Of a stretch of 64,000 bases of DNA, positions 1-64,000 are shown one piece after another (the stretch's first letter is position 1; each line of letters begins with the position of its first letter). A program made the translations under genes and the position numbers. Below the pieces are notes generated by a model. It worked only from the letters and a program-made list of their open reading frames with translations. It made no database searches and was not told the origin of the DNA. This DNA comes from Frankia sp. AiPa1. GTDB lineage: Bacteria > Actinomycetota > Actinomycetes > Frankiales > Frankiaceae. The stretch is taken from NCBI RefSeq assembly GCF_023243075.1, contig NZ_JALKFZ020000188.1, positions 1 through 64,000 on the forward strand, in the 5' to 3' direction.

Positions 1-100
1 TGGGGGTTTGGGGGGGGGGGGGGGGGGGTGGTGTGTTTTTTTTGTGGGGGGGGGGGGGGGGGGGGGGCGGGGGGGGGGGGGGGGCGCCCCCCCCCCCCAC
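1..100. other. Poly-G/poly-T low-complexity contig end
   Basis: Almost every base is G, with short T runs and then a C run at about 88-98. Nothing coding can be read here. Such G smears are typical of dark-cycle artefacts of two-colour sequencing or of a collapsed contig end, so I treat the segment as unreliable sequence rather than biology. Confidence 0.7.
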
Positions 101-101
101 G

Positions 102-209
102 GCCGGCACCTCGCTCGCCCGCCCCACCCTGCGGGTGGTGATCGGCGGCTGCGCGGCGATGGCCGTGACCGCCCTCGTCGGCGTGCTGGTAAACACGGCC
201 GGCCTCTGA
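102..209 (+). CDS. C-terminal end of a membrane protein, possibly VIT1/CCC1 family (partial)
   Basis: The frame ending in TGA at 207-209 reads as a G/C3-biased tail ending TALVGVLVNTAGL, with a hydrophobic stretch preceded by a basic LRVVIGG segment. This resembles the last transmembrane helix of VIT1/CCC1-type iron/manganese transporters, which often end with an IGG...AVT helix. The 5' part runs into the poly-G segment and is lost. Only about 35 codons are readable, so the family call is tentative; a plain membrane protein of another family is possible. Confidence 0.4.
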   Translation, partial: AGTSLARPTLRVVIGGCAAMAVTALVGVLVNTAGL

Positions 210-237
210 GGCGGCTGCCGCACTGAGCCGCCACGGC

Positions 238-271
238 GCCCGCAGCCGAGACGGACACCTCGGCTGCGGGC
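238..271. terminator. Stem-loop terminator between convergent genes
   Basis: Perfect 13-bp inverted repeat (238-250 with 259-271; core CCCGCAGCCGAG) around an 8-nt loop. It lies between the stop of the plus-strand gene fragment and the stop of the minus-strand gene at 294, so it can serve both directions. Confidence 0.7.
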
Positions 272-293
272 CGCTGCCGGCCCGCCGGATCCG

Positions 294-2024
294 TCAGGTG
301 TCGCGGGTGAGCAGGAAGCAGCCGCCGGGAGCACCGCCGCCGGTGGCGACGACCGCCACCCGCGCGTCCGCCACCTGCCGATCACCGGCCGCCCCGCGCA
401 GCTGCGTGATCGCCTCGTGTAGGAAGCCGAAGCCGTGCAGCCGTCCGGCGGAGAGCTGGCCGCCGTGCGGGTTGAGCGGCAGCGCGCCGTCGAGACCGAT
501 CCTCGAACCGTCACCGATGAAGTCGGCGGCCTCCCCGAAGCCGCAGAAACCAAGCGCCTCGAGCCAGGACAGGCAGTTGAACGTGAAACCGTCGTAGAGC
601 AGCGCCACGTCCACGTCGGACGGAGTGAGCTCGGTGCGGGTCCACAGGTGCGCGGCGGGGCCGAGCACCATCGGCTCGTGCGTCAGGGTGCCCTGGTCCC
701 AGGACGGACGCTCGTTGATCTGCGTGCCGACGGCGGCAACCCGTACCACCCCATGGGGGGCGTCCCCGGCTGTCTCGGCGGCGGACACGACCACGGCCAC
801 CGAGCCGTCGCACGGCACGTCGCAGTCATACAGGCCGAACGGCGTGGTGATCATACGGGCGCCGAGGTAGTCGTCCATCGTCATCGGCTCGCGGTAGACC
901 GCGTGCGGGTTGCGCGCGGCGCCGGCGCGGGCGTTGACAGCGATGCGTCCGAGCACCTCACGGTCGACCTTGTACCGGTGCATGTACTGGGAGGCGGCCA
1001 GGCCGATCCAGGTCGACGCGGACGCGGCGCCGTACGGCAACCGGAACTGCATGTCGCCCTCGAGCCGGCCGCCCCCACCGCCGGTCAGGCCCCGGCGCTG
1101 GTAGTCGGTGTAGGTGGCCTCCCACACGGTGCGCACACACAGCACATGGCGGCACAGTCCGGACGCGACGGCGAGCATCGCGGCCACGACCGCCCCGGTC
1201 TGGCCCGGCTGCTCTATCCCGCCGTTGAACCAGGTCGGACGCAGCCCGAGCGCGTTCTCCAGCGCAGTGATGCCACCCTCGGAGATTCCGCTGGCACCCC
1301 CGACCGCACCCGGGTAGGTGGACAGTCCGTCGATGTCGTCGGGGGTGAGCCCGGCGTCGGCGATCGCGGCGAGGCTCGCCTCCACGGCGAGGCTCACCGG
1401 GGAGCGCCCGAGTCGCCGCCCGACCGCGGAGATCCCCAGGCCGCGCAGGACGCTGCGCCGCTCGAACCGCTCGTCGCTCGCCGGTCGCCTCGGCACCGGA
1501 GGGACCACGCTGACCAGGCCCGGCCGGTCCGGTTCGCCCGACGGACGGAACACCGGCACCCAGACGTCGACCTGGTGGTCGAAGGCGACCGTGACGGCGA
1601 GCCCCACCCGGGCGACGTCGGAGATCTCGACGCCCTCGTCGACGACCAGGTTCGAGGTGAGCCGCACGCCCGGAGCGTCGTCGAGCTCCACGACGATCAC
1701 GGCATACGGCGGGGCCATCCCCGGCAGCCACATCTGGTAGTTCACGCTCACGCCGACGACGACGCCCGTCGGGCCGACGGGGGCGTACGCGAGTTCCGAG
1801 CCGGGGCAGTCGGGGCACACCGGCTGGCCGGGATGCAGGAATGTCGCGCACGTGCCACAGCGGGGCAGGCGCAGCTCACCCTCGGCGCCGCCGGTCCAGA
1901 ACGGCGCGACGGTGGGAAGCAGCGCGGGCAGGGGCCGCTTCATCCCGGTGGTGATGACGGTGCCGGCCGGGCCAGCGCCGGTGGAGTCAGCGCCGGCCGG
2001 ATCAGGGCCACCCACACCCGACAC
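294..2024 (-). CDS. DUF35 (OB-fold/zinc-ribbon) fused to thiolase-like (Ltp2-like) protein, putative retro-aldolase
   Basis: About 576 aa from GTG at 2024, which lies one base past the upstream gene's stop (coupled translation); ATG at 1943 is the alternative start. Residues ~40-160 are a DUF35 module: a zinc ribbon with Cys56, Cys59, Cys70 and Cys73, then an OB fold. From ~190 on it is thiolase-like (LRGLGISAVGRR...). The segment where thiolases carry the nucleophilic Cys reads IEQPGQTGAVVAAM, without Cys, and the usual GHP motif is altered to SAGRLHG. Known family facts: Ltp2 of sterol degradation is a Cys-less thiolase-fold retro-aldolase that works with the DUF35 domain of ChsH2. I infer that this protein carries both parts in one chain and cleaves a beta-hydroxyacyl-CoA. 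It is last in a three-gene minus-strand run with the thiolase-like and DUF35 genes upstream. Confidence 0.75.
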   Translation of the reverse strand: MSGVGGPDPAGADSTGAGPAGTVITTGMKRPLPALLPTVAPFWTGGAEGELRLPRCGTCATFLHPGQPVCPDCPGSELAYAPVGPTGVVVGVSVNYQMWLPGMAPPYAVIVVELDDAPGVRLTSNLVVDEGVEISDVARVGLAVTVAFDHQVDVWVPVFRPSGEPDRPGLVSVVPPVPRRPASDERFERRSVLRGLGISAVGRRLGRSPVSLAVEASLAAIADAGLTPDDIDGLSTYPGAVGGASGISEGGITALENALGLRPTWFNGGIEQPGQTGAVVAAMLAVASGLCRHVLCVRTVWEATYTDYQRRGLTGGGGGRLEGDMQFRLPYGAASASTWIGLAASQYMHRYKVDREVLGRIAVNARAGAARNPHAVYREPMTMDDYLGARMITTPFGLYDCDVPCDGSVAVVVSAAETAGDAPHGVVRVAAVGTQINERPSWDQGTLTHEPMVLGPAAHLWTRTELTPSDVDVALLYDGFTFNCLSWLEALGFCGFGEAADFIGDGSRIGLDGALPLNPHGGQLSAGRLHGFGFLHEAITQLRGAAGDRQVADARVAVVATGGGAPGGCFLLTRDT

Positions 2025-2025
2025 G

Positions 2026-3225
2026 TCAGACCGCCTTTTCGAGGATGTGCACGCCACAGGCGCTGCCGAGGCCGATGACATGGGCGAGCCCGACCCGGGC
2101 GCCCTCGATCTGCCGGTCGCCGGCCTCGCCCCGCAGGTGGGTCGCGATCTCCCAGACGTTCGCGATGCCGGTCGCCGAGACCGGATGCCCCTTGGACTCA
2201 AGCCCTCCGGAGACGTTGACCGGCGTCGTGCCGTCGCGCCAGGTGGCTCCCGAGTTGAAGAAGTCGACCGCGCCACCGGTCGGGCAGAGCTTGAGATTGT
2301 CGTAGTGGACGAGCTCGGCGGTGGCGAAGCAGTCGTGCAGTTCGACCAGGTCGAGGTCCTCCGGGCCGACCCCGGCCTGCTCGTAGGCCTGCTCGGCGGC
2401 GGCGCGGGTGAGCGTGTTGACGTCGGGCAGCACCTGGCAGGCTTCCTGCCAGGGGTCGCTGGTCAGCACCGAGGCGCTGATCTTGACGGCGCGGCGCTGC
2501 TGCTCGAGCGAGAGGGTGCGCAGCTTGGACTCGCTGACGACCACCGCCGCGGCGGCACCGTCGCAGTTGGCGGAGCACATCGGCCGCGTGTTGGGATACG
2601 CGATCATGACATCGTTCATGATCTGCTCGACGGAGAACCGCTTCTGGTAGGACGCCAGCGGGTTCAGGGTGGAGTGCGCGTGGTTCTTCTCGGAGATCCG
2701 CGCGAACAGCTCGAACGTCGCGCCGCCGTACTTGTGGTCGTACTCCAGGCCGATCTGCGCGAACACCCCGGGCATCGTCTCGGTGCCGATCCGGCCGTCC
2801 AGCGCGGCGACCGCTCCGAAGCGGCCCCGCGGCGACCAGGTGTCGCTCTGCGCGACGCGGCTCCCACCGGCGAGCAGCCCCGCCCCGGACAGCTTCTCGA
2901 CGCCGACCGCGAGGCCCACCTCGGTCTCGCCCGCCCGGATCGCCATGATCGCGACACGCAGCGCCGTCGCGCCGGTGGCGCACGCGTTCGCCACGTTGAA
3001 CACCGGGATGCCGGTCTGGCCGATCTGCTTCTGCAACTGCTGGCCAAAACTCGCCGCCGCCTGCATCAGGTTGCCCGCGGCCAGCACGCCCACGTCGCGC
3101 ATCCGCAGCCCGGCGTCGGACAGCGCGCCGATGGCCGCCTGCGCGCCCAGGTCCACCGTGTCGAGCTCAGGGTGCTTGCCGAACTTCGTCATGTGGATGC
3201 CGAGGATCCACACGTTCTCCGCCAT
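2026..3225 (-). CDS. Thiolase-family lipid-transfer protein / acetyl-CoA acetyltransferase
   Basis: 399 aa from ATG 3225, chosen because GGGAG sits 7 nt upstream; an in-frame ATG at 3243 lacks a good ribosome site. Thiolase fold with the active-site loop NACATGATALR (Cys82), the late GHPVSATG motif (His) and a C-terminal GSACG motif, so all three classical catalytic positions appear present, unlike its downstream neighbour. This matches SCP-x/Ltp-type thiolases that cut beta-ketoacyl-CoA with branched or steroid chains. It stands between a DUF35 gene (upstream) and the DUF35/thiolase-like fusion (coupled downstream), a frequent arrangement in actinobacterial lipid degradation. The exact substrate is not readable. 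Confidence 0.8.
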   Translation of the reverse strand: MAENVWILGIHMTKFGKHPELDTVDLGAQAAIGALSDAGLRMRDVGVLAAGNLMQAAASFGQQLQKQIGQTGIPVFNVANACATGATALRVAIMAIRAGETEVGLAVGVEKLSGAGLLAGGSRVAQSDTWSPRGRFGAVAALDGRIGTETMPGVFAQIGLEYDHKYGGATFELFARISEKNHAHSTLNPLASYQKRFSVEQIMNDVMIAYPNTRPMCSANCDGAAAAVVVSESKLRTLSLEQQRRAVKISASVLTSDPWQEACQVLPDVNTLTRAAAEQAYEQAGVGPEDLDLVELHDCFATAELVHYDNLKLCPTGGAVDFFNSGATWRDGTTPVNVSGGLESKGHPVSATGIANVWEIATHLRGEAGDRQIEGARVGLAHVIGLGSACGVHILEKAV

Positions 3226-3342
3226 CGCTACTCCCGTCCCCACGTCATCCGAACAACAGCCGCGTCCGAGGGCCAGCCGCCCGCCGCCGCAGTGGCTGTC
3301 GGTCCGCCGGCCCGGCGCCGCCTGCCGGCCGGGTCACCGCCG

Positions 3343-3738
3343 TCAGGAGGCCGGCTCGAAGCCGAACCCGACCGCCTCCACACCGGCGGCGTCCACGCCG
3401 ACCGTGACCGTCGCCAGCCGCACCTTCATCCCGACCCGCACGTGCCGCGGGTCGGCCGGCACGTTCACCACGTTGGCCCGCACGGACGTCCCCGCGCAGT
3501 CGACCACCCCGGCCACGAACGGGACCGGGATTCCCGGCGCCGCGAACGAGACGATCGTGAAGGCCCGCAGCTCGCCCTCGGTGGCCACGTCGACGGTGTG
3601 GAACGTGTCCGCCTCACAGGCCGCGCAGGCGTTGCGGCGGTCGAAGTACCGCGCACCGCAACGGGTGCACTCGCGCGCTGTCAGGTGCGGCTCGCCGTCC
3701 AGCACCAGATAGTCGACGAGAGGAACACGATTGCTCAC
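3343..3738 (-). CDS. DUF35 zinc-ribbon/OB-fold protein
   Basis: 131 aa from GTG 3738; a strong GGGAGGA lies 5 nt upstream, so longer in-frame starts are unlikely. Zinc ribbon with Cys24, Cys27, Cys38 and Cys41 (ECTRCG...ACAACE), followed by an OB-fold with PFVAGVVDC and VRVGMKVRL. DUF35 proteins bind acyl-CoA and act as partners of thiolase-fold enzymes or MaoC hydratases. Being first in the run, 117 bp ahead of the thiolase-like gene, it is the likely partner of that protein. Confidence 0.8.
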   Translation of the reverse strand: MSNRVPLVDYLVLDGEPHLTARECTRCGARYFDRRNACAACEADTFHTVDVATEGELRAFTIVSFAAPGIPVPFVAGVVDCAGTSVRANVVNVPADPRHVRVGMKVRLATVTVGVDAAGVEAVGFGFEPAS

Positions 3739-4181
3739 AGGTCCTCCCTGCAGATGCGCCAACATCGGAACACGGCCGGCGGCCGCCGTCGGCCGACGCG
3801 GGGAGACGACCCGGCCGCCCGGAGGACCTGGCCGCCCGGAGAGCCTGACCATCGCGTATCCCAGGCAGGTGAACACTAGCGCACCGTCATGGGCGGCGCC
3901 GCTGTTGATATTGGTCGCCGGACCGGCGGGCCCCCGCTACCTTAACGGGGTATAGTTTCCCCGTGATCATCACCACAGGTCGCCCGACCCAGATCCGCGG
4001 TGTGGTCGCGCCGTTTCCCTCAGTGGCATGAACGCAAGCCGACGGCAATAAAACCCTCTGCGTACAGATGGGCACGCCGGGCGCATGCGCGGGCGGCCAG
4101 CCGCATTGAAGGAATCAGGCTGGCTCGATCCGGTCCACGCCGCGAACAGGCACCACACCGGACCCCAGAAGGAGTTCGCGC
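3739..4181. other. Divergent promoter region between DUF35 gene and P450 gene
   Basis: 443 bp without a convincing gene. Both flanking genes start outward from here. Its only clear element is the inverted repeat at 3945-3964 (separate entry); TATAGT at 3951-3956, inside that repeat, is a possible -10 box. Confidence 0.6.
3945..3964. promoter_or_regulatory. Inverted repeat, candidate TetR operator
   Basis: ACGGGG (3945-3950) and CCCCGT (3959-3964) form a perfect 6-bp inverted repeat around tatagttt. Its size and position in the divergent region before the P450 gene suit a TetR dimer; the TetR gene at 5694 directly after the P450 is a natural candidate regulator (inference). It does not share the TYRA pattern of the other operators in the window. 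Confidence 0.45.
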
Positions 4182-5381
4182 ATGCCGGTGAACAGCCGCA
4201 GCGACGTCTACTACGACCCATACGACGCGGAGATCGACACCGATCCCTATCCGGTGTGGAAGCGGTTGCGCGACGAGGCGCCGCTCTACTACAACGAGAA
4301 GCACGACTTCTTCGCACTCAGCCGCTATGCGGACGTGGAGCCGGCACTCGGCGACTGGGACACCTATCGGTCCGGCGAGGGTTCGGTGCTGGAGTTCATC
4401 CAGCAGGGAATCGCGTTCCCGCCGGGAGCGATCCTTTTCGAGGACCCGCCGGCGCACGACATCCACCGTAAGCTCCTCATCCGGGTGTTCTCCCCCCGGG
4501 CGATGAACGCGCTCGAGGGCAAGATCCGCGAGTTCTGCGCCCGTTCACTCGACCCGCTCGTCGGCAGTGGTGGTTTCGACTTCATCGCGGATCTCGGCGC
4601 GCAGATGCCGATGCGGACCATCGGCTATCTGCTCGGCATCCCCGAGGAGGACCAGGAGGCGCTGCGCGACCAGATCGACAACAGCCTGCGCCTGGAGAAC
4701 GCCGAGACGTCGGGCTACGTCGGCGCGGGCAACTTCGGCCCCGAGTCGTTCGGCGACTACATCGACTGGCGGGCCGAGCACCCCTCGGACGACCTGATGA
4801 CGCAGCTACTCAACACCGAGTTCGAGGACGAGACCGGCACGGTGCGCAGGCTGACCCGTGAAGAGGTCGTCACCGTCAGTTTCCTGCTGGCCGGCGCCGG
4901 CAACGAGACGACCACCCGGCTGATCGGCTGGACCGGCAAGGTGCTCGGCGAGCACCCCGACCAGCTGCGCGAGCTGGCCGCGGACCGTTCGCTGATCCCG
5001 AACGCCATCGAGGAGCTGCTGCGCTACGAGGCGCCCTCCCCTGTACAGGCCCGCAAGCTCTCGCGCGACGTGACCCATCACGGCCAGACCATCGAGGCCG
5101 GTCGGATCGTCCTGCTGATCAACGCTTCGGCGAACCGCGACGAGCGCCGCTTCCCCGATGCCGACCGGTTCGACATCCACCGCACCGCGCGCCACCTCAG
5201 CTTCGGCTACGGCATCCACCACTGCCTCGGCGCTGCGCTGGCCCGTCTGGAAGGCCGGGTCGCCCTCGAGGAGGTCCTCAAGCGCTTCCCGTTCTGGGAG
5301 GTCGACTGGGACAACGCCCACCAGGCCCGCACCTCGACCGTGCGCGGATGGGAGAAACTACCCGTCCGCACCACCCGATAA
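4182..5381 (+). CDS. Cytochrome P450
   Basis: 399 aa, normal length for a soluble bacterial P450; ATG 4182 has AAGGAG 8 nt upstream. I-helix oxygen-activation motif AGAGNETT (about residues 237-244), ExxR in EELLRYEAPSP, and the heme loop FGYGIHHCLG with the axial Cys near residue 348. A haem monooxygenase fed by ferredoxin and reductase, neither of which is encoded nearby. With thiolase-like lyases on one side and acyl-CoA degradation genes on the other, it probably hydroxylates a lipid or terpenoid substrate, but the CYP subfamily cannot be told by eye. A strong terminator follows the stop. Confidence 0.93.
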   Translation: MPVNSRSDVYYDPYDAEIDTDPYPVWKRLRDEAPLYYNEKHDFFALSRYADVEPALGDWDTYRSGEGSVLEFIQQGIAFPPGAILFEDPPAHDIHRKLLIRVFSPRAMNALEGKIREFCARSLDPLVGSGGFDFIADLGAQMPMRTIGYLLGIPEEDQEALRDQIDNSLRLENAETSGYVGAGNFGPESFGDYIDWRAEHPSDDLMTQLLNTEFEDETGTVRRLTREEVVTVSFLLAGAGNETTTRLIGWTGKVLGEHPDQLRELAADRSLIPNAIEELLRYEAPSPVQARKLSRDVTHHGQTIEAGRIVLLINASANRDERRFPDADRFDIHRTARHLSFGYGIHHCLGAALARLEGRVALEEVLKRFPFWEVDWDNAHQARTSTVRGWEKLPVRTTR

Positions 5382-5403
5382 CGCCGACTGATCACCGGTT
5401 TCG

Positions 5404-5447
5404 CCGCACACGGCCCGCTCCCTCCGGAGGGAGCGGGCCGTGTGCGG
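5404..5447 (+). terminator. Perfect 44-bp palindrome, terminator of the P450 gene
   Basis: Two exact 22-bp arms (5404-5425 and 5426-5447; arm starts CCGCACACGGCCCGCTCC) with no spacer, 22 bp after the P450 stop and followed by TTTCGG. An extremely stable hairpin. Confidence 0.85.
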
Positions 5448-5693
5448 TTTCGGCGGCACCATACGGACGACACTCGCCAGCCACCTGGCAAAAGCCGACG
5501 GTGATGGTCAACAATGGGGGTGACGGGCGACGACGCGGTCGGCCGGGCTGCCATCAGCACCGCGTGGTGGCCGCCACAGTCCCGTCGCCGCCGACGGACC
5601 GGATACTGGTACGGCACCTCCGGTCCCCGCAGCCCGTTCCGGCGGCCGCCCGGCACCAGTGCGCCGGCCTCACCGCGCCCGAGAGGATCATCC

Positions 5694-6380
5694 GTGCCAG
5701 AACGAACTGACCGCGGGCCCGCGCTGCCCAACGCGTCCCGCGCGCGGCGGGAGGTCAGCGAGCTGAGTAAGCGCCGCGGCACTGGGCGCACACGGCGGGG
5801 GCGCCAGACCCGCGGGCAGCTGCTGGACGCGGCCCGGACCGTGTTCGAACGCGACGGATTCCTGCACGCCAGGGTGGCCGACATCTGCGATCTGGCCAGC
5901 CTGTCCCACGGCTCTTTTTACACCTACTTCCACTCAAAGGAAGAGATCTTCCGGGAGGTGGTGGACTCGGTGGAACTGGATCTCCTCACCCCGGAGCCGG
6001 CGCCGGCGGGAACCGACGCCATCGCGCGCATCCGCGCGGCGAACCGTCACTACCTGCAGACGTACGCCGCGAACGCGAAGATCATGAGAGTCATCCAGCA
6101 GGTGGCCACCTTCGACCCGGACGTTCGCCGAATCCGGTTGCAGCGGCATGAGGAGTTCGCCCATGCGATCGAGCGCCGCACCCGGTCGCTCCAGCGGCAC
6201 GACAACGCCGATCGCCAGGTCGATCCCGCCTATGCCGCCCAGGCACTCGGCGGGATGGTCGCCTATTTCGCCGAACTGCTGTTCGGCACCGACAACGGCA
6301 GCGAGTTTGACCTGGACATCGCGGTCGAGCAGCTGACCCTGCTCTGGCGCAACGCGCTGGGAATCACCCGGCTCGACTGA
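5694..6380 (+). CDS. TetR/AcrR-family transcriptional regulator
   Basis: 228 aa from GTG 5694, with GAGAGGA 6 nt upstream. Upstream in-frame codons are Gly/Ser/Pro-rich filler, so this start is preferred. The N-terminal tail is basic; the helix-turn-helix is ADICDLASLSHGSFYTYFHSKE..., the hallmark TetR DNA-binding helix ending in YFHSK. The C-terminal half would be the ligand-binding and dimer domain. It follows the P450 gene in the same direction but behind a strong terminator, so it has its own promoter in 5448-5693. Possible regulator of the P450 or of the TYRA-type sites; unproven. Confidence 0.88.
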   Translation: MPERTDRGPALPNASRARREVSELSKRRGTGRTRRGRQTRGQLLDAARTVFERDGFLHARVADICDLASLSHGSFYTYFHSKEEIFREVVDSVELDLLTPEPAPAGTDAIARIRAANRHYLQTYAANAKIMRVIQQVATFDPDVRRIRLQRHEEFAHAIERRTRSLQRHDNADRQVDPAYAAQALGGMVAYFAELLFGTDNGSEFDLDIAVEQLTLLWRNALGITRLD

Positions 6381-6554
6381 TCGCGCGGCGGAGCCGTTCC
6401 GGGGCGTCCACGTCAGCCCGCGGCCGCAGGGAACAGATATTCCCGGCCGAATCAGACATGTCCCTGAGCGGGTCCAGGCTCCTGGTCCTGCCGTTGAACC
6501 GGAGGATGGAGGCGCAGTCACGGGTCGGGTCGAACGGCGAGAATCAGCCCTCGT

Positions 6555-7208
6555 TCAGGGCTCTGCTTGGTCCGCCGGGAGGTGTCGGGCGCCCGCGAGC
6601 ACGACCGCGGCTCGTTGCCGCAGCACGTCCGGCAGCCGGTCGGCGCCGTATATCGCCCAGTTCCAGAGGGCGTCCATCGTGACGGCTTTCAGCATCGACG
6701 CCAACATCGGGACGCCGATGCCGGCGGGCAGCTCGCCGGTGTCCTGGGCAGGCTTCAGGACCACGAGAAACGCCTTCTCCAGACCGAAGGACCCATCTTC
6801 GTACACATGTTCGCGCGGCACTCTGCGCTGGGCGTGCAACACGCGGCGCAGCGCCGCCCGCGGCACCTTCTGGACCCGACGGCCCAGCCGCAACAGCATC
6901 CGGTCGACCGCCTCGTCGAGGCCGTGACCGGCAGCCACCTCGGCCAGCGCATCCTCGTACATCGCCTCGGGAGCTATCCAGCCGGCGTGCCGGAGGATGT
7001 CCTCCTTGCGCCCGAAGTGCAGATAGAACGTTGCCTTGGAAACGCCGGCCCGCGTTGCGATCTCCTCCGCGGTCGTCTGCTCCACCCCGTGGTCGAAACC
7101 GCGTTGCGTCCACAGCTCCAGGGCGGCCTTCACTATCGCGCGCCGGGTGTCACGAGACCTTTCCTGGGCGAGCTGGGACCGTTTCGGCTCAAGCCGTCCC
7201 GCGGTCAA
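6555..7208 (-). CDS. TetR/AcrR-family transcriptional regulator
   Basis: 217 aa from a TTG at 7208 (GGGGAA a few bases upstream). Helix-turn-helix TAEEIATRAGVSKATFYLHF followed by GRKEDIL, a canonical TetR N-terminal domain at residues ~25-75. The C-terminal domain has no recognisable ligand signature. It points away from the upstream TetR gene (tail to tail, 174-bp gap) and lies 122 bp after the SnoaL-like gene on the same strand, so it could be the last gene of the dehydrogenase operon 10700-7331 or have its own promoter. It may be the regulator of that operon. Confidence 0.87.
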   Translation of the reverse strand: MTAGRLEPKRSQLAQERSRDTRRAIVKAALELWTQRGFDHGVEQTTAEEIATRAGVSKATFYLHFGRKEDILRHAGWIAPEAMYEDALAEVAAGHGLDEAVDRMLLRLGRRVQKVPRAALRRVLHAQRRVPREHVYEDGSFGLEKAFLVVLKPAQDTGELPAGIGVPMLASMLKAVTMDALWNWAIYGADRLPDVLRQRAAVVLAGARHLPADQAEP

Positions 7209-7330
7209 CTCCGATTCCCCGGCACGCCGACCGACCGTGCGCCCGCACGACAGGCATCGCGAGCTGTTCGAGCTGTTCGAGCTGCCGGGCGGGCGGCGCC
7301 GAACTCAGCACGGACAGATCTCATTCGCGA

Positions 7331-7732
7331 TTAACGTGCGGGCCGATCGGCCAGCCCGTCCTTCGTGATGAACTGACACCGGCACGTCCTGATCCGCCAG
7401 CCGTCCGCGGTGCGCACCAGATCGTCGTGGTAGACGGCGTTGCGTGGAATGCCGTCGGCGCGGTCGACGAACAGCAGATTACGGGTGGTGCGCGCACTGT
7501 CGGCACCCAGCATCTCAATCACCGGCGGGCCGCCGAGATGCAGACCGCCGGGTGCCGCGCTCGCCATTGCGCGTAGCCCATGGTGACCCTCAAAGGTTCG
7601 TCCGTACACGAGGTAGTTGCCGTCCTCGGTGAACAGGCCGACCCAGCCTTCCACGTCGTCGAGGTCGAGGGTCAGACAGTAGCGTGCGAGCAGCTGACCG
7701 ATCGCTACCTGATCCTCGGGCGTCGGAAGCAT
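7331..7732 (-). CDS. SnoaL-like (NTF2-fold) protein
   Basis: 133 aa, ATG 7732. Cone-shaped NTF2-fold signature of SnoaL_4: an N-terminal helix pair IGQLLARYCLTLDLDDVEGWVGLFTEDGNY, then GRTFEGHHGLRAM, and a C-terminal strand DGWRIRTCRC. Such proteins act as small isomerases, dehydratases or hydratases, or are non-catalytic. It lies in tandem with a second SnoaL-like gene directly downstream of an acyl-CoA dehydrogenase pair, all in one direction, suggesting a lyase or isomerase step in the same pathway (inference). Confidence 0.75.
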   Translation of the reverse strand: MLPTPEDQVAIGQLLARYCLTLDLDDVEGWVGLFTEDGNYLVYGRTFEGHHGLRAMASAAPGGLHLGGPPVIEMLGADSARTTRNLLFVDRADGIPRNAVYHDDLVRTADGWRIRTCRCQFITKDGLADRPAR

Positions 7733-7818
7733 GGCGAACTCCTAGCTCTCTGCCCTCGGCACTCTCTGTTCCCGGCGCACCGAGCGCGGTGGGTGAACGG
7801 AGGGAGAAGGCCGGCCGC

Positions 7819-8214
7819 TCAGGGCCGCTGCGCGACCTCCACGTCGCGCCGGGCAAACTGCCAGCGGCCACCGTCCCGCCGGAGCGTGTCGTTGTACCGC
7901 CCGAGGATTGTTATCACCGGACCTGACTCACGCACCTTCATGAACAGGAAGTCCGAGACCGCCCGCGCGGTGTCGCCGTCGACGTCCACGTCGGTGTTGA
8001 CGGTCAGGTGGCGCCCCCGCTTACGCGGGTCGCCCTGTGTGTCGTCGAAGAACGCAGCCATCGCGACGGAGCCACGATGTTCCGTGCCGAAGGTGAACAC
8101 GCCGTCCGGCGTGAACAGTTCGACAAGCTCGGTCAGCCGACCGTCATCGCACAGATGGCAGTACTGGGCCACGATCTTGCGAATGGCAAGCTCGTCAGCC
8201 ACAGAATCTGACAT
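7819..8214 (-). CDS. SnoaL-like (NTF2-fold) protein
   Basis: 131 aa; ATG 8214 has AGGAGATGAC just upstream. NTF2-fold features: IRKIVAQYCHLCDDGRLTEL, ELFTPDGVFTF, and a C-terminal DGGRWQFARRDVEV strand. It is related to the next gene (7331) but clearly diverged, so the two may form a heteromer or act in sequence. It lies 42 bp downstream of the large acyl-CoA dehydrogenase gene, implying co-transcription. Confidence 0.78.
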   Translation of the reverse strand: MSDSVADELAIRKIVAQYCHLCDDGRLTELVELFTPDGVFTFGTEHRGSVAMAAFFDDTQGDPRKRGRHLTVNTDVDVDGDTARAVSDFLFMKVRESGPVITILGRYNDTLRRDGGRWQFARRDVEVAQRP

Positions 8215-8256
8215 GTCATCTCCTCTGGCCGGCGGCGCAGGAGAGCCGCCGGGCGA

Positions 8257-9552
8257 CTAGCTCCGGCGGGACGCCGACGATCCGCCGGAGGGCGCCGAAC
8301 GCACCTCCCGGTAGGGGACGTTGCGGTCCAGCGCGAGTTCGCGAGGCATGCCGAGCACCCGCTCGCTGATGAGGTTGCGGGCGATCTCCGTCGTGCCGCC
8401 GCCGATCGATGCCACCTGGCGGAGCAGGAACCGGGTGCCGAGATTGCTGAACAGCTCGTCATCGGCATCGCTGGCCACCGCGTCCTGGCCGCCCAGCTCG
8501 AACAGGATCGTCATCAGCCGGCCCGCGCCCACCCCGTGCATCAGGCGCCCGACCGAGGCGAGCTGGTCGGACCCCTTCCCGGAGCCGGCCAGCGCGTGCA
8601 GCCGGGTGTTGAGCTCGCGCATCGCGATCTGCAGCGTGTACGCCTCGCCGATCTGCTCACGCGCTGCCGGATCGTCCGCCCGCCCAGACCGATCGAGCAG
8701 CGTCAGCAGATGATCGGCGGCCTCCCCCGCGGCGGGGCCGAGCTCGCCGTCACCGCCCAGCGCGTGCACGGCGTAGGGCGATGAGGTGAACGAACGCTCG
8801 TGCATCAGCCAGCGGGTGGTGACCGTCCAGCCGTCGTCGATCCCGCCGATGCGGTCGGTGTCGGGCACCCGGACGTCGGTCAGGAACTCCTGGCAGAACT
8901 CCTTGCTGCCGTCGAGCATCTCGATCCGGGAGATCTCGATGTTGTCCTGGTGGATGGGCACCATGAACACCGTCAGGCCACGGTGCTTGGGCACGTCCCA
9001 GTTGGTGCGGGCCAGGCACAGGCCCCAGTCGGACCACCAGGCGCCGGTCGTCCAGATCTTCGAGCCGTTGAGGATCCAGTCGTCGCCGTCCCGCACCGCG
9101 CTCACCTTCGCGCCGGCGACGTCCGATCCCGAGCCCGGCTCGGACAGGAACTGCATCCACAGCTCCTCCCCGCGCATGATCCGCGGGAGGTGCAGGAGCT
9201 TCTGCTCCTCGGTACCGAACTCGAGGATGACCGTCGCACAGGGGGTCATGTTCGGCACCTGTACCCGCTCCGGGAAGCGGTAGCCGTCGATCTCCTCGTC
9301 GAAGGCCTCCGCATGCGCGCGGGTGAGTCCCTGCCCGCCGTACTCCTTCGGGAAGCAGATCCCGGCGAGTCCGTTGTCGTACAGCAGTCGCTGCAGACGG
9401 CGGTCCTCGGCGACCTCGGCGAGCTCCTCGTCGTCCGGGCGAAGGGCCATCCGACCGCGGTGGTCCGAGCCGATCGGCTGGAGGTTCGCTCGGATCCACG
9501 CGCGGGCGCGGGCCCGGAACTGCTCGACCGACTCGATCTCCTCGACGCTCAC
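8257..9552 (-). CDS. Acyl-CoA dehydrogenase, larger subunit of a FadE pair
   Basis: 431 aa from GTG 9552, which overlaps the stop of the upstream dehydrogenase gene by 4 nt (GTGA). N-terminal helical domain with KEYGGQGL, the FAD/substrate loop MQFLSEPGSGSDVAG, then WTTGAWWSDWGL, and the C-terminal IGGGTTEIARN loop. The position where EGT-type ACADs hold an acidic residue is Gly here. In known actinobacterial sterol side-chain enzymes such adjacent genes encode alpha2beta2 heterotetramers with one active site per unlike pair; here the partner gene carries the likely base. First of four such pairs in this window. Confidence 0.88.
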   Translation of the reverse strand: MSVEEIESVEQFRARARAWIRANLQPIGSDHRGRMALRPDDEELAEVAEDRRLQRLLYDNGLAGICFPKEYGGQGLTRAHAEAFDEEIDGYRFPERVQVPNMTPCATVILEFGTEEQKLLHLPRIMRGEELWMQFLSEPGSGSDVAGAKVSAVRDGDDWILNGSKIWTTGAWWSDWGLCLARTNWDVPKHRGLTVFMVPIHQDNIEISRIEMLDGSKEFCQEFLTDVRVPDTDRIGGIDDGWTVTTRWLMHERSFTSSPYAVHALGGDGELGPAAGEAADHLLTLLDRSGRADDPAAREQIGEAYTLQIAMRELNTRLHALAGSGKGSDQLASVGRLMHGVGAGRLMTILFELGGQDAVASDADDELFSNLGTRFLLRQVASIGGGTTEIARNLISERVLGMPRELALDRNVPYREVRSAPSGGSSASRRS

Positions 9553-10700
9553 GCCTGCACCTTTCGCGCGCTGTTCCGGGATTCCAACAGGGAGGTGATC
9601 CGCAGCCGATGCTCCCGGGCCGTGCCGAACAGAGCACTGGAGAGAACCACACGTCGCAGATAAAGGTGCAGATCGTGCTCGTAGGTGACACCGATGCCAC
9701 CGTGCAGCTGGACGCTGTCCTGGCACAGTTCCGGGCCGTACTGGGCCAGGTACGACTTCGCCACGCTCACCAGCTCACCGGCGCGCTCGTCGTCCTCCTG
9801 CACCGCGAGCGCGGCCGCGTCGGCGAGGGCGTGGGAGGTCTCCAGCCACATCTTCTGGTCGGCGACCCGGTGCTTGAGCGCCTGGTAGGACGCCAGCGGC
9901 CGGCCGAAGGAGTACCGGTCGGACAGCCAGCTCATGGTCAGCTCGAACACCCGGTCCAGCGCGCCGACCATCTCGGCGGTCTGGATGACCAGCGCCGTGC
10001 GCAGCTGGCGTTCCACCTCGGGCGCCGCCGCGCCGGCCGCGCCGAGCAGCGCCGACGCGGGCACCCGGGCCTCGCGCAGCGACACTCGGGCGAAGCGCCG
10101 GGACACGTCGATCGTCTTCTGCGGTGTGACGGTGACGCCAGGGGTGCCAGCGGGGACGAGCAGCTGGGTCAGGCCGTCGCCGGTGCGGGCGGTGACGAGC
10201 AGGTAAGCGGCCTGCGCGCCGTGCTCCACCGCGACCTTCTCGCCGGTGAGGACCCAGTCGCCGCCGTCGGCGACGGCCGTCGTCGCCACCTCGCCGAGAC
10301 CGCCGTGCGGGGTCGGCTCGGCATATGCCCACGTCCCGACCGCCGTGCCGGAAACGAGCTCCTCCAGCGGCTGCGCGTACGTGTCACCGCCGACCCGCGA
10401 CAGCGCCTCGGCGACAACGTTCGTCGTCAGCAGCGGCCCGGGGGACGCGTGGCGGCCGAACTCGTACGCCACCAGCGCCAGGTCCCGCAGGCCCTGGCCG
10501 CTGACGCTCCCTCCGCCGTGCTCCTCGGCGACGAGCAACGCCGCCCAGCCGAGCTCAGCACCGGCCGCCCAGTAGTCCGGGTCGTAGCCGTCGGGACGGT
10601 CCCGCAGCTGCCGCAGGACATCGCTGGGCACGGTGTCCTGCAGGTACTTGCGGGTCGTACCGACCAGGAGTTCCTGGTCGGCGGTCAGTCCCACCTTCAT
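9549..10700 (-). CDS. Acyl-CoA dehydrogenase, smaller subunit of a FadE pair
   Basis: 383 aa; ATG 10700 is preceded by GGAGG at 5-9 nt. ACAD fold: N-terminal TADQELLVGTTRKYL, LLVAEEHGGGS, and the C-terminal QLHGGIGVTYEHD segment, whose Glu lines up with the catalytic Glu of medium-chain ACAD (GGxGxxxEYP). The mid-protein substrate loop is degenerate (WAYAEPTPHGG), consistent with sharing a composite site with the large subunit, whose start it overlaps. Promoter end faces the TYRA array at 10984, beyond which the CoA-transferase gene runs the other way. Confidence 0.88.
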   Translation of the reverse strand: MKVGLTADQELLVGTTRKYLQDTVPSDVLRQLRDRPDGYDPDYWAAGAELGWAALLVAEEHGGGSVSGQGLRDLALVAYEFGRHASPGPLLTTNVVAEALSRVGGDTYAQPLEELVSGTAVGTWAYAEPTPHGGLGEVATTAVADGGDWVLTGEKVAVEHGAQAAYLLVTARTGDGLTQLLVPAGTPGVTVTPQKTIDVSRRFARVSLREARVPASALLGAAGAAAPEVERQLRTALVIQTAEMVGALDRVFELTMSWLSDRYSFGRPLASYQALKHRVADQKMWLETSHALADAAALAVQEDDERAGELVSVAKSYLAQYGPELCQDSVQLHGGIGVTYEHDLHLYLRRVVLSSALFGTAREHRLRITSLLESRNSARKVQA

Positions 10701-10983
10701 CCATTGCCTCCGCCTCGCCGGGCGCCGGCGCCGCCGGCCCGGGTCCGCCCGCTGCCCGTCCGATCGGTACGGCGATCGCGGACCCTGCGTCGCCGGACCA
10801 CCGCGGTTCAGACCCACTGCGGTCCGGACCAGGGGTCCGACGAGGCCCCAGCAGGGGCGACGGCGCGCCTGTTCGATCAGACTAGTCCGATTCTCTGGAC
10901 TCAGTCCAGATTTGCGGCGATCATGCCGTTGCCGAGCACGACACCGCGTTGCCCACGCATCCGGCCGCCGCTAAGGTGCTGAA

Positions 10984-11007
10984 TGTCGAGGTCGACGTCA
11001 ATATAGA
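10984..11007. promoter_or_regulatory. TYRA-array operator A
   Basis: In-phase boxes TCGA 10986, TCGA 10992, TCAA 10998, then an imperfect TAGA 11004, each 6 bp apart. It lies between the divergent dehydrogenase pair (ending upstream at 10700) and the CoA-transferase gene (11283). It shares the 11-mer CGTCAATATAG with the site at 38482. Confidence 0.6.
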
Positions 11008-11173
11008 CAGCTCTGCCGGCCACTCGCCACCCAGTCGGGAGCCCACCACGGGTGTGTGTTCCTGCGGCAGCAGCCCACGTCCACCGACCACGTCCACCGA
11101 CCACGCTCGCTGCCCATGTCCCGCGGCCCGCACACCGCAGACCCGTGCACCCCGCAAGACCCACCTGCCGCGG

Positions 11174-11268
11174 CACAGATCCACAGAGCACCACAGATCC
11201 ACAGCACCACAGATTCACAGCATCACAGATCCGCGGCAGCGCAGATCCACAGCGCCGCACATCGACCT
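11174..11268 (+). repeat. Five to six imperfect 13-bp repeats at 16-18-bp spacing
   Basis: CACAGATCCACAG at 11174 and 11192, CACAGATTCACAG at 11208, CACAGATCCGCGG at 11224, CGCAGATCCACAG at 11240 and a decayed CGCACATCGACCT at 11256. The array fills the leader just before the CoA-transferase ribosome site. Confidence 0.75.
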
Positions 11269-11282
11269 GGCCGGAGGACGGC

Positions 11283-12497
11283 ATGACGGCAGTGATGAAA
11301 GGCGTCCGCATCCTTGAGGTTGCGGAGCACACCTTCGTACCCGCGGCCTCGGCCCTGCTGGCCGACTGGGGCGCGGAGGTCATCAAGATCGAGCACGTCG
11401 AGCGCGGCGACGCGATGCGCGGCCTCGCCTCGACCGGCACAGCGCTGGTCGGCGGCCCGGTGCACGTGCTGCTCGAGCACTCCAACCGGCACAAGAAGAG
11501 CCTCGCCCTCGACCTGAAGTCCGAGGAGGGCGTGGATATCGTCTACCGCCTGGCGGCGACCAGCGACGTCTTCCTCACGAACAAGCTGCCCAGCGTGCGG
11601 GCCAAGCTGAAGATCGACGTCGAGCACATCCGGGCCCACAACCCCAACATCATCTATGCCCGTGGGACGGGGCAGGGCGAGCGCGGCGCCGACGCCGACC
11701 GCGGGTCCTACGACTTCCTCTCCTTCTGGGCGCGGGCCGGCATCGGCCATGCGCTGACGCACGACGACACCGAGTCGATGACCCTCCCGCCGGGCCCGGG
11801 CTTCGGCGACTCGATCGGCGGGCTGACCATCGCCGGCGGCATCATGGGTGCGCTGTTCCACCGCGAGCGCACCGGCGAGGCGACCGTCCTGGACGTCTCG
11901 CTGCTCGGCGTCGGCATGTGGGCTCAGGGCCAGGCCATCGCGCTGTCCCAGCAGCACGGCTTCGCGATGCGCCAGCCGCCCGCCGGGCGCACCTCCAACC
12001 CGCTCGTCGGCGTCTACACGACCAGCGACAGCCGGTCGCTGGTCTTCTCCTGCCTGCAGGCCATGCGCTACTGGCCGGAGTTCTGCCAGATCATTGACCG
12101 GCCCGACCTCGTCAGCGACCCGCGTTTCGCCGACCACGCCTCGATCAGCGCGAACGCCGGGGCGGCCTACGAGGAGCTCAGCGCCACCCTCGGCGCCCGC
12201 CCGCTGGCCGAGTGGCGGGAGCGCCTCGCGGCGTTCAGCGGCCAGTGGGCCGTCGGGCAGTCCACCCTCGAGGTCGCCCAGGACCCGCAGGCTCTCGACA
12301 ACGGCTACATCCAGGACGTGGTGTCCGCGAACGGCACCGAGTTCACCCTCGTCGGCGCGCCCGTGCAGTACGACGAGACGCCCGCGGCGGCCGGGCGGGC
12401 CCCGGAGCTCAACGAGCACGGCGACGAGGTGCTGCAGAGCCTGGGCCTGGACTGGGACGCCATCCTGGACCTGAAGATCAAGGGTGTCGTGGCCTGA
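11283..12497 (+). CDS. CaiB/BaiF family III CoA-transferase
   Basis: 404 aa from ATG 11283; GGAGGA lies 8 nt upstream, and the region before it is repeat DNA, not protein. N-terminal Rossmann-like start GVRILEVAEH...ADWGAEVIKIEHVERGD is diagnostic of family III transferases. The catalytic Asp that forms the aspartyl-CoA anhydride is Asp144 in GSYDFLSFWARAG. C-terminal LNEHGDEVLQSLGLDWDAI is the usual family ending. Such enzymes move CoA between carboxylates, so this is one entry point for substrates next to three ligases. Followed at 235 bp by the aldehyde dehydrogenase in the same direction. Confidence 0.9.
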   Translation: MTAVMKGVRILEVAEHTFVPAASALLADWGAEVIKIEHVERGDAMRGLASTGTALVGGPVHVLLEHSNRHKKSLALDLKSEEGVDIVYRLAATSDVFLTNKLPSVRAKLKIDVEHIRAHNPNIIYARGTGQGERGADADRGSYDFLSFWARAGIGHALTHDDTESMTLPPGPGFGDSIGGLTIAGGIMGALFHRERTGEATVLDVSLLGVGMWAQGQAIALSQQHGFAMRQPPAGRTSNPLVGVYTTSDSRSLVFSCLQAMRYWPEFCQIIDRPDLVSDPRFADHASISANAGAAYEELSATLGARPLAEWRERLAAFSGQWAVGQSTLEVAQDPQALDNGYIQDVVSANGTEFTLVGAPVQYDETPAAAGRAPELNEHGDEVLQSLGLDWDAILDLKIKGVVA

Positions 12498-12732
12498 TCG
12501 GACGGCGGGCCCGGTGCCGCACTCGCGTATCCGCCCAGCCCAGCCCGTCCAGGTCCAGCCCGTCCACGCGCGCGGCCGTTCCGGATGCGACCGACCGGCC
12601 ACGAAATGACCCGCTCTGCCCTGCGGGCGACCGCTTGTGTTGCGCCGGACCGCACCGAGGGCGCAGGCTCGATCATCGGCGACACCTGTGCGCGGGACCA
12701 CACCCACGCCCAACCACATCGAAGGAGACGCG

Positions 12733-14211
<1,479 letters not shown>

Positions 14212-14241
14212 GCCTGGTCGGGGGTCCCTGCCGACGCGCCC

Positions 14242-14271
14242 GCCGACGACGGGGACGCCGACGACGGGGAC
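14242..14271. repeat. Two exact tandem copies of a 15-bp unit
   Basis: GCCGACGACGGGGAC at 14242-14256 and again at 14257-14271, in the short gap after the aldehyde dehydrogenase gene. Confidence 0.8.
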
Positions 14272-14300
14272 GTGAACGTGACGCGCAGGCGTGAACGGGG

Positions 14301-14331
14301 AACGGGGCCGGTGATGGACACCGGCCCCGTT
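14301..14331. terminator. Bidirectional stem-loop terminator
   Basis: Perfect 13-bp stem (AACGGGGCCGGTG, 14301-14313, with 14319-14331), loop ATGGA, ending in TTT. It separates the convergent aldehyde dehydrogenase and amidohydrolase genes. Confidence 0.85.
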
Positions 14332-14347
14332 TCCCATGCCGCCGAGC

Positions 14348-15571
14348 TCAGTCGATGGAGATTTTCAGGACGTCAAGCGCGTTCTGCCGGCCGACGCGAC
14401 GGGTGTCGTCCTCGGAGAGCCCGGACAACGACTCGGGGATGAAGTCCGCGGGCTCGCGGGTGCCCTCGGCATGCGGCCAGTCGGAGCCCAGCAGCAGCCG
14501 GTCGACCCGCACTCCGCCGGCGAGCAGTTCGTCGATGTGGTCCTCCCAGAAGGGAGTGATCCACACGTGCTCGCCGAAGGTGTCCACCGGGTTCTCCTTG
14601 AAGTAACCCGGGTTGCGGTTGGCCGCGTCGCCGAGCCGGTGCAGCAGCTCGGGCGCCCAGGAGGCGCCGTTCTCGACGCTGGCGAAGCGCAGCGCGGGGA
14701 AGCGTTCGAAGACCCGGTGGCAGACGGCGGCGGCGTAGAAGTCGCTGACCGCCCGACCCTTCGTCACGATCCCCCGCAGCGGCGAGCGGAACAGCGAGGT
14801 CTCCTCGCCGCCCGGCTCCCACATCTGCACGAGGATGTCGTAGCCGTCGAGACCGGCGTGGGTCGCCACCGGAATGCCCGCCTCGGCGGCGAGCCCCCAG
14901 AAGGCGTCGTAGTCGGGGTCGAACGGCGAGCGATAGCCGCCCGGCACCGGCACCGGCGCGTTGCGGACGTTGACGGTCACCGCCCCCGCGTCGAGGACCC
15001 GCCGCAGCTCCTCGGCGGCGAACGCCGGGTCGAGCAGCGGAATGTAGGGCACCGCGAACAGCCGGTTCTCGTAGCGGAAGCCCCAGTCCTCGTCCAGCCA
15101 CCGGTTGAACGCCCGGAACACCAGGCCGGCGGCCTCGGGGTCGGTGCGGATCGCGTTCTCGACGCCCACGCCCAGGGTCGGGAACAGCAGAGTCGCGGCC
15201 AGACCCTGCTCGTCCATCACCGCCAGGCGCGCCTTGCGGTCGCGGTACTCGGGCCGCAGCGGCTCGAGCTCCCCGAAGGCATCCTTGATCGTCCGCTGGT
15301 CCGGGTTGCCCCGGTACCAGTCGTACAGCGCACCGGGCTTCGCCACCGGGTCGAAGACCGGGTTCGCGATATAGGAGTTGACCGTTCCGCCCACCAGCAG
15401 CCGACGGCGGCCGTCGACCTCAGCCCACCGCACGCCGCGATAGCGCAGCGAACGGTCGGCGTGCCGGGTGAAGGCATCCTCCGCCTCGTAGTAGTGGTTG
15501 TCGAAGTCAAAGATCCAGGGCTTCGATGCCTGGTTCGTCTCCGTCACCTGGTTGCTCACGATCCGCCTCAT
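14348..15571 (-). CDS. Amidohydrolase_2 family TIM-barrel protein (paralogue 1)
   Basis: 407 aa from ATG 15571; GTG 15559, which has GAGGCGG before it, is an alternative. N-terminal strand FDFDNHYYEAEDAF replaces the DxHxH metal motif of classical amidohydrolases. Later come VATHAGLD (His), VENGASW and LLGSDWPHAEG (Asp/His), the usual C-terminal metal or active-site strand. PF04909 members include decarboxylases (ACMSD, resorcylate decarboxylases) and hydrolases, so the reaction may be non-redox C-C cleavage or hydrolysis. Divergent from an acyl-CoA dehydrogenase pair across TYRA operator G. Close paralogues are at 35102 and 45632, a more distant one at 20489. Confidence 0.82.
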   Translation of the reverse strand: MRRIVSNQVTETNQASKPWIFDFDNHYYEAEDAFTRHADRSLRYRGVRWAEVDGRRRLLVGGTVNSYIANPVFDPVAKPGALYDWYRGNPDQRTIKDAFGELEPLRPEYRDRKARLAVMDEQGLAATLLFPTLGVGVENAIRTDPEAAGLVFRAFNRWLDEDWGFRYENRLFAVPYIPLLDPAFAAEELRRVLDAGAVTVNVRNAPVPVPGGYRSPFDPDYDAFWGLAAEAGIPVATHAGLDGYDILVQMWEPGGEETSLFRSPLRGIVTKGRAVSDFYAAAVCHRVFERFPALRFASVENGASWAPELLHRLGDAANRNPGYFKENPVDTFGEHVWITPFWEDHIDELLAGGVRVDRLLLGSDWPHAEGTREPADFIPESLSGLSEDDTRRVGRQNALDVLKISID

Positions 15572-15638
15572 TCCCGATCACCGCGAGATTGCCGATCACT
15601 GCCCGCAGAGCTTGACGCCGGACTCGGCACCCGCAGAA

Positions 15639-15662
15639 TATCGAACTCGACACCGATGTCGA
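15639..15662. promoter_or_regulatory. TYRA-array operator G
   Basis: Boxes TCGA 15641, TCGA 15647, CCGA 15653 (one mismatch) and TCGA 15659, all in 6-bp phase. It lies in the 139-bp gap between the divergent amidohydrolase and dehydrogenase genes. Confidence 0.55.
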
Positions 15663-15710
15663 GATTCGCGCAGTCCCCTCAGACTGCCCGTCACGGGAGT
15701 TGACAGCAAC

Positions 15711-16778
15711 CTGTCCAGCACATCTGCCACCGAGCTGCAAGAGCTTTCTCATGCCGTACGCGGAACACTCGGCGCAGCCGCCCAGCCCGACGGCGTCCCC
15801 ACCGTCGATCCGCAGTGGCGGGTGGGCTGGCCCACGCTGGCCGGCATCGGTCTGCCCGCGTTCTGCGTACCCGAAGAACGCGGGGGCTTCGGGCTTCGCG
15901 CCGACGCCGCCGCGGCCAGCGCCACCGAGTTGGGTGCCGCGCTCCACGGCGCCCCGTTCGCCGGCCTGACCGCCAGCGCCCACGCCCTGGCCCAGATCAC
16001 CGGCGATGCGGTGGTCGACGAGCTGCTCGAGGGCATCCTCGGCGGCGAGCGGATCTGTGCGTTCGGCCGGCTGAGCCCGGACGACGGCACCGGCACGCGG
16101 ACGGCCCGGCAGGTCGACGGCGCGCCCGCCGCGGACGCCCTGCTGCTGCTCGATCCGCGGCGCGAGCGGGCGCTGCTGTTCACCGACCCCGCCGACTGGC
16201 AGAGCCGCCCCCTCACCGACAGCTTCGACGTCTCGCGCTCCGGCGCCGACGTCACCGTGCCCGTCGGCGCCGGACGGGAGCTGGAGCTGGGTGCCCTCGG
16301 CCACGCGGTCGAGCTCTACCACCTGCTGCTGGCCGCGGACGCACTCGGCAGCGTGAGACGCATGCTTGACCGCACGGTCGCCTACGCGGCCCAACGGCAC
16401 ACCTTCGGCCGCCCGATCGGCGCCACCCAGGCCGTGCAGCACCGCCTGGCCGACCATGCGGTGCGTGCCCGTGGGATGAGCCTCCTGGTCGCCGAGGCGG
16501 TCCGCCACTTCGACCCCGCCGCCAGCGGCGACACCGCCCCGCCCGACGAGGGCGGCGGGATCGCTCGATGGGTGTCGCTGGCGGGGCTGTCGGTAAGCTC
16601 CGGGGCGCCGCATCTGCTCCACGATCTCCTCCAGCTCACCGGCGGCATCGGTTTCACGTGGGAATATGGCCTGCATTTTCACGAGCGACGGGTCCGTCAG
16701 GACGCCCGGCTCGCCGCGAACCCACGAGCGGCGCTGCGCTCACTCGTCCTCAGCGAGGGGTGGACCAATGTCCGCTGA
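15711..16778 (+). CDS. Acyl-CoA dehydrogenase, smaller subunit of a FadE pair; start codon unusual
   Basis: About 355 aa. Conserved ACAD features: LPAFCVPEERGGFGL, YAAQRHTFGRPIGATQAVQHRLAD and LTGGIGFTWEYGLHFHERR, with the Glu at the catalytic position. No ATG, GTG or TTG lies in frame between the divergent neighbour's start region and the conserved N-terminus. I place the start at CTG 15711, 11 nt after GGGAG; this is a guess, and a GTG near 15820 would cut off the N-terminal helix. The downstream gene starts 11 nt before this one's stop, giving a tightly coupled pair. Second of four pairs. Confidence 0.82.
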   Translation: MSSTSATELQELSHAVRGTLGAAAQPDGVPTVDPQWRVGWPTLAGIGLPAFCVPEERGGFGLRADAAAASATELGAALHGAPFAGLTASAHALAQITGDAVVDELLEGILGGERICAFGRLSPDDGTGTRTARQVDGAPAADALLLLDPRRERALLFTDPADWQSRPLTDSFDVSRSGADVTVPVGAGRELELGALGHAVELYHLLLAADALGSVRRMLDRTVAYAAQRHTFGRPIGATQAVQHRLADHAVRARGMSLLVAEAVRHFDPAASGDTAPPDEGGGIARWVSLAGLSVSSGAPHLLHDLLQLTGGIGFTWEYGLHFHERRVRQDARLAANPRAALRSLVLSEGWTNVR

Positions 16779-18051
16779 CACCGACACCCAGGCCAGCGGC
16801 GACACCCAGGCCAGCACCGACACCCAGGCCAGCGGCGACGCCGACCGGGACGCCGGTGCGCGTCCGGATGCCGCCGGCTCCCGCCGCAGCGCCGACGCCT
16901 ACCGGGCGGAGATCCGCGCCTTCATCGCCGAACATGGCGTGCCGATGCCCGCCGAGGGCGTGCGGGTCCCCCGCGATGCCGAGCACGAGCGGGAGATCCG
17001 GGCCTGGCTCGCGGCCCTGTACGCAGGCGGCCACCTCGGCGCCGGCTGGCCGGTGCGGTGGGGTGGCCGGGCCGACCACCTGCCGGTGCACGACCTGGTG
17101 CTGATGGAGGAGCTCATCCTGGGGGACGCCTACCGTCCACTCGACCAGGTGATGCTGGCCGCGCACACCCTCATCGCGTTCGGCAGCGAGGAACAGAAAC
17201 GCGAGCTGCTACCGAAGATCCGTAGCGGCGAGCACATCTGGTGCCAGCTGTTCAGCGAGCCCGAGGCCGGCAGCGACCTCGCCGCGCTGCGCGCCCGCGC
17301 CCGTCCCGCGCCGGACGGGGACGGGTGGCTCGTGTCCGGGCAGAAGATCTGGAGCACCGACGCGCAGTGGGCCGACATGGGCACCCTGCTCGCCCGCACC
17401 GACCCCGACGTCGGCCGGCACGCCGGCATCACCGCGTTCGCCATCCCGATGAACCTGCCCGGGATGGACATCCGCCCGATCCGGGAGATGACCGGCCACG
17501 CCGAGTTCTGCGAGGTCTTCCTCGACGACGTGCGGGTCGGGCCGGAGCATGTGCTCGGCGAGGTGAACGGCGGCTGGAAGGTCGTCACCTCGGGACTCGC
17601 CTCCGAGCGGGCGTTCGTCGGCGCGAACTCGGTGCAACTCGAGCGGATGTTCACCGACCTGGTCACGATCGCCCGCGCCGCCCGTTTCGACGACGGCTCC
17701 GCGGCGCTCGACCACGAGGACGTCCAGGCGAAGCTCGCCGAGGCGCTCTACCGCGTCGAGGAGGTCCGGCTCATCGTGCGCGACACCGTCGAACGTATCC
17801 TCCTCGACGAGGAACACCCCAGCGACGGCCCGGTCGGCAAGCTCGCCTTCACCGAGCTGAACGTCGCGCTCACCGAACTTGCCATGGAAATCATCGACTC
17901 CGCCGTCACCATCGACCCGTCGGCCGCCGACGTCTCCGCCCGCCTGCACCACAACTTCCTCTGGGGCCGCGCCATGACCATCTCCGGCGGCGCCTCGGAG
18001 ATCATGCGCGGCCTGGTCGGCCGCCAGCTCCTGGGCCTACCCCGCGCCTAG
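16768..18051 (+). CDS. Acyl-CoA dehydrogenase, larger subunit of a FadE pair
   Basis: 427 aa; ATG 16768 with GAGGGG upstream, overlapping the small-subunit gene by 11 nt. A 35-residue Asp/Thr/Gln/Ala/Ser-rich leader with three GDTQAS-like repeats precedes the ACAD fold, which starts around DAYRAEIRAFIAEHG. FAD/substrate loop WCQLFSEPEAGSDLAAL, IWSTDAQWADMG, and C-terminal ISGGASEIMRGLVGRQLLGLPR. No acidic residue at the EGT-type position, as in the other large subunits. Expected to form a heterotetramer with the preceding gene's product. Followed by a weak hairpin (18069-18085). Confidence 0.88.
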   Translation: MSADTDTQASGDTQASTDTQASGDADRDAGARPDAAGSRRSADAYRAEIRAFIAEHGVPMPAEGVRVPRDAEHEREIRAWLAALYAGGHLGAGWPVRWGGRADHLPVHDLVLMEELILGDAYRPLDQVMLAAHTLIAFGSEEQKRELLPKIRSGEHIWCQLFSEPEAGSDLAALRARARPAPDGDGWLVSGQKIWSTDAQWADMGTLLARTDPDVGRHAGITAFAIPMNLPGMDIRPIREMTGHAEFCEVFLDDVRVGPEHVLGEVNGGWKVVTSGLASERAFVGANSVQLERMFTDLVTIARAARFDDGSAALDHEDVQAKLAEALYRVEEVRLIVRDTVERILLDEEHPSDGPVGKLAFTELNVALTELAMEIIDSAVTIDPSAADVSARLHHNFLWGRAMTISGGASEIMRGLVGRQLLGLPRA

Positions 18052-18151
18052 GTTGCTCCTCGTGGATCCCCGGCTCGGGGCCGGGTTCACCCCGTGAATC
18101 CCACTGTCCGTGATGGCTTTCGGGGGTGGTGGCGCTGCTGATGAGCGGGGA

Positions 18152-18210
18152 TGTCGCTTCTACCAGGTAATCTGTCTTATTTGTCCCTTCGTAACCCTGT
18201 AGAAGCGACA
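18152..18210. repeat. 12-bp perfect inverted repeat with 35-bp spacer
   Basis: TGTCGCTTCTAC (18152-18163) is exactly repeated in reverse complement at 18199-18210. The enclosed segment and the flanks are T-rich for this genome. It could be a structured RNA, an end-to-end remnant of a small element or a recombination site; nothing decides between these. Confidence 0.6.
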
Positions 18211-18337
18211 CGAAGGTTTTCCGGGGCCGATCCGTCGTCACGCGCAGCGGCGAGCAGGGCGGTAGCGAGTCGGCGGTGGGGGGATGGCTCGCTGGTCGTG
18301 ACGGCCGGAGCTGACGGTGACGGCGGAGGCATCGTGC

Positions 18338-18365
18338 GCCACCGGCCACCGGCCACCGGCCACCG
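18338..18365. repeat. GCCACCG repeated four times
   Basis: Four perfect tandem 7-mers in non-coding DNA. Confidence 0.8.
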
Positions 18366-18690
18366 GTACGTCGGACGGTGCGCGTGCCGCCGAGGACGTC
18401 GGACGTGGTCCGAGCCCGACCGGGGATCGGGCGGGAACCGGCCGATCTGCTGTGATGGACCATCATTACCCGCGAGAAAAACCCTAGCGGTGACCTCGGG
18501 AGGTTCACCGGCGGTGACCGGCGAGCCTCCCGGAGCAGCGGCCCCCGATGGACTCGCCATCTCTGCCTGCCCGGTGGGCGCCGCGACGACGTACGACGCC
18601 GAAAGCCGTCACATCGGGGCATCGGGGCATCCGGAACCAGTTGGCCGAGGGCGAGGGCCACTGGCCTCGGTCGATCATGGCGCAGGCGGA

Positions 18691-20094
18691 TCAGGCCGCC
18701 GGCTCGGTGGCAAGGAGCGTGAAGACGTCCAGGTCGCGTAGTGCGGCGCTGGCGTTGATCGCCATCGACAGGAACATCCGGTCGGAGTGTTCGGTGGGTG
18801 CCGCGCTCGCGTACACGCAGCCGATCATCGTGATGAGCGGGCCCTGCAACATGCCGCGCCGATAGTCGTCGAAGCACCGGTCGGCCGAGTAGTCAGTGAC
18901 GCCGAGCTCGAGGAGACGCTCGTGGTAGGCGGCGACGAGCCGCCGTTCGTGGGCCCGCCGTTCGTCCGGCGGCAGGGCCGTGGACAGGAAGTAGGCGAGG
19001 TCGCGGCCAGGGAAGCCCGCCTCAAGCGTCTGCCAGTCGACGGTGACCACCTCGGGCAGCCCCGCCCCGGCCTCCCCCACCACGGTCCCGTCGGCCACGG
19101 TCCCGTCGGCCACGACATCGCCGGCCACGACATCGCCGGCCACGGCATCGCCGGCCGGCGGGTCTCGGAACAGCAGGTTGTCCAGGCGGTAGTCGCCGTG
19201 CACGAGCGAGACCGGGGCCCCGGTGGTCCGCGGCCAGGTGGCGATGCCCTCGGCGGCCGTCCGCAGGGTCTCGATGTCAGCGGGGGTGAGCCGGTCACGG
19301 AAGCGTTCGGTGAACTCGGCGGCGGCCTTTGTGGCGACGCCGCCCAGGAAGGCGGCGCCGGCCTCGTTGAGGCGCACCAGCCAGGGTGTGTGCGGGGTGA
19401 GTTCGGGGCTGTTCCAGAATGGCGCGTGCAGACCGGCGAGGTTACGCACGGCGACAAGCGCCTGCTGCACGGTACAGCCGGTCAGCTGGTCGCCGGGCCG
19501 GGCCGGATAAGCGTCCTCGAGTACGAGGGTGAAGGTCAGCGAGTCGGGCGCAAGCTCGGCCAGCCAGGCCCGCGGCACCCGGATGAGCGAGCGCTCGGCG
19601 AAGAACCGGTAGTACCCCAGCTCGTTGCGGAATCCGTTACGCAGCCGACCGCGCACCTTCGCGTCGCCCGCGGCAAGTTTCACCACCACGCTGGCCGGCC
19701 CTGCTCCCGCCAGCCCTGCTTCCACCGGCCCTGCTCCCGCCAGCGCGGCGTCAGCCGCCACAGCGCCGGTCGGCGCCGTGCCCGACGATGTCGCGGCCTC
19801 CAAGCCAGCGCCGTCGGCCGCGCCAGAACCGCTCGCGGAGCCGGAGCCGGAGCCGCCGACCGTATCGGAGCTGTCCGCGTAGGTCAGATGGAAGCGGTAG
19901 CTGACAGCGGTCTGGCCGGTGCCGACGCGCTCGTAGCGCAGGGCGGTCACCTCGGCGTCGGCACCGCCGGCGCGCAGCACCTCGGTCATCCACGCGGGAG
20001 TGATCTCGGCCGGGTCGTCGACGATCAGACGGGCGCCCCGCGGGGTGGCGTACAGGCCGTCGACGGGTACCACGCTCGGCGAGTGGGCGCTCAT
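18691..20094 (-). CDS. APH-like phosphotransferase family protein
   Basis: 467 aa from ATG 20094, overlapping the stop of a small upstream frame (ATGA). Kinase-fold motifs: SLVHGDYRLDNLLF (catalytic Asp and Asn) and VTVDWQTLEAGFPGRDLAYFL (metal Asp). Aminoglycoside-phosphotransferase relatives in lipid-degradation clusters often sit beside FadE genes, and their substrate is usually unknown. Two low-complexity inserts are odd: a Gly/Ser/Ala-rich one of about 50 residues between YADSSDTV and ASVVVKLAAGD, and an AGDVV/ADGTV repeat after LLFRDPP. Both make the protein about 100 residues longer than usual (~350). Divergent from the amidohydrolase at 20489 across operator B. Confidence 0.82.
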   Translation of the reverse strand: MSAHSPSVVPVDGLYATPRGARLIVDDPAEITPAWMTEVLRAGGADAEVTALRYERVGTGQTAVSYRFHLTYADSSDTVGGSGSGSASGSGAADGAGLEAATSSGTAPTGAVAADAALAGAGPVEAGLAGAGPASVVVKLAAGDAKVRGRLRNGFRNELGYYRFFAERSLIRVPRAWLAELAPDSLTFTLVLEDAYPARPGDQLTGCTVQQALVAVRNLAGLHAPFWNSPELTPHTPWLVRLNEAGAAFLGGVATKAAAEFTERFRDRLTPADIETLRTAAEGIATWPRTTGAPVSLVHGDYRLDNLLFRDPPAGDAVAGDVVAGDVVADGTVADGTVVGEAGAGLPEVVTVDWQTLEAGFPGRDLAYFLSTALPPDERRAHERRLVAAYHERLLELGVTDYSADRCFDDYRRGMLQGPLITMIGCVYASAAPTEHSDRMFLSMAINASAALRDLDVFTLLATEPAA

Positions 20095-20246
20095 GCCACC
20101 CGCCCCGGGTTCCACGCACCGACTCCCTGCCCGGCCGCCCGCAGCCCAGCGGCCCGGTACGCAGCGGCCCGATGCCGGGCGGCCCATCGCTCGGTGGCCC
20201 GGGTCTCGGCGAGCGACTCGCCGGGTGCGCCCGTCTGGTCCGTCAT
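20091..20246 (-). CDS. Small Ala/Arg-rich protein upstream of the APH-like gene
   Basis: 51 aa, ATG 20246 with GGAGAGCGACGG upstream, ending in TGA that overlaps the ATG of the APH-like gene by 4 nt. The middle (ETRATERWAARHRAAAYRAAGLR) would form a charged amphipathic helix; no family recognised. The good ribosome site, G/C third-position bias and stop-start overlap argue for translation, either as a real small protein or as a coupling leader. It is the gene nearest to operator B on this strand. Confidence 0.5.
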   Translation of the reverse strand: MTDQTGAPGESLAETRATERWAARHRAAAYRAAGLRAAGQGVGAWNPGRVA

Positions 20247-20336
20247 CCGTCGCTCTCCTCATCGCGTCATCGCGCTTGGTGCAGCTGACCTGGCCCGGAC
20301 GTGCCGGGTCCGCAGGACGGGCGCGAGAGTAGTGCA

Positions 20337-20360
20337 CATCAATGTTGATGTCGACATCGA
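20337..20360. promoter_or_regulatory. TYRA-array operator B
   Basis: Four perfect boxes: TCAA 20339, TTGA 20345, TCGA 20351, TCGA 20357, in 6-bp phase. It lies between the small-ORF/APH unit (minus) and the amidohydrolase/dehydrogenase operon (plus). Confidence 0.65.
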
Positions 20361-20488
20361 GGTTACCTGCAGGCTACTGTGACCGGGTGGCGGACGGTCA
20401 TCACCTGGTGGTTCCGTCCCGTGCACCCTGCGTCCCGCGCACCCTATGTCCGGGACGCCCGGACGAGCAGCTCACGAAAGGCGACCAG

Positions 20489-21397
20489 GTGGCTTCCACG
20501 TTCGTAGCCCCCGCCGGCGGCGGTCGGCCCTGGCCCGCGGATCTCGGCATCATCGACACCCTGGTCGGGATTCCGCAGGACCCGGACACGCTGTACCGGT
20601 CGATCAGGGCGGCGGCGCGCGACCGGGAGTCCCGGGAGGACTTCGTGATGCCGGCGTCCTACATGTTTCACGACGTGCCGGACGCCCACGTCGGCGAGGT
20701 GGACCCGATCGCGTTTCTGCTCGACGAGATGGACCGGCACGGCATCGAGGTCGGGCTGATCAGCATGAGCGCGAACCCGGAGGTCGCCGAGCGGGCGCTC
20801 GCCAAGCATCCCGACCGGTTCGTCGGCTCGCTGACCTGCGACCCGAATCGGGGGGCGGAAGGCATCCGGGCCCTGGTGCGCGCCCACGAGCAGTTCGACG
20901 TCCGCGCGGTGAACATCGCCCCGCACCAGTGGGTTCCCCAGGTCGCCATCGACGCGCCGCTGATGTACCCGATCTACGCCAGGTGTGTCGAGCTCGGCAT
21001 CCCGGTGTTCGTGACCGTGGGAATCGCCGGCCCGCGGGTGCCATCGCGGGTGCAGCACGTCGAGCTGATCGACCAGGTGATGTACGACTTTCCCGAGCTG
21101 GTGTTCGTGATGCGCCACGGCGCGGAGCCATGGACCGACCTCGCGGTCAAACTGATGCTCAAATGGCCGAATCTGTACTACTCGACGAGTGCCTTCGCGC
21201 CGAAGTACTACCCGAAGGCCATTCTCGACTACGCCAACACCCGCGGCGCGGAGAAGATCCTCTACGCTGGCTATTTCCCGATGGGCCTCACCCTCGAGCG
21301 GATCGTGCGGGAACTCGCGCAGCTGCCGCTCAAGGAAAGCGTCTGGCCGAAGTTCCTGCGCGAGAACGCCGCCCGCATCCTCGGCATCACCCGGTGA
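20489..21397 (+). CDS. Amidohydrolase_2 family protein (paralogue 2, divergent)
   Basis: 302 aa from GTG 20489 with GAAAGG upstream. Shorter than its three relatives in the window and lacking their DNHYYE opening; it starts with DLGIIDTLVGIPQDP instead. TIM-barrel features: IAFLLDEMDRHGIEVGLIS, RFVGSLTCDPNRG, VNIAPHQW, FVMRHGAEPW and a C-terminal KILYAGYFPMGLTLERI segment where others have GSDWPH. The altered metal positions suggest a changed or metal-free mechanism (inference). First gene of an operon leading into a FadE pair (28-bp gap). Confidence 0.75.
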   Translation: MASTFVAPAGGGRPWPADLGIIDTLVGIPQDPDTLYRSIRAAARDRESREDFVMPASYMFHDVPDAHVGEVDPIAFLLDEMDRHGIEVGLISMSANPEVAERALAKHPDRFVGSLTCDPNRGAEGIRALVRAHEQFDVRAVNIAPHQWVPQVAIDAPLMYPIYARCVELGIPVFVTVGIAGPRVPSRVQHVELIDQVMYDFPELVFVMRHGAEPWTDLAVKLMLKWPNLYYSTSAFAPKYYPKAILDYANTRGAEKILYAGYFPMGLTLERIVRELAQLPLKESVWPKFLRENAARILGITR

Positions 21398-21425
21398 CGC
21401 CGGCTTCCCCGATGAGGACTGCCCA

Positions 21426-22562
21426 GTGAACCTGGCCTTCACCGATGAGCAGAACGAACTGCGCCGGACGGTGCGTGACTTCCTCGACGAGACGTCACCC
21501 GAGACGGAGGTCCGCCGGTTGATGGCGACCACCGAGGGCTACGACCAGTCCGTCTGGCGCCAGTTCGCCGGGGAGCTCGGCCTCGCTGGGCTCGCGGTGC
21601 CCGAGGAGTACGGCGGCGCCGGCTACGGGTTCGTCGAGCTCGGCATCGTGCTGGAGGAGGCCGGCCGCGCGCTGCTGTGCGCGCCGCTGCTGTCCAGCGT
21701 CGTGCTGGCCGGTTCCACCCTGCTCGGCATCGGCGACAAGGCGGCGAACGCCGACTACCTGCCCGGCATCACGGACGGCTCGACCACCGCCGCCCTGGCG
21801 CTCGCCGAGCCCGCCGCCCGCGGCGCCGACCCGGACGCGGTAGACGCGGTAAGGGTCACCGCCGCGCCGACGGCGCAGGGCTGGGTACTCACCGGCACCA
21901 AGTCGTACGTCATCGACGGCCACACCGCCGACCTGCTGCTCGTCGTCGCCCGCACCGGCGCGGGGCTCGGCGTCTTCGCCGTGGACGGGACCGCCCCGGG
22001 CGTCACCCGCACACCGCAGGAGACCCTCGACCAGACCCGCAAGCAGGCCACCATCACCTTCGCCTCGGCATCCGCGCGGCTCGTCGGCGAGGAGGGCGAG
22101 GCTCTGCCGGCGCTGCGTCGCGTGCTCGACCTCGCGACGGTGGCGCTGGCCGCCGAGCAGGTCGGTGGCGCCTCCCGGGCGCTGGAGCAGGCGGTCGAGT
22201 ACGCGAAGATCCGCGTCCAGTTCGGCAGGCCGATCGGGGCCTTCCAGTCCATCAAGCACAAGCTCGCCGATCTGCACCTGGGGGTGGAGACGGCGCGGTC
22301 CGCCGCGTACCACGGTCTGTGGGCGGCGGCGGAGAGCCCGGACGAACTGCCTGAGGCGGCGAGCCTCGCCGGCGGCTGCTGCGGCGACATGTTCGTCACC
22401 ACGGCGGCCGAGAACGTCCAGGTCCATGGCGGGATCGGCTTCACCTGGGAACATCCCGCGCATCTCTACGTCAAGCGGGCGCACAGCTCGCGGCTGCTGT
22501 TCGGCACCCCGGCCGAGCATCGTCAGCGGCTCGCCGGCCTGGTGCTCGCCGCCCCGGCCTGA
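21426..22562 (+). CDS. Acyl-CoA dehydrogenase, smaller subunit of a FadE pair
   Basis: 378 aa from GTG 21426. N-terminal NLAFTDEQNELRRTVRDFL is a textbook ACAD opening; then AVPEEYGGAGYGFVE, RVQFGRPIGAFQSIKHKLAD and QVHGGIGFTWEHPAHLY with Glu at the catalytic position. The substrate loop is reduced (ALALAEPAARGAD). Between the amidohydrolase gene and its large partner at 22623. Third of four pairs. Confidence 0.9.
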   Translation: MNLAFTDEQNELRRTVRDFLDETSPETEVRRLMATTEGYDQSVWRQFAGELGLAGLAVPEEYGGAGYGFVELGIVLEEAGRALLCAPLLSSVVLAGSTLLGIGDKAANADYLPGITDGSTTAALALAEPAARGADPDAVDAVRVTAAPTAQGWVLTGTKSYVIDGHTADLLLVVARTGAGLGVFAVDGTAPGVTRTPQETLDQTRKQATITFASASARLVGEEGEALPALRRVLDLATVALAAEQVGGASRALEQAVEYAKIRVQFGRPIGAFQSIKHKLADLHLGVETARSAAYHGLWAAAESPDELPEAASLAGGCCGDMFVTTAAENVQVHGGIGFTWEHPAHLYVKRAHSSRLLFGTPAEHRQRLAGLVLAAPA

Positions 22563-22622
22563 CCTCGTCGACCAATTGACCGTTCACGTGACCGCCGCCG
22601 AGGCGGGTGGAGGCTGAGCCCG

Positions 22623-23870
22623 ATGTCGAACCCGTCCACTGGCACGCCCGACGCTCCTGCGGCCGCCGCGGCGGTCGCGGCGGCCGTCGGTCCCGAAGCG
22701 GTTTCCGAGGATCGCGCGACGTTCGCCGCCCGGGTCCGGGCCTGGTTCGAGGCGAACGCACCCCGCCGGGGCTCCGCGGAGGACTTCTCGGCGATCCACG
22801 TCGTGTCCGGCTCGACGCCCGAGGAGTTCAACCGGCGCGAGGAGCACGCGATCGAGGTCACCCGGGCCTGGCAGCGCAGGCTCTACGAGGCGGGTCTCGC
22901 CGGGCGTTCCTGGCCGACCGAGTGCGGCGGGCACGGTGCGCCGGCCTGGCAGGACGAGGTCGTCATCGCCGAACAGGCTCGTTTCGGCGTGTCCACGAAG
23001 ATGTTCGCCGTCGGCCTGGAGATGACCCCCGCCGTGCTGTTCGCGCACGGCACCGCCGAACAGCGCGCCCACTACCTGCCGGCGATCGTGCGCGGCGAGC
23101 AGACCTGGTGCCAGCTGCTGTCCGAGCCCGGCGCCGGCTCCGATCTCGCCAGCGTCCAGACCCGGGCGACCCCGGTGGAGGGCGGCGGCTGGTCGGTCAG
23201 CGGGCAGAAGGTGTGGACGTCCAACGCCGGCGGCGCCGAATACGCCCTGCTCATCGCCCGGACGGGCACTCGGGAGGAAGGGCGCAAGGGTCTGTCCTGC
23301 TTCGCCATCCAGGTCTCCCAGCCCGGGGTGGACGTCCGCCCGCTGCGGCAGATGTCCGGTGGCTACCACTTCAACGAGGTCTTCCTCGACGACGCGTTCG
23401 TCCCCGAGATCGGCCTGATCGGCGGCCTCGGCGACGGCTGGGCCGTGCTGCGCACCATGCTCGCCAGCGAGCGGGCCGCGATCGGCGGCGGCACGAGCGC
23501 CCGCTCGTCCACCCAGCTCGTCGCGCTCGTGCGCGAACTGGAGCTGGAGCAGGACGCCGGGGTCCGGGAGCTTGTGGCCGAGGCGGTCATCCGGGAACGC
23601 ACCCTGGACCTGACCCGCGCGCGGATCGCCGCCGGGCACACCATCGCCGCCGCCGGCTCCGTCACCAAGCTGCTGTACTCCGAGCATGCGCGCCTGAGCG
23701 CCGACGCGGCGATGACGATCCTCGGCCTCGCCGGCACGGTCCTGGACGACCCGCGGTCCGCGCCGTGGATCGAGCGGCTGCTGTTCGCGCCGGGGCTGCG
23801 CCTCGGTGGCGGCACCGACGAGATCCAGCGCAACGCCATCGCCGAACGCGGCCTTGGCCTCCCCCGCTGA
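22623..23870 (+). CDS. Acyl-CoA dehydrogenase, larger subunit of a FadE pair
   Basis: 415 aa from ATG 22623; GGTGGAGG lies upstream. An Ala-rich N-terminal tail precedes the fold. Motifs: SWPTECGGHG, WCQLLSEPGAGSDLASV, VWTSNAGGAEYAL, and a C-terminal LGGGTDEIQRNAIAERGLGLPR. It is expected to pair with the preceding gene's product in an alpha2beta2 enzyme acting on bulky acyl-CoA. Ends the operon that begins at the amidohydrolase gene. Confidence 0.9.
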   Translation: MSNPSTGTPDAPAAAAAVAAAVGPEAVSEDRATFAARVRAWFEANAPRRGSAEDFSAIHVVSGSTPEEFNRREEHAIEVTRAWQRRLYEAGLAGRSWPTECGGHGAPAWQDEVVIAEQARFGVSTKMFAVGLEMTPAVLFAHGTAEQRAHYLPAIVRGEQTWCQLLSEPGAGSDLASVQTRATPVEGGGWSVSGQKVWTSNAGGAEYALLIARTGTREEGRKGLSCFAIQVSQPGVDVRPLRQMSGGYHFNEVFLDDAFVPEIGLIGGLGDGWAVLRTMLASERAAIGGGTSARSSTQLVALVRELELEQDAGVRELVAEAVIRERTLDLTRARIAAGHTIAAAGSVTKLLYSEHARLSADAAMTILGLAGTVLDDPRSAPWIERLLFAPGLRLGGGTDEIQRNAIAERGLGLPR

Positions 23871-23901
23871 GGCCCCCTTTCCGCCGCGGCGCCGGAATCA
23901 T

Positions 23902-23916
23902 GCCGGCCGGGCCGGC
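23902..23916. terminator. Short GC hairpin between convergent genes
   Basis: GCCGGC (23902-23907), loop CGG, GCCGGC (23911-23916), in the 57-bp gap between the stops of the dehydrogenase and SMP-30 genes. Small but well placed. Confidence 0.4.
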
Positions 23917-23927
23917 GCTCGGAGTGC

Positions 23928-24782
23928 TCACGGGCGGCCCGCCCCGGCAACGGGAACCTGGCGGGTGAGCACGACCGACGTGCGCCGCCCGCCCAGCGTC
24001 GAGGAGTTCCAGTCGAGGGCCGCGCACAGGAACAGCGTGCGCCGGTCCTCGCCACCCAGGGCGCAGGCGATGGCCATCCGCTCGCCGGTGTCGATCACGT
24101 CGGTCACCTCCCCACCGGGAAGGATCCGGCGGAACTCGTGGGCCAACGGGAACGCGGCCCAGACGGCACCCTCGGCGTCCAGGGCGATGCCGTCGGGCGC
24201 CGCGCCGAGACGATCGGCCAGCACCCGGCGACCGGAGAGAACCCCTTGCCCGTCGAGGTCAAAGGCGGTCAGGCGACGGCCCTTGGACTCGGCCACGATC
24301 AGTGTCCGGCCGTCGGGGCTGATCGCCGAGCCGTTCGGGAAGTCCATCCCGTCGGCGACGACCGCGGCCGAACCGTCGGGGCGGACCCGGACGATCACCC
24401 CGGCGTCCGGCTCGGTGGGGTAGCTGCCGACGAACCCGGTGCCGGTGGCGTCCACGACCATGTCGTTGAGCTCGTCGTCGACCAGCCCGGACAGGTCGGC
24501 GTGGACGGTGAACGAGCCGTCGGCGGCCAGCCGCAGGATGGTCCGCTCGGCCATCGAGACCACCAGCGGCGTCCCGTCCGGCAGGAAGCCGAGCCCGGAC
24601 GGCTTGCGGCCGGACAGGACCGCCACCCGTGTCGTCTCGCCGGCGAGCGTCGCGCGGTGGACCGCCTCACCGTGCATGTCGGAGAACCAGAGCTGGCCCG
24701 CATGCCAGCGCGGTCCTTCGACGAACACGAACCCCTGCGCGAGCGGCCGCGGCGTCAGTCCCGACAGTGGTACGGAACTCAT
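23928..24782 (-). CDS. SMP-30/gluconolactonase family beta-propeller
   Basis: 284 aa; ATG 24782 with GGGAGG upstream. Six-bladed propeller signatures: FVEGPRWHAGQLWFSD (metal Glu at the first blade), LGFLPDGTPLVVSM, LSGLVDDELNDMVVD (metal Asn/Asp), DFPNGSAISPDGRTL and APDGIALDAEGAVW (metal Asp). The family hydrolyses lactones using calcium or zinc. In this operon, after a FadD17-like ligase and an LLM oxidoreductase, it may open a lactone formed during degradation, for example a Baeyer-Villiger product (inference). Confidence 0.85.
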   Translation of the reverse strand: MSSVPLSGLTPRPLAQGFVFVEGPRWHAGQLWFSDMHGEAVHRATLAGETTRVAVLSGRKPSGLGFLPDGTPLVVSMAERTILRLAADGSFTVHADLSGLVDDELNDMVVDATGTGFVGSYPTEPDAGVIVRVRPDGSAAVVADGMDFPNGSAISPDGRTLIVAESKGRRLTAFDLDGQGVLSGRRVLADRLGAAPDGIALDAEGAVWAAFPLAHEFRRILPGGEVTDVIDTGERMAIACALGGEDRRTLFLCAALDWNSSTLGGRRTSVVLTRQVPVAGAGRP

Positions 24783-24879
24783 GCGGGCCTCCCTCGGAAC
24801 TCCCTGGCACGGTTGCTGTCCCGGACAATGCTCGACCTGCGGTGACGGAGGTCAACGGACCATGTCACCGGACCGTGCG

Positions 24880-26532
24880 TCAGGTCAGCAGGGCATCGAT
24901 GCGGGCCCGGTCGGCCGGCTCGAGCGGGCGCAGCGGCTCGCCCTTCGCCGAGCGCCAGACCACGTCGTCGGCCTGCCAGGCCTCGCGCCGAAGCCGCATC
25001 TTGTCGATCTTCATGCTGCCGAGTTTCGGCAGTTCCTCGGCGACCCGGACGAACGACGGCACCCATTTGGGGCCGAGGTCGGGCTGCTCGGCGAGGAAGG
25101 CGTCGAACGCGCTCGGATCGAAACTCGCACCACCGCGCAGCTCGAGTGCGACCATCACCCGGTCCCCCACCGGATCGTCCGGGACCGCGTAGACGGCCAC
25201 CGACCGGACGTCCGGGTAGCGGCCGACGATGGCCTCCACCGGCGCGGCCGCGAAGTTCTCGCCGTCCACCCGCAGCCACTCGTTCGAGCGGCCGGCGAAG
25301 TACAGCCAGCCGTCGTCATCCCGGTAGGCAAGGTCGCCCGACCAGTAGGCACCCTCGCGGAAACGAGCCGACGTCGCCTCGGTGTTGTTGTAGTAGCCCT
25401 CGAAACCGTTGGTCGGCTCGGTCTCCACGATCTCGCCGACGGCCACGTCGAGGTTGGTGGGCCGCCCGTCCGGACCGCGGGTGACCGGCGGGCACTGCGC
25501 GCCGGTCGCGGCATCGAGCACCTTGACGGTCGGGTCGGGCCGCCCGAGCGACCCGTCGGGCATCGACGGATCACGCCGGATGATGATGATGCCCTCGGTG
25601 GAGCCGTAGCTGTCGCGCACGGTGGCGCCGAAACGACGGGCGAACTCCCGGATGTCGCGCACCGACGCCTCGTTGCCGACCGCGATCCGCAGCGGGTTGT
25701 CGGCGTCGTCCGGCCGCTCGGGCGTGGCCAGGATGTAGTTGAGGACCTTGCCGGTGTAGGTCATCATCGTCGCGCCGGTGCGCCGCACGTCCGGCAGGGT
25801 GTTCGAGGCCGAGAACCTCGGCCGGGTCACGATCGGGACGCCGGCGGCCAGCGTCGCCGCCCAGCCGGTGAACAGCGAGCTGGAGTGGAAGAACGGCAGC
25901 GGCGAATACACCACGTCCCGGCCGCGGACCAGATCGCTTATCTTCGCGACGTGTGCACCGGTGCGGGCGAACCGGCCGCTGGTGCAGCGCACCGCCTTGG
26001 GCAGCCCGGTCGACCCGGACGTGAAGATCAGCAGGAACAGGTCCTCGGGCCGAACCGGCACGTCTGGCAACGTCACCGGGCTCGCCTCGACGAGCGCGGC
26101 GTACTCGGGGGTGTCGACCACGAGGAGCCGCTCGCCCGGCACACCGGTGTCCACACCGTCGAGCAGCGGCCGGAAACCGGCGGACGTGACCAGCAGCTGG
26201 CAGTCGGTGTGCCGCACGAGCTGGCCGAGCTGGTCACCACGATAGGTGGAGTTGATCCCGACGACGGTGGCGCCGGACAGCGCGGCTGCCCCCAGCCAGA
26301 ACACGTGGTCGGGCACGTTCTCGAGCAGTACGCCGATGTGCGGTGGACGCCGCGGGTCCCGGACCCGCTCGAAGTAGGCCGCCCGGCGGGCGGACTGCTC
26401 CACGAGCTCCCGATAGCTCCACCGCTGCTCGCCGATGATCAGCCCGGTCTCGTCATCCGCGGCCCGCGCCCGCAGCAGCTCCGCCGCGGTCGCCGCCGCC
26501 GCGGTCGCGGGCGTCGCCGTCGAGACTCCCAC
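24880..26532 (-). CDS. Acyl-CoA synthetase, FadD17/FATP-like
   Basis: 550 aa from GTG 26532, preceded by GGAGCGG; GTG 26631 would add 33 Ala/Gly-rich residues. AMP-binding motifs: LIFTSGSTGLPKAV (P-loop), YGSTEG, and YWSGDLAYRDDDGWLYF leading to GRSNEWLRVDGENF. The sequence near the C-terminus is LPKLGSMKIDK, with the catalytic Lys. The RVDGENF wording is typical of the FadD17/FATP branch that activates long-chain or sterol-derived acids. Middle gene of the minus-strand operon 27776-23928. Its N-terminal ~15 residues are Thr/Ala-rich. Confidence 0.85.
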   Translation of the reverse strand: MGVSTATPATAAAATAAELLRARAADDETGLIIGEQRWSYRELVEQSARRAAYFERVRDPRRPPHIGVLLENVPDHVFWLGAAALSGATVVGINSTYRGDQLGQLVRHTDCQLLVTSAGFRPLLDGVDTGVPGERLLVVDTPEYAALVEASPVTLPDVPVRPEDLFLLIFTSGSTGLPKAVRCTSGRFARTGAHVAKISDLVRGRDVVYSPLPFFHSSSLFTGWAATLAAGVPIVTRPRFSASNTLPDVRRTGATMMTYTGKVLNYILATPERPDDADNPLRIAVGNEASVRDIREFARRFGATVRDSYGSTEGIIIIRRDPSMPDGSLGRPDPTVKVLDAATGAQCPPVTRGPDGRPTNLDVAVGEIVETEPTNGFEGYYNNTEATSARFREGAYWSGDLAYRDDDGWLYFAGRSNEWLRVDGENFAAAPVEAIVGRYPDVRSVAVYAVPDDPVGDRVMVALELRGGASFDPSAFDAFLAEQPDLGPKWVPSFVRVAEELPKLGSMKIDKMRLRREAWQADDVVWRSAKGEPLRPLEPADRARIDALLT

Positions 26533-26762
26533 CCGCTCCGGCGCGTCCGATAATTCTCCCTGCGCGTCCGCGGTTCTCCCCGGCACGTCCGCCCGTGCCT
26601 GCGCGCCCTCTGCCAAGGCCGTGCTCCCCACTCTTACGTCGGCTCCGGTGGTGCGGGCGTCCCGCGGCGCCACCCGAGGACGTCCGGCGCCGCCAGGGGG
26701 ACAGTTTGGCGACGCTGGATACTGACAGGACCCGGCGCGGCGGACCATGCCGCTCGCGGGCC

Positions 26763-27776
26763 TCACCACAGACTGGCGATCGGCTCCATCATGGTGGCGT
26801 GATCGGTCGGCTCGACGATCACCGTGGTCAACGGGCCCTCCCGCCAGGCGGCGAGCTGGTCGGCGATCCGCGGCAGCGGGCCGACCAGGGCCAGATCGTC
26901 CACGAGTTCGTCGGGGACGGCGGCGCAGGCCGCCTTGCGGTCACCGGCGAGGAACAGGTCCTGGATGCGGTTGGCCTCCTCGACGTACCCGTAGCGGGCG
27001 ACGAGGGCGGCGTAGAAGTTCTTCGTCTTCGACCCCATCCCGCCGATGTGCAACGCGATGCGGGGACGCACCTGGTCGCGGCAGGCATCGAGGTCGTCGC
27101 CGAGGCAGGCGAGCACGGTGGGCGCGACCTGGAATCCCTCGCCAGCGGCGGCGAGCGCGTCGCCCCAGGCGTTCTTCCAGTGCCGCGGGCTCCACAGGTA
27201 GGGCAGCAGCCCGTCGGCCTCGGCCACCGCCATGGCCACGTTCTTCGGGCCGAGGGCGGCGATGAGGATCGGCGTCGACGGTGCGCCCGGCAACTGGGTG
27301 CGCAGCGCCCGGCCCTGGCCGGTGGCCCCCGCCCCGGTGTAGGGCACCTGGTAGATGGTCCCGTCGAACGAGACCTTCTCGGTACCGGCGAGGGCCTGGC
27401 GCAGGATGGCCAGGTACTCGCGGGTCATCCGCACCGGCGGGTGGTAGGGCACCCCGTGCCATCCCTCCACGACCTGCGGGCCGGAGGCGCCGAGGCCGAG
27501 GATGAGCCGCCCCTGAGAGAGCTGCTGCAGGGTCAGCGCCGTCATCGCGGTGGCGGCGGGGGTCCGGGCCGGCATCTGCGCGATCGCGGTGCCGAGCCGG
27601 AGCCGGGTCGTGATGGCGGCGACGAACGCCAGCGGGGTGAACGCGTCGGCACTCCACGCCTCACCCGCCCACACCGAGTCATATCCGGCCTGTTCGGCCC
27701 GGCGGGCCACATCCGCCAGGGAACGTCCGTCACCGCGGATACCGGCGAGGCTCAGGCCGAGCGCAACCTTGGACAC
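26763..27776 (-). CDS. LLM-class F420-dependent oxidoreductase
   Basis: 337 aa from GTG 27776, only 14 bp from operator C; no clear ribosome site, so the mRNA may be nearly leaderless. Luciferase-like TIM-barrel signatures: RAEQAGYDSVWAGEAW, FVAAITTRLRLGTAIAQMP, LGLGASGPQVVEGW, and C-terminal DELVDDLALVGPLPRIADQL. Family members use F420 (or FMN) for hydride transfer or monooxygenation. Position in an operon with an acyl-CoA ligase and a lactonase-like protein points to oxidation or reduction of a lipid intermediate. Confidence 0.88.
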   Translation of the reverse strand: MSKVALGLSLAGIRGDGRSLADVARRAEQAGYDSVWAGEAWSADAFTPLAFVAAITTRLRLGTAIAQMPARTPAATAMTALTLQQLSQGRLILGLGASGPQVVEGWHGVPYHPPVRMTREYLAILRQALAGTEKVSFDGTIYQVPYTGAGATGQGRALRTQLPGAPSTPILIAALGPKNVAMAVAEADGLLPYLWSPRHWKNAWGDALAAAGEGFQVAPTVLACLGDDLDACRDQVRPRIALHIGGMGSKTKNFYAALVARYGYVEEANRIQDLFLAGDRKAACAAVPDELVDDLALVGPLPRIADQLAAWREGPLTTVIVEPTDHATMMEPIASLW

Positions 27777-28093
27777 CGATCCGACGCTAACTTGACGCCA
27801 ACATCGATGTCAATGTCAACCTTGTGCACCGGGCGTGCCACCCAGTCCGGCCCGTCCGCATCCGCACCCGACGCGGGGAATTCGCACGTGCCGGCCCGAC
27901 ATGTGGTGGTGTCGGAGGTGAGGGCGGTGGACCGCGGCGACTGGTTGGACGGTCGCGGCGATCAACGGGTGCCGGTCAGATGCCGGTCAGGTGCCGGCCA
28001 TCGGGACTCGCGGTGCCCGTCCGCCCGGTACGGCAACAGCCAGACGTTGGACCCCGGCAGGGGCATTCCCCATCAGGGAGCAGGAGGAAACAG
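27777..28093. other. Divergent regulatory region
   Basis: 317 bp between the LLM oxidoreductase and SDR starts. It contains operator C close to the left gene; the rest is GC-rich DNA with no recognised gene. Confidence 0.6.
27790..27819. promoter_or_regulatory. TYRA-array operator C
   Basis: Boxes TTGA 27792, CCAA 27798 (one mismatch), TCGA 27804, TCAA 27810 and TCAA 27816, in strict 6-bp phase; the longest array in the window. It starts 14 bp from the GTG of the LLM oxidoreductase gene. Confidence 0.65.
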
Positions 28094-28861
28094 GTGGATC
28101 TGACAGGGCGCTCGGCGATCGTCACCGGCGGGGCCGGCGGGCTCGGGGCCGCGGTCGTGCGGCACTTCATCGGTCTCGGAGTGAAGACGGTCGTCTTTGA
28201 CCTGCACGATGACCGCACCAAGGAGCTCGCCGCGAGCTTCGGCGCCGACGCCGCGGCCGTCGCCGGTGACATCAACGACGACGACGTGGTGCAGTCCGCG
28301 ATCAGCGCGGCGCAGTCGCTGGGCACGTTGTCGATCGTGGTGAACGTGGCCGGCGGCGGCATCGCCGCCCGTACCCTGAACCGCGACGGCACGCCGCACG
28401 ACAAGGACTCCTTCGCCAAGGTCCTGACCATCAACACGGTCGGGACGTTCAACGTCACCCGGCTCACCGCGGCGGCGATGGCCAAGAACGAGCCGACCGA
28501 GGACGGCGAGCGGGGTGTCGTCGTCAACACCGCGTCCATCGCCGGGCTCGAGGGCCAGGTCGGGCAGCTCGCCTACGCCGCCGCCAAGGCCGGCATCCTC
28601 GGCATGTCACTGCCGCTGGCCCGCGACCTCGCGCCGGTCGGCATCCGGGTGAACGCGATCGCGCCAGGCACCATGGGCACGCCGATCATGCTCTCGGTCC
28701 CCAAGGAGATGAGCGACAAGCTGATCTCGGGCATCCAGTTCCCCAGGCGGATGGGCAAGCCCGAGGAGTTCGCGCTGCTGGTCGAGTCGATCGTGCGCAA
28801 CCCGTACCTCAACGGCGAGAACATCCGCCTCGACGGCGCGCTGCGCTTTCCCCCGAAGTAG
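28094..28861 (+). CDS. SDR, 3-hydroxyacyl-CoA dehydrogenase type 2 (HSD10)-like
   Basis: 255 aa from GTG 28094 with an excellent AGGAGG upstream. NAD-binding TGGAGGLG (residues 11-18), NVAGGG, Ser in NTASIAG, active site AYAAAKAG (Tyr/Lys), and the C-terminal IRLDGALRFPPK, very close to the HSD10/17beta-HSD10 group. These oxidise 3-hydroxyacyl-CoA and some hydroxysteroids with NAD. The product would be substrate for the thiolase encoded next at 29292. Divergent from the LLM oxidoreductase operon. Confidence 0.88.
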   Translation: MDLTGRSAIVTGGAGGLGAAVVRHFIGLGVKTVVFDLHDDRTKELAASFGADAAAVAGDINDDDVVQSAISAAQSLGTLSIVVNVAGGGIAARTLNRDGTPHDKDSFAKVLTINTVGTFNVTRLTAAAMAKNEPTEDGERGVVVNTASIAGLEGQVGQLAYAAAKAGILGMSLPLARDLAPVGIRVNAIAPGTMGTPIMLSVPKEMSDKLISGIQFPRRMGKPEEFALLVESIVRNPYLNGENIRLDGALRFPPK

Positions 28862-29291
28862 GCGCCGCCCCCACCGAAAGAAGGCCCGCCGGCCCGGTCA
28901 GGGCCCCAGCGTCGTGCACGGGCGCGCCGCCCGGAGCTCCGCCTCCGGCCGACGCGCCCGTCGGACTTCCCGACGGTGCTCTCCCCCGACGCTCTCCCGG
29001 CGCTCTCGCCTGATGCTCTCCCCCGGCCGGTGGGAGTCCGAACGGCGCACTCGCCAGCACGGCGGTTGTCCAGGCCTGTTCTCCCTGGCAGGGCGGCCGT
29101 CCGGCTGGTCGGTTGCGGGTGCATGGGTCGCTGGCTACTGTCGATATCAATATCGACATCTGTGCGGCCGGGCGGATTGCGCCCGAGACGGTACCCGTCC
29201 CGGGCCGTTTCCCCCCACCCGGCCTCGGCGCCCGTACCGGGGCCGCATCAGTGCCACCGATGGGCGCGCGTCCGATTCCAGGAGGGTCCTC
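28862..29291. other. Intergenic region with operator D
   Basis: 430 bp between the SDR and thiolase genes. An apparent frame continues upstream of the thiolase start but lacks family likeness. Operator D lies at 29139-29162. Confidence 0.55.
29139..29162. promoter_or_regulatory. TYRA-array operator D
   Basis: Boxes TCGA 29141, TCAA 29147, TCGA 29153, then TCTG 29159. Its core GTCGATAT/ATATCGAC (29140-29157) is also a perfect 8-bp inverted repeat with a 2-bp centre. It precedes the thiolase gene by 130 bp and is the only site of the set not between divergent genes. Confidence 0.65.
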
Positions 29292-30461
29292 GTGACCGAA
29301 GCAGTCATCGTCTCGACCGGCCGCACGGCCATCGGCAGGGGCCGCAAGGGCACCCTCGTCGGCCTGGACGCGTATGCGCTCGCCGAGGCGGTCGTCCCGG
29401 TCGTGCTGGAACGCAGCGGCATCCCGGCCGCCGACGTCGACGACCTCATCATCGCGGAGTCGCTGCAGGGCGGCAGTGTGATCGCCCGCAACATCGCCGT
29501 CCGGGTCGGCCTGACCGACGTCCCGGGCCTGGCCACCAACCGGCACTGCGCGGCGGGCCTGGCCGCGGTGGCGACCGCCGCGGCCGGCATCCGCGCCGGG
29601 ATGGACAAGGTCGTCATCGCCGGCGGCACCGAGAGCATGAGCAACCTCGTGCTGGGCGCCCGATTCGACGCCGACCGCAACCTGCAGGTGGTGCCCTTGC
29701 CGTCGCACCCCGAGACCCCGGACGCCCCCCCGTTCGACATGTCCATCACCGTCGGCGAGAACACCGCCCGGGAGATGGGGCTCACCCGCCGTGACGTGGA
29801 CGAATGGGCCGCCTACAGCCACGAGCGGGCGATCGCGTCCATCGACGCCGGAGCGTTCACCGAGGAGATCATCCCGCTGGACGTCACGCGTCCCGACGGA
29901 AGCGTCGTGCGGTTCGACACCGACGAGCATCCCCGCCGCGGCACGACCGTCGAGACCCTTGCCGGGCTGCGTCTGATCCACCCCGAGATTCCCGGCGCGA
30001 CCGTCACCGCGGGTAACGCGGCCGGCATCAACGACGCCGCCGCGGCCGTCACCATCACCAGCGACGACTACGCCGCCACCCACGGGGTCACCCCGCTGGC
30101 CCGAATCCGCTCCTGGGCGGCCGTCGGTCTGGAGCCGGCCCGCACGGGCATGTCCCCGACGCTCGCCATCCCCAAGGCGCTCGACCGGGCCGGGCTCACC
30201 CTCTCCGACATCGACCTGTTCGAGATCAACGAGGCGTTCTGCTCGGTGCCGGTCGCGGCCGTGCGCAAGCTGGGCATCAACCCGGAGATCGTCAACGTCA
30301 ACGGCAGCGGCGCGAGCCTCGGCCACCCGATCGCCACCACCGGCGCCCGGATGGTCGTCACCATGCTCGGTGAGCTTCGCCGCCGCGGCGCGTCGCTGGG
30401 CCTCGTCTCGATGTGCGCCGGCGGTGGCATGGGTGGCGCCCTGATCGTCGAGCTCCTCTGA
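29292..30461 (+). CDS. Acetyl-CoA acyltransferase (thiolase), FadA type
   Basis: 389 aa from GTG 29292, with GGAGGG 6 nt upstream. Complete thiolase: opening EAVIVSTGRTAIGR, nucleophile Cys86 in NRHCAAGLAAVA, INEAFCSVPVAA, GHPIATTGARM (His) and the C-terminal MCAGGGMGGA (second Cys). A degradative beta-ketothiolase releasing acetyl- or propionyl-CoA. It has its own TYRA operator and is preceded by a 3-hydroxyacyl-CoA dehydrogenase-like gene, so the two can carry out consecutive beta-oxidation steps. Confidence 0.93.
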   Translation: MTEAVIVSTGRTAIGRGRKGTLVGLDAYALAEAVVPVVLERSGIPAADVDDLIIAESLQGGSVIARNIAVRVGLTDVPGLATNRHCAAGLAAVATAAAGIRAGMDKVVIAGGTESMSNLVLGARFDADRNLQVVPLPSHPETPDAPPFDMSITVGENTAREMGLTRRDVDEWAAYSHERAIASIDAGAFTEEIIPLDVTRPDGSVVRFDTDEHPRRGTTVETLAGLRLIHPEIPGATVTAGNAAGINDAAAAVTITSDDYAATHGVTPLARIRSWAAVGLEPARTGMSPTLAIPKALDRAGLTLSDIDLFEINEAFCSVPVAAVRKLGINPEIVNVNGSGASLGHPIATTGARMVVTMLGELRRRGASLGLVSMCAGGGMGGALIVELL

Positions 30462-30540
30462 CCTGGACTGCGCCGCGCCCCCGGACCCACGCCCGTCGCG
30501 TCGGGTCCGGGGTCTCCGCCCAGTCCAGCCACCCCAGCTC

Positions 30541-30664
30541 ACCAGCCACCCGCAGTCCGGCCCGGCTCCGCCCAGCCACCCGCTCCCCAGCCGGGCCCGG
30601 CTCCGCCCAGCCACACGCTCCCCAACCGGGCCCAGCTCACCCAGCCACACGCTCCCCAACCCGG
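30541..30664. repeat. Imperfect tandem repeat, ~34-bp unit, four copies
   Basis: Units beginning at 30541, 30571, 30606 and 30640, each with CCAGCCAC(C/A)CGC followed by CCGGGCCC-type sequence; the last unit is cut short. The repeat is non-coding. Confidence 0.7.
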
Positions 30665-30715
30665 ACAGCCGGGCCCAGCCGGCCCGGCCGCTACCCCCCG
30701 CAGCGGCCGGCGCAG

Positions 30716-30791
30716 CAAGATCCCGCCAAACAGGTCGCCGTGGGGGGCAAATCGGACACCAATACCCCCATTCCGACCTGTTTGGATCTTG
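30716..30791. terminator. Large nested stem-loop between convergent genes
   Basis: The outer arms AAGATCC...AAACAGGTCG (30717-30741) and CGACCTGTTTGGATCTT (30774-30790) pair except for a 4-nt bulge. Inside, TGGGGG and CCCCCA pair again. The position after the thiolase stop suits a bidirectional terminator, but the size and conserved-looking arms would also fit a small miniature element. Confidence 0.55.
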
Positions 30792-30863
30792 GCACCTCAT
30801 ACGCGCCAATTTTCGGTGGCGGACGGTGACATTTCCGCCTTCACGGCGGTCAGGTGGTAAGGG

Positions 30864-32009
30864 TCAGGTGGTGAGGATGGAGACGGCGGCGGTGCCGGGG
30901 GCGCCGTAGAGCTGGGCGTAGCCGACGCGGGGGTTGCCGGGAACCTGGCGTTCGCCGGCCTGGCCGCGCAGCTGCAGGACGAGCTCGTGCACCTGGCGCA
31001 GACCGGAGGCGCCGATCGGCTCGCCGTTGGCGATCAGGCCGCCGTCGGTGTTGACGGGTAGCCGCCCGCCGATCTCGGTGGCGCCCTCCGCGAGCAGCTT
31101 CTCCTGCTCGCCGTCCGCGCAGAAGCCGTTCTCGGCCATGTGGATGATCTCGGCGCCGGCGTCGGTGTCCTGTAGCTGGATGACGCCGACGTCCTCGGGG
31201 CCGATGCCGGCGATCTCGTAGGCGGCCTGGCTGGCGTAGACGGTCGGGGCCTTGTCCTCCTCGACGGCGGCCCATGAGCTGTGCACCTCATACGCGCCAT
31301 AGCGGCGGGTACGCAGAGCGCTGGCCCGCAGGAAGATCGGGGTCGAGGTGTAGCGGTGGGCGAGGTCGGCCCGGCAGAGCACGACCGCGGCGGCGCCCTC
31401 GTCGGGTGAGCAGAACATGTACTGGGTCAACGGGTAGTTCAGCATTCGCGCGTCGAGGATGCTCTGCTCGTCCATCGGCCTGCGGCGAAACGCGTTGGGG
31501 TTGAGCACCCCGTTGCGCAGGCTCTTCGCGACGACCTTCGCCAGGGTCTGATGCGAGATGCCGTGGTCGTGCATGTATCGATTGATCTTGATGCCGAAGA
31601 ACTTCGTCGTGAGGAACTGGCCGGCCGCGCCGTACCAGGACGGCGCGCTGTAGTACTCCGGGTCGGCGGTGAACGCGCCGGGCAGGTGTTTGTCCATGCC
31701 GACGGCGACCCCGAGCTCGTATTTGCCGTAGCGGATCGCGTCGGCGGTCAGCTCCAGCGCGGTGCCGGCGGTGGCACAGCCGTTATAGACGTCCATAAAC
31801 GGTATGCCGGTGAGCCCGAGCAGGCTGACCACCGCATCCGGATTGTCGACCTCGTTGCTGCCGCCGAACGCGAACTGCACCTGCGGCCAGCTGGCCCCGG
31901 CATCCGCCAGGGCGCTGCGCACCGCCTGCGCGCCCATCTCGATCGCCGACTTCGCGCCGAACCGACCGAACGGATGGATGCCCACCCCGACGATGGCGAC
32001 GTCGTACAT
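30864..32009 (-). CDS. Thiolase-like lipid-transfer protein
   Basis: 381 aa; ATG 32009 with AAGGAG upstream. Opening DVAIVGVGIHPFGRFG, active-site loop VYNGCATAGTALE (Cys78), and a late NTDGGLIANGEPIGASG motif where the usual GHP His is Glu. No C-terminal CxG motif (ends GTAAVSILTT). The Cys without the partner His suggests a non-classical reaction such as CoA-ester binding or C-C lyase chemistry. It follows a DUF35 gene at a 45-bp gap, its probable partner. Last gene of an eight-gene minus-strand operon that starts at 38478. Confidence 0.8.
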   Translation of the reverse strand: MYDVAIVGVGIHPFGRFGAKSAIEMGAQAVRSALADAGASWPQVQFAFGGSNEVDNPDAVVSLLGLTGIPFMDVYNGCATAGTALELTADAIRYGKYELGVAVGMDKHLPGAFTADPEYYSAPSWYGAAGQFLTTKFFGIKINRYMHDHGISHQTLAKVVAKSLRNGVLNPNAFRRRPMDEQSILDARMLNYPLTQYMFCSPDEGAAAVVLCRADLAHRYTSTPIFLRASALRTRRYGAYEVHSSWAAVEEDKAPTVYASQAAYEIAGIGPEDVGVIQLQDTDAGAEIIHMAENGFCADGEQEKLLAEGATEIGGRLPVNTDGGLIANGEPIGASGLRQVHELVLQLRGQAGERQVPGNPRVGYAQLYGAPGTAAVSILTT

Positions 32010-32054
32010 GTCAGTCTCCTTGCTCCGAGAGCGCCGTCTGTGCTGAGAGCTCGG

Positions 32055-32510
32055 CTACTCCGCGAGCTCTGCCTGATCCGAGATCTCCGGCGACGCCGGG
32101 GCGAATGCGTGGATCATGATTTCGGTGCCGTCCGCGTCGGTGCGGAACGGCACCACCACCAGCTCCAGCTCCATGCCGAACGTGAGCTTTTCCGGGTCCG
32201 CCTCGGTGAGCCGCGCCTCGACGCGCACCTCGTCGCCGAGCTGGACGAGCCCGACGCCGAAGGGGCGAAACGTCTCCTCGGTCTCCCCGCCGGCGTAGGG
32301 CGCCTTGGGCAGGAAACCCTGGATGGTCCACGCCACCAGCACGCCGCGGCGCGGCAGCAGGTGCTCGGCGATGTCGGGGTTGCCGCAGCGCGGGCAGGAC
32401 GGTTTACGCGGGAACATCACCGCCTGGCACGCCGGACAGCGCCCGCCGAGCAGCCGCGGCTCCGCTGCCGGCCAGGTGAACACATCGGGGGCGAACGCTA
32501 CCTGGGTCAC
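32055..32510 (-). CDS. DUF35 zinc-ribbon/OB-fold protein
   Basis: 151 aa from GTG 32510 with GGAGAG upstream. Zinc ribbon Cys25, Cys28, Cys39 and Cys42 (RCPACQ...SCPRCG), then OB-fold strands and FRPFGVGLVQLGDEVRVEARL, typical of the acyl-CoA-binding half of DUF35 proteins. Directly upstream of the thiolase-like gene at 30864, so a complex of the two is likely, as for ChsH2/Ltp2. Confidence 0.82.
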   Translation of the reverse strand: MTQVAFAPDVFTWPAAEPRLLGGRCPACQAVMFPRKPSCPRCGNPDIAEHLLPRRGVLVAWTIQGFLPKAPYAGGETEETFRPFGVGLVQLGDEVRVEARLTEADPEKLTFGMELELVVVPFRTDADGTEIMIHAFAPASPEISDQAELAE

Positions 32511-32584
32511 GCCATACTCTCCTCGCCGCGACGGCTGCCGAACTGCCGGATTGCCGACGGCCGTCGCGGCATCGGCTGCCCGCC

Positions 32585-33373
32585 CTACCGGTCCGAACTG
32601 ATCTTGGATTTCATCTGCTCGAGGTCCACCAGGATCGGGAATCCGGAGACGCTCAGGGCGTTGCCGTGGCCGGTCTGGTGGGTGTCGAACACCGACTGGA
32701 TCGCCGCGTAGAAACCCTGCACGTCCAGGGTCTGGTTGACCGCACGCTTGGCCTGGCGCAGCCCGAACGCCGGCATCTTCGCGATGTCGGCGGCCAGTTC
32801 CCGGGTCGCCGTGTCCAGCTCGGCCCGGGGCACGACCTTGTTGACCATGCCGAGCTTCTCCGCCTCCTCGGCGGTGACCGCGCGGCCGGTGAACAGGATC
32901 TCCTTGGCCTTGCGCGGCCCGAGCTCCCAGGTGTGCCCGTGGTACTCGACGCCGCCGATGCCCATCGCGACCACCGGGTCGGAGAACAGGGCGTCGTCGG
33001 CGGCGATGATCAGGTCACAGGGCCAGCACAGCAGCAGGCCACCCGCGATGCACCGGCCCTGGACGGCGGCGATCGACGGCTTCGGGGTGTTGCGCCAGCG
33101 CAGCGTGTACTCGAGATAGCGGCGCGACTCGTAATGGATGATGTACTCAAGGGTGATCTTCTCCGGGCCGCCCGTGCCCCGCAGGTCGTGCCCGGCGGAG
33201 AAGTGCTTCCCCTCGCCGCGCAGGACGATCACGGCGACGTCGTCGTCCTCGGCGGCCGCGCGCCAGGCCGCGTCGAGCTCGTCGAGCAGCTCCGCGTTCT
33301 GGGCGTTGGCGGCCTCGGGCCGGTTGAGCGTGATGGTCGCGATCTTGTCTGCGACCTCGTAGCGGATGTACAT
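32585..33373 (-). CDS. Enoyl-CoA hydratase/isomerase (crotonase) family protein
   Basis: 262 aa from ATG 33373, with GAGGAG upstream. Crotonase fold: TITLNRPEAANAQNAELLDEL, FSAGHDLRG, oxyanion loop VQGRCIAGGLLLCWPCD, and FSDPVVAMGIGGVEYHGH. The two Glu of classical enoyl-CoA hydratases are not evident at the usual places (the second region reads GGVEYHGHTWELG), so the reaction may be hydration of an unusual substrate or a different crotonase reaction. Third last in the operon 38478-30864. Confidence 0.85.
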   Translation of the reverse strand: MYIRYEVADKIATITLNRPEAANAQNAELLDELDAAWRAAAEDDDVAVIVLRGEGKHFSAGHDLRGTGGPEKITLEYIIHYESRRYLEYTLRWRNTPKPSIAAVQGRCIAGGLLLCWPCDLIIAADDALFSDPVVAMGIGGVEYHGHTWELGPRKAKEILFTGRAVTAEEAEKLGMVNKVVPRAELDTATRELAADIAKMPAFGLRQAKRAVNQTLDVQGFYAAIQSVFDTHQTGHGNALSVSGFPILVDLEQMKSKISSDR

Positions 33374-33484
33374 CTGCAGCTCCTCAGCCGACCAGGTACT
33401 GACCAGGAGAAAGCGGGCGGCGCCGATCGAGGGACTGGTCGGCTGTCCTGAGGCGCTCGTCTTGTCTGCCCGCACACGGTGGCT

Positions 33485-34988
33485 TCACGGCGCGGTCTCC
33501 CGCGCGTCCACTTCTTCATAGCGCGCGCGCAGGACTCGGCGCAGCACCTTCCCGGAGGGCAGCCGCGGGATCTCGTCCACGAACAGGACGTGTCGCGGCC
33601 GCTTGTACGACGCGAGTCGGCCGCCCACCAGCGCGACCAGCTCGTCGGCTTCGACCGGTGCCCGGGTGGCGACGGCCGCGACGACCCGCTCGCCGTCGGC
33701 GTCATCCGCAACGCCGAACACCGCGCAGTCGATGACGGCCGGATGGCTGTGCAGCACCGTCTCCACCTCGGCCGGTGCGACCTGGAACGCCCGTACTTTG
33801 ATCATCTCCTTGCGCCGGTCGGTCAGCCGCACCCAGCCGTCGGCGTCCACCTGGCCAATGTCGCCGGTGCGGTACCAGTCGTCCTGGAAGGCCTGCGCGG
33901 TCGCCTCCGGGGGCAGGTAGCCGACCATCGCCGACGCGGAACGGGCCTGGATCTCCCCGATGGCACCATCGGGCAGCACCACCCCGCTGTCCGGATCCAC
34001 CACCCGCAGTTCGACGCCGTCGACCACCCTGCCGACGCTGTCCAGCGGCGAGCCGCGCAGCTCGTCGGCGGCGAAGGGGCTGCAGGTGAACACCGGTACC
34101 TCGCTCGACCCGTAGCCGGTCACCCAGCCGACCCCGGTGCGGGCCGTGACCGACTCGGCCACGCTGGGGGTCACCGGCGTCGCGCACCACATGATGTACC
34201 GCAGCGAGGACAGGTCGAACGACTCGAGATCCGGGTGCGCGGCCATCGCGAGCGCGATCGGCGCCACCGCCATCTCGATGGTCACCCGGTCGCGCTCGAT
34301 GCCGCGCAGCACCTGGTCGAGGTCGAACCGGCGGTGCAGGCGCATCCACGCGCCCGATTCCAGCACGGTGATGATGTTGAGGATCCCGAGGATGTGCGAC
34401 GGCGGCGTCGCGATCTGCATCCGGTCCGCGCCGGACATCCCCAGCGCCCGCCGCCACTGGCCCACCGCCGCGCCGAAGGTCGCATGGGTGTGCCGCACGG
34501 CCTTGGGCAGCCCCGTCGTTCCCGAGCTGAACACCAGCAGTGCCTCGGCATCCGGGGGCGGCGCCGGCCACACCTCTGCGCCGACGGGACCGACTCCCGC
34601 CGCGCCGCCGCGATCGACGCCCGGTCCCGGGCCGGCGGGGAGCACCGGCTCGATCGGCTCGATCGGCTCGTCCAGGTGCAGCATCGGCAGGACGGCGGCG
34701 AGCGCCTCGTGATCGCCCACCGCGTGCCGCGGCTCGGTCAGGCCCAGGGCGTACTCGACCTCGCCGGCCCGCCATGCCGGGCTGAACAGCACCGCCGACG
34801 CGCCCAGGCGCCACAGCGCCCGGATCGCGATGACGAACTCCGGTCGGTTCGAGGACATGAGCGCCACCCGGTCACCGGGACGCACCCCACGCCCCGCCAG
34901 CCGCCGGGCCATCCCCTCGGTCAGGGCATCGAGTTCGGCCCGGCCGTAGGAACGGTCCTCGAAAGCAAGCACCGGCCGATCGGCCACG
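33485..34988 (-). CDS. Acyl-CoA synthetase (AMP-binding), FadD family
   Basis: 500 aa from GTG 34988 with GGAGG 5 nt upstream. Adenylation motifs: VFSSGTTGLPKAVRHTH, GYGSSEVPVF, WYRTGDIGQVDADGWVRLTDRRKEMIKV split over the hinge, and PSGKVLRR with the catalytic Lys. Activates a carboxylic acid to its CoA ester. It is encoded between the crotonase and the amidohydrolase in the long minus-strand operon. A short Pro/Gly-rich stretch (VLPAGPGPGVDRGGAAGVGP) interrupts the N-domain. Confidence 0.9.
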
Positions 34989-35101
34989 ATGCCTCCCCGA
35001 ATTCTAAGTGATTTCCGCGCGGTGGTTCCGGACCCGCTCGCGCGACCTGGTAGCGGGACCTGGTACCGCGGGCCGGCCGCCGGAGCCGGCAACGGTGCCG
35101 G

Positions 35102-36280
35102 TCAGACCGGGAGGAGCCGGGCCAGGTTGCCGCCGAGGATCTTGGCCTTGTCCTCGTCGCTGACATTTGCCAGTTCCGCGGCGAAGCTCGCCGGCTCCGC
35201 CAGGCCCTCGGGGTGCGGGAAGTCGGAGCCGTACAGCACCCGGTCGACGCCGAGGAGGTCGGACAGCTTCGCCATGTCCTCCTCCCAGAAGGGGCTGATG
35301 TGGATGTTGCGGCGGAGCACCGAGACCGGCTCCTCCTCGAACAGGTGCGGGCCCTTCTTGTAGGCGTTCTTCAGGTTGCCGATCAGCGGCTCGACCCAGG
35401 ACGCGCCGTTCTCGACGATGGCGACCTTGAGCTCGGGGAACCGTGAGAGCGTGCCGTGGCAGATCAGCGAGGCGACGCTGTCCTCGATCGGCCGCCACTG
35501 GTTGAGCATCCGGAACGCCTCCGGCTTGAACGGCAGGTACTCCTTGTTGAAGCCCTCCCAGTCATCGGTGTAGCGGTTGTAGCCGCTGTCCGACGAATGG
35601 AACGCGACCAGCAGGTCGGCCTCGACGACCTTCTTCCAGAACGGGTCGAACTCCGGCAGGCCGAATGACCGCGAGCCACCGTAGGTGGGCACCGGCGCCG
35701 GGCGGATGAGGATCGCGCGGGCGCCGCGCTCCACCACCCAGGCGAGCTCCTCGATCGCCTTCTCGACGATCGGCAGGGTGATCACCGGCGTGGCGTAGAT
35801 CCGGTTCTGGTAGTTGAACGACCAGGTCTCGTGCATCCACTCGTTGAGCGCGTGGATGACCGCGTGCGTGAGGACCGGATCCTCGCGCATCCGCTCCTCG
35901 AGCAGGCTCGCGAGCGTCGGGAACATCAGCGTGCGCTCGACACCCTGCTCGTCGAGCAGCTTCAGCCGGGACTCCGGCTCCCGGAACGCCGGGATCGACC
36001 GCATCGGCTTACCGATGATCTCCCGGTAGGACTTGCCCTCCGGGTTGCCGCGGCGGAAGTAGTCCTCCTGCGCGCCGGGACGGGCGACGACCTCGAAGGT
36101 CGGGTTCGGGATGTACTCGCTGATCTGACCCTTGATGGCGATCTTGGTGCGGCCGTCGACCTGGACGTAGCGCACCGCGCCACGGAAGCGCTCGGGCAGG
36201 AACTTGGTGAACGCCTCCTCGGTCTCGTACATGTGATTATCGGCGTCGAAGATCGGGTACGGTGACGCACTCGACGACAT
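35102..36280 (-). CDS. Amidohydrolase_2 family TIM-barrel protein (paralogue 3)
   Basis: 392 aa, ATG 36280 with GAGAGGA upstream. Opening IFDADNHMYETEEAF, mid RIYATPVITL, LLVAFHSSDSGYN (His), IVENGASWVEP and C-terminal VLYGSDFPHPEGLAEP, as in paralogues 1 and 4. Same family caveat: hydrolase or decarboxylase. It directly follows the FadE pair 38478-36347 in the same operon (66-bp gap), the third case in which this family stands next to such a pair. Confidence 0.83.
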   Translation of the reverse strand: MSSSASPYPIFDADNHMYETEEAFTKFLPERFRGAVRYVQVDGRTKIAIKGQISEYIPNPTFEVVARPGAQEDYFRRGNPEGKSYREIIGKPMRSIPAFREPESRLKLLDEQGVERTLMFPTLASLLEERMREDPVLTHAVIHALNEWMHETWSFNYQNRIYATPVITLPIVEKAIEELAWVVERGARAILIRPAPVPTYGGSRSFGLPEFDPFWKKVVEADLLVAFHSSDSGYNRYTDDWEGFNKEYLPFKPEAFRMLNQWRPIEDSVASLICHGTLSRFPELKVAIVENGASWVEPLIGNLKNAYKKGPHLFEEEPVSVLRRNIHISPFWEEDMAKLSDLLGVDRVLYGSDFPHPEGLAEPASFAAELANVSDEDKAKILGGNLARLLPV

Positions 36281-36346
36281 GGCGGTCCTCTCGTACTGGC
36301 GGGGTCTACCCGCGAGATGGTCTGGGTGTCGGGCCGACGGACGCCA

Positions 36347-37324
36347 TCACGCGCCGGCCGAGGCCAGCAGCGCGGTCACGGGGGTCGCGGGGTCGGTGCG
36401 GGTCTCGCGGCACCACGCGCCGAGGGCGTGGGTGAGCTCCGCCGACGTGCCGAGCAGCGCGTCCAGCGCCAGGACCCGGCTGTGGAAGTGATGGTGGTCG
36501 TGCTCCTCGGTGAACCCGATGGCGCCCAGTACCTGCATGGACCGCTCACAGACCCGGCGGCCGTTGCGGCCCGCCAGCGCCTTGGCGATCTCGCTGTATC
36601 GCGGCGGCGCCGCGTCGTCAAGTCTCACCGCCGTCGTCACGACGCTCTCCAGCGCCACGCAGTCGGTCTGCGCCCAGGCCAGCAGGTGACGGACCGCCTG
36701 GAAGGCGCCGATCGGCCGGCCGAACTGCTCGCGGGCGCCGGCGTGCGCCACCGCGAGGGTCAACGTCCCCTCCGCCGCGCCGAGGATCTCCAGCCCCGCC
36801 GCCACCCGGCCCAGGAACAGCCCGCGTGCCCGGGCGGCGACCGCCTCATCCTCGGTGGCCACCGGGGCGAGCTCGGCGTCGTCCACCCGAACCTCGTGCA
36901 GTGCCAGGCGGCCGGGCACCGCCACCCGGACGAGCTCGACCTTCGACGCGGCCACGACGGCCGCTCCTCGCCCGGGCCGGTCGACGAGCAGCGTGCGGTC
37001 GGTGACGTCCCCGACCACGACGAGACGCTCGCCGCGGCGGGAACGGCGAGCGATCGCGGCGACGAGCTGGCCGGGCTCGTGCCCGGTCACGGCGAGGTAG
37101 GGCTGGGCGATCAGGGCGCCGAGCGCGACCGAGTCCGCGAGCTCCCGGCCCTGGGCGCGAAACAGCGCCAGCGCCGCGGAGCGGGCGTCGTGGTCGGTGA
37201 GCTCCGAGAGCAGGTCCCACCAGCCGAGCGCCTCGAGGGGATCCTCGCCGGGAGCGGTCGAGCGCAGTACGGCACCGGCCGCGTCGAGGAACTCGCGGTC
37301 CGACGACGCCACGACCGACGTCAT
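36347..37324 (-). CDS. Acyl-CoA dehydrogenase, smaller subunit of a FadE pair (short)
   Basis: 325 aa, roughly 50 residues shorter than the family norm, mostly in the N-terminal and middle domains. ATG 37324 overlaps the large-subunit stop by 4 nt (ATGA). It keeps HAGAREQFGRPIGAFQAVRHLLA and VLGAIGFTEEHDHHHFHSR, with Glu at the catalytic position. The substrate loop is hardly recognisable. A reduced subunit that needs its partner (37321) for a complete site. Fourth pair. Confidence 0.85.
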   Translation of the reverse strand: MTSVVASSDREFLDAAGAVLRSTAPGEDPLEALGWWDLLSELTDHDARSAALALFRAQGRELADSVALGALIAQPYLAVTGHEPGQLVAAIARRSRRGERLVVVGDVTDRTLLVDRPGRGAAVVAASKVELVRVAVPGRLALHEVRVDDAELAPVATEDEAVAARARGLFLGRVAAGLEILGAAEGTLTLAVAHAGAREQFGRPIGAFQAVRHLLAWAQTDCVALESVVTTAVRLDDAAPPRYSEIAKALAGRNGRRVCERSMQVLGAIGFTEEHDHHHFHSRVLALDALLGTSAELTHALGAWCRETRTDPATPVTALLASAGA

Positions 37325-38478
37325 GGCAGCCGCAGGATCTGCTTGGCGATGGTGTCCAGCTGCATCTGCTGCGAGCCTCCGTAGACGGTGACGATGCGCG
37401 AGAACAGGTATTCCTGCCGGTTCACCGCCACGTGGTCGTCCTGCACACCCACGGCGAGGTCCGGATCGCTGGCGAGCACCCAGTCGTTCACCGCCTGCTC
37501 GCTGGCGGCGAGCATCAGCTTGACGAACGCGGCCCGGGGCCCGAGGACCGAATCCGCGGCGTGCGCGCGGACCCCCGCGAAACTGCTGCTGCGGATCGCG
37601 GCGAGATCGAGCAACGCGTTCCCGAGAAGGGTATCGCCCTCGGGAGCGCCCAGCGAGAGATTGTCAAGCACCTCGCGCTGGAGAAAGTTGTGCCGGAACC
37701 ACCCATAGGTGCCACGCTCGTGCGCGAGGATGTGCATGGCCACCCGCCAGCCGCCGCCGATCTCGCCGACCAGACGTTCCGCGTCGACCGGCACCTCGTC
37801 GAAGGTCACCTCGGCCAGCTCGTCGGTGCCGTTGGCCTGCACGATCGGCCGGACCTCGACGCCCGGGTGGCGCAGGTCCACGACGAAGGCGGTCAACCCC
37901 CGGTGGCGCGACTCGGTCGTCCCGGTCCGGGCCAGGACCAGGCACCAGGTGGCGTACCGCGACCAGCTCGTCCAGATCTTGCGACCGGTGATGGCCCACC
38001 CGCCGTCGCGCGCGACGGCGCGGGTGCGGGCGCTGGCGAGGTCGGAGCCCGCGTCAGGCTCGGAGAAGCCCTGCGACCAGGTCTCGGTGCCGGACAGGAA
38101 CCGGGGCAGCAGCCGCGCCATCAGCGCCGGGTTGCCCAGCGCCGCGAGCGTGGGCGCGAGGACTTCGAGATGCTCGTAGACGGCCATCGAGAGCAGGCCG
38201 TGCCGCGCCAGGGCCTCCCACATGACCGCACGGTGGACGATGTCACCGCCCAACCCGCCCAGCTGCTCGGGCCACCCGTAGCGGGCCCAGCCCTCGTCGT
38301 ACAGGACACGCATGAGCGCGGACGTCGCGGCCACCCGCTGCTCGTACGAGGCGATCGGGTGCGCCGCAGCCTCCAGTGCGGCCGGCCGGGTGGCCAGCCA
38401 CTCCTCGAAGGCAACGGCGTACGCGCACGCGTCGTCACGAAGCGGACCGCTTTCACTGCTCCCAGTTATATGCAACAT
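37321..38478 (-). CDS. Acyl-CoA dehydrogenase, larger subunit of a FadE pair
   Basis: 385 aa from ATG 38478, which lies inside operator E; TTG 38475 is the only nearby alternative. No Shine-Dalgarno can be placed, so the transcript may be leaderless. Motifs: RYGWPEQLGGLGGD, WSQGFSEPDAGSDLASA, IWTSWSRYATWCL, C-terminal TVYGGSQQMQLDTIAKQILRLP. First gene of the eight-gene operon running to 30864, and unlike the other pairs here the large subunit comes first. Confidence 0.87.
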   Translation of the reverse strand: MLHITGSSESGPLRDDACAYAVAFEEWLATRPAALEAAAHPIASYEQRVAATSALMRVLYDEGWARYGWPEQLGGLGGDIVHRAVMWEALARHGLLSMAVYEHLEVLAPTLAALGNPALMARLLPRFLSGTETWSQGFSEPDAGSDLASARTRAVARDGGWAITGRKIWTSWSRYATWCLVLARTGTTESRHRGLTAFVVDLRHPGVEVRPIVQANGTDELAEVTFDEVPVDAERLVGEIGGGWRVAMHILAHERGTYGWFRHNFLQREVLDNLSLGAPEGDTLLGNALLDLAAIRSSSFAGVRAHAADSVLGPRAAFVKLMLAASEQAVNDWVLASDPDLAVGVQDDHVAVNRQEYLFSRIVTVYGGSQQMQLDTIAKQILRLP

Positions 38479-38493
38479 TGACGTCAATATAGG
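38472..38493. promoter_or_regulatory. TYRA-array operator E, overlapping a start codon
   Basis: Boxes TTGA 38478 and TCAA 38484 form a perfect 12-bp palindrome (ATTGACGTCAAT, 38477-38488), flanked by GCAA 38472 and TAGG 38490 in the same 6-bp phase. It covers the ATG of the minus-strand dehydrogenase gene and ends 55 bp before the plus-strand crotonase start. Confidence 0.62.
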
Positions 38494-38547
38494 AACCTGC
38501 GAACCTCGAAGCAACGTTGAAGGTCGCGGGCAGACTGAGGGAGTGAC

Positions 38548-39336
38548 GTGGTCGAGCGCGAGGACACGGGAAGCCCGGTACTCATCGAGGACCGGGGCCC
38601 GGTGCGGATCGTGACACTCAACCGACCCGCGACGCTCAACGCCTCGGACGAGGGCCTGCACGGCGCCCTCGCCGAGGTGTTTCCGGCGATCGACGCCGCC
38701 GACGGGGTGCGTGCCGTCGTGCTCACCGGCGCCGGCAAGGCGTTCTCGGCCGGCGGCGATCTCACCCTGCTCGACCGCATGGTCGGCGACTCCGAGCTGC
38801 GGAGCCGGATCATGGCGGAGGCCGCGGCGATCGTGCGGAGCATGATCGCGGTGCGGGTGCCGATCATCGCGGCCGTGAACGGGCCGGCCGTGGGCCTGGG
38901 CTGCAGCCTTGCCGCGATGAGCGACCTGGTGGTGATCGAGGAGCAGGCCTTCCTCGCCGACCCGCACGTCCTGCTGGGCCTGACCGCCGCCGACGGCGGC
39001 GCCCTGGTCTGGCCGCTGCTGATCAGCCTGCAGCGGGCGAAGGAGTACATCCTGCTCGGGGACCGGATTCCCGCCCAGGAGGCGCTGCGGCTGGGGCTGG
39101 TCAACCGGGTCGTGCCCCGCGGCGAGGCGGTCAGTACCGCGCTCGAGCTCGCCAGCCGCATCGCGGATCTGCCCCCGCAGGCGGTCGTGGGGACGAAGGC
39201 GCTCATCAACAGTGGCCTGCGCGAGGCCGTGGCGTCATGGCTGTCCGGGGGTCTGGCCAGCGAGACGGCGTCGTTCGACGAGCCGGCGTTCCAGCAGAAC
39301 CTGGCGCGGATGCTGAACAGAACAGGAGCTGCCTGA
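38548..39336 (+). CDS. Enoyl-CoA hydratase/isomerase (crotonase) family protein
   Basis: 262 aa from GTG 38548 with GAGGGAG upstream. VRIVTLNRPATLNASDEGL, FSAGGDLTLLDRM, oxyanion loop VNGPAVGLGCSLAAMSDLVV, then FLADPHVLLGLTAADGGALVWPLL and AKEYILLGDRIPAQEALRLGLVNRVVP. Catalytic Glu positions are replaced by hydrophobic or Asp residues, so the precise reaction is open. Divergent from the operon at 38478 and translationally close (2 bp) to the ligase gene that follows. Confidence 0.87.
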   Translation: MVEREDTGSPVLIEDRGPVRIVTLNRPATLNASDEGLHGALAEVFPAIDAADGVRAVVLTGAGKAFSAGGDLTLLDRMVGDSELRSRIMAEAAAIVRSMIAVRVPIIAAVNGPAVGLGCSLAAMSDLVVIEEQAFLADPHVLLGLTAADGGALVWPLLISLQRAKEYILLGDRIPAQEALRLGLVNRVVPRGEAVSTALELASRIADLPPQAVVGTKALINSGLREAVASWLSGGLASETASFDEPAFQQNLARMLNRTGAA

Positions 39337-39338
39337 CT

Positions 39339-41012
39339 GTGGCGGACGGGAACGCGAACGAGCCGACCAGCGGGGACGGGGCGACCGGCGCGGGCGGTGG
39401 TCCGGTGGGCGGCGCGGGCGGTGGTCCGGTGGGCGGCGGCGCGGGCTACCCGCGACTGGCCGGAGTGCGGGCGGAGCTCGGCGAGCGCTACCGGGCCGAG
39501 GGCCTGTGGGACGAGCGCCGCCTCGCCGACGGGATCGAGGCCGCCGCGGCGAGCCGTCCCGACGCGCCGGCCGTCGTCGACAACGAGGCGCGGCTGACCA
39601 ACGCACAGCTCGCCGCCGCCGTGTCCGCCGGGGTGTCCACCCTGGTCGGACGCGGGGTCCGACCGGGCGACGCCACGATTCTCATCGCCGGCAACACCCG
39701 CCACGGCGTGATCGCCTACCAGGCCCTGCTGCGCGCCGGTGCCACGGTGGTCGGCCTCGACCGGCGCAGCGGCGTGGCGGACGTGCGCTTCGCGGTCGAG
39801 GCGCTGCCGGGCGAGCCGTGGCTCATCGTGCCCGACGGCGAGGCCGAACGGCTCGCCGAGGCGCTGGCGCCGGCCGAGGGCCGGGTGCTCTCGCTGGAGC
39901 GGTTCGCTGCCGCGCCGGACCCGTCGGCGCCGCCCGTCGCCTGGGTCGAGCCCGACCGCGACCGGGCCGCGATCATCATGTTCAGTTCGGGCACGACCGG
40001 ACGTCCCAAGGGGGTCGTCCACTCGCTCAACACGTTGACCGCGGGCCTGTTCAACCTGGAGCGCTCCGTCGGCGACGACCCGGTGGCGACCTTCCTCGTC
40101 AGCCCGCTGACCAGCATCACCGGGCTCATGCAGCTCCAGCTCGCGGCCGACCGGCATGGCACGCTCCTGCTCGAGGACCGCTTCGACGCCGTCCAGACGC
40201 TGGCGCGGATCAACGCCGAGTCCCCGACCCTGCTCGGCGGCGCGCCGGTGATCCCCGAGCGGCTGCTCACCGCCGCGGCCGCCGCCGGTCCGGACGTGCC
40301 GGTGCGGCTTCGGCGGCTCGCCCTCGGCGGGTCGATGCTGCCCCGGCCCCTGCTGGAGCTGGCCACCGACCGGTACGGCATCGAGATCGTCCGGATGTAC
40401 GGCTCGTCCGAGGCACCAACGTTCTCCGGCAGCCTGTACGACGACCCGCGGGAACGGCGGCTGGCCGACGACGGCGTCCCCGTGCGCGGCGGCGAGGTGC
40501 GGGTCGGCTCCTCGGCGCATCCGCAGGAGGGGCTGCTGCGCGGACCGAACCTGTTCCTCGGCTACCTCGACCCGGCCGACGACGCGGGTGTCTTCGAGGA
40601 CGGCTGGTACCGCAGCGGCGACCAGGTCGACTTCTCCGGCGGCCGGCTGACCGTCGTCGGGCGGCTCAGGGAAATCGTCAACCGCAACGGGCTGAAGATC
40701 TCGCTGTCCGAGCTCGACGAGGCACTGGTCGGCCTGCCGGGCTCGGTCGAGCACGCCGCGTTCGGACTGCCGGACCCGGTCACCGGCGAACGCCTCGCGG
40801 TCGCGGTCGCGGCCGGTGACGGCGCTTCCGTGACCCTGCAGGACGCGATCGACCACCTGCTGGCCGGCGGCATCGCCAAGCGCAAGCTGCCCGAGCAGCT
40901 CGTGCGGTGGAAGGGCCCGCTGCCCCGCACCGCATCCGGAAAGATCATCCGCTCGCGGCTCGTGATGGACGCTCCGGCGATGGACAGCGACCTCGCCGAC
41001 CGCTTGCGCTGA
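39339..41012 (+). CDS. Acyl-CoA synthetase / AMP-dependent ligase
   Basis: 557 aa from GTG 39339, 2 bp after the crotonase stop; AGGAG lies 14 nt upstream. A Gly-rich leader of ~35 residues (two GAGGGPVG repeats) precedes the fold. Motifs: IMFSSGTTGRPKGVVHS, MYGSSEAPTFSG, WYRSGDQVDFSGGRLTVVGR, and RTASGKIIRS with the catalytic Lys. Third ligase in the island. It probably activates a substrate of the linked crotonase pathway. A strong terminator follows 7 bp after the stop. Confidence 0.9.
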   Translation: MADGNANEPTSGDGATGAGGGPVGGAGGGPVGGGAGYPRLAGVRAELGERYRAEGLWDERRLADGIEAAAASRPDAPAVVDNEARLTNAQLAAAVSAGVSTLVGRGVRPGDATILIAGNTRHGVIAYQALLRAGATVVGLDRRSGVADVRFAVEALPGEPWLIVPDGEAERLAEALAPAEGRVLSLERFAAAPDPSAPPVAWVEPDRDRAAIIMFSSGTTGRPKGVVHSLNTLTAGLFNLERSVGDDPVATFLVSPLTSITGLMQLQLAADRHGTLLLEDRFDAVQTLARINAESPTLLGGAPVIPERLLTAAAAAGPDVPVRLRRLALGGSMLPRPLLELATDRYGIEIVRMYGSSEAPTFSGSLYDDPRERRLADDGVPVRGGEVRVGSSAHPQEGLLRGPNLFLGYLDPADDAGVFEDGWYRSGDQVDFSGGRLTVVGRLREIVNRNGLKISLSELDEALVGLPGSVEHAAFGLPDPVTGERLAVAVAAGDGASVTLQDAIDHLLAGGIAKRKLPEQLVRWKGPLPRTASGKIIRSRLVMDAPAMDSDLADRLR

Positions 41013-41018
41013 TAGCGC

Positions 41019-41067
41019 GGCACCCGGCCGCCGGCGGGAGCGCAGCCGCCGCCGGCGGCGGGGTGCC
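41019..41067. terminator. Long stem-loop terminator
   Basis: 19-bp arms with one mismatch (41019-41037 with 41049-41067; GGCACCC at the base) and an 11-nt loop, in the gap between the convergent ligase and thioesterase genes. It is followed by two tandem TGCCACCCTGGT copies (41064-41087). Confidence 0.8.
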
Positions 41068-41116
41068 ACCCTGGTTGCCACCCTGGTGTGGCTGCCCGCT
41101 GCCTCGGACCGTTCGG

Positions 41117-42436
41117 CTACATCGCCGTCCGGTGATCGCTGGTTCCGGGACGGTTTGGCATCGGCCGGACCATGGCGTCCACGGTGAAGGACGCGACCAG
41201 CGCGCCGCCCTCGGTGTACACCCGGCATTCACTGTGGGTCATCCCGCCGCTCGCGACGGTGGAGAGGTGGTGGTAGCGCAACCACTGGTCGGCGCGGATG
41301 TCGGCGTGCAGCGACAGGCCGATCGCGTTGATGCCGGTCGACAGGGTCCGATGCGCCTGCCACTGGCCGACGCCGGCGTGCGGACGCATCGCCGCCGCGA
41401 TCGAGAGGTGCCCGGTGAACTGGGCGAGCAGCGCCGCGTGCAGTGGCTGGTCGGCCGGCACGTCCCGGAAGCGGATCCAGGTGTCGATGGTCGGCGGGCC
41501 GACCGGTGCCGCCGGATCGTCGTCGTACTCCCCGGCGGGGATGCGCAGGTCCCGGCCGGTGACCGTCATGTCGTACGGCTCGGACTCGTAGGGTCCCGGG
41601 GCCGGCGGTGCCGGCGCGTCGTGCCGGAAGACGTCCGCGCCGGTCGTGTCGAGCAGCAGGGTGCCGGACGCACGGCGCTTGCCGCCCTGGCTGATGTGCG
41701 CGGTGACGGTGGTGAAGGTGCGGCCGTTGTTGAGCTCCTCGAGCTCCACCGCCAGCGGCTCGCGGGCGTCCGCGATCCGGTAGAACGCCATGTGCGCCGA
41801 GACGACGCGACGGCCCGGGGCATGCCGGCTCGCGGCGACGATCGCCTGGCCGAGCATCTGGCTGGCCTCCACGACGGGCCGGCCGGGGCTGGCCAGGAAG
41901 GTGCTGACGTAGCGGCGGTCGCCGTCCGGCCGCACGTCCAGAATGTCGATCAGGTCCTTCGCGTCGCCCCAGGTGGGGAACTGCTTCACGGTGACGTCCC
42001 GCGGATCGTCGCCGTCCACGCCGTCCACGAGCTCGACGCGCACCCGGTTGTGGTCGAACGCGGCGAACTCCGCGAGCCACTCCAGGCCGGCGGCCGGCTC
42101 GGTGTAACTCCACAGCACGTCCTGGCCGTCAACGACCTCGCCAGGCGTCACAGCCTGACCCCATCCGGTGATCGCCGGCGGGACCTTCCCCTCGATCGAC
42201 CACGTCCGCCCACCACCCTTGATCGCACTCGCGGCCAGCTCTCCCGCGGGCGTGAACAGATCGAAACGGACGTCGCCACGCGGGAAGTGGAGTTCCGCGG
42301 CCTGGCCCGGTTCCTGGACGCGCACCGCCTCGGTCGACTCGGCGACCAACTGCTCGCCCCACCAGGCACGGGCTCGGTACGGCGAGCGGACGACCGTGAC
42401 CGGCCGCTCGGCGGCTGTCTGCTCGGGGACTGTCAT
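41117..42436 (-). CDS. DUF427 fused to acyl-CoA thioesterase (TesB-type double hot-dog)
   Basis: 439 aa; ATG 42436 with GAGAGGCAGATC upstream. Residues ~13-110 (SPYRARAWWGEQLVAEST...HFPRGDVRFDLF) match the DUF427 beta-rich domain; from ~135 on it is a TesB-like tandem hot-dog (QMLGQAIVAASRHAPGRRVVSAHMAFYRIAD, and the second half NAIGLSLHADIRADQWLRYHH...). The common TesB C-terminal wording H-x-D-...-W-L-Y is present. It would hydrolyse acyl-CoA to free CoA, releasing dead-end esters. The fusion with DUF427 is unusual and the role of that domain is unknown. It is 96 bp after the hot-dog gene on the same strand. Confidence 0.85.
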   Translation of the reverse strand: MTVPEQTAAERPVTVVRSPYRARAWWGEQLVAESTEAVRVQEPGQAAELHFPRGDVRFDLFTPAGELAASAIKGGGRTWSIEGKVPPAITGWGQAVTPGEVVDGQDVLWSYTEPAAGLEWLAEFAAFDHNRVRVELVDGVDGDDPRDVTVKQFPTWGDAKDLIDILDVRPDGDRRYVSTFLASPGRPVVEASQMLGQAIVAASRHAPGRRVVSAHMAFYRIADAREPLAVELEELNNGRTFTTVTAHISQGGKRRASGTLLLDTTGADVFRHDAPAPPAPGPYESEPYDMTVTGRDLRIPAGEYDDDPAAPVGPPTIDTWIRFRDVPADQPLHAALLAQFTGHLSIAAAMRPHAGVGQWQAHRTLSTGINAIGLSLHADIRADQWLRYHHLSTVASGGMTHSECRVYTEGGALVASFTVDAMVRPMPNRPGTSDHRTAM

Positions 42437-42532
42437 GATCTGCCTCTCCGCGTCTCTGCCGGCACCTGGGTGGCGCCTTCTGATGGGCCGTACGCCCGCG
42501 GGATACTCGCCGCGGGCACCTGCCGGTGGATC

Positions 42533-43396
42533 TCAGCGCGGCGCCGGGAAGATCCGGGTCGTCGCGACGATGGCGAGGGCGTCCGTCGCCGAGTCATGGA
42601 CCTGGACCGTGCCGACCTCACCGTGCGAGGTGGCCCGCGCGACGGCGGGACCGCGGCGCACCGGGCGCAGGTACTGCATCCCGAGCGAGGAGAGGGTCGC
42701 GCCCGGCGTCAGCGACCGCACCGCCTCCTCGATGATCACCGGGACGAGACCGCCGTTGAGCGTCCCCGCCGCGTTGGACACCTCGGGCCGCAAGGGCATC
42801 GAGGCCGTCCCCGGCTCGGTCTGCTCGCAGCGCAACCGGTCGGCGAAGGGCTCCGGCAGCGGTCCGTAGCGCCGCCTCAGCGAGTCCAGCGCCCAGCGCA
42901 GTCCGGGCATCCGCAGGGTCGGGTCGGGCGCCGGGACGAACACCGAGCCACCCACGCCGAGCAGCCGGCCGTCCTCGTCGAGGAAGTCGATCGCGGACAC
43001 CGCCACCGTCTGCCCCGACTTGACCGCCCGGCCGACGCCGCGGACGGTTGCGCCCACCGGAATCTCCCGGAACAGGTGCACGTCAAGGGAGAGCGTGACC
43101 GGGATCCGCGGCTCGATCCCGCGCACGGCGAGCAGGCCGAGAACCACGTCGGCGAGACAGGCCAGCGCCGACGTCCGCAGCCACGGGGTACCCGGCACGG
43201 CGAGCTCGGGAACGGCCGGCATCGTGCCGTGCAGCTCGGCGCCGACCTCCTCGACGCTGAGGTCCAGCTCGCCGATGACGTACCGCTCGGCCGGCCCGGA
43301 GCCGGATCCGCTCGTCGACGTCCGCGGCACCACCGCGTCCACCGCGTCCACCGGCGCCACGTTCTCACCGGACGCCCCTTGCGCGGTCGACGTCAC
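42533..43396 (-). CDS. Tandem hot-dog thioesterase (PaaI/4HBT-like)
   Basis: 287 aa from GTG 43396. Two hot-dog halves: one around LRTSALACLADVVLGLLAVRGIEPRIPVTLSLDVHLFREI with a GVGRAVKSGQTVAVS strand, the other around PEVSNAAGTLNGGLVPVIIEEAVRS with LSSLGMQYLRPVRRGP. NGGLVPVIIEEA resembles the PaaI motif (HGG...DxA), the usual His being Asn here. Likely acyl-CoA thioesterase. First gene of a two-gene unit with the DUF427-TesB fusion. Divergent from the SDR genes across operator F. Confidence 0.8.
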   Translation of the reverse strand: MTSTAQGASGENVAPVDAVDAVVPRTSTSGSGSGPAERYVIGELDLSVEEVGAELHGTMPAVPELAVPGTPWLRTSALACLADVVLGLLAVRGIEPRIPVTLSLDVHLFREIPVGATVRGVGRAVKSGQTVAVSAIDFLDEDGRLLGVGGSVFVPAPDPTLRMPGLRWALDSLRRRYGPLPEPFADRLRCEQTEPGTASMPLRPEVSNAAGTLNGGLVPVIIEEAVRSLTPGATLSSLGMQYLRPVRRGPAVARATSHGEVGTVQVHDSATDALAIVATTRIFPAPR

Positions 43397-43976
43397 CGCG
43401 CCACCCCGCGCCACTGCCCGCGATCCCTGCCTGCCATCCCACTGCCCTCTCGTCGCACCCCGGTACCCGCCATCACGACGCGACGGGTCCGGACCCGTTC
43501 TGACTCTAAGGTCGACCGTGCACACAATGTCGTGTTTGTGGGACCGCGCAGCGGCCGGCGGCCGGCTGGCGGGGCCCGGAGGCCGTCCGGGAGCCGGGCG
43601 ATCCCGCGCGCGTGGACCCGAGACGTCGCACCATGGGTCAGGACGGCACCATCCGGCCGCGACGGACGATCGATGACAACGCAACATCGATATCGACATT
43701 GACATCGAACGACCCATTGCGGTCTGATGGCGGCGGTCGCCGGCAACATCATCCGACCAGGACGAACCGCCCGGAGCGCTCGCAGCCGGGGAGTGCCGCC
43801 CGTACCGGGGCGGCCCGCGACCGGGTGTCGCGGTGTCCCCACCGGGGTCAGCGGACCGGGCACTTGGGCGGACGCGGCCTGGCCGGCACCTCTGGGCGAC
43901 CGGCCAGGCCGCCCGCTGGCGAGCAGACGGACTCACCGGCCCACGTGCGCCGGACAGACGAACGGGAAGGTTCCCC
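43397..43976. other. Divergent regulatory region with operator F
   Basis: 580 bp without a recognised gene between the thioesterase and SDR starts. Operator F lies near its middle. Confidence 0.6.
43685..43708. promoter_or_regulatory. TYRA-array operator F
   Basis: Four perfect boxes TCGA 43687, TCGA 43693, TTGA 43699, TCGA 43705, preceded by GCAA at 43681 in phase (as at site E). Hexamers read CATCGA, TATCGA, CATTGA, CATCGA in direct succession. Confidence 0.68.
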
Positions 43977-44834
43977 ATGGGCAAGCTTGACGGCAGGGTC
44001 GCGTTCATCACCGGGGCCGCGCGCGGTCAGGGCCGCAGCCACGCGGTGCGCCTCGCGTCGGAGGGCGCCGACATCATCGCGGTCGATCTCCTCGAGCAGA
44101 TCGAGAGCGTCCCCTACCCCCTGGCCACGCCGGAGGACCTCGCCCAGACCGTCAAGGAGGTCGAGGCGCTCGGCCGCGGCATCGTGGCGGTGAAGGCGGA
44201 CGTCCGCGAGCGCTCGCAGCTCAAGGCCGCCCTCGACCAGGGTCTCGAGCGCTTCGGCCGGCTCGACTTCGTCCTCGCCAACGCCGGCATCTGCCCGTGG
44301 AAGGACCTCACCCTCGCCGGCGGGTTCGTCGACGGCACCGACGTCGACCTGATCGGCGTGCTGAACACCGTGGCGGTCAGCCTGCCGCATCTGAAGGCGG
44401 GTGCCTCGATCGTCCTCACCGGTTCCACCGCCGGGCTGATGAAGGGCACCACCGAGGTCCTCGGAAACACCGGTGGCGTGGGGTACGCCTGGGCCAAGCG
44501 GACGATCTTCCAGTACACCGAGACCTTCGCCCTGCAGCTCGCCCCGCACAGCGTGCGGCTCAACGCCGTCCACCCGACCAACACCAACACCCACCTGCTG
44601 CAGAACCAGGAGATCTACAAGGCCTTCCGGCCCGACCTGGAGAACCCCACCCGCGAGGACGCCGAGATCGCCTTCCCCGCACTGCAGGCGATGCCGATCC
44701 CGTACATCGAGCCGAGCGACGTCAGCGACCTGGTGCTGTTCCTCGTCTCCGACGACTCGAAGTACATCACCGGGCAGAACTTCCGCGTCGACGCCGGCGG
44801 CATGCTCAAGACCGACGCGGCGCCGGGCCTCTGA
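43977..44834 (+). CDS. Mycofactocin-type SDR oxidoreductase
   Basis: 285 aa from ATG 43977 with GGGAAGG upstream. Opening GKLDGRVAFITGAARGQGRSHAVRLASEGADIIAVDL and the extra YPLATPEDLAQTVKEVEALGR insertion are the signature of the mycofactocin-coupled SDR group (TIGR03971), which keep NAD bound and pass electrons to mycofactocin. Active site GVGYAWAKRT (Tyr/Lys), NAVHPTNTNTHLL, and C-terminal YITGQNFRVDAGGM. The mycofactocin genes themselves are not in this window. It is 10 bp upstream of a second SDR. Confidence 0.87.
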   Translation: MGKLDGRVAFITGAARGQGRSHAVRLASEGADIIAVDLLEQIESVPYPLATPEDLAQTVKEVEALGRGIVAVKADVRERSQLKAALDQGLERFGRLDFVLANAGICPWKDLTLAGGFVDGTDVDLIGVLNTVAVSLPHLKAGASIVLTGSTAGLMKGTTEVLGNTGGVGYAWAKRTIFQYTETFALQLAPHSVRLNAVHPTNTNTHLLQNQEIYKAFRPDLENPTREDAEIAFPALQAMPIPYIEPSDVSDLVLFLVSDDSKYITGQNFRVDAGGMLKTDAAPGL

Positions 44835-44844
44835 CCACCACGGC

Positions 44845-45648
44845 ATGACCGTCTCCGGCGTCGATCTGACCGGCCGCGTCGTCCTCGTCACCGGCGCGGC
44901 CCGCGGTCAGGGCCGGGCGATCAGCGAGCGGGTGGTGGCGGCCGGCGGGCAGGTGGTCGCCGCGGACGTGCTCGGGTCGGTGCACGAGCTCACCGGCACC
45001 GGCCCGGGCCTGCTGCCCCATGACGCCGTGCACACCGTGCATCTCGACGTCACCGATGCGGACTCCTGGGCGCGGGCCGTCCGGGCGGGTCTGGACCGTT
45101 TCGGACGCCTGGACGGCCTGGTGAACAATGCCGGCGTACTACGCCGTGAGTCGCTGGAGCGGGAGACCGCCGCCGATTTCGAGCAGGTGTGGCGGGTCAA
45201 CTGTCTGGGGCCGTTCCTCGGCCTGCGGGCGGTCGTCCCGCACCTGCGCGCCGCGGGGGCCGGCGCGATCGTGAACACCGTGTCGACGGCGGCCGCCACC
45301 GCGTGGACCCTGCACGGCGCCTACGCGTCGTCGAAGTGGGCGCTGCGCGGCCTGACGAAGGTCGCGGCACTCGAACTCGCCCCGCACGGCATCCGGGTGA
45401 ACGCGGTGCTCCCCGGCCCGGTGCTGACCCCGATGGTCATCGGGGACGGCGACCCGGAGGCCGAGAAGCGGCTGGCCGCCACGCCCCTGGGCCGCGCTGG
45501 CCTGCCCGCCGACATCGCGGAGCTCGTCGTGTTCCTGCTTTCCGACAGTTCCGCCTTCATCGTCGGCGCCGAGATCGCCATCGACGGCGGCCAGACCGCC
45601 GGCGTCGTGCTCACCCGGCCCGACAGGCGGGTCAGCTCGGCAGGGTGA
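44845..45648 (+). CDS. SDR family oxidoreductase
   Basis: 267 aa from ATG 44845, 10 bp after the previous SDR. Classical SDR: VLVTGAARGQGRAISER, NNAGVLRRE, NTVSTAAATAWT (Ser), YASSKWALRG (Tyr/Lys), VGAEIAIDGGQTAG. It lacks the extra mycofactocin-type insertion, so it probably uses free NAD(P). Its 3' end overlaps the convergent amidohydrolase gene by 17 bp. Confidence 0.88.
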   Translation: MTVSGVDLTGRVVLVTGAARGQGRAISERVVAAGGQVVAADVLGSVHELTGTGPGLLPHDAVHTVHLDVTDADSWARAVRAGLDRFGRLDGLVNNAGVLRRESLERETAADFEQVWRVNCLGPFLGLRAVVPHLRAAGAGAIVNTVSTAAATAWTLHGAYASSKWALRGLTKVAALELAPHGIRVNAVLPGPVLTPMVIGDGDPEAEKRLAATPLGRAGLPADIAELVVFLLSDSSAFIVGAEIAIDGGQTAGVVLTRPDRRVSSAG

Positions 45649-46852
45649 GCTCGCGGGCGTTGTCGTGCATGATGCGTCGCTGGTCGTGCGGCGAGAAGGT
45701 GCCGAGCCCGCCGAGGAAGTCCTTCGGTTCGGCGAGCCCCTCGGCGTGCGGCCAGTCGGAGCCGAACAGGATCCGCTCGGCCGGCAGGTGCACGGCGAGC
45801 TCGGCCACGTCGTCCTCGACGAACGGGGCGACCCAGCAGTGTTCGACGAACTGGTCCACCGGTGAACGGGCGAACATCCCGGGGTTCTGGCTGGCCAGTA
45901 TCCGCAGACCGTGCAGCAGCGGGCCGACCCAGGTGCCGCCGTTCTCGATGAACGCGATCCGCAGCCGGTCGAACCGCTCGAACAGACCGTGGGCGACCAG
46001 GGCGCCGGCGAAGTCGTGCACGAGCCGGTGTTTCATCAGCATGGTGACGAACGGTTCGTGCAGGGTGATCGCGTTCGTGTCGCCGCCGCGGTTGGCCCCG
46101 CGACAGCCCCAGGCCCGGGCGACGGCGGCTTCGACCTCCCGGTAGCCGTCGTCGAACCCGGCGTGCGGGGCGACGACGAGACCAGCCTCCTGGATCCGGG
46201 CCCAGAACGGGTCGAACCGCGGGTCGGCCGGTGACCGGAGCCCCTCGGGGGTGAAGACCGGACCGTTGCGGATGCTGATCACCCGGGCGCCATGCTCGAG
46301 GCACCACTCGAGCTCGGCGACCGCACGGTCGAGGTCGGACAGGCTCAGGAACGGAACACCGAAGATCCGATTCTGGTAGGCGAAGCCCCAGTCCTCCTCC
46401 AGCCAGCGGTTGAACGCCCGCAGCACCTCGAGGGATGCCTCGAGGTCCGGCTGCATCGGTCCCTCCACGCAGACCGCGTGCGACGGGAACATCCAGACCG
46501 CGTCCAGACCCTGCTCGTCCATCCGGGCGAGCCGAGCATCGCGCTGGAACCAGTCGGGGTGCTCCGCCGGGGCCTCGCAGGCCAGTTCCGCCCCGACCGA
46601 ACCCTTGTCGCCGCGCCCGCCGAAGTAGTCATAGAGCGCTCCGGGGCGGGGGCGCGGATGGGCGTCTCCCGGGCCGGGAAGAATGGGATGTGCCTGCTCG
46701 CCGATGAAATAACGGATCTCGCCGTCACGCTCGACGACCCGGAGCCCGCGATCAAGAAAAGCCGGGTCGCGGTGTCGGGTGAAGGCGTCAGACGACTCCC
46801 AGTAGTGGTTGTCGGCGTCGAAGATGGAGCCTAAAGCGGCAGCCTCGTCCAT
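45632..46852 (-). CDS. Amidohydrolase_2 family TIM-barrel protein (paralogue 4)
   Basis: 406 aa from ATG 46852 (AAAGG at about 9 nt); ATG 46861 has its ribosome site too close. SIFDADNHYWESSDAF opening, FGVPFLSLSDLDRAV, VVAPHAGFDDG (His), FIENGGTW, ILFGSDWPHAEGLAEP. Closest in wording to paralogue 1 (14348). It shares a transcript with the D-aminoacylase-like gene (38-bp gap). Reaction unknown; hydrolase or decarboxylase. Confidence 0.83.
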   Translation of the reverse strand: MDEAAALGSIFDADNHYWESSDAFTRHRDPAFLDRGLRVVERDGEIRYFIGEQAHPILPGPGDAHPRPRPGALYDYFGGRGDKGSVGAELACEAPAEHPDWFQRDARLARMDEQGLDAVWMFPSHAVCVEGPMQPDLEASLEVLRAFNRWLEEDWGFAYQNRIFGVPFLSLSDLDRAVAELEWCLEHGARVISIRNGPVFTPEGLRSPADPRFDPFWARIQEAGLVVAPHAGFDDGYREVEAAVARAWGCRGANRGGDTNAITLHEPFVTMLMKHRLVHDFAGALVAHGLFERFDRLRIAFIENGGTWVGPLLHGLRILASQNPGMFARSPVDQFVEHCWVAPFVEDDVAELAVHLPAERILFGSDWPHAEGLAEPKDFLGGLGTFSPHDQRRIMHDNARELTLPS

Positions 46853-46890
46853 GTCGAACATCCTTTGCTGTCTGTCCGGCCGAGGGGGAA

Positions 46891-48615
46891 TCAGGCGGTG
46901 CCGTGGCGGAGTAGACGACCGGGAGTGGCCTGCGTGCATTGACCGTCGACAAAGGTCGAGGCACCGTTGACGATGATCCGGTCATAGCCGGTCGCTTTCT
47001 GGATGAGTCTCCACTCACCCGCGGGATAATCCCAGACCCGCTCGGCGGGAAGGCTGTCGACGGTATCCGGGTCATACACGATGACATCGGCGGGGGCGCC
47101 TTCGGCGAGGAAGCCACGCCCCTTAAGGCCGGCGGCCTGCGCCGGGTAGGCGGAAAGTCGCCAGTGCGCCTGCTCCAGGGACATGATCTCGTGCTCGCGT
47201 ACCCACAGGCCGAGCAGTTCGCTCGGGTACCGGGCGGTGGTGACGAACTTCGTGTGCGCGCCGCCGTCGCTGACTCCCGGCAGCGCCACCGGAGCGTTGG
47301 CGATCTCCTTCATGGCCTGCGGCGGCGTCTCCAGCAGCGGGGTGGCGAACCCGACCCGCAGGTCACCGGCGACGGCGAGGTCGAGCATCGCGTCGATGGG
47401 GTGTTTGCCCTCCCGGGCGGCGATCTCACCGACGGTGTAGCCCTCGTAGGTGTCCTTGAGCGCGCGGGCGTTCGGGACGTCGCTGGAGATCCAGTGGCAC
47501 TTGATGTCGGTGAGCACATAGCCGGCGCCGAACAGGCCCTTGCGCTCGGTGTGCACCTCCTTCATCGCGGCCCGCCGCTTCGGGTCGGCGAGCTTGACCT
47601 GCTTCTCGGCGATCGTGCCCACCAGCGCCTCCCGCCAGCACGGGATCGAGTCGGCGAGGTTGTACTCCTCGAAGGTGAACTCGGAGGCGAAGTTCGTGGT
47701 CAGCGCCTGGGCGAAGACCCGCACGCCCTCGAGCTCGTTGAGTTCGGCGAGGCGGGCCATCGCGTCGCGGTGCGACAGCTGCTGGCCGCCGTGCTGGTTG
47801 AGCGCGCCGTCGGCGAGCAGGGCGTTCCAGATGACCGGGCGGCCGCTCTCGCGCGCCATGAACGCGGCGGTCTCCAGCGGAGAGGTGACCTGCGCCACCC
47901 CGCGGCCCAGGGCACCGAGGGCCCGGCTGAACGCGCGCAGATCACGCTCGCTCATCAGGTCGGTCACCATCGGGGTGCCGTCGTAGTCGAGCTGCACGTT
48001 GGCGACATCGCCGAGGATCTGCGCGGACAGCCCGCAGCCACCGATCTCCATCGCCTCGATCAGGAGCTTGCACATGAGCGCGAGCTCCTCCTCGGTCACC
48101 GCCCGGACCTTGGCCTCGTCCAGGCCGACGACGTAGCCGTACAGCGGGGCGAGCGGCACGAACGACATGACGTTCACGCCCTTGGGCGTGCGCTCGACGC
48201 TGTCGAGGAACTCAGGGAAGGTCTCCCAGTCCCAGGGCATGCCCTCGCGCATCGTCTCCATCGGGACGGCCTCGTTGCGCGAGAGGCTCAGCATCGCCCG
48301 CTCGCGATCCGCGGGCTTGCAGGGGGCGAACCCGAACCCGCAGTTGCCGATGACGACGCTGGTCACGCCGTGCCAGCCCGACATCGTGCACCACGGGTCC
48401 CAGAACAGCTGGCTGTCGTAGTGGGTGTGCAGGTCCACGACGCCAGGGGCGACGACCCGGCCCGCCGCGTCGACCACCTCCCTGGCATCGGAGGCGCGCA
48501 CCCTGCCAATCTGGACAATCTTTCCACCAGCGATCGCGATATCCGCCCGGTACCGCGGGGTCTGTAACCCGTCGATCACCGTTCCACCCTTGATGACCAG
48601 ATCATAGGTCGCCAT
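46891..48615 (-). CDS. N-acyl-D-amino-acid deacylase / D-aminoacylase family amidohydrolase
   Basis: 574 aa; ATG 48615 with AGGAGG upstream. Urease-fold amidohydrolase: YDLVIKGGTVIDGLQTP, VVDLHTHYDSQLFWDPW (metal His), SVVIGNCGFGFAPCKP, a Cys-containing region typical of D-aminoacylases, LPGVSDGGAHTKF (Asp), and C-terminal GAPADVIVYDPDTV. The family cleaves N-acyl-D-amino acids and related amides. It heads a two-gene unit with paralogue 4; together they may hydrolyse an amide conjugate of the lipid substrate (speculative). Confidence 0.87.
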   Translation of the reverse strand: MATYDLVIKGGTVIDGLQTPRYRADIAIAGGKIVQIGRVRASDAREVVDAAGRVVAPGVVDLHTHYDSQLFWDPWCTMSGWHGVTSVVIGNCGFGFAPCKPADRERAMLSLSRNEAVPMETMREGMPWDWETFPEFLDSVERTPKGVNVMSFVPLAPLYGYVVGLDEAKVRAVTEEELALMCKLLIEAMEIGGCGLSAQILGDVANVQLDYDGTPMVTDLMSERDLRAFSRALGALGRGVAQVTSPLETAAFMARESGRPVIWNALLADGALNQHGGQQLSHRDAMARLAELNELEGVRVFAQALTTNFASEFTFEEYNLADSIPCWREALVGTIAEKQVKLADPKRRAAMKEVHTERKGLFGAGYVLTDIKCHWISSDVPNARALKDTYEGYTVGEIAAREGKHPIDAMLDLAVAGDLRVGFATPLLETPPQAMKEIANAPVALPGVSDGGAHTKFVTTARYPSELLGLWVREHEIMSLEQAHWRLSAYPAQAAGLKGRGFLAEGAPADVIVYDPDTVDSLPAERVWDYPAGEWRLIQKATGYDRIIVNGASTFVDGQCTQATPGRLLRHGTA

Positions 48616-48835
48616 TGCACGGTCCTCCTCAGGCTGCCGGGACCTCGGTCCAGGAGATTTTCCAGATACTGACTCCGTAGAATTAGGCCGTCAAGTACCC
48701 GGAAGAACCTGACCGCGTCGGCCCCGCGGCCGCCGGAAACTGTCCACGGGCAGGCGAAAACAGCCGCACAACATTCCCGCGAAAACGGGCGCGGCCGACC
48801 GGAAAAGCCTCGGAAACCTAACCCGAGATGGCGTC

Positions 48836-48859
48836 GGCAGGCAGGCAGGCAGGCAGGCA
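48836..48859. repeat. (GGCA)6 tetranucleotide repeat
   Basis: Six perfect copies; non-coding as far as can be seen. Confidence 0.85.
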
Positions 48860-49205
48860 GGCCCGACCACCCGGCGCTGCTGGGAAGCCGATTTGATCGG
48901 CTGGTCGACAGACAGCACACGGCGGCCCGACCGGCTGGTTCATGACGGTCGGCACGAGGTCGGAGGTGTGGGAGGTGGGTTTCGATGGCCGGCGAGGAAC
49001 AGTGTTCCGCCCGGCGGCTCTGGACGGCCGGTCAGCGGATGGTGCGCCGAGTGACGGGCAGCGGGTGGATGGCGAGCGATGGTGCGCCGACCGGCGGGTC
49101 GGGGCGACGGTCGGCAGGTGTGGCGAGATCAGGAGACGAGGTGGTCCTCCGGTTTCGACCGGGCGGTCATCGACCAGCGGGCGTTGCACGCAACAGCGTC
49201 ATACA

Positions 49206-49223
49206 TGGCACTTAAGAGTGTCA
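49206..49223. promoter_or_regulatory. Palindrome before TetR gene, candidate auto-operator
   Basis: TGGCACT-taag-AGTGTCA: 7-bp arms with one mismatch, 17 bp before the TetR start codon. Typical location and size for self-repression by a TetR dimer. Confidence 0.5.
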
Positions 49224-49240
49224 ACGGCTAGCCTGAGACC

Positions 49241-49861
49241 ATGCCGGTGACCACCCAGCCGCTCGCGGAGGCGAAGCGGCGAGCCGCGCTCGACCACGTG
49301 CTCACCGCCGCGCGCCGATATGTGATCGAGAACGGCATCGACGCGACGATGGACCAGCTCGCCGAGGCGTCCGGGGTCAGTCGCCGCACGCTGTTCCGGC
49401 TGTTCGGCACCCGCGAGAAGCTCATCGCCCACGCCTTCCAGGCCGCGATGACGCACTACCTGCAGTCGCTGCCGACCTTCCGCGGCGACGTCGACCGGTG
49501 GCTGCGCACCACCTGCGCCGCGGCGCACCGGATGAATGCCGCCATCGGCCCCGGCTACTGGGAGCTCTCGGCCCGCGCCGACCTGCCCTCGGAGCTCGCC
49601 GCCCTGCAGGTCTCCACCCGACACGACTGGCAGCACCGGATCGCCGCGATCTCCGCCATCCTGTGGCAGGAGCACGGTCACGCCGGTGACCCTCCCGGCA
49701 CGCTGCTCACCACGGTCGGAGCGCACCTGAGCTCCCACTTCACCGCGGCGGTCATCACCGACGCCGGCCGCGACTGGCAGACCGCGAGCGCGCTGGCGTA
49801 CACCGCGATCTCCGGCACCCTGCGCACGCAGGCCAGCGCCGCGGACGGACCTTCCCCCTGA
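49241..49861 (+). CDS. TetR/AcrR-family transcriptional regulator
   Basis: 206 aa from ATG 49241. Helix-turn-helix TMDQLAEASGVSRRTLFRLF followed by GTREKLI, a clear TetR N-terminal domain (the FRLF variant seen in many actinobacterial TetRs). C-terminal domain without a recognised ligand signature. Divergent from the deacylase operon, which it may control through the palindrome just upstream of its own start. Confidence 0.88.
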   Translation: MPVTTQPLAEAKRRAALDHVLTAARRYVIENGIDATMDQLAEASGVSRRTLFRLFGTREKLIAHAFQAAMTHYLQSLPTFRGDVDRWLRTTCAAAHRMNAAIGPGYWELSARADLPSELAALQVSTRHDWQHRIAAISAILWQEHGHAGDPPGTLLTTVGAHLSSHFTAAVITDAGRDWQTASALAYTAISGTLRTQASAADGPSP

Positions 49862-50053
49862 CGGTCAGCCCATGGCGGCCGGAACCGCGCTGGTCCCAGT
49901 CGCGATCACGGCACGGTCACGCTGGTAGCAGGCGGCGCGGACGCGCGAACGCTGGTGTCGGAGCCGGTCGGCTGCCAGATTCGCCGGATAGAGCCGCGAG
50001 CCGGACAGGGGTCCGGGTACCGGTCCGCCTCCGGGCTCGGATAGGGAGAGACG

Positions 50054-50539
50054 ATGAAGCCTGATCTGATCGAGACGCAGCGCCGCGGCCGGAAGATCGC
50101 GCTGTCCGCCGAGGAGGTCGACACCCTGCTGACCGAGTCGCAGGTCTGCCGGGTCGCGACGCTGACCTCGTCCGGCGCCCCGCACATCAGCCCGCTGTGG
50201 TACGCCTGGGACGGCACGTCGCTCTGGCTCTACTCGATCGTCCGCAGCCAGCGCTGGTCCGACCTGCGGCGCGACCCGCGCACGGCGGTCGTGGTCGACG
50301 GCGGCGGGGAGTTCATGGAGTTGCACGGGGTGGAGCTGCGCGGCCGGTTCGAAGCCGTCGGCCCGGCCCCCCGCACCGGGCAGGAGGACGCCCCGGAGCT
50401 CGCGACCCCCGAGCGGTTGTTCGCCGCCAAGTACGCCGCCAGCCCAGACGGCTCGATGTACCACGACGGCCGGCACGCCTGGCTGCGTCTGACGCCCGAG
50501 AAGGTGGCCTCGTGGGACCACCGCAAGCTCGGCCGATGA
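50054..50539 (+). CDS. Pyridoxamine-5'-phosphate-oxidase-like flavin/F420-binding protein
   Basis: 161 aa, ATG 50054 with GGGAGAG upstream. Split-barrel fold signatures: LLTESQVCRVATLTSSGAPHISPLWYAWDG, LWLYSIVRSQRWSDLRRDPRTAVVVD, and C-terminal WLRLTPEKVASWD. These proteins bind FMN or F420 and reduce small organic substrates or bind cofactors. It overlaps the start of the crotonase gene by 4 nt (ATGA). Confidence 0.85.
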   Translation: MKPDLIETQRRGRKIALSAEEVDTLLTESQVCRVATLTSSGAPHISPLWYAWDGTSLWLYSIVRSQRWSDLRRDPRTAVVVDGGGEFMELHGVELRGRFEAVGPAPRTGQEDAPELATPERLFAAKYAASPDGSMYHDGRHAWLRLTPEKVASWDHRKLGR

Positions 50540-51420
50540 CGCCCGGACCTGCTGCCGGCACCGGCTCCGGCACAGGAACCAGCATCGGCACGGGAGCCGG
50601 CACCAAGGTTGGCGCCGAGAGCGGTGTGGGGGCTGGCGGCGCCGCCGGCAGTGGCCCCGGGGCTGGCACCGACGTCGTGGTCACGAGCCGGCGCGGCCGG
50701 GTTCTGGTGATCCGGATCGACCGCGAGGCCAAGCGCAACGCGCTCAACCCCGCCGTCACCGCCGGCATCGACCAGGCGATGAACGAGCTCGAGGACGATC
50801 CCGAGCTCTGGTGCGGCGTCCTGACCGGTGGGCCGAGGATGTTCTCCGCCGGTGCGGACCTCGCGATGGGCCCGGGGGAACCGACCGAACGCGGCGGGCT
50901 GGTCGGCCTCATCCACCGCACGCGAACCAAGCCGCTGATCGCCGCGGTCGAGGGCTTCGCCCTCGGGGGCGGCGTCGAGCTCGTGCTGTGCTGCGACCTG
51001 GTCGTCGCAGCCCGCGACGCCCGCTTCGGGCTGCCTGAGGTCAAGCGGGGGCTCATGCCCGACTTCGGCGGCGCCTTCCGGATCACCCGGGTCCTGCCCC
51101 GCAACGTCGCCTTCGAGCTGCTGGCCACCGGCGACGGGCTGCCCGCCGAGCGGGCCGAGCGCCTCGGTTTCGTCAACGTCCTCACGGAACCCGGCGAGGC
51201 CCTCGACGGCGCGCTCGCGCTGGCCGAACGGGTGAACGCCAACGCGCCGCTGGCCGTGCGGGCCGCGCTTGACGTCGCCCGCCGCGAGGTGAGCCCCGAC
51301 GAGTCGGCGATCTGGGCGCACAGCGACGCCACCCATGCCCATCTGCTCACCACCGCCGATGTCCGGGAGGGCATCGACGCGTTCTTCGGACGCCGCCCGC
51401 CCACCTGGACGGCCCGCTGA
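50536..51420 (+). CDS. Enoyl-CoA hydratase (crotonase) with Gly/Thr-rich leader
   Basis: 294 aa from ATG 50536, coupled to the upstream gene. The first ~45 residues are a Gly/Thr/Ala/Ser repeat (GTGSGTGTSIGTGAGT...), then VLVIRIDREAKRNALNP, FSAGADLAMG, VEGFALGGGVELVLCCDLVV, FGLPEVKRGLMPDFGGAFRI. Here PEVKRGLMP carries a Glu at the first catalytic position, so it is more hydratase-like than the other two crotonases. The leader is not needed for the fold; GTG codons near 50680-50705 could be alternative starts. Confidence 0.86.
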   Translation: MTPGPAAGTGSGTGTSIGTGAGTKVGAESGVGAGGAAGSGPGAGTDVVVTSRRGRVLVIRIDREAKRNALNPAVTAGIDQAMNELEDDPELWCGVLTGGPRMFSAGADLAMGPGEPTERGGLVGLIHRTRTKPLIAAVEGFALGGGVELVLCCDLVVAARDARFGLPEVKRGLMPDFGGAFRITRVLPRNVAFELLATGDGLPAERAERLGFVNVLTEPGEALDGALALAERVNANAPLAVRAALDVARREVSPDESAIWAHSDATHAHLLTTADVREGIDAFFGRRPPTWTAR

Positions 51421-51559
51421 GCCATCCCTGAACGGCAGTCACCCGCGTCCTCACCTCACGCCCGGCCGGGCCCGCCGTCCCCGTGTTTGGTGGCAACCGA
51501 CGACGGTGCCGTCCGCCCCATCGCCCGGCCGGCAGGCGACAGGGCGACAGGGCTGGATG

Positions 51560-52951
51560 TCAGCAGGTCAGGGTTCCGCGCCGCAGGGCATGACCCCCGT
51601 CGTTGCTGTCGTCGGACCAGACGGCCTGTCTGGACCCGCCGGAGCAGCTCGACGCGGGCGCGATCGCGAAGCCCTCGTTGTTGTAGTTGCTCATGCCGCT
51701 CGGGCGGGCGTACACGGCGGTGGCTGCGAAACCGCCGGTCGCGTTGAGGTCGAGAGTCGCCGTGCGACCCGAGCAGGTGTCGTCACACTCCGCCCACAGA
51801 TGCCCGGTGCCCGCGTCGTACTCCAGATCCATGACGGCGGAGAAACCGCTCGTGAACGTGGCCACCCGGGTGAAGGACGTGCCCGAGAGGTTCAGCGCGT
51901 AGGCGTAGATGGTGCCGTTCGCCTCCAGGCCGACGAAGTACAGGCCGCTGCCGTGCCCGGCGTAGTTCGCCGGGTTGTAGGTGCCACCCGTGTGGTCGTC
52001 ATGGAATCCGTGCGCGGTCAGATACGAGTCGGGAATCCACGAGATGCCCTCGAGCCCGCTGTTCGCGGCCACCGCCGGCAGATCAGAGGTCAGGTTCCAC
52101 TCGCCGGTCGCGGTCAGCGAGGAGCCGCTGGCGCTCCCGTCGAACCGGAGAATCTCCGGTCGGCTCACACCGTCGTTGTCATTGTTGCGCTCGGTGGCGA
52201 CGAACAGGCCGTCCGAGGTGGTGACCACGCCTTCCGCGTCCGGATCACCGGTGCCGCCGGGATAGTGCAGGGCCTTTCCGGATGTCCAGCCGCCGGTCGT
52301 GTCCGGCGTCCAGTTCGACCCGCTCGGCACGAGCCGGTACAGGGTGCCGGGACCGTTCTTCACCGCCCACAGCTGGCTTGCGTTCTCGAAGGACAGACCA
52401 CTGAGGTTTTCGCCGAACACGTTCGAGGCGTCGGCGACGGCGACGGAGCTGCCACCGGGCCAGGTTGCCGGCGGGCAGGAATTGGTGGCCCCCCGGGTGG
52501 ACGCGGCGGTCGTCGTGAACGCCCCGGTGCCATCCGGGCACCGGCCGTAGGTCGTCGACGCGTGCGACGTCCAGGTGTAGGAGTCGACCAGGGTGGTGCC
52601 GCCGGACTGATAGAGCCGCACCGAGTCGGAGCTGCCCAGCCCGAACACCGGATCGACATCAAGGACCAGATGCCCGGCCGGCGCCAGCGAGGTGCCGGCC
52701 GCGATCGTGAAAACGTGGCTGTCGTCGTTGTCCTTGACGACCCAGCCGGAGACGTCCACGGCCGTAGTGCCGATGTTCGTGAGCTCGACCCAGTCCCCCG
52801 GGCTGCCGCCGCTCGACTCGATCTCGTTGATCCGCACCGTTGTCGCCGCCTGTGCGGTCCCGGCCAGCACGAGCCCGACCAGGCCGGCCAGCACCAGGGT
52901 GAGAGCACTGAAGAGCGTGAGCGGTAAATGCCAGCGTGAGTGTCGGCGCAC
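51560..52951 (-). CDS. Secreted lamin-tail domain protein with beta-propeller-like region
   Basis: 463 aa from GTG 52951 with GAGGAG upstream. N-terminal Sec signal peptide (RRHSRWHLPLTLF...GLVLAGTAQAA, cleavage near residue 35). Lamin-tail domain at ~37-110 (VRINEIESSGGSPGDWVELTNIGTTAVDVSGW, then SLAPAGHLVLDVD), followed by an extracellular region with repeated strands (FENASQLWAVKNGPGTLYRL, DAEGVVTTSDGLFVATERNNDND, LEGISWIPDSY), like SdiA-regulated/esterase-like propellers. Several Cys near the C-terminus may form disulfides. Probably an exported protein that binds or processes an external substrate; not linked to the catabolic genes. Confidence 0.8.
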   Translation of the reverse strand: MRRHSRWHLPLTLFSALTLVLAGLVGLVLAGTAQAATTVRINEIESSGGSPGDWVELTNIGTTAVDVSGWVVKDNDDSHVFTIAAGTSLAPAGHLVLDVDPVFGLGSSDSVRLYQSGGTTLVDSYTWTSHASTTYGRCPDGTGAFTTTAASTRGATNSCPPATWPGGSSVAVADASNVFGENLSGLSFENASQLWAVKNGPGTLYRLVPSGSNWTPDTTGGWTSGKALHYPGGTGDPDAEGVVTTSDGLFVATERNNDNDGVSRPEILRFDGSASGSSLTATGEWNLTSDLPAVAANSGLEGISWIPDSYLTAHGFHDDHTGGTYNPANYAGHGSGLYFVGLEANGTIYAYALNLSGTSFTRVATFTSGFSAVMDLEYDAGTGHLWAECDDTCSGRTATLDLNATGGFAATAVYARPSGMSNYNNEGFAIAPASSCSGGSRQAVWSDDSNDGGHALRRGTLTC

Positions 52952-53104
52952 GGAAGAACTCCTCGTCCACGGACCCGAGGCAGGAGGGAAGCCCCACTCG
53001 CTGCCGTCGCGAGCCTTCCGTACACCGACGACTAACGGCTTAACGTGGCGCCAACAACACGAACAGCACTGATGACCACCACCCGCAGGTGAACTGCCGA
53101 AGAG

Positions 53105-53431
53105 CTAGGAGATGGCGAGCAGCTCGACTTCGAAGAGAAGATCGGACTTCGGCGGGATGACCGGCGGGAAACCGGCGTCGCCATAGGCGTAGTCCCAGGT
53201 GATGGTGAGAATGGCCTTCTGACCAAGCGAAAGCTGGGGCACGCCCTCGTCCCAGCCCTGGATGACCCGGCCGACCCCGATCTCGGTCGTGAACGGCGTT
53301 CCCCGGTCCCGGGACGAGTCAAAGACCTTGCCGCTGCGCAAGGTGCCGACATAGTGGATCGTCACCGTGTCGCCCTTCTTCGGGAAGGTCTTTCCGTCCC
53401 CCGGGGACAGGGTCTCGATCGAAACACCCAT
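53105..53431 (-). CDS. FKBP-type peptidyl-prolyl cis-trans isomerase
   Basis: 108 aa, single-domain FKBP; ATG 53431 with GAGGTAGG upstream. Motifs: [75 protein letters not shown]. The active-site Tyr, Asp, Trp and Phe-type residues of FKBP12 are largely kept. Cytoplasmic folding helper without signal peptide. Confidence 0.92.
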
Positions 53432-53599
53432 GCGAACTGCCTACCTCTTCTGGTTGACCCACCGCCTGTGGGCCCTGCGCGGACTCTCATGGACTATCGC
53501 CGACGGCGGGCAGGCCCGTGACCGGCCTGTATCGGCTCGGCGGGACCGCCCGCCCTTCGGCTTCGTTTGACCCTAACGTCTACGTCACCCCTTACCGTC

Positions 53600-53739
53600 C
53601 CCGCCATGAACGTCTCCTCCGCATCCGACCTCGGCTCCGGCTCGTCGGCGCCCGCCGCCTGGAAACCCTCAACGACCACATCGCCACCCTCACCGCCCTG
53701 CGCGACCGCCTCGCCCACCGCCTCTCCCCCACCCGCTGA
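53600..53739 (+). pseudogene. Gene scrap, possible C-terminus of a MerR-type regulator
   Basis: The frame ending at TGA 53737-53739 reads with strong G/C third-position bias as RRLETLNDHIATLTALRDRLAHRL, a short coiled-coil like those at the C-terminus of MerR regulators. No matching N-terminal part lies upstream. Likely a remnant; a tiny independent protein cannot be excluded. Confidence 0.3.
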
Positions 53740-53787
53740 CCGCACCAGACCCTCCGCGGTAGAGCCCAACGGCGGGCTGCGGAATGG

Positions 53788-53890
53788 TCAGCGCGTGGCC
53801 ACCCGGGATTGGTAAACGGGGCCGAGAACGGCGTCCCGGGCGGCGGCGAGGACGGCCTGGGTGCGGGCGGTCAGGCCGAGTTGGAATCTA
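53788..53890 (-). pseudogene. Gene scrap, 3' end of an unidentified gene
   Basis: On the minus strand the frame ending at 53788 reads LTARTQAVLAAARDAVLGP, with good codon bias, then runs into the upstream region of the DUF1152 gene. It looks like a 3' end cut off by insertion of the DUF1152 segment. Family unknown. Confidence 0.3.
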
Positions 53891-53900
53891 GGGTTGGTCT

Positions 53901-55049
53901 ATGAGACGTCTGGTCGTGGCCACCGGCGGTGGCGGCGACGCCTTGGGCGCCGTGATGATCGGTCGGGCGCATCACTCCGACGTCGATGTAGCGATCCTCA
54001 CCTACGCCTGGGAGCGTCTGCGCGTCGATCCGCTGCCCGGGCCGCGGCGAGCTACGGACTTCAGCGGACTTCGGCCGTTCGGCGACCTGAATGCCCGCAT
54101 CCTGTCGTCCACGGCTGTCAACCCGCCCAGCGGTACGACCCTCCCGCGGCTCGCGGGGTTGATCGAGACGCCCCTCCTCCTCCTTGACCCGGCCCTGGGA
54201 GCGGTCGGGATCCACAACCAGCTCAGGGAGATCATCGATCTTGAAGACGTCGACAAGGTTACGCTCGTCGACGTCGGCGGAGACGCGGTCGCGCGAGGTG
54301 ACGAGCCTGAGCTCATGAGCCCGCTCGCCGACACGATGGTCATCGCCGCATGCTCAGGGGTTGGCGTGCCCACAGAGCTGGTCGTGGCCGGGCCGGGCCT
54401 GGACGGCGAGCTCGCCGCCTCCGCCGTCCTGAACCGGCTTCGTGATCTCGGTGGACGACGAACGGTATCGCTAGGCCGCCGGGACGCCGAGGCCGTGCGC
54501 ACGATCCTCGAATGGCACCCAACGGAGGCCACTGCGCTCCTGGCTGCTGCCGCAACAGGCCACCGCGGAACCGTCGAGTTGCGCGGTACAGGGGAGACAG
54601 TCGACATGAATGACGAGAGCGCCGACGTCTATGTCGCCGATCTCCGTCAGGTGTACGAGGGAAGCCTTCTGGCCCCGCTTCTCGCCGAGACACGCTCCCT
54701 GGCCGAGGCCGAGGATGCGGTTCGCGGCGCACGAGGCACATCTGAGATCGACTACGAACGGCAAAGGCTCAAGATGCTGCCTCCGAGAGGCAGGAAACTG
54801 AGTCGCGCCGAGGTCGCGGTGAGAGCGGTGGAGTGCGTCGATGACGCAAGCCACCGGGGCATCGACTTTCTCACGTGTCGACGAATCGCGGAGGCGATCA
54901 AGGCGCCCTGGATCGAGGCATCGGAACTGAGGGAAATCCTGCTATCGGTCCAGCCCGGCCATGATGCCTTTCCGCTCTGGTCCACGCGCCCATCCTCCTC
55001 CAAGATCCTGACTCCGTCCGGCACCTCGGGGAGACCTCGGAGGCCATAG
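53901..55049 (+). CDS. DUF1152 family protein
   Basis: 382 aa from ATG 53901. Opens with RRLVVATGGGGDALGAVMIGRAH, a glycine-rich nucleotide-loop-like start typical of DUF1152; GIHNQLREIIDLEDVDKVTLVDVGGDAVARGDEPEL and GPGLDGELAASAVLNRL follow the same family. Function of the family is not established. G+C and third-position bias are visibly lower than in neighbours (many A/T-ending codons), and scraps of other genes flank it on both sides, so it is probably acquired. The final ~30 residues are Ser/Pro/Arg-rich and may be a read-through tail. Confidence 0.75.
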   Translation: MRRLVVATGGGGDALGAVMIGRAHHSDVDVAILTYAWERLRVDPLPGPRRATDFSGLRPFGDLNARILSSTAVNPPSGTTLPRLAGLIETPLLLLDPALGAVGIHNQLREIIDLEDVDKVTLVDVGGDAVARGDEPELMSPLADTMVIAACSGVGVPTELVVAGPGLDGELAASAVLNRLRDLGGRRTVSLGRRDAEAVRTILEWHPTEATALLAAAATGHRGTVELRGTGETVDMNDESADVYVADLRQVYEGSLLAPLLAETRSLAEAEDAVRGARGTSEIDYERQRLKMLPPRGRKLSRAEVAVRAVECVDDASHRGIDFLTCRRIAEAIKAPWIEASELREILLSVQPGHDAFPLWSTRPSSSKILTPSGTSGRPRRP

Positions 55050-55056
55050 TGTCCTG

Positions 55057-55680
55057 CGGGCGCTGGAGGCGTCGCAGAGTCGGCCGTAAAGCCAGGCGGT
55101 GCTGTCTAGCGTCGTCCGGCAGGACCCCGTCGGGGGCGACGTCGTCGAGGTGCCAGCGGGCGATGAGCTGGGCGGGGTCGAACAGGCGGAGATCGCCGAG
55201 GAGCGGGTCAAGAGGGATCGCGGGGTGGCGCAGGAGCTGGAACGGCCCGGAGAACCGTTGCTGCCAGACCTGCCCCGTAGTTGACCCCGATCGCCTGCCC
55301 GCCCGGGGCGAACACGGTGCCGATCTGGACGCTCGCCGACGCCGGCGCTTGATGGTGAGGAGGTTGCGGCGCCTGCTGCTCGGTGCCGGGTTCGGGGAAC
55401 GCCGGTCTCATCGGTATCGCGGCCGTGGTGGTGGGGAACGGGGGTGCGGTGCCGGGTTTCGCTCGCCTGCCGGAAACCGCCGGATCCGCGGCGCGCAGCA
55501 GGTCCGCCCGGGCGTCGTCCTGGGGGATACCGAACAGGTCGAAGGGGACGACCTGTCCGAGCAGACCTGGCCGTGGGCAGTCCTCGACCCGGGCGACGAG
55601 GAGTTTGCGGGTGGCGCCGGTGGGGTCGGACGACCAGGCCGCCCGCCACTCGGCGGCACCATGGACCTCGAACAGTGTGC
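55057..55680 (-). pseudogene. Decayed TIR-domain protein gene
   Basis: Read from 55673 downwards, the minus strand gives FEVHGAAEWRAAWSSDPTGA, then RKLLVARVEDCPRPGLLGQ, VVPFDLFGIPQDDARADLL and RAKPGTAPPFPT, the typical second half of actinobacterial TIR domains. The first half is missing. Near 55287 a run of four G shifts the frame: the original frame stops at about 55210, while the shifted frame continues with clean codon bias (GQVWQQRFSGPFQLLRHPAI, then LDPLLGDLRLFDPAQLIARW) to about 55060. So it is 5'-truncated and frameshifted. TIR proteins often act in NAD-cleaving defence or signalling; this copy is not functional as it stands. Confidence 0.55.
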
Positions 55681-55682
55681 CA

Positions 55683-55716
55683 CCGGCACAGCCCGCGTCA
55701 GACCGTGCTGTGCCGG
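55683..55716. repeat. 10-bp inverted repeat at the truncation point of the TIR remnant
   Basis: CCGGCACAGC (55683-55692) and GCTGTGCCGG (55707-55716), perfect, 14-nt spacer. It lies where TIR homology ends and the toxin-antitoxin segment begins; terminator or recombination scar. Confidence 0.5.
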
Positions 55717-55740
55717 CACGCGTTGTTCACGACATCCACC

Positions 55741-55764
55741 GATGGTATCGTCGATGATACCATC
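55741..55764. promoter_or_regulatory. Palindromic operator of the toxin-antitoxin operon
   Basis: GATGGTATC (55741-55749) and GATACCATC (55756-55764) are exact inverted repeats, 6 bp apart, ending right at the antitoxin start codon. Expected binding site of the ribbon-helix-helix antitoxin for autorepression. Confidence 0.65.
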
Positions 55765-55974
55765 ATGGTCATGGCGATGACGCTGCGTTTGACGGATGAC
55801 GAGGCGGAAGCCCTACGCCTGCGTTCGGAGCTGGAACGGCGGTCGATGCAGGAGATCGCCCGGCAGGCGATCCGGGAGTACGTCGAGGCACACAGCCGGG
55901 CAGAGCTGTTGGATCAGGTGCTGGACGAGGAGCTTCCGCGGTACGCCGAGGCGCTCCGACGGCTCGGCGAATGA
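55765..55974 (+). CDS. Antitoxin, ribbon-helix-helix (CopG-like)
   Basis: 69 aa from ATG 55765 (in-frame ATGs at 55771 and 55777 also possible). N-terminal strand AMTLRLTDDEAEAL followed by two helices (RLRSELERRSMQEIARQAIREYVEAHSR) is the ribbon-helix-helix pattern; the acidic C-terminal tail (LDEELPRYAEALRRLGE) would wrap the toxin. Its stop overlaps the toxin start by 4 nt. The palindrome at 55741 is its likely binding site. Confidence 0.8.
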   Translation: MVMAMTLRLTDDEAEALRLRSELERRSMQEIARQAIREYVEAHSRAELLDQVLDEELPRYAEALRRLGE

Positions 55975-56354
55975 TCTATCTGACGCTTCGTGAACTGCTG
56001 TACGTCGCCGAGCGGGCCATGGGCTCCGAACCGGCGGTCAGGGACCACGGCCTACTCGAATCGGCTCTCGCTCGCCCGCGGGCGACGGTGTTCGGGCGTG
56101 CCGCCTACCCTGCTCTCGACGGCAAGGCCGCTGCGCTTCTGCATTCGCTCGCCCGCAACCACGCCCTCGTCGATGGGAACAAGCGACTCGCCCTCGCTGG
56201 CCTGATCGCCTTCTACGGCCTCAACGGCCGCCGTCTGACGCTGACCAACGACGACGCCTACGACCTCGTCATGACCATCGCATCCGGCGCCTGCGACTCC
56301 GTCGAGGACATCGTCAAGATCCTCGAGAGAGCGACCCGGCCCCGTCAATCGTGA
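55971..56354 (+). CDS. doc: Doc-type toxin (Fic/Doc family)
   Basis: 127 aa, ATG 55971. Doc signature HALVDGNKRLALAGLIAFY, with the His, Asp, Asn, Lys and Arg of the HxxxDGNKR motif; the second Fic glycine is replaced by Lys as in Doc. Known Doc enzymes phosphorylate EF-Tu and stop translation. N-terminal TLRELLYVAERAMGSEPAVRDHGLLESALARP is typical of the family. Forms an operon with the preceding antitoxin. Confidence 0.88.
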   Translation: MIYLTLRELLYVAERAMGSEPAVRDHGLLESALARPRATVFGRAAYPALDGKAAALLHSLARNHALVDGNKRLALAGLIAFYGLNGRRLTLTNDDAYDLVMTIASGACDSVEDIVKILERATRPRQS

Positions 56355-56476
56355 TCACGCCGCGTGCCACCACGTCAGGCTCCGCCCCTTCCCGCGGCCA
56401 AGCTGGGGACCGCGGCCAAGCGGCGACAGGCGCCGGATATGACTGCGGATGGACGCAAACAGGCGTAGCCAACGCG

Positions 56477-56548
56477 TGGGCGCGGCAGGGTTCGAACCTG
56501 CGACCGCTCGGTTGTAAGCCGAGAGCTCTTCCGCTGAGCTACGCGCCC
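56477..56548 (-). tRNA. tRNA-Val (anticodon UAC)
   Basis: 72-nt cloverleaf on the minus strand: acceptor GGGCGCG/CGCGCCC with discriminator A, D-arm GCTC/GAGC, anticodon stem CTCGG/CCGAG around CTTACAA (anticodon TAC), T-arm GCAGG-TTCGAAC-CCTGC. CCA is not encoded. tRNA genes are common integration sites; no integrase or duplicated 3' end was seen here. Confidence 0.93.
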
Positions 56549-56752
56549 GGGAGCAGACAGTCAGATCATGCCAGCCAAGCCTACGGCAAGGCGCACCCCG
56601 CCGGGATCCGGTACCCGCCGGCCGGCCGCAACGTGGCACCCGTGCCAAAGGCACGCCCCGCCGGGGTCCGGGGGGTCCGGGGGGTCGCCCCCCCCGGGCC
56701 AGCATCATCCCCCGCCGCAGAAGATCGAAGATCTACAAGCACGCGGAAGAAA

Positions 56753-56829
56753 GGGAGCCGGCGGCGGCCAGTGCTCGCCTGTCGGCGGCACACGGGCCAA
56801 GAAGGCCCTTGCTACACACGCCGGCTCCC
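56753..56829 (-). terminator. Nested inverted repeat downstream of the peroxiredoxin gene
   Basis: Outer 11-bp arms GGGAGCCGGCG (56753-56763) and CGCCGGCTCCC (56819-56829); inside is GGGCC-aagaa-GGCCC (56794-56808). It lies just after the peroxiredoxin stop (minus strand). Confidence 0.5.
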
Positions 56830-56840
56830 GCACCCCCAGT

Positions 56841-57299
56841 CTAGAGGGCGGCGAGGGCCTTGAGGTACTCGGCCTGGTCGCGGGCGTCGGGGATGTTGTT
56901 GACGACCTTCCAGCGCACGACACCCTCCTTGTCGATCACGAAGGTGCCGCGCAGGGAGATCCCCTTCTCCTCGTTGAACACGCCGAAAGACGACGCCACG
57001 GCGCCGTGCGGCCAGAAGTCGGCCAGCAGCGGGAACTCGTAGCCCTGCTGGTCGGCCCAGACCTTGTGGGCGAACGGCGAGTCGACGGAGACCGCGAGCA
57101 CCTGGACGTTGTCGTTCTGGAAGGAGCCGAGGTCGTCCCGCACGGAGCACAGCTCGCCCTGGCAGACGCCGGTAAAGGTCAGCGGGTAGAACAGCAGGAC
57201 AACGTTCCGCTTGCCACGGAAGTCAGACAGGGTGACGACCTCGTTGTTCTGGTCCTTCAGCGAGAAGTCCGGGGCAACGGAGCCAACCTCGACGGACAC
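56841..57299 (-). CDS. ahpE: AhpE-type 1-Cys peroxiredoxin
   Basis: 152 aa from GTG 57299 with GGAAG upstream. Thioredoxin-fold peroxiredoxin with the AhpE wording FYPLTFTGVCQGELC: peroxidatic Cys46, plus a second Cys51 close by that could resolve. Also VLLFYPL, RGTFVIDKEGVVRWKV. Reduces hydrogen peroxide, organic peroxides and peroxynitrite in the cytoplasm, recharged by mycoredoxin or thioredoxin. Between a tRNA gene and the DUF4234 gene; housekeeping region. Confidence 0.9.
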   Translation of the reverse strand: MSVEVGSVAPDFSLKDQNNEVVTLSDFRGKRNVVLLFYPLTFTGVCQGELCSVRDDLGSFQNDNVQVLAVSVDSPFAHKVWADQQGYEFPLLADFWPHGAVASSFGVFNEEKGISLRGTFVIDKEGVVRWKVVNNIPDARDQAEYLKALAAL

Positions 57300-57808
57300 G
57301 GGCGCTTCCTCTCCACGACGATGGGGCTGATCACGGTGACGGTGACGCCGACCAGGCCGACGTCCATCCAGGACGTCACCGCGGCCGAGCCAGCCGCCAC
57401 CACCGGTCGGATGACCGCAGCTGTGGGGGCGGCGAGATCCCGCGCGAACGCGGAGCGTTCCCGCGCCGGACCGGGCTGCCGTCCCTGTCCGCCAGCATGC
57501 CAGTTCCCGCCGTCACGGAGCCGACCGGAGCCCAGCGGTGTGGCCCACAGCGGGCGGCAGCCAGCCGAGCGGACCTGCCGCCCGCAGCGGGCGCAGTGGC
57601 CACAGCGGCGAGAGTGGCCCGTAGCGGGGAGACGGGATAGCCCCCATCCAGGATGGCCGGTAGGTTTCACGCTCCGGGGACATCGAAGCGGCGAGTGCTC
57701 AGGTGTCATCGGCCAGACTGGCCTAGTCTGGTCGATCGACGCGGGAGCCATCGACCAATCGACCAGACGTGCGCGTAGCGCGGTGCGCGATCCGCGGACG
57801 CCACCGGC
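57300..57808. other. Divergent intergenic region
   Basis: 509 bp between the peroxiredoxin and DUF4234 starts. No gene recognised. An 11-bp inverted repeat (57726-57768) lies 40 bp before the DUF4234 start. Confidence 0.55.
57726..57768. promoter_or_regulatory. 11-bp inverted repeat upstream of the DUF4234 gene
   Basis: GTCTGGTCGAT (57726-57736) and ATCGACCAGAC (57758-57768), perfect, 21-nt spacer. Operator or leader hairpin. Confidence 0.45.
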
Positions 57809-58552
57809 ATGGACACCGATGAGGGCAGGACCACGTTGACCAAGCAGAGCGCGACCCCCCACGGCTTCCCCGAGCCGCATGGCCAACCCGACGTCCACGA
57901 CCAGCCCGGCTGGTCCGACCGCCCCCACCAGCCTGGCCTCACCGACCAGCGTGACCCATATCATTCCGGGACCGAGAGCCACGGCCGGACACCGGAACCG
58001 CACCCGATCGACGGGCCCGGCACCTCCACCGGCGGCTTCCCGATCTACGCGTTCCGCGAGTCGTTGTCCGGACCTGCGCCCGAGCAAGGGTACCCCGCAA
58101 CTCCCGACTACGGCACGCCCGGCCCACACGGGCCCTCCGGTTCGGTGGAGGACCTCGGCGCGGGGATGCTCGGCAAACACCGCAACCCGCTGGCCGTGTG
58201 GGTCGGTCTGCCCCTGATCACCCTCGGTGTCTACCCGTTCGTGTGGGTCTACCGGACGAACCGGGAGCTGGCCGAGTACGACCAGCGTATTGCGGTAAAC
58301 CCGACGCTGTCCCTGCTGGCCTTCCTGATTGGCTGGGTGGTCATCGTGCCGCCGTTCGTCGCGGCGTGGCGCCTGGGAGCACGTACCCGGGCAGCCCAGC
58401 ATGCCGCGGGCGTTCCGGAGACCAACCCTGCGCTCGCGTTCGTGCTGTTCCTGATCGGTTTCGGGCCCCTGTTCCTGCAGATCGAGCTCAACCGCCTCTG
58501 GTCGCGGTATCCGGGGGCCGTCGAGGGCCAGCAGGTCCCGCTGTACCGCTGA
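57809..58552 (+). CDS. DUF4234 membrane protein
   Basis: 247 aa, ATG 57809. A ~120-residue Pro/Gly/His-rich disordered N-terminus (HGFPEPHGQPDVHDQPG...) precedes a DUF4234 domain with three membrane helices: NPLAVWVGLPLITLGVYPFVW, then VYRTNRELAEYD in the loop, SLLAFLIGWVVIVPPFVAAW, and ALAFVLFLIGFGPLFLQIEL, and the ending LNRLWSRYP, a common DUF4234 tail. Function unknown. A strong terminator follows. An upstream GTG is not needed because the leader is low complexity. Confidence 0.8.
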   Translation: MDTDEGRTTLTKQSATPHGFPEPHGQPDVHDQPGWSDRPHQPGLTDQRDPYHSGTESHGRTPEPHPIDGPGTSTGGFPIYAFRESLSGPAPEQGYPATPDYGTPGPHGPSGSVEDLGAGMLGKHRNPLAVWVGLPLITLGVYPFVWVYRTNRELAEYDQRIAVNPTLSLLAFLIGWVVIVPPFVAAWRLGARTRAAQHAAGVPETNPALAFVLFLIGFGPLFLQIELNRLWSRYPGAVEGQQVPLYR

Positions 58553-58573
58553 GCCTGACCGCGGCCCTCGCGG

Positions 58574-58604
58574 CACGACGTGCCCGCCGCGCGGGCACGT
58601 CGTG
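58574..58604 (+). terminator. Stem-loop terminator of the DUF4234 gene
   Basis: Perfect 13-bp arms CACGACGTGCCCG (58574-58586) and CGGGCACGTCGTG (58592-58604), loop CCGCG, 22 bp after the stop. Confidence 0.85.
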
Positions 58605-58974
58605 GGCATGTCCAGGAGGGACGTCTGTGGGTGAGTGGGTCGGGCCCGCGACGGGACCCCCGACGCCAGGAGTCCGCGCAGGCTGTTGGCGAGGCGGTTT
58701 CGGGCATACGGGCACGCGATGCGCCGCCGGCTGGCCTACCGGCGGCTGGAAGCACCGCCAGGCAGGCATCCGACGCCGACGCGACCGTCAGCGCCGCCCG
58801 GAGCACGCGAGAACCAACCTCGGCGCAGCGGCGCGATCGCCCTGCGCAGAGGAAGCGACCCTCAGAGGCAACAACTCCTCAGCGGCAGCGACCACCAGAG
58901 GCAGTGACTCCCAGAGGCAGCGACCCTCAGCGGTGACGACCTGCCAAGGCGCCGCCTCTGGAGAGGCAACGACC
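58605..58974. other. Intergenic region with tandem repeat
   Basis: Between the convergent DUF4234 and DUF3052 genes. No credible gene; holds the 16-bp tandem array at 58847-58943. Confidence 0.55.
58847..58943. repeat. Six tandem copies of a 16-17-bp repeat
   Basis: Units start at 58847, 58863, 58880, 58896, 58912 and 58928 with consensus CAGAGGCAGCGACCCT. No unique spacers, so not CRISPR. It lies downstream of the DUF3052 stop. Confidence 0.8.
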
Positions 58975-59412
58975 TCAGCGGTGGCGCGCCCGCTGCGATT
59001 TCGGCGCGGCCAGGCGCTGGCCGGACCACTCCTGCGCGACGCTGAGCGTGCTGGTCTGGACCAGGCCGGCGGTGGGCACGGCGTCCAGCACGTCGCTGGG
59101 TGCGACATGCCCGGGCCGGCCCGCCTTCGGCGTCAGTAGCCAGATCACGCCGTCATCGGAGAGCTGCCGGCGCGCATCGATGAGCGCGTTCGCCAGATCG
59201 CCGTCCTCCTCCCGCCACCACAGCAGCACGATGTCGACGACGTCGTCGGAGTCCTCGGGGACTAGCTCGGTACCGCTGGCGCTGGTCACCGCGTCCAGCA
59301 GGTCCTGGGCGATGTCATCGTCCTCGTTGAGCGACTGCACCTGGGTCCCGGCGGATACTCCCAGCCGTTCCGCCCGGCGTTGACCCTCGGCGTTCGCCGC
59401 GGTCGGACTCAC
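58975..59412 (-). CDS. DUF3052 family protein
   Basis: 145 aa from GTG 59412 with AGGAGGTAGCG upstream. Acidic small protein: AERLGVSAGTQVQSLNEDDD, DDVVDIVLLWWREEDGDLANALIDAR, GVIWLLTPKAGRPGHVAPSD, all typical of DUF3052, which is commonly encoded close to aceE in actinomycetes. It may bind CoA-ester or nucleotide (unknown). Part of the cluster around the pyruvate dehydrogenase gene. Confidence 0.85.
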   Translation of the reverse strand: MSPTAANAEGQRRAERLGVSAGTQVQSLNEDDDIAQDLLDAVTSASGTELVPEDSDDVVDIVLLWWREEDGDLANALIDARRQLSDDGVIWLLTPKAGRPGHVAPSDVLDAVPTAGLVQTSTLSVAQEWSGQRLAAPKSQRARHR

Positions 59413-59750
59413 CCTGCGCTACCTCCTGTTCGTGTGTTGACGCCCCGCGGTGGATGCGGGTACGTCCCGTTCGAGCATCGACACTCCCCCGCGATGGCGT
59501 CCATCACGTGCCGCGTCTCGACCTAGTCCACCGGACCTGCCGGTGGCTGCGCAAGTGCCACGCCGTCGGTTGTGGACCGACGGCGGCGTGGCCAGCGGAA
59601 ATCGTGTGTGGGCAGTACCCGGGAACGGGCTGCTTCATCCCACCGGCGCGGGCGTTTCACCCGCGCTCCCGCCCTCCGCCGTGCCCCTGTGCCCGGCCGG
59701 GGGTGGGGCCGCGCGCAGGACCGCGGCGGCGCGAGCGCCGGCCGGCCGGG
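59413..59750. other. Intergenic stretch, nothing recognised
   Basis: 338 bp between the DUF3052 and YjbQ genes (both minus strand). No gene, repeat or clear hairpin seen. Confidence 0.5.
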
Positions 59751-60167
59751 TCACCCCGGGAGGAAGGACAGCCGGACCGTACGGTCAGGGTTGTCCACGT
59801 TGAGATCCACGAGGGCGATGGACTGCCAGGTGCCCAGCGCCGGCTGGCCGGCCAGGACGGGGACGACCAGGGCTGGTGGGATGATCGCGGGCAGCACATG
59901 GGAGCGACCATGGCCGCGCGAGCCGTGCGCGTGGCGCCAGCGGTCGTCGGCGGGCAACAGCTCGGCGAGGGCGGCGAGCAGATCGGTGTCGCTGCCGGCG
60001 CCCAGTTCCAGAATCGCGAGCCCGGCGGTGGCGTGCGGCACAAAGACCGAAAGCAGGCCGTCACCGGAACCGGCGACAAATCGCGAGGCCTCCGGCGTGA
60101 GGTCCACCACACACTCCCGGCGCCCGGTGTGCACGGCCATCATGGCGGTCTTCATCCGCGTGTCCAT
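59751..60167 (-). CDS. YjbQ family protein (secondary thiamine-phosphate synthase type)
   Basis: 138 aa from ATG 60167; ATG 60155 with GGA at 7 nt is equally possible. Motifs: VDLTPEASRFV, FVPHATAGLAILELGAGSD (conserved His/Thr), RSHVLPAIIPPALVVPVL, LGTWQSIALVDLNVDNPDRTV, matching the conserved GTWQ barrel core of YjbQ (UPF0047). Some homologues have weak thiamine-phosphate synthase activity, but the true role is uncertain. Divergent from aceE. Confidence 0.88.
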   Translation of the reverse strand: MDTRMKTAMMAVHTGRRECVVDLTPEASRFVAGSGDGLLSVFVPHATAGLAILELGAGSDTDLLAALAELLPADDRWRHAHGSRGHGRSHVLPAIIPPALVVPVLAGQPALGTWQSIALVDLNVDNPDRTVRLSFLPG

Positions 60168-60446
60168 CACGGTGATTGTGCCGCAGAAAGTGCCGTGATC
60201 GCGGCAGCCGGGCGGACGACATGTCAACAACGCCACGCCCATCGGTCGATTCACTACTCGAAAGTAACCAGGGCGTACGTGACGGGGCCCCGACGACGGA
60301 GCACGATGGAACCGGACGGAGGCCCGATCGGCAGGTGGCGGTCCCACCCTCGGGGGTGCCATCGGCCCGGTGAGGGTCGCCGTCGAGCGAAAAGCAGACG
60401 AGAACCAGCTACCGAGAACCAGGCACGACGAGCAGCCAGGACGCGG

Positions 60447-60474
60447 CGATGCATCGATCATGCGGAGCTCCGCA
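60447..60474. promoter_or_regulatory. Two adjacent palindromes upstream of aceE
   Basis: CGATGCATCG (60447-60456) and TGCGGAGCTCCGCA (60461-60474) are both perfect palindromes, about 115-140 bp before the start of aceE. Candidate regulator-binding sites. Confidence 0.4.
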
Positions 60475-60525
60475 TCCGCGTGCACGAGATGTGACACCAC
60501 GAGACGTGACGCACGGGCCGACGGT

Positions 60526-60550
60526 CGCGCGAAGAGGATCTTTTCGCGCG
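60526..60550. promoter_or_regulatory. Inverted repeat in the aceE leader
   Basis: CGCGCGAA (60526-60533) and TTCGCGCG (60543-60550) around gaggatctt, 40 bp before the GTG start. Possible leader hairpin or operator. Confidence 0.4.
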
Positions 60551-60589
60551 GGGCAGCCGGCCCCGAGGGCTTGAGGAGCAGGAGAAGGC

Positions 60590-63427
60590 GTGGCGCAGGA
60601 CACAACCCGGAGTTTCTCGGTCATCACCGACGGACTGCCGAGCCAGCTGCCCGACATCGACCCCGCGGAGACCGGCGAGTGGCTCGAGTCACTCGACGCG
60701 GTCATCGAGGAGTCCGGTCGCGGCCGGGCCCGGTTCCTCATGCTGAAACTGCTCGAACGAGCCCGGGAGAAGGCCGTGGGCGTCCCCGGCCTGACCAGCA
60801 CCGACTACATCAACACCATCCCTCCGGAACGGGAGCCCTGGTTCCCGGGCAACGAGCACATCGAGCGCCGTATCCGGGCGTACATCCGGTGGAACGCGGC
60901 CATCATGGTCAGCCGCGCGAACCGGCCGGAGTTCAACGTCGGCGGCCACATCGCCACCTATGCGTCGAGCGCCAGCCTGTACGAAGTGGGATTCAACCAC
61001 TTCTTCCGGGGCAAGGACCACCTTTCCGCATCCCCCGGAAGTGCCTCCGGTGACCAGATCTTCATTCAGGGTCACGCGTCCCCCGGCATCTACGCCCGGG
61101 CTTTCCTGGAGGGCCGGCTCTCCGAGCGCCAGCTCGACGCGTTCCGCCGCGAGGGTGAGTCGGGCGGCCTGTCGTCCTACCCGCACCCACGGCTCATGCC
61201 GGACTTCTGGGAGTTCCCCACGGTCTCGATGGGCCTCGGCCCCATCGACGCCATCTACCAGGCGCGGTTCAACCGTTACCTGCTCAACCGGCAGATCAAG
61301 GACACCTCGAACAGCCGGGTCTGGGCGTTCCTGGGCGACGGCGAGATGGACGAGCCGGAGTCGATCGGCGCGCTCGGCGTCGCGGCCCGCGAGGAGCTCG
61401 ACAACCTTCTTTTCGTGGTGAACTGCAACCTGCAGCGCCTCGACGGTCCGGTCCGCGGCAACGGCAAGATCATGCAGGAGCTGGAATCGCTGTTCCGCGG
61501 TGCCGGTTGGAACGTCATCAAGGTCGTCTGGGGCCGCGACTGGGACCCGCTGCTGGCCAAGGACACCGACGGCGTCCTGGTCAACCGCATGAACACCACC
61601 CCGGACGGGCAGTTCCAGACGTACACGACGTCGTCCGGCGAGTACATCCGCGAGCACTTCTTCGGCGCGGACGCCCGGCTGCGCCGCATGGTCGCCGACC
61701 TGTCCGACGACGCGCTGCCCAAGCTCTCCCGCGGCGGGCACGACTACCGCAAGCTGTACGCGGCGTACAAGGCGGCCACCGAGCACACCGGCCAGCCCAC
61801 CGTTATTCTCGCGCACACCATCAAGGGCTGGACGTTGGGCAAGGACTTCGAGGCCCGCAACGCCACCCACCAGATGAAGAAACTGACCAAGGCGGAGCTC
61901 AAGGAGTTCCGCGACCGGCTCTACCTGGAAATCCCCGACTCGGCGCTCACCGGCGACCTGCCGCCGTACTACCACCCTGGCCCGGACTCGGAGGAGATCC
62001 AGTACATGCGGGAGCGCCGGGCCGCGCTCGGCGGGTCCATGCCGAAGCGGGTCGTCCGCGCGAAGCCCCTCCCCAAGCCGCCCGCGAAGATCTTCGACGA
62101 GCTGCGCCGGGGCTCCGGCAAGCAGCCGGTGGCCACCACGATGGCCTTCGTCCGGCTGCTCAAGGACCTGATGAAGACCAAGGACCTCGGCCCCCGGTTC
62201 GTGCCCGTCATCCCGGATGAGGCCCGCACCTTCGGCATGGACGCGATGTTCCCGACGGCGAAGATCTATTCGCCGCACGGGCAGCGCTACGAGGCCGTCG
62301 ACCGCGAGCTGCTGCTGAGCTACCAGGAGTCCGAGTCCGGGCAGATGCTGCACGAGGGCATCAGCGAGGCCGGCAGCATGGGCTCGGTGATCGCCGCGGC
62401 GACCTCCTACGCGACGCACGCGCAGTTCATGATCCCGGTCTACGTCTTCTACTCGATGTTCGGGTTCCAGCGCACCGGTGACCAGATGTGGGCGCTCGGC
62501 GACCAGCTCGGCCGCGGCTTCCTGCTCGGTGCCACCGCCGGGCGCACCACGCTCAACGGTGAGGGCCTGCAGCACCAGGACGGCCACTCGCTGCTGCTCG
62601 CCAGCACCAACCCGGCCTGTGTGGCCTACGACCCGGCGTTCGCCTTCGAGGTCTCGCACATCGTCCGCGACGCCCTCGACCGGATGTACGGCGAGCGCGA
62701 CGAGAACGTCTTCTATTACCTCACCGTCTACAACGAGCCGGTGCCGCAGCCGGCGGAGCCAGAGGGCGTCGATCCGGCCCAGATCCTCGCGGGCATGTAC
62801 CGCTTCCGCCCGGCCGAGTCGCTGCCCGGCGGCCTGCCGGCCGGCGCCGGTGGTGTCGGCAGTGGTGCGGCCGGCAGCGGTGCGGCGGGCAGTGGTGCGG
62901 TGCCGCGCGCGCAGCTGCTGGCGAGCGGCACCTCGATCCACTGGGCACTGTCCGCGCAGGAGATCCTCGCCGCCGACTTCGGAGTCGCCGCCGACGTGTG
63001 GTCGGTGACCTCCTGGAACGAGCTGCGCCGAGAGGCGCTCGAGCGCGAGCAGGAGGGTCTGCTCAACCCCGAGGCCGAGGGACCGGCGCCGTACGTCACC
63101 CGCATCCTCGACGGCGCGCCCGGCCCGGTCGTCGCCGTCTCCGACTGGATGCGCGCGGTCCCCGATCAGATCTCCCGCTGGGTACCCCAGCCGTTCACCT
63201 CGCTCGGTACCGACGGCTATGGCCGCTCCGACACCCGGGCCGCCCTGCGCCGCCACTTCAAGGTCGACGCCGAGTCGGTCGTCGTCGCCACCCTGGAGGC
63301 GCTGGTTCGCGCCGGTGAGGTCAAGGCCAGCACCGTCGAGGACGCCATCCGCCGCTTCGGCCTGCGCGACACCGTCACGGCCGGCACCGTCCCGACCGAC
63401 ACCGTCGTCGGCACCGACGCGGGCTGA
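60590..63427 (+). CDS. aceE: Pyruvate dehydrogenase E1 component, homodimeric type
   Basis: 945 aa from GTG 60590 with GGAGAAGGC upstream; slightly longer than the usual ~900. Thiamine-diphosphate motif [18 protein letters not shown]...[11 protein letters not shown], substrate-channel His in [11 protein letters not shown], and AceE-specific [41 protein letters not shown]. It decarboxylates pyruvate and passes the acetyl group to the lipoyl domain of E2 in the pyruvate dehydrogenase complex. Odd: a Gly/Ala/Ser insert ([17 protein letters not shown], about residues 755-775) just before the C-terminal domain, absent from well-known AceE sequences. The gene is flanked by YjbQ and DUF3052. Confidence 0.97.
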
Positions 63428-63630
63428 CCGAGAGGGTCCCCCGCGCACCGGCACCTCCGCGGGCCCGCGGCGACGGCCATCCGGCCCAGCGCTGCGGGCC
63501 CGCCCGTTCTTCCGGCCCCGATCAGCCGCCCCCACGTTCCCCGGCCGGCCGAGGGTGCCTGTTCGGACCGGCGCGGCCGGGGGAGGCGAGCCCCCGATCG
63601 GGCATCTCGGCCGCCAAAGCAGCGACCGAA

Positions 63631-63663
63631 CCGAGATTCTTTCTCGGACCTTGCCCGGCAAGG
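63631..63663 (+). terminator. Paired hairpins, possible aceE terminator
   Basis: CCGAG-attcttt-CTCGG (63631-63647) followed by CCTTGCC-c-GGCAAGG (63649-63663), 200 bp after the aceE stop. An exact palindrome CCGCGGGCCCGCGG also sits at 63457-63470. Confidence 0.4.
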
Positions 63664-64000
63664 TGTGCGGCGGGCGACCGTCTGGTTGAGCATCTGCCCG
63701 GACACACCTGGTAGGAGGGGCGGGGCGCAGGGAGCGCGGTCAGACGCAGGCTGGCACCTTCGTCGCGCTAGGTGATGAACGCCGCATCGGCCCCGGTCGG
63801 CCGCATGTGCGCCGTGGGCTGCGAGATGCCGGTTGGCCCTCGCCCGGGCACCCCCGGACCAGCACCGTCATGCCCCGCCGAAGGGCACGACGAGTTCCAC
63901 ATCCGGTCCGCGAACACTAGTCTCACGAGGGTGGCATCCGGAGATTCGCAACGCGGAGTACATCGCCGCGCACCGGCTGCGGGTGACACTCGTCTCGTCT
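63664..64000 (+). other. Right edge: possible start of a further gene (partial)
   Basis: No complete gene. From about 63926 one plus frame reads RGWHPEIRNAEYIAAHRLRV, with codon bias and a weak likeness to short DUF2442-type proteins; no start codon is in that frame, while GTG 63931 with GAGG opens another. The window ends inside it, so neither frame can be chosen. Confidence 0.2.

What the first reader, a model, noticed from the sequence alone, without database searches (positions are those of the whole stretch)
10984..43708. Seven promoter sites share an in-phase TYRA-every-6-bp array: an apparently undescribed operator type and regulon
Seen directly: sites at 10984, 15639, 20337, 27790, 29139, 38472 and 43685 each contain 2-5 tetranucleotides of type TYRA (TCGA, TTGA or TCAA) starting exactly 6 bp apart (for example 20339, 20345, 20351, 20357). 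TYRA is its own reverse complement, so each array reads the same from both strands and contains nested palindromes with shifted centres. Six of the seven lie between divergent genes; each FadE pair has one at its promoter end. In DNA this GC rich, three in-phase boxes should be very rare. Known sterol operators (KstR: TnnAACnnGTTnnA) do not fit. Inference: one regulator, possibly binding cooperatively as several dimers along the array, controls the whole island; its gene may be one of the TetR genes here (5694, 6555, 49241) or lie elsewhere.
Basis: partly seen in the sequence, partly recalled or inferred. Interest (0 to 1): 0.85.

Follow-up and report, generated by a model that had tools for sequence, protein, structure and literature searches.

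The report
Period-6 TetR operator arrays in Frankia
Seven promoters of a lipid/steroid-type breakdown gene island in a Frankia-family bacterium carry a short self-palindromic DNA word repeated every 6 bases; the same arrays recur at matching promoters of relatives that have one particular TetR-type regulator, so they are very probably that regulator's landing strips, overlapping the promoter itself.

Summary
In detail: seven sites, five with 3-4 perfect in-phase TYRA boxes and two with broken ones; shuffles give 0.04 three-box matches where 7 are seen. The arrays lie between genes, show period 6 only, recur at promoters of orthologous genes in other Frankiaceae, and occur near homologues of one TetR in other Actinobacteria. 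All 20 family genomes with a TetR-A of 58% identity or more have arrays outside called genes; in five genomes without it 25 of 29 three-box matches are inside called genes. TetR-B and TetR-C do not track the arrays. Four boxes (22 bp) is the usual unit, and nearby TANNNT -10 hexamers lie 17-18 bp from a box, so a box doubles as -35. Best reading: an array operator bound by an EthR-fold TetR repressor as dimers stepped 6 bp apart, blocking promoters of an acyl-CoA/steroid-like catabolic regulon. Weak points: TetR-A's own promoter here has no array, and binding, ligand and dimer number are untested. New variant of a known kind.

The parts
10986..11007 (.). TYRA array 1 (3 perfect boxes, 4th TAGA) between FadE2 (-) and CoA-transferase III (+)
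15641..15662 (.). TYRA array 2 (4 boxes, one CCGA) between amidohydrolase_2 (-) and an acyl-CoA dehydrogenase pair (+); an array lies beside the orthologous amidohydrolase in L051, L052, L054, L063
20339..20360 (.). TYRA array 3 (4 perfect boxes) upstream of the amidohydrolase_2/FadE4/FadE5 operon; arrays at the orthologous amidohydrolase promoter in L030/L060, L034/L059, L051, L052, L054, L056, L057, L063
20375..20380 (+). candidate -10 (TACTGT), 18 bp from box TCGACA of array 3 acting as -35
20326..20331 (-). candidate -10 of the divergent promoter (TACTCT on the - strand), 17 bp from box TCGACA of array 3
27792..27819 (.). TYRA array 4 (5 boxes, one CCAA) between F420-type luciferase-like oxidoreductase (-) and SDR (+); on the - strand a -10 TAGCGT lies 18 bp from TTGACA
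29141..29162 (.). TYRA array 5 (3 perfect boxes) upstream of thiolase (same-strand gap); conserved in L059 and L060
38472..38493 (.). TYRA array 6 (weakest: 2 perfect boxes TTGA-CG-TCAA) between FadE7/FadE6 operon (-) and acyl-CoA ligase (+)
43687..43708 (.). TYRA array 7 (4 perfect boxes) between 4HBT thioesterase (-) and SDR (+)
5694..6380 (+). TetR-A, proposed regulator: TetR_N domain, EthR-like predicted fold, basic N-terminal arm; orthologues track the arrays
6555..7208 (-). TetR-B, rejected as the common regulator
49241..49861 (+). TetR-C, rejected as the common regulator
8257..10817 (-). target: acyl-CoA dehydrogenase pair (FadE1/FadE2)
11052..14211 (+). target: CoA-transferase III and aldehyde dehydrogenase
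14348..15571 (-). target: amidohydrolase_2
15498..18051 (+). target: acyl-CoA dehydrogenase pair (the ORF starts too early; true start probably after array 2)
18691..20337 (-). target: APH/EcKL-like kinase gene (true start probably lies inside this ORF)
20342..23870 (+). target: amidohydrolase_2 and acyl-CoA dehydrogenase pair (true first start probably after array 3)
24880..27776 (-). target: acyl-CoA ligase resembling steroid-22-oyl-CoA synthetase CasI / FadD1 / FadD17, and F420_Rv3520c-type LLM oxidoreductase
27824..30461 (+). targets: SDR and thiolase (the thiolase ORF runs through array 5; its domain starts about 150 bp after it)
30864..38967 (-). target operon: FadE7, FadE6, amidohydrolase_2, acyl-CoA ligase, enoyl-CoA hydratase, ChsH2-like protein, SCP2-type thiolase (the FadE7 ORF runs through array 6; its matched domain begins at residue 205)
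39237..41012 (+). target: acyl-CoA ligase
42533..43360 (-). target: 4HBT thioesterase
43833..44834 (+). target: SDR

Best explanation
The arrays are operators of one TetR-family regulator, TetR-A (5694-6380), of an actinobacterial subfamily with an EthR-like fold. Each TYRA box with its YR linker (repeating unit TYRAYR) is self-palindromic, so a dimer centred on a box finds the same half-sites whichever box it picks, and the next dimer can bind 6 bp on, on roughly the opposite face of the helix. The usual four-box array (22 bp) would take two such dimers. The boxes also serve as -35 hexamers (TCGACA/TTGACA, on either strand), so bound repressor shuts divergent promoters at once, and an acyl-CoA or steroid-like CoA ester probably releases it. 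Shown: the arrays, their period, placement, conservation, co-occurrence with TetR-A, and the -10/-35 geometry. Inferred: TetR-A as binder, repression, two dimers, the ligand.
Against: TetR-A's own promoter in the window has no array: the best 22-mer in 5380-5720 has 5 mismatches, and the two closest orthologues (L070, L071) show none there. No binding or expression data. Several genomes hold many TetR-A paralogues (up to 10 matches), so the binder at a given array could be a paralogue. Absence of TetR-A rests on a first look in which only 50 of up to 110 candidates per genome were scored. Co-occurrence follows phylogeny, and orthologous sites are not independent. G014 lacks TetR-A yet has 4 of 4 matches outside called genes; one of these stays undecided and one lies in a 574-aa ORF. 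ORF length cannot settle placement: many of the 28 sites in TetR-A genomes also lie in long maximal ORFs, antisense or running up through the promoter. Only 22 of 56 sites show a suitable -10 on a side, counting hexamers 1-2 bp beyond the array; of the 13 hexamers 0-3 bp beyond, only 5 fit the spacing. In the window only arrays 3 and 4 have one at 17-18 bp, array 2 at 16. Below 39% identity the background is not zero (8 runs at period 6, 9 at period 9).
Confidence: 0.76

Rival explanations
1. The arrays are real operators, but of another regulator (TetR-B, TetR-C, a TetR-A paralogue elsewhere, or a protein of another family), and TetR-A merely travels with the island.
For: TetR-A's own promoter lacks an array here; many paralogues in genus g6.
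Against: TetR-C has a match in 7 of 58 genomes and none in array-bearing G016, G022, G030-G033. TetR-B is 54% or more identical in only 8 genomes, and not in g2 or G016. Arrays also occur beside TetR-A homologues in Nocardia, Actinomadura and Acidimicrobiia loci, in part just upstream of them.
Confidence: 0.15
2. Each site is an ordinary single-dimer palindrome of about 16 bp (TYRA-N2-TYRA-N2-TYRA); the extra boxes are incidental or neighbouring weak sites.
For: 23 of 56 sites have a longest perfect run of only 3 boxes; distant relatives show a strong TTGACGTCGAYGTCAA-like core with weaker outer boxes.
Against: 68 of 77 three-box cores have a further near-box exactly 6 bp out, 53 of them perfect, against 5-18 and 0-1 at other offsets.
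Confidence: 0.2
3. Compositional or coding artefact: the pattern is a by-product of GC-rich coding repeats such as TCGACG runs.
For: Many matches outside the island are inside genes: of the 11 non-window matches with YR linkers in the own genome 6 are genic, 2 (one array) ambiguous, 1 not opened, 2 outside genes; five genomes without TetR-A still have 4-7 matches each, 25 of 29 in called genes.
Against: The window arrays lie between genes; no other period gives such runs; dinucleotide shuffles give 0.04.
Confidence: 0.02
4. The arrays are promoter structure only: repeated -35-like boxes giving alternative starts, without a dedicated repressor.
For: -10 hexamers lie 17-18 bp from box positions, in steps of 6 bp.
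Against: A promoter needs one -35, not four in-phase palindromic boxes (general knowledge); presence tracks a TetR gene.
Confidence: 0.05

Closest known systems
EthR (M. tuberculosis TetR-family repressor)
   Different: 17-20% identity over the aligned chain; by sequence other TetRs match TetR-A as well or better; the gene upstream of TetR-A is a P450, not an ethA-type monooxygenase. From recall only, not checked: the EthR operator also contains TYRA-type boxes but spaced about 9 and 11 bp, not 6.
QacR / CprB dimer-of-dimers TetR regulators
   Same: Two dimers on one site; CprB dimers on opposite sides of 22 bp, QacR on 28 bp, both cooperative (PMC4150764, passages).
   Different: No period-6 run of a self-palindromic tetranucleotide is mentioned in the passages seen.
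KstR, KstR2 (sterol catabolism repressors) and the Lcin1 motif
   Same: TetR-type control of sterol genes similar to the targets here (PMC7807495, passages).
Mce3R
   Same: TetR-type regulator linked to lipid/cholesterol genes.
   Different: Double-TetR protein on a 25-bp asymmetric site (PMC11667970, abstract and passages); TetR-A has one TetR_N domain.
SRTF1 (Nocardioides/Pimelobacter simplex steroid-responsive TetR)
   Same: TetR regulator of a steroid-responsive gene island with a 22-bp palindromic site (PMC7062782, passages).
   Different: Its operator letters were not in the passages seen, so similarity was not tested.

Membership tests
TetR/AcrR family (TetR-A) | TetR_N helix-turn-helix domain | tested here: met
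   PF00440 E=3.2e-11, 43.3 bits, above the cut-off of 24
TetR/AcrR family (TetR-A) | all-helical TetR fold | tested here: met
   AlphaFold2 model pLDDT 85.9, pTM 0.79; the best-matching structures are TetR regulators
TetR/AcrR family (TetR-A) | binds a palindromic operator | tested here: inconclusive
   palindromic arrays co-occur with the gene; no binding assay
EthR | fold of EthR | tested here: met
   first 21 rows of the second look are EthR entries, then YvdT 19.3, SaFadR 18.3, FasR 18.1; no control TetR was modelled
EthR | sequence orthology to EthR | tested here: not met
   EthR at E=3.4e-4 in phmmer, row 60, and 8.1e-13 in the profile search, behind 11 other sequences; 17-20% identity
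EthR | divergent from an ethA-type monooxygenase | tested here: not met
   the upstream neighbour is a same-strand P450 gene
EthR | octamer on the operator | not testable with these tools
   needs DNA-binding experiments
KstR regulon | TNNAACNNGTTNNA operators | tested here: not met
   0 matches in the window
KstR2 regulon | ANCAAGNNCTTGNT operators (recalled consensus) | tested here: not met
   0 matches in the window
Mce3R | double TetR polypeptide and asymmetric 25-bp site | tested here: not met
   one TetR_N domain matched in TetR-A; arrays are palindromic
SRTF1 | 22-bp SRTF1 palindrome | not tested
   operator letters not in the passages seen

The most novel reading that the evidence does not exclude
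An open-ended operator: because every box is its own reverse complement and the period (6 bp) equals the step between neighbouring dimers, the array acts as a one-dimensional lattice along which TetR-A dimers can stack. The number of boxes would set the strength of repression, and every box can at the same time serve as a -35 on either strand, so one lattice silences both divergent promoters.
Probability: 0.18. Interest if true: 0.75.

Novelty: new variant of a known kind. Interest (0 to 1): 0.58.

Why it matters
It gives a defined operator and a candidate regulator for a large acyl-CoA/steroid-type catabolic regulon in Frankiaceae, with related loci in other Actinobacteria. It also offers a simple testable geometry (repeat period equals dimer step; box equals -35) for how multi-dimer TetR repressors read DNA. 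No description of this operator was recognised in the listings of nine full-text searches, which do not cover most subscription journals; supplementary files were not open to me.

Tried and rejected
KstR, KstR2 and Lcin1 consensus sites: none in the window. Mce3R: its site is described as non-palindromic. TetR-B and TetR-C as common regulator: distribution does not fit. Literal core strings searched in papers: 149 papers hold one, 30 were listed, none is evidently about such an operator; seen as a listing only. The reversed pattern as background is too weak, because coding repeats make TCGACG runs; the genic/outside split and the period control replaced it.

Corrections made while checking. 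The first identity bins put two loci of 41-42% (L190, L192) in the lowest bin, and one search left out L168-L174; rebins all 80 loci and its figures are used. The figure against the idea, 11 of 24 low-identity loci with a loose core outside called genes, came from that misfiled bin and a gene caller tuned to 71% GC. The first set of 62 array sites held reverse-complement duplicates, because some named contigs equal unnamed ones; the recount gave 56. I first dismissed the 4 hits outside genes in G014 because they lie in long ORFs; applied evenly that test does not discriminate, so Pfam was used: two lie inside P450 domains, one far upstream of a ParA-like domain in a 574-aa ORF, one has no domain. 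In the same call three hits from TetR-A genomes (L231, L245, L254) lie upstream of the matched domains and one (L208) has no domain. These corrections do not change my odds.

Of the 20 stretches, L049, L064 and L066-L068 were left out of the period control (L049, L067 and L068 are of the own genome; L064 has one array; none was seen in L066).

Of the ten other family genomes without TetR-A only the two stricter patterns were run. G015, G018, G020 and G026 had no match; of the matches in G002, G009, G011, G012, G023 and G029 eight loci were opened: six genic (L027, L031, L032, L033; L099, L102); L041 (570-aa ORF) and L042 (194-aa ORF) lie outside called genes, have no Pfam domain and stay ambiguous. 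Contigs G002:C221, G011:C123, G012:C286 and G023:C383 were not opened.

Not done: a control TetR model for the fold comparison, a check of the EthR operator letters, any test of ligand.
Full report
OBSERVATION. The seven sites are real and lie where stated. Five hold 3-4 perfect TYRA boxes starting every 6 bp; 15641 has one broken box and 38472 only two perfect ones. Three-box matches number 7 in the window against 0.04 expected in shuffles. Between 10.9 and 43.8 kb no three-box run occurs at periods 5 or 7-11, and one at 12. Six of seven lie between divergent genes. Maximal ORFs run through arrays 2, 5 and 6, so their placement rests on where Pfam domains or orthologous genes start.

WHOSE GENOME. 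The window is contig C113 of an unnamed 6.98-Mb genome, 88.5% complete. The closest named TetR-A loci are Frankia sp. R82 (86%) and Parafrankia soli (80%), so it most likely belongs to the Frankia family; this is inference.

GENOME SCAN. The bare three-box pattern has 73 matches in the genome against 5 for the reversed pattern; 11 of the 12 opened outside the window (L001-L012) lie inside called genes. Requiring pyrimidine-purine linkers leaves 17 matches and no control match: 6 in this window, 6 genic, 2 (one array, C118) outside called genes but in a 208-aa ORF, 1 (C173) not opened, 2 outside genes. Those two (C154 and C198) stand before operons of branched-chain-amino-acid-type ABC transporters with periplasmic binding proteins, a plausible uptake arm of the regulon.

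CONSERVATION. Among 58 genomes including the own, 22 have a perfect four-box match, many of them genic. The opened ones outside genes lie mostly at divergent promoters: acyl-CoA ligase / amidohydrolase_2, two amidohydrolases, acyl-CoA dehydrogenase / enoyl-CoA hydratase; one lies in a same-strand gap beside an LLM oxidoreductase gene. In stretches of up to 20 kb the orthologous amidohydrolase (AH2_1, AH2_2), LLM and thiolase promoters carry arrays whose letters vary while the period stays. Period control over 15 of the 20 stretches (294 kb; every start of a three-box run counted): 66 outside called genes at period 6, 0-1 at periods 5 and 7-11, 7 at period 12.

REGULATOR. TetR-A (5694-6380) has a homologue at E below 1e-20 in 22 of 58 genomes, of 58% identity or more in 20, all in the window's family. 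All 20 have arrays outside called genes. Fifteen family members lack it, with the reserve that at most 50 candidates per genome were scored. Five of these scanned with the three-box YR pattern gave 29 matches, 25 in called genes; the other 4 are all of G014's, two of them inside P450 domains. Five TetR-A genomes scanned the same way gave 50 sites, 28 outside called genes, 22 of those 28 with a homologue of a window gene or of TetR-A on at least one side. Ten further members without TetR-A were scanned only with stricter patterns (see Tried and rejected). TetR-C has a match in 7 of 58 genomes and TetR-B of 54% or more in 8; both are missing from array-bearing genomes. Over these 80 loci the three-box runs outside called genes per 100 kb fall from 58.6 (15 loci of 58% or more) to 24.4 (18 loci, 48-57%), 23.1 (25 loci, 39-47%) and 4.4 (22 loci under 39%); restricted to loci of 64% GC or more the figures are 76.5, 31.0, 23.1 and 2.1. 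Nocardia jinanensis, Actinomadura physcomitrii and Acidimicrobiia MAGs are among the carriers. Against this, TetR-A's own promoter has no array here or in its two closest orthologues, although arrays lie upstream of the homologue in Parafrankia, Nocardia and Actinomadura loci.

ANATOMY. Over 56 distinct Frankiaceae sites (duplicates on either strand removed) the longest perfect run is 4 boxes in 20, 3 in 23, 5-6 in 4 and 1-2 in 9. Of 77 perfect three-box cores 68 have a further near-box exactly 6 bp outside, against 5-18 at offsets 5 and 7-10, so four boxes (22 bp) is the natural unit. Linkers are mostly YR (before strand duplicates were removed, and selection favoured this for part of the sites). 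TANNNT hexamers 4-25 bp beyond the array fall 17-18 bp from a box position in 27 of 28 cases; further out there are 2 in 4704 places. Of the 13 hexamers 0-3 bp beyond the array 5 fit that spacing. 22 of 56 sites have a fitting -10 on at least one side, 9 on both. In the window array 3 has both, array 4 one, array 2 one at 16 bp. The box plus two bases (TCGACA, TTGACA) is thus probably the -35 hexamer.

TARGETS. Four acyl-CoA dehydrogenase pairs, acyl-CoA ligases, amidohydrolase_2, SDRs, thiolases, a ChsH2-like/SCP2-thiolase pair, an enoyl-CoA hydratase and thioesterases. One ligase resembles steroid-22-oyl-CoA synthetase CasI (580 bits, below the 900 cut-off), and the LLM protein passes the F420_Rv3520c cut-off. 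FadE5's only solved relative at E 1e-30 is Tcur3483. The same ligase's best solved relatives are a long-chain fatty acid transport protein and oxalate-CoA ligase, and the thiolase's are SCP2-thiolases, then benzoylsuccinyl-CoA thiolase, so the substrate (steroid-like or another large acyl-CoA) stays inference. In two other TetR-A genomes arrays also precede P450 genes.

VERDICT. A real, conserved operator class and regulon, most probably of TetR-A; a new variant of multi-dimer TetR operators rather than a new kind of regulation.

Noticed in passing
G000 C154:51115-51142 and C198:86738-86766 (loci L067, L068): Arrays outside the window stand before Liv-type ABC transporter operons, possibly the uptake part of the same regulon.
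   Followed up: partly
window 294-3243: A second ChsH2-like / SCP2-type thiolase set (- strand) near a P450 (4182-5381), without an array.
   Followed up: no
L132-L174 (Streptomyces, Actinomadura, Blastococcus, Nocardioides, Gordonia and others): Many loci with TetR homologues 39-53% identical to TetR-A also have related arrays, often with a TTGACGTCGAYGTCAA-like core, suggesting a wider operator family.
   Followed up: partly
G017, G021, G030, G032-G034: 6-10 TetR-A matches per genome in genus g6 (one gene of G033 counted as two pieces), an apparent expansion of the subfamily.
   Followed up: no
L245, L254 (G004, G024): P450 genes with an array upstream in other TetR-A genomes.
   Followed up: no
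window 51560-52951: Protein with a Lamin Tail Domain (LTD) near the catabolic island.
   Followed up: no
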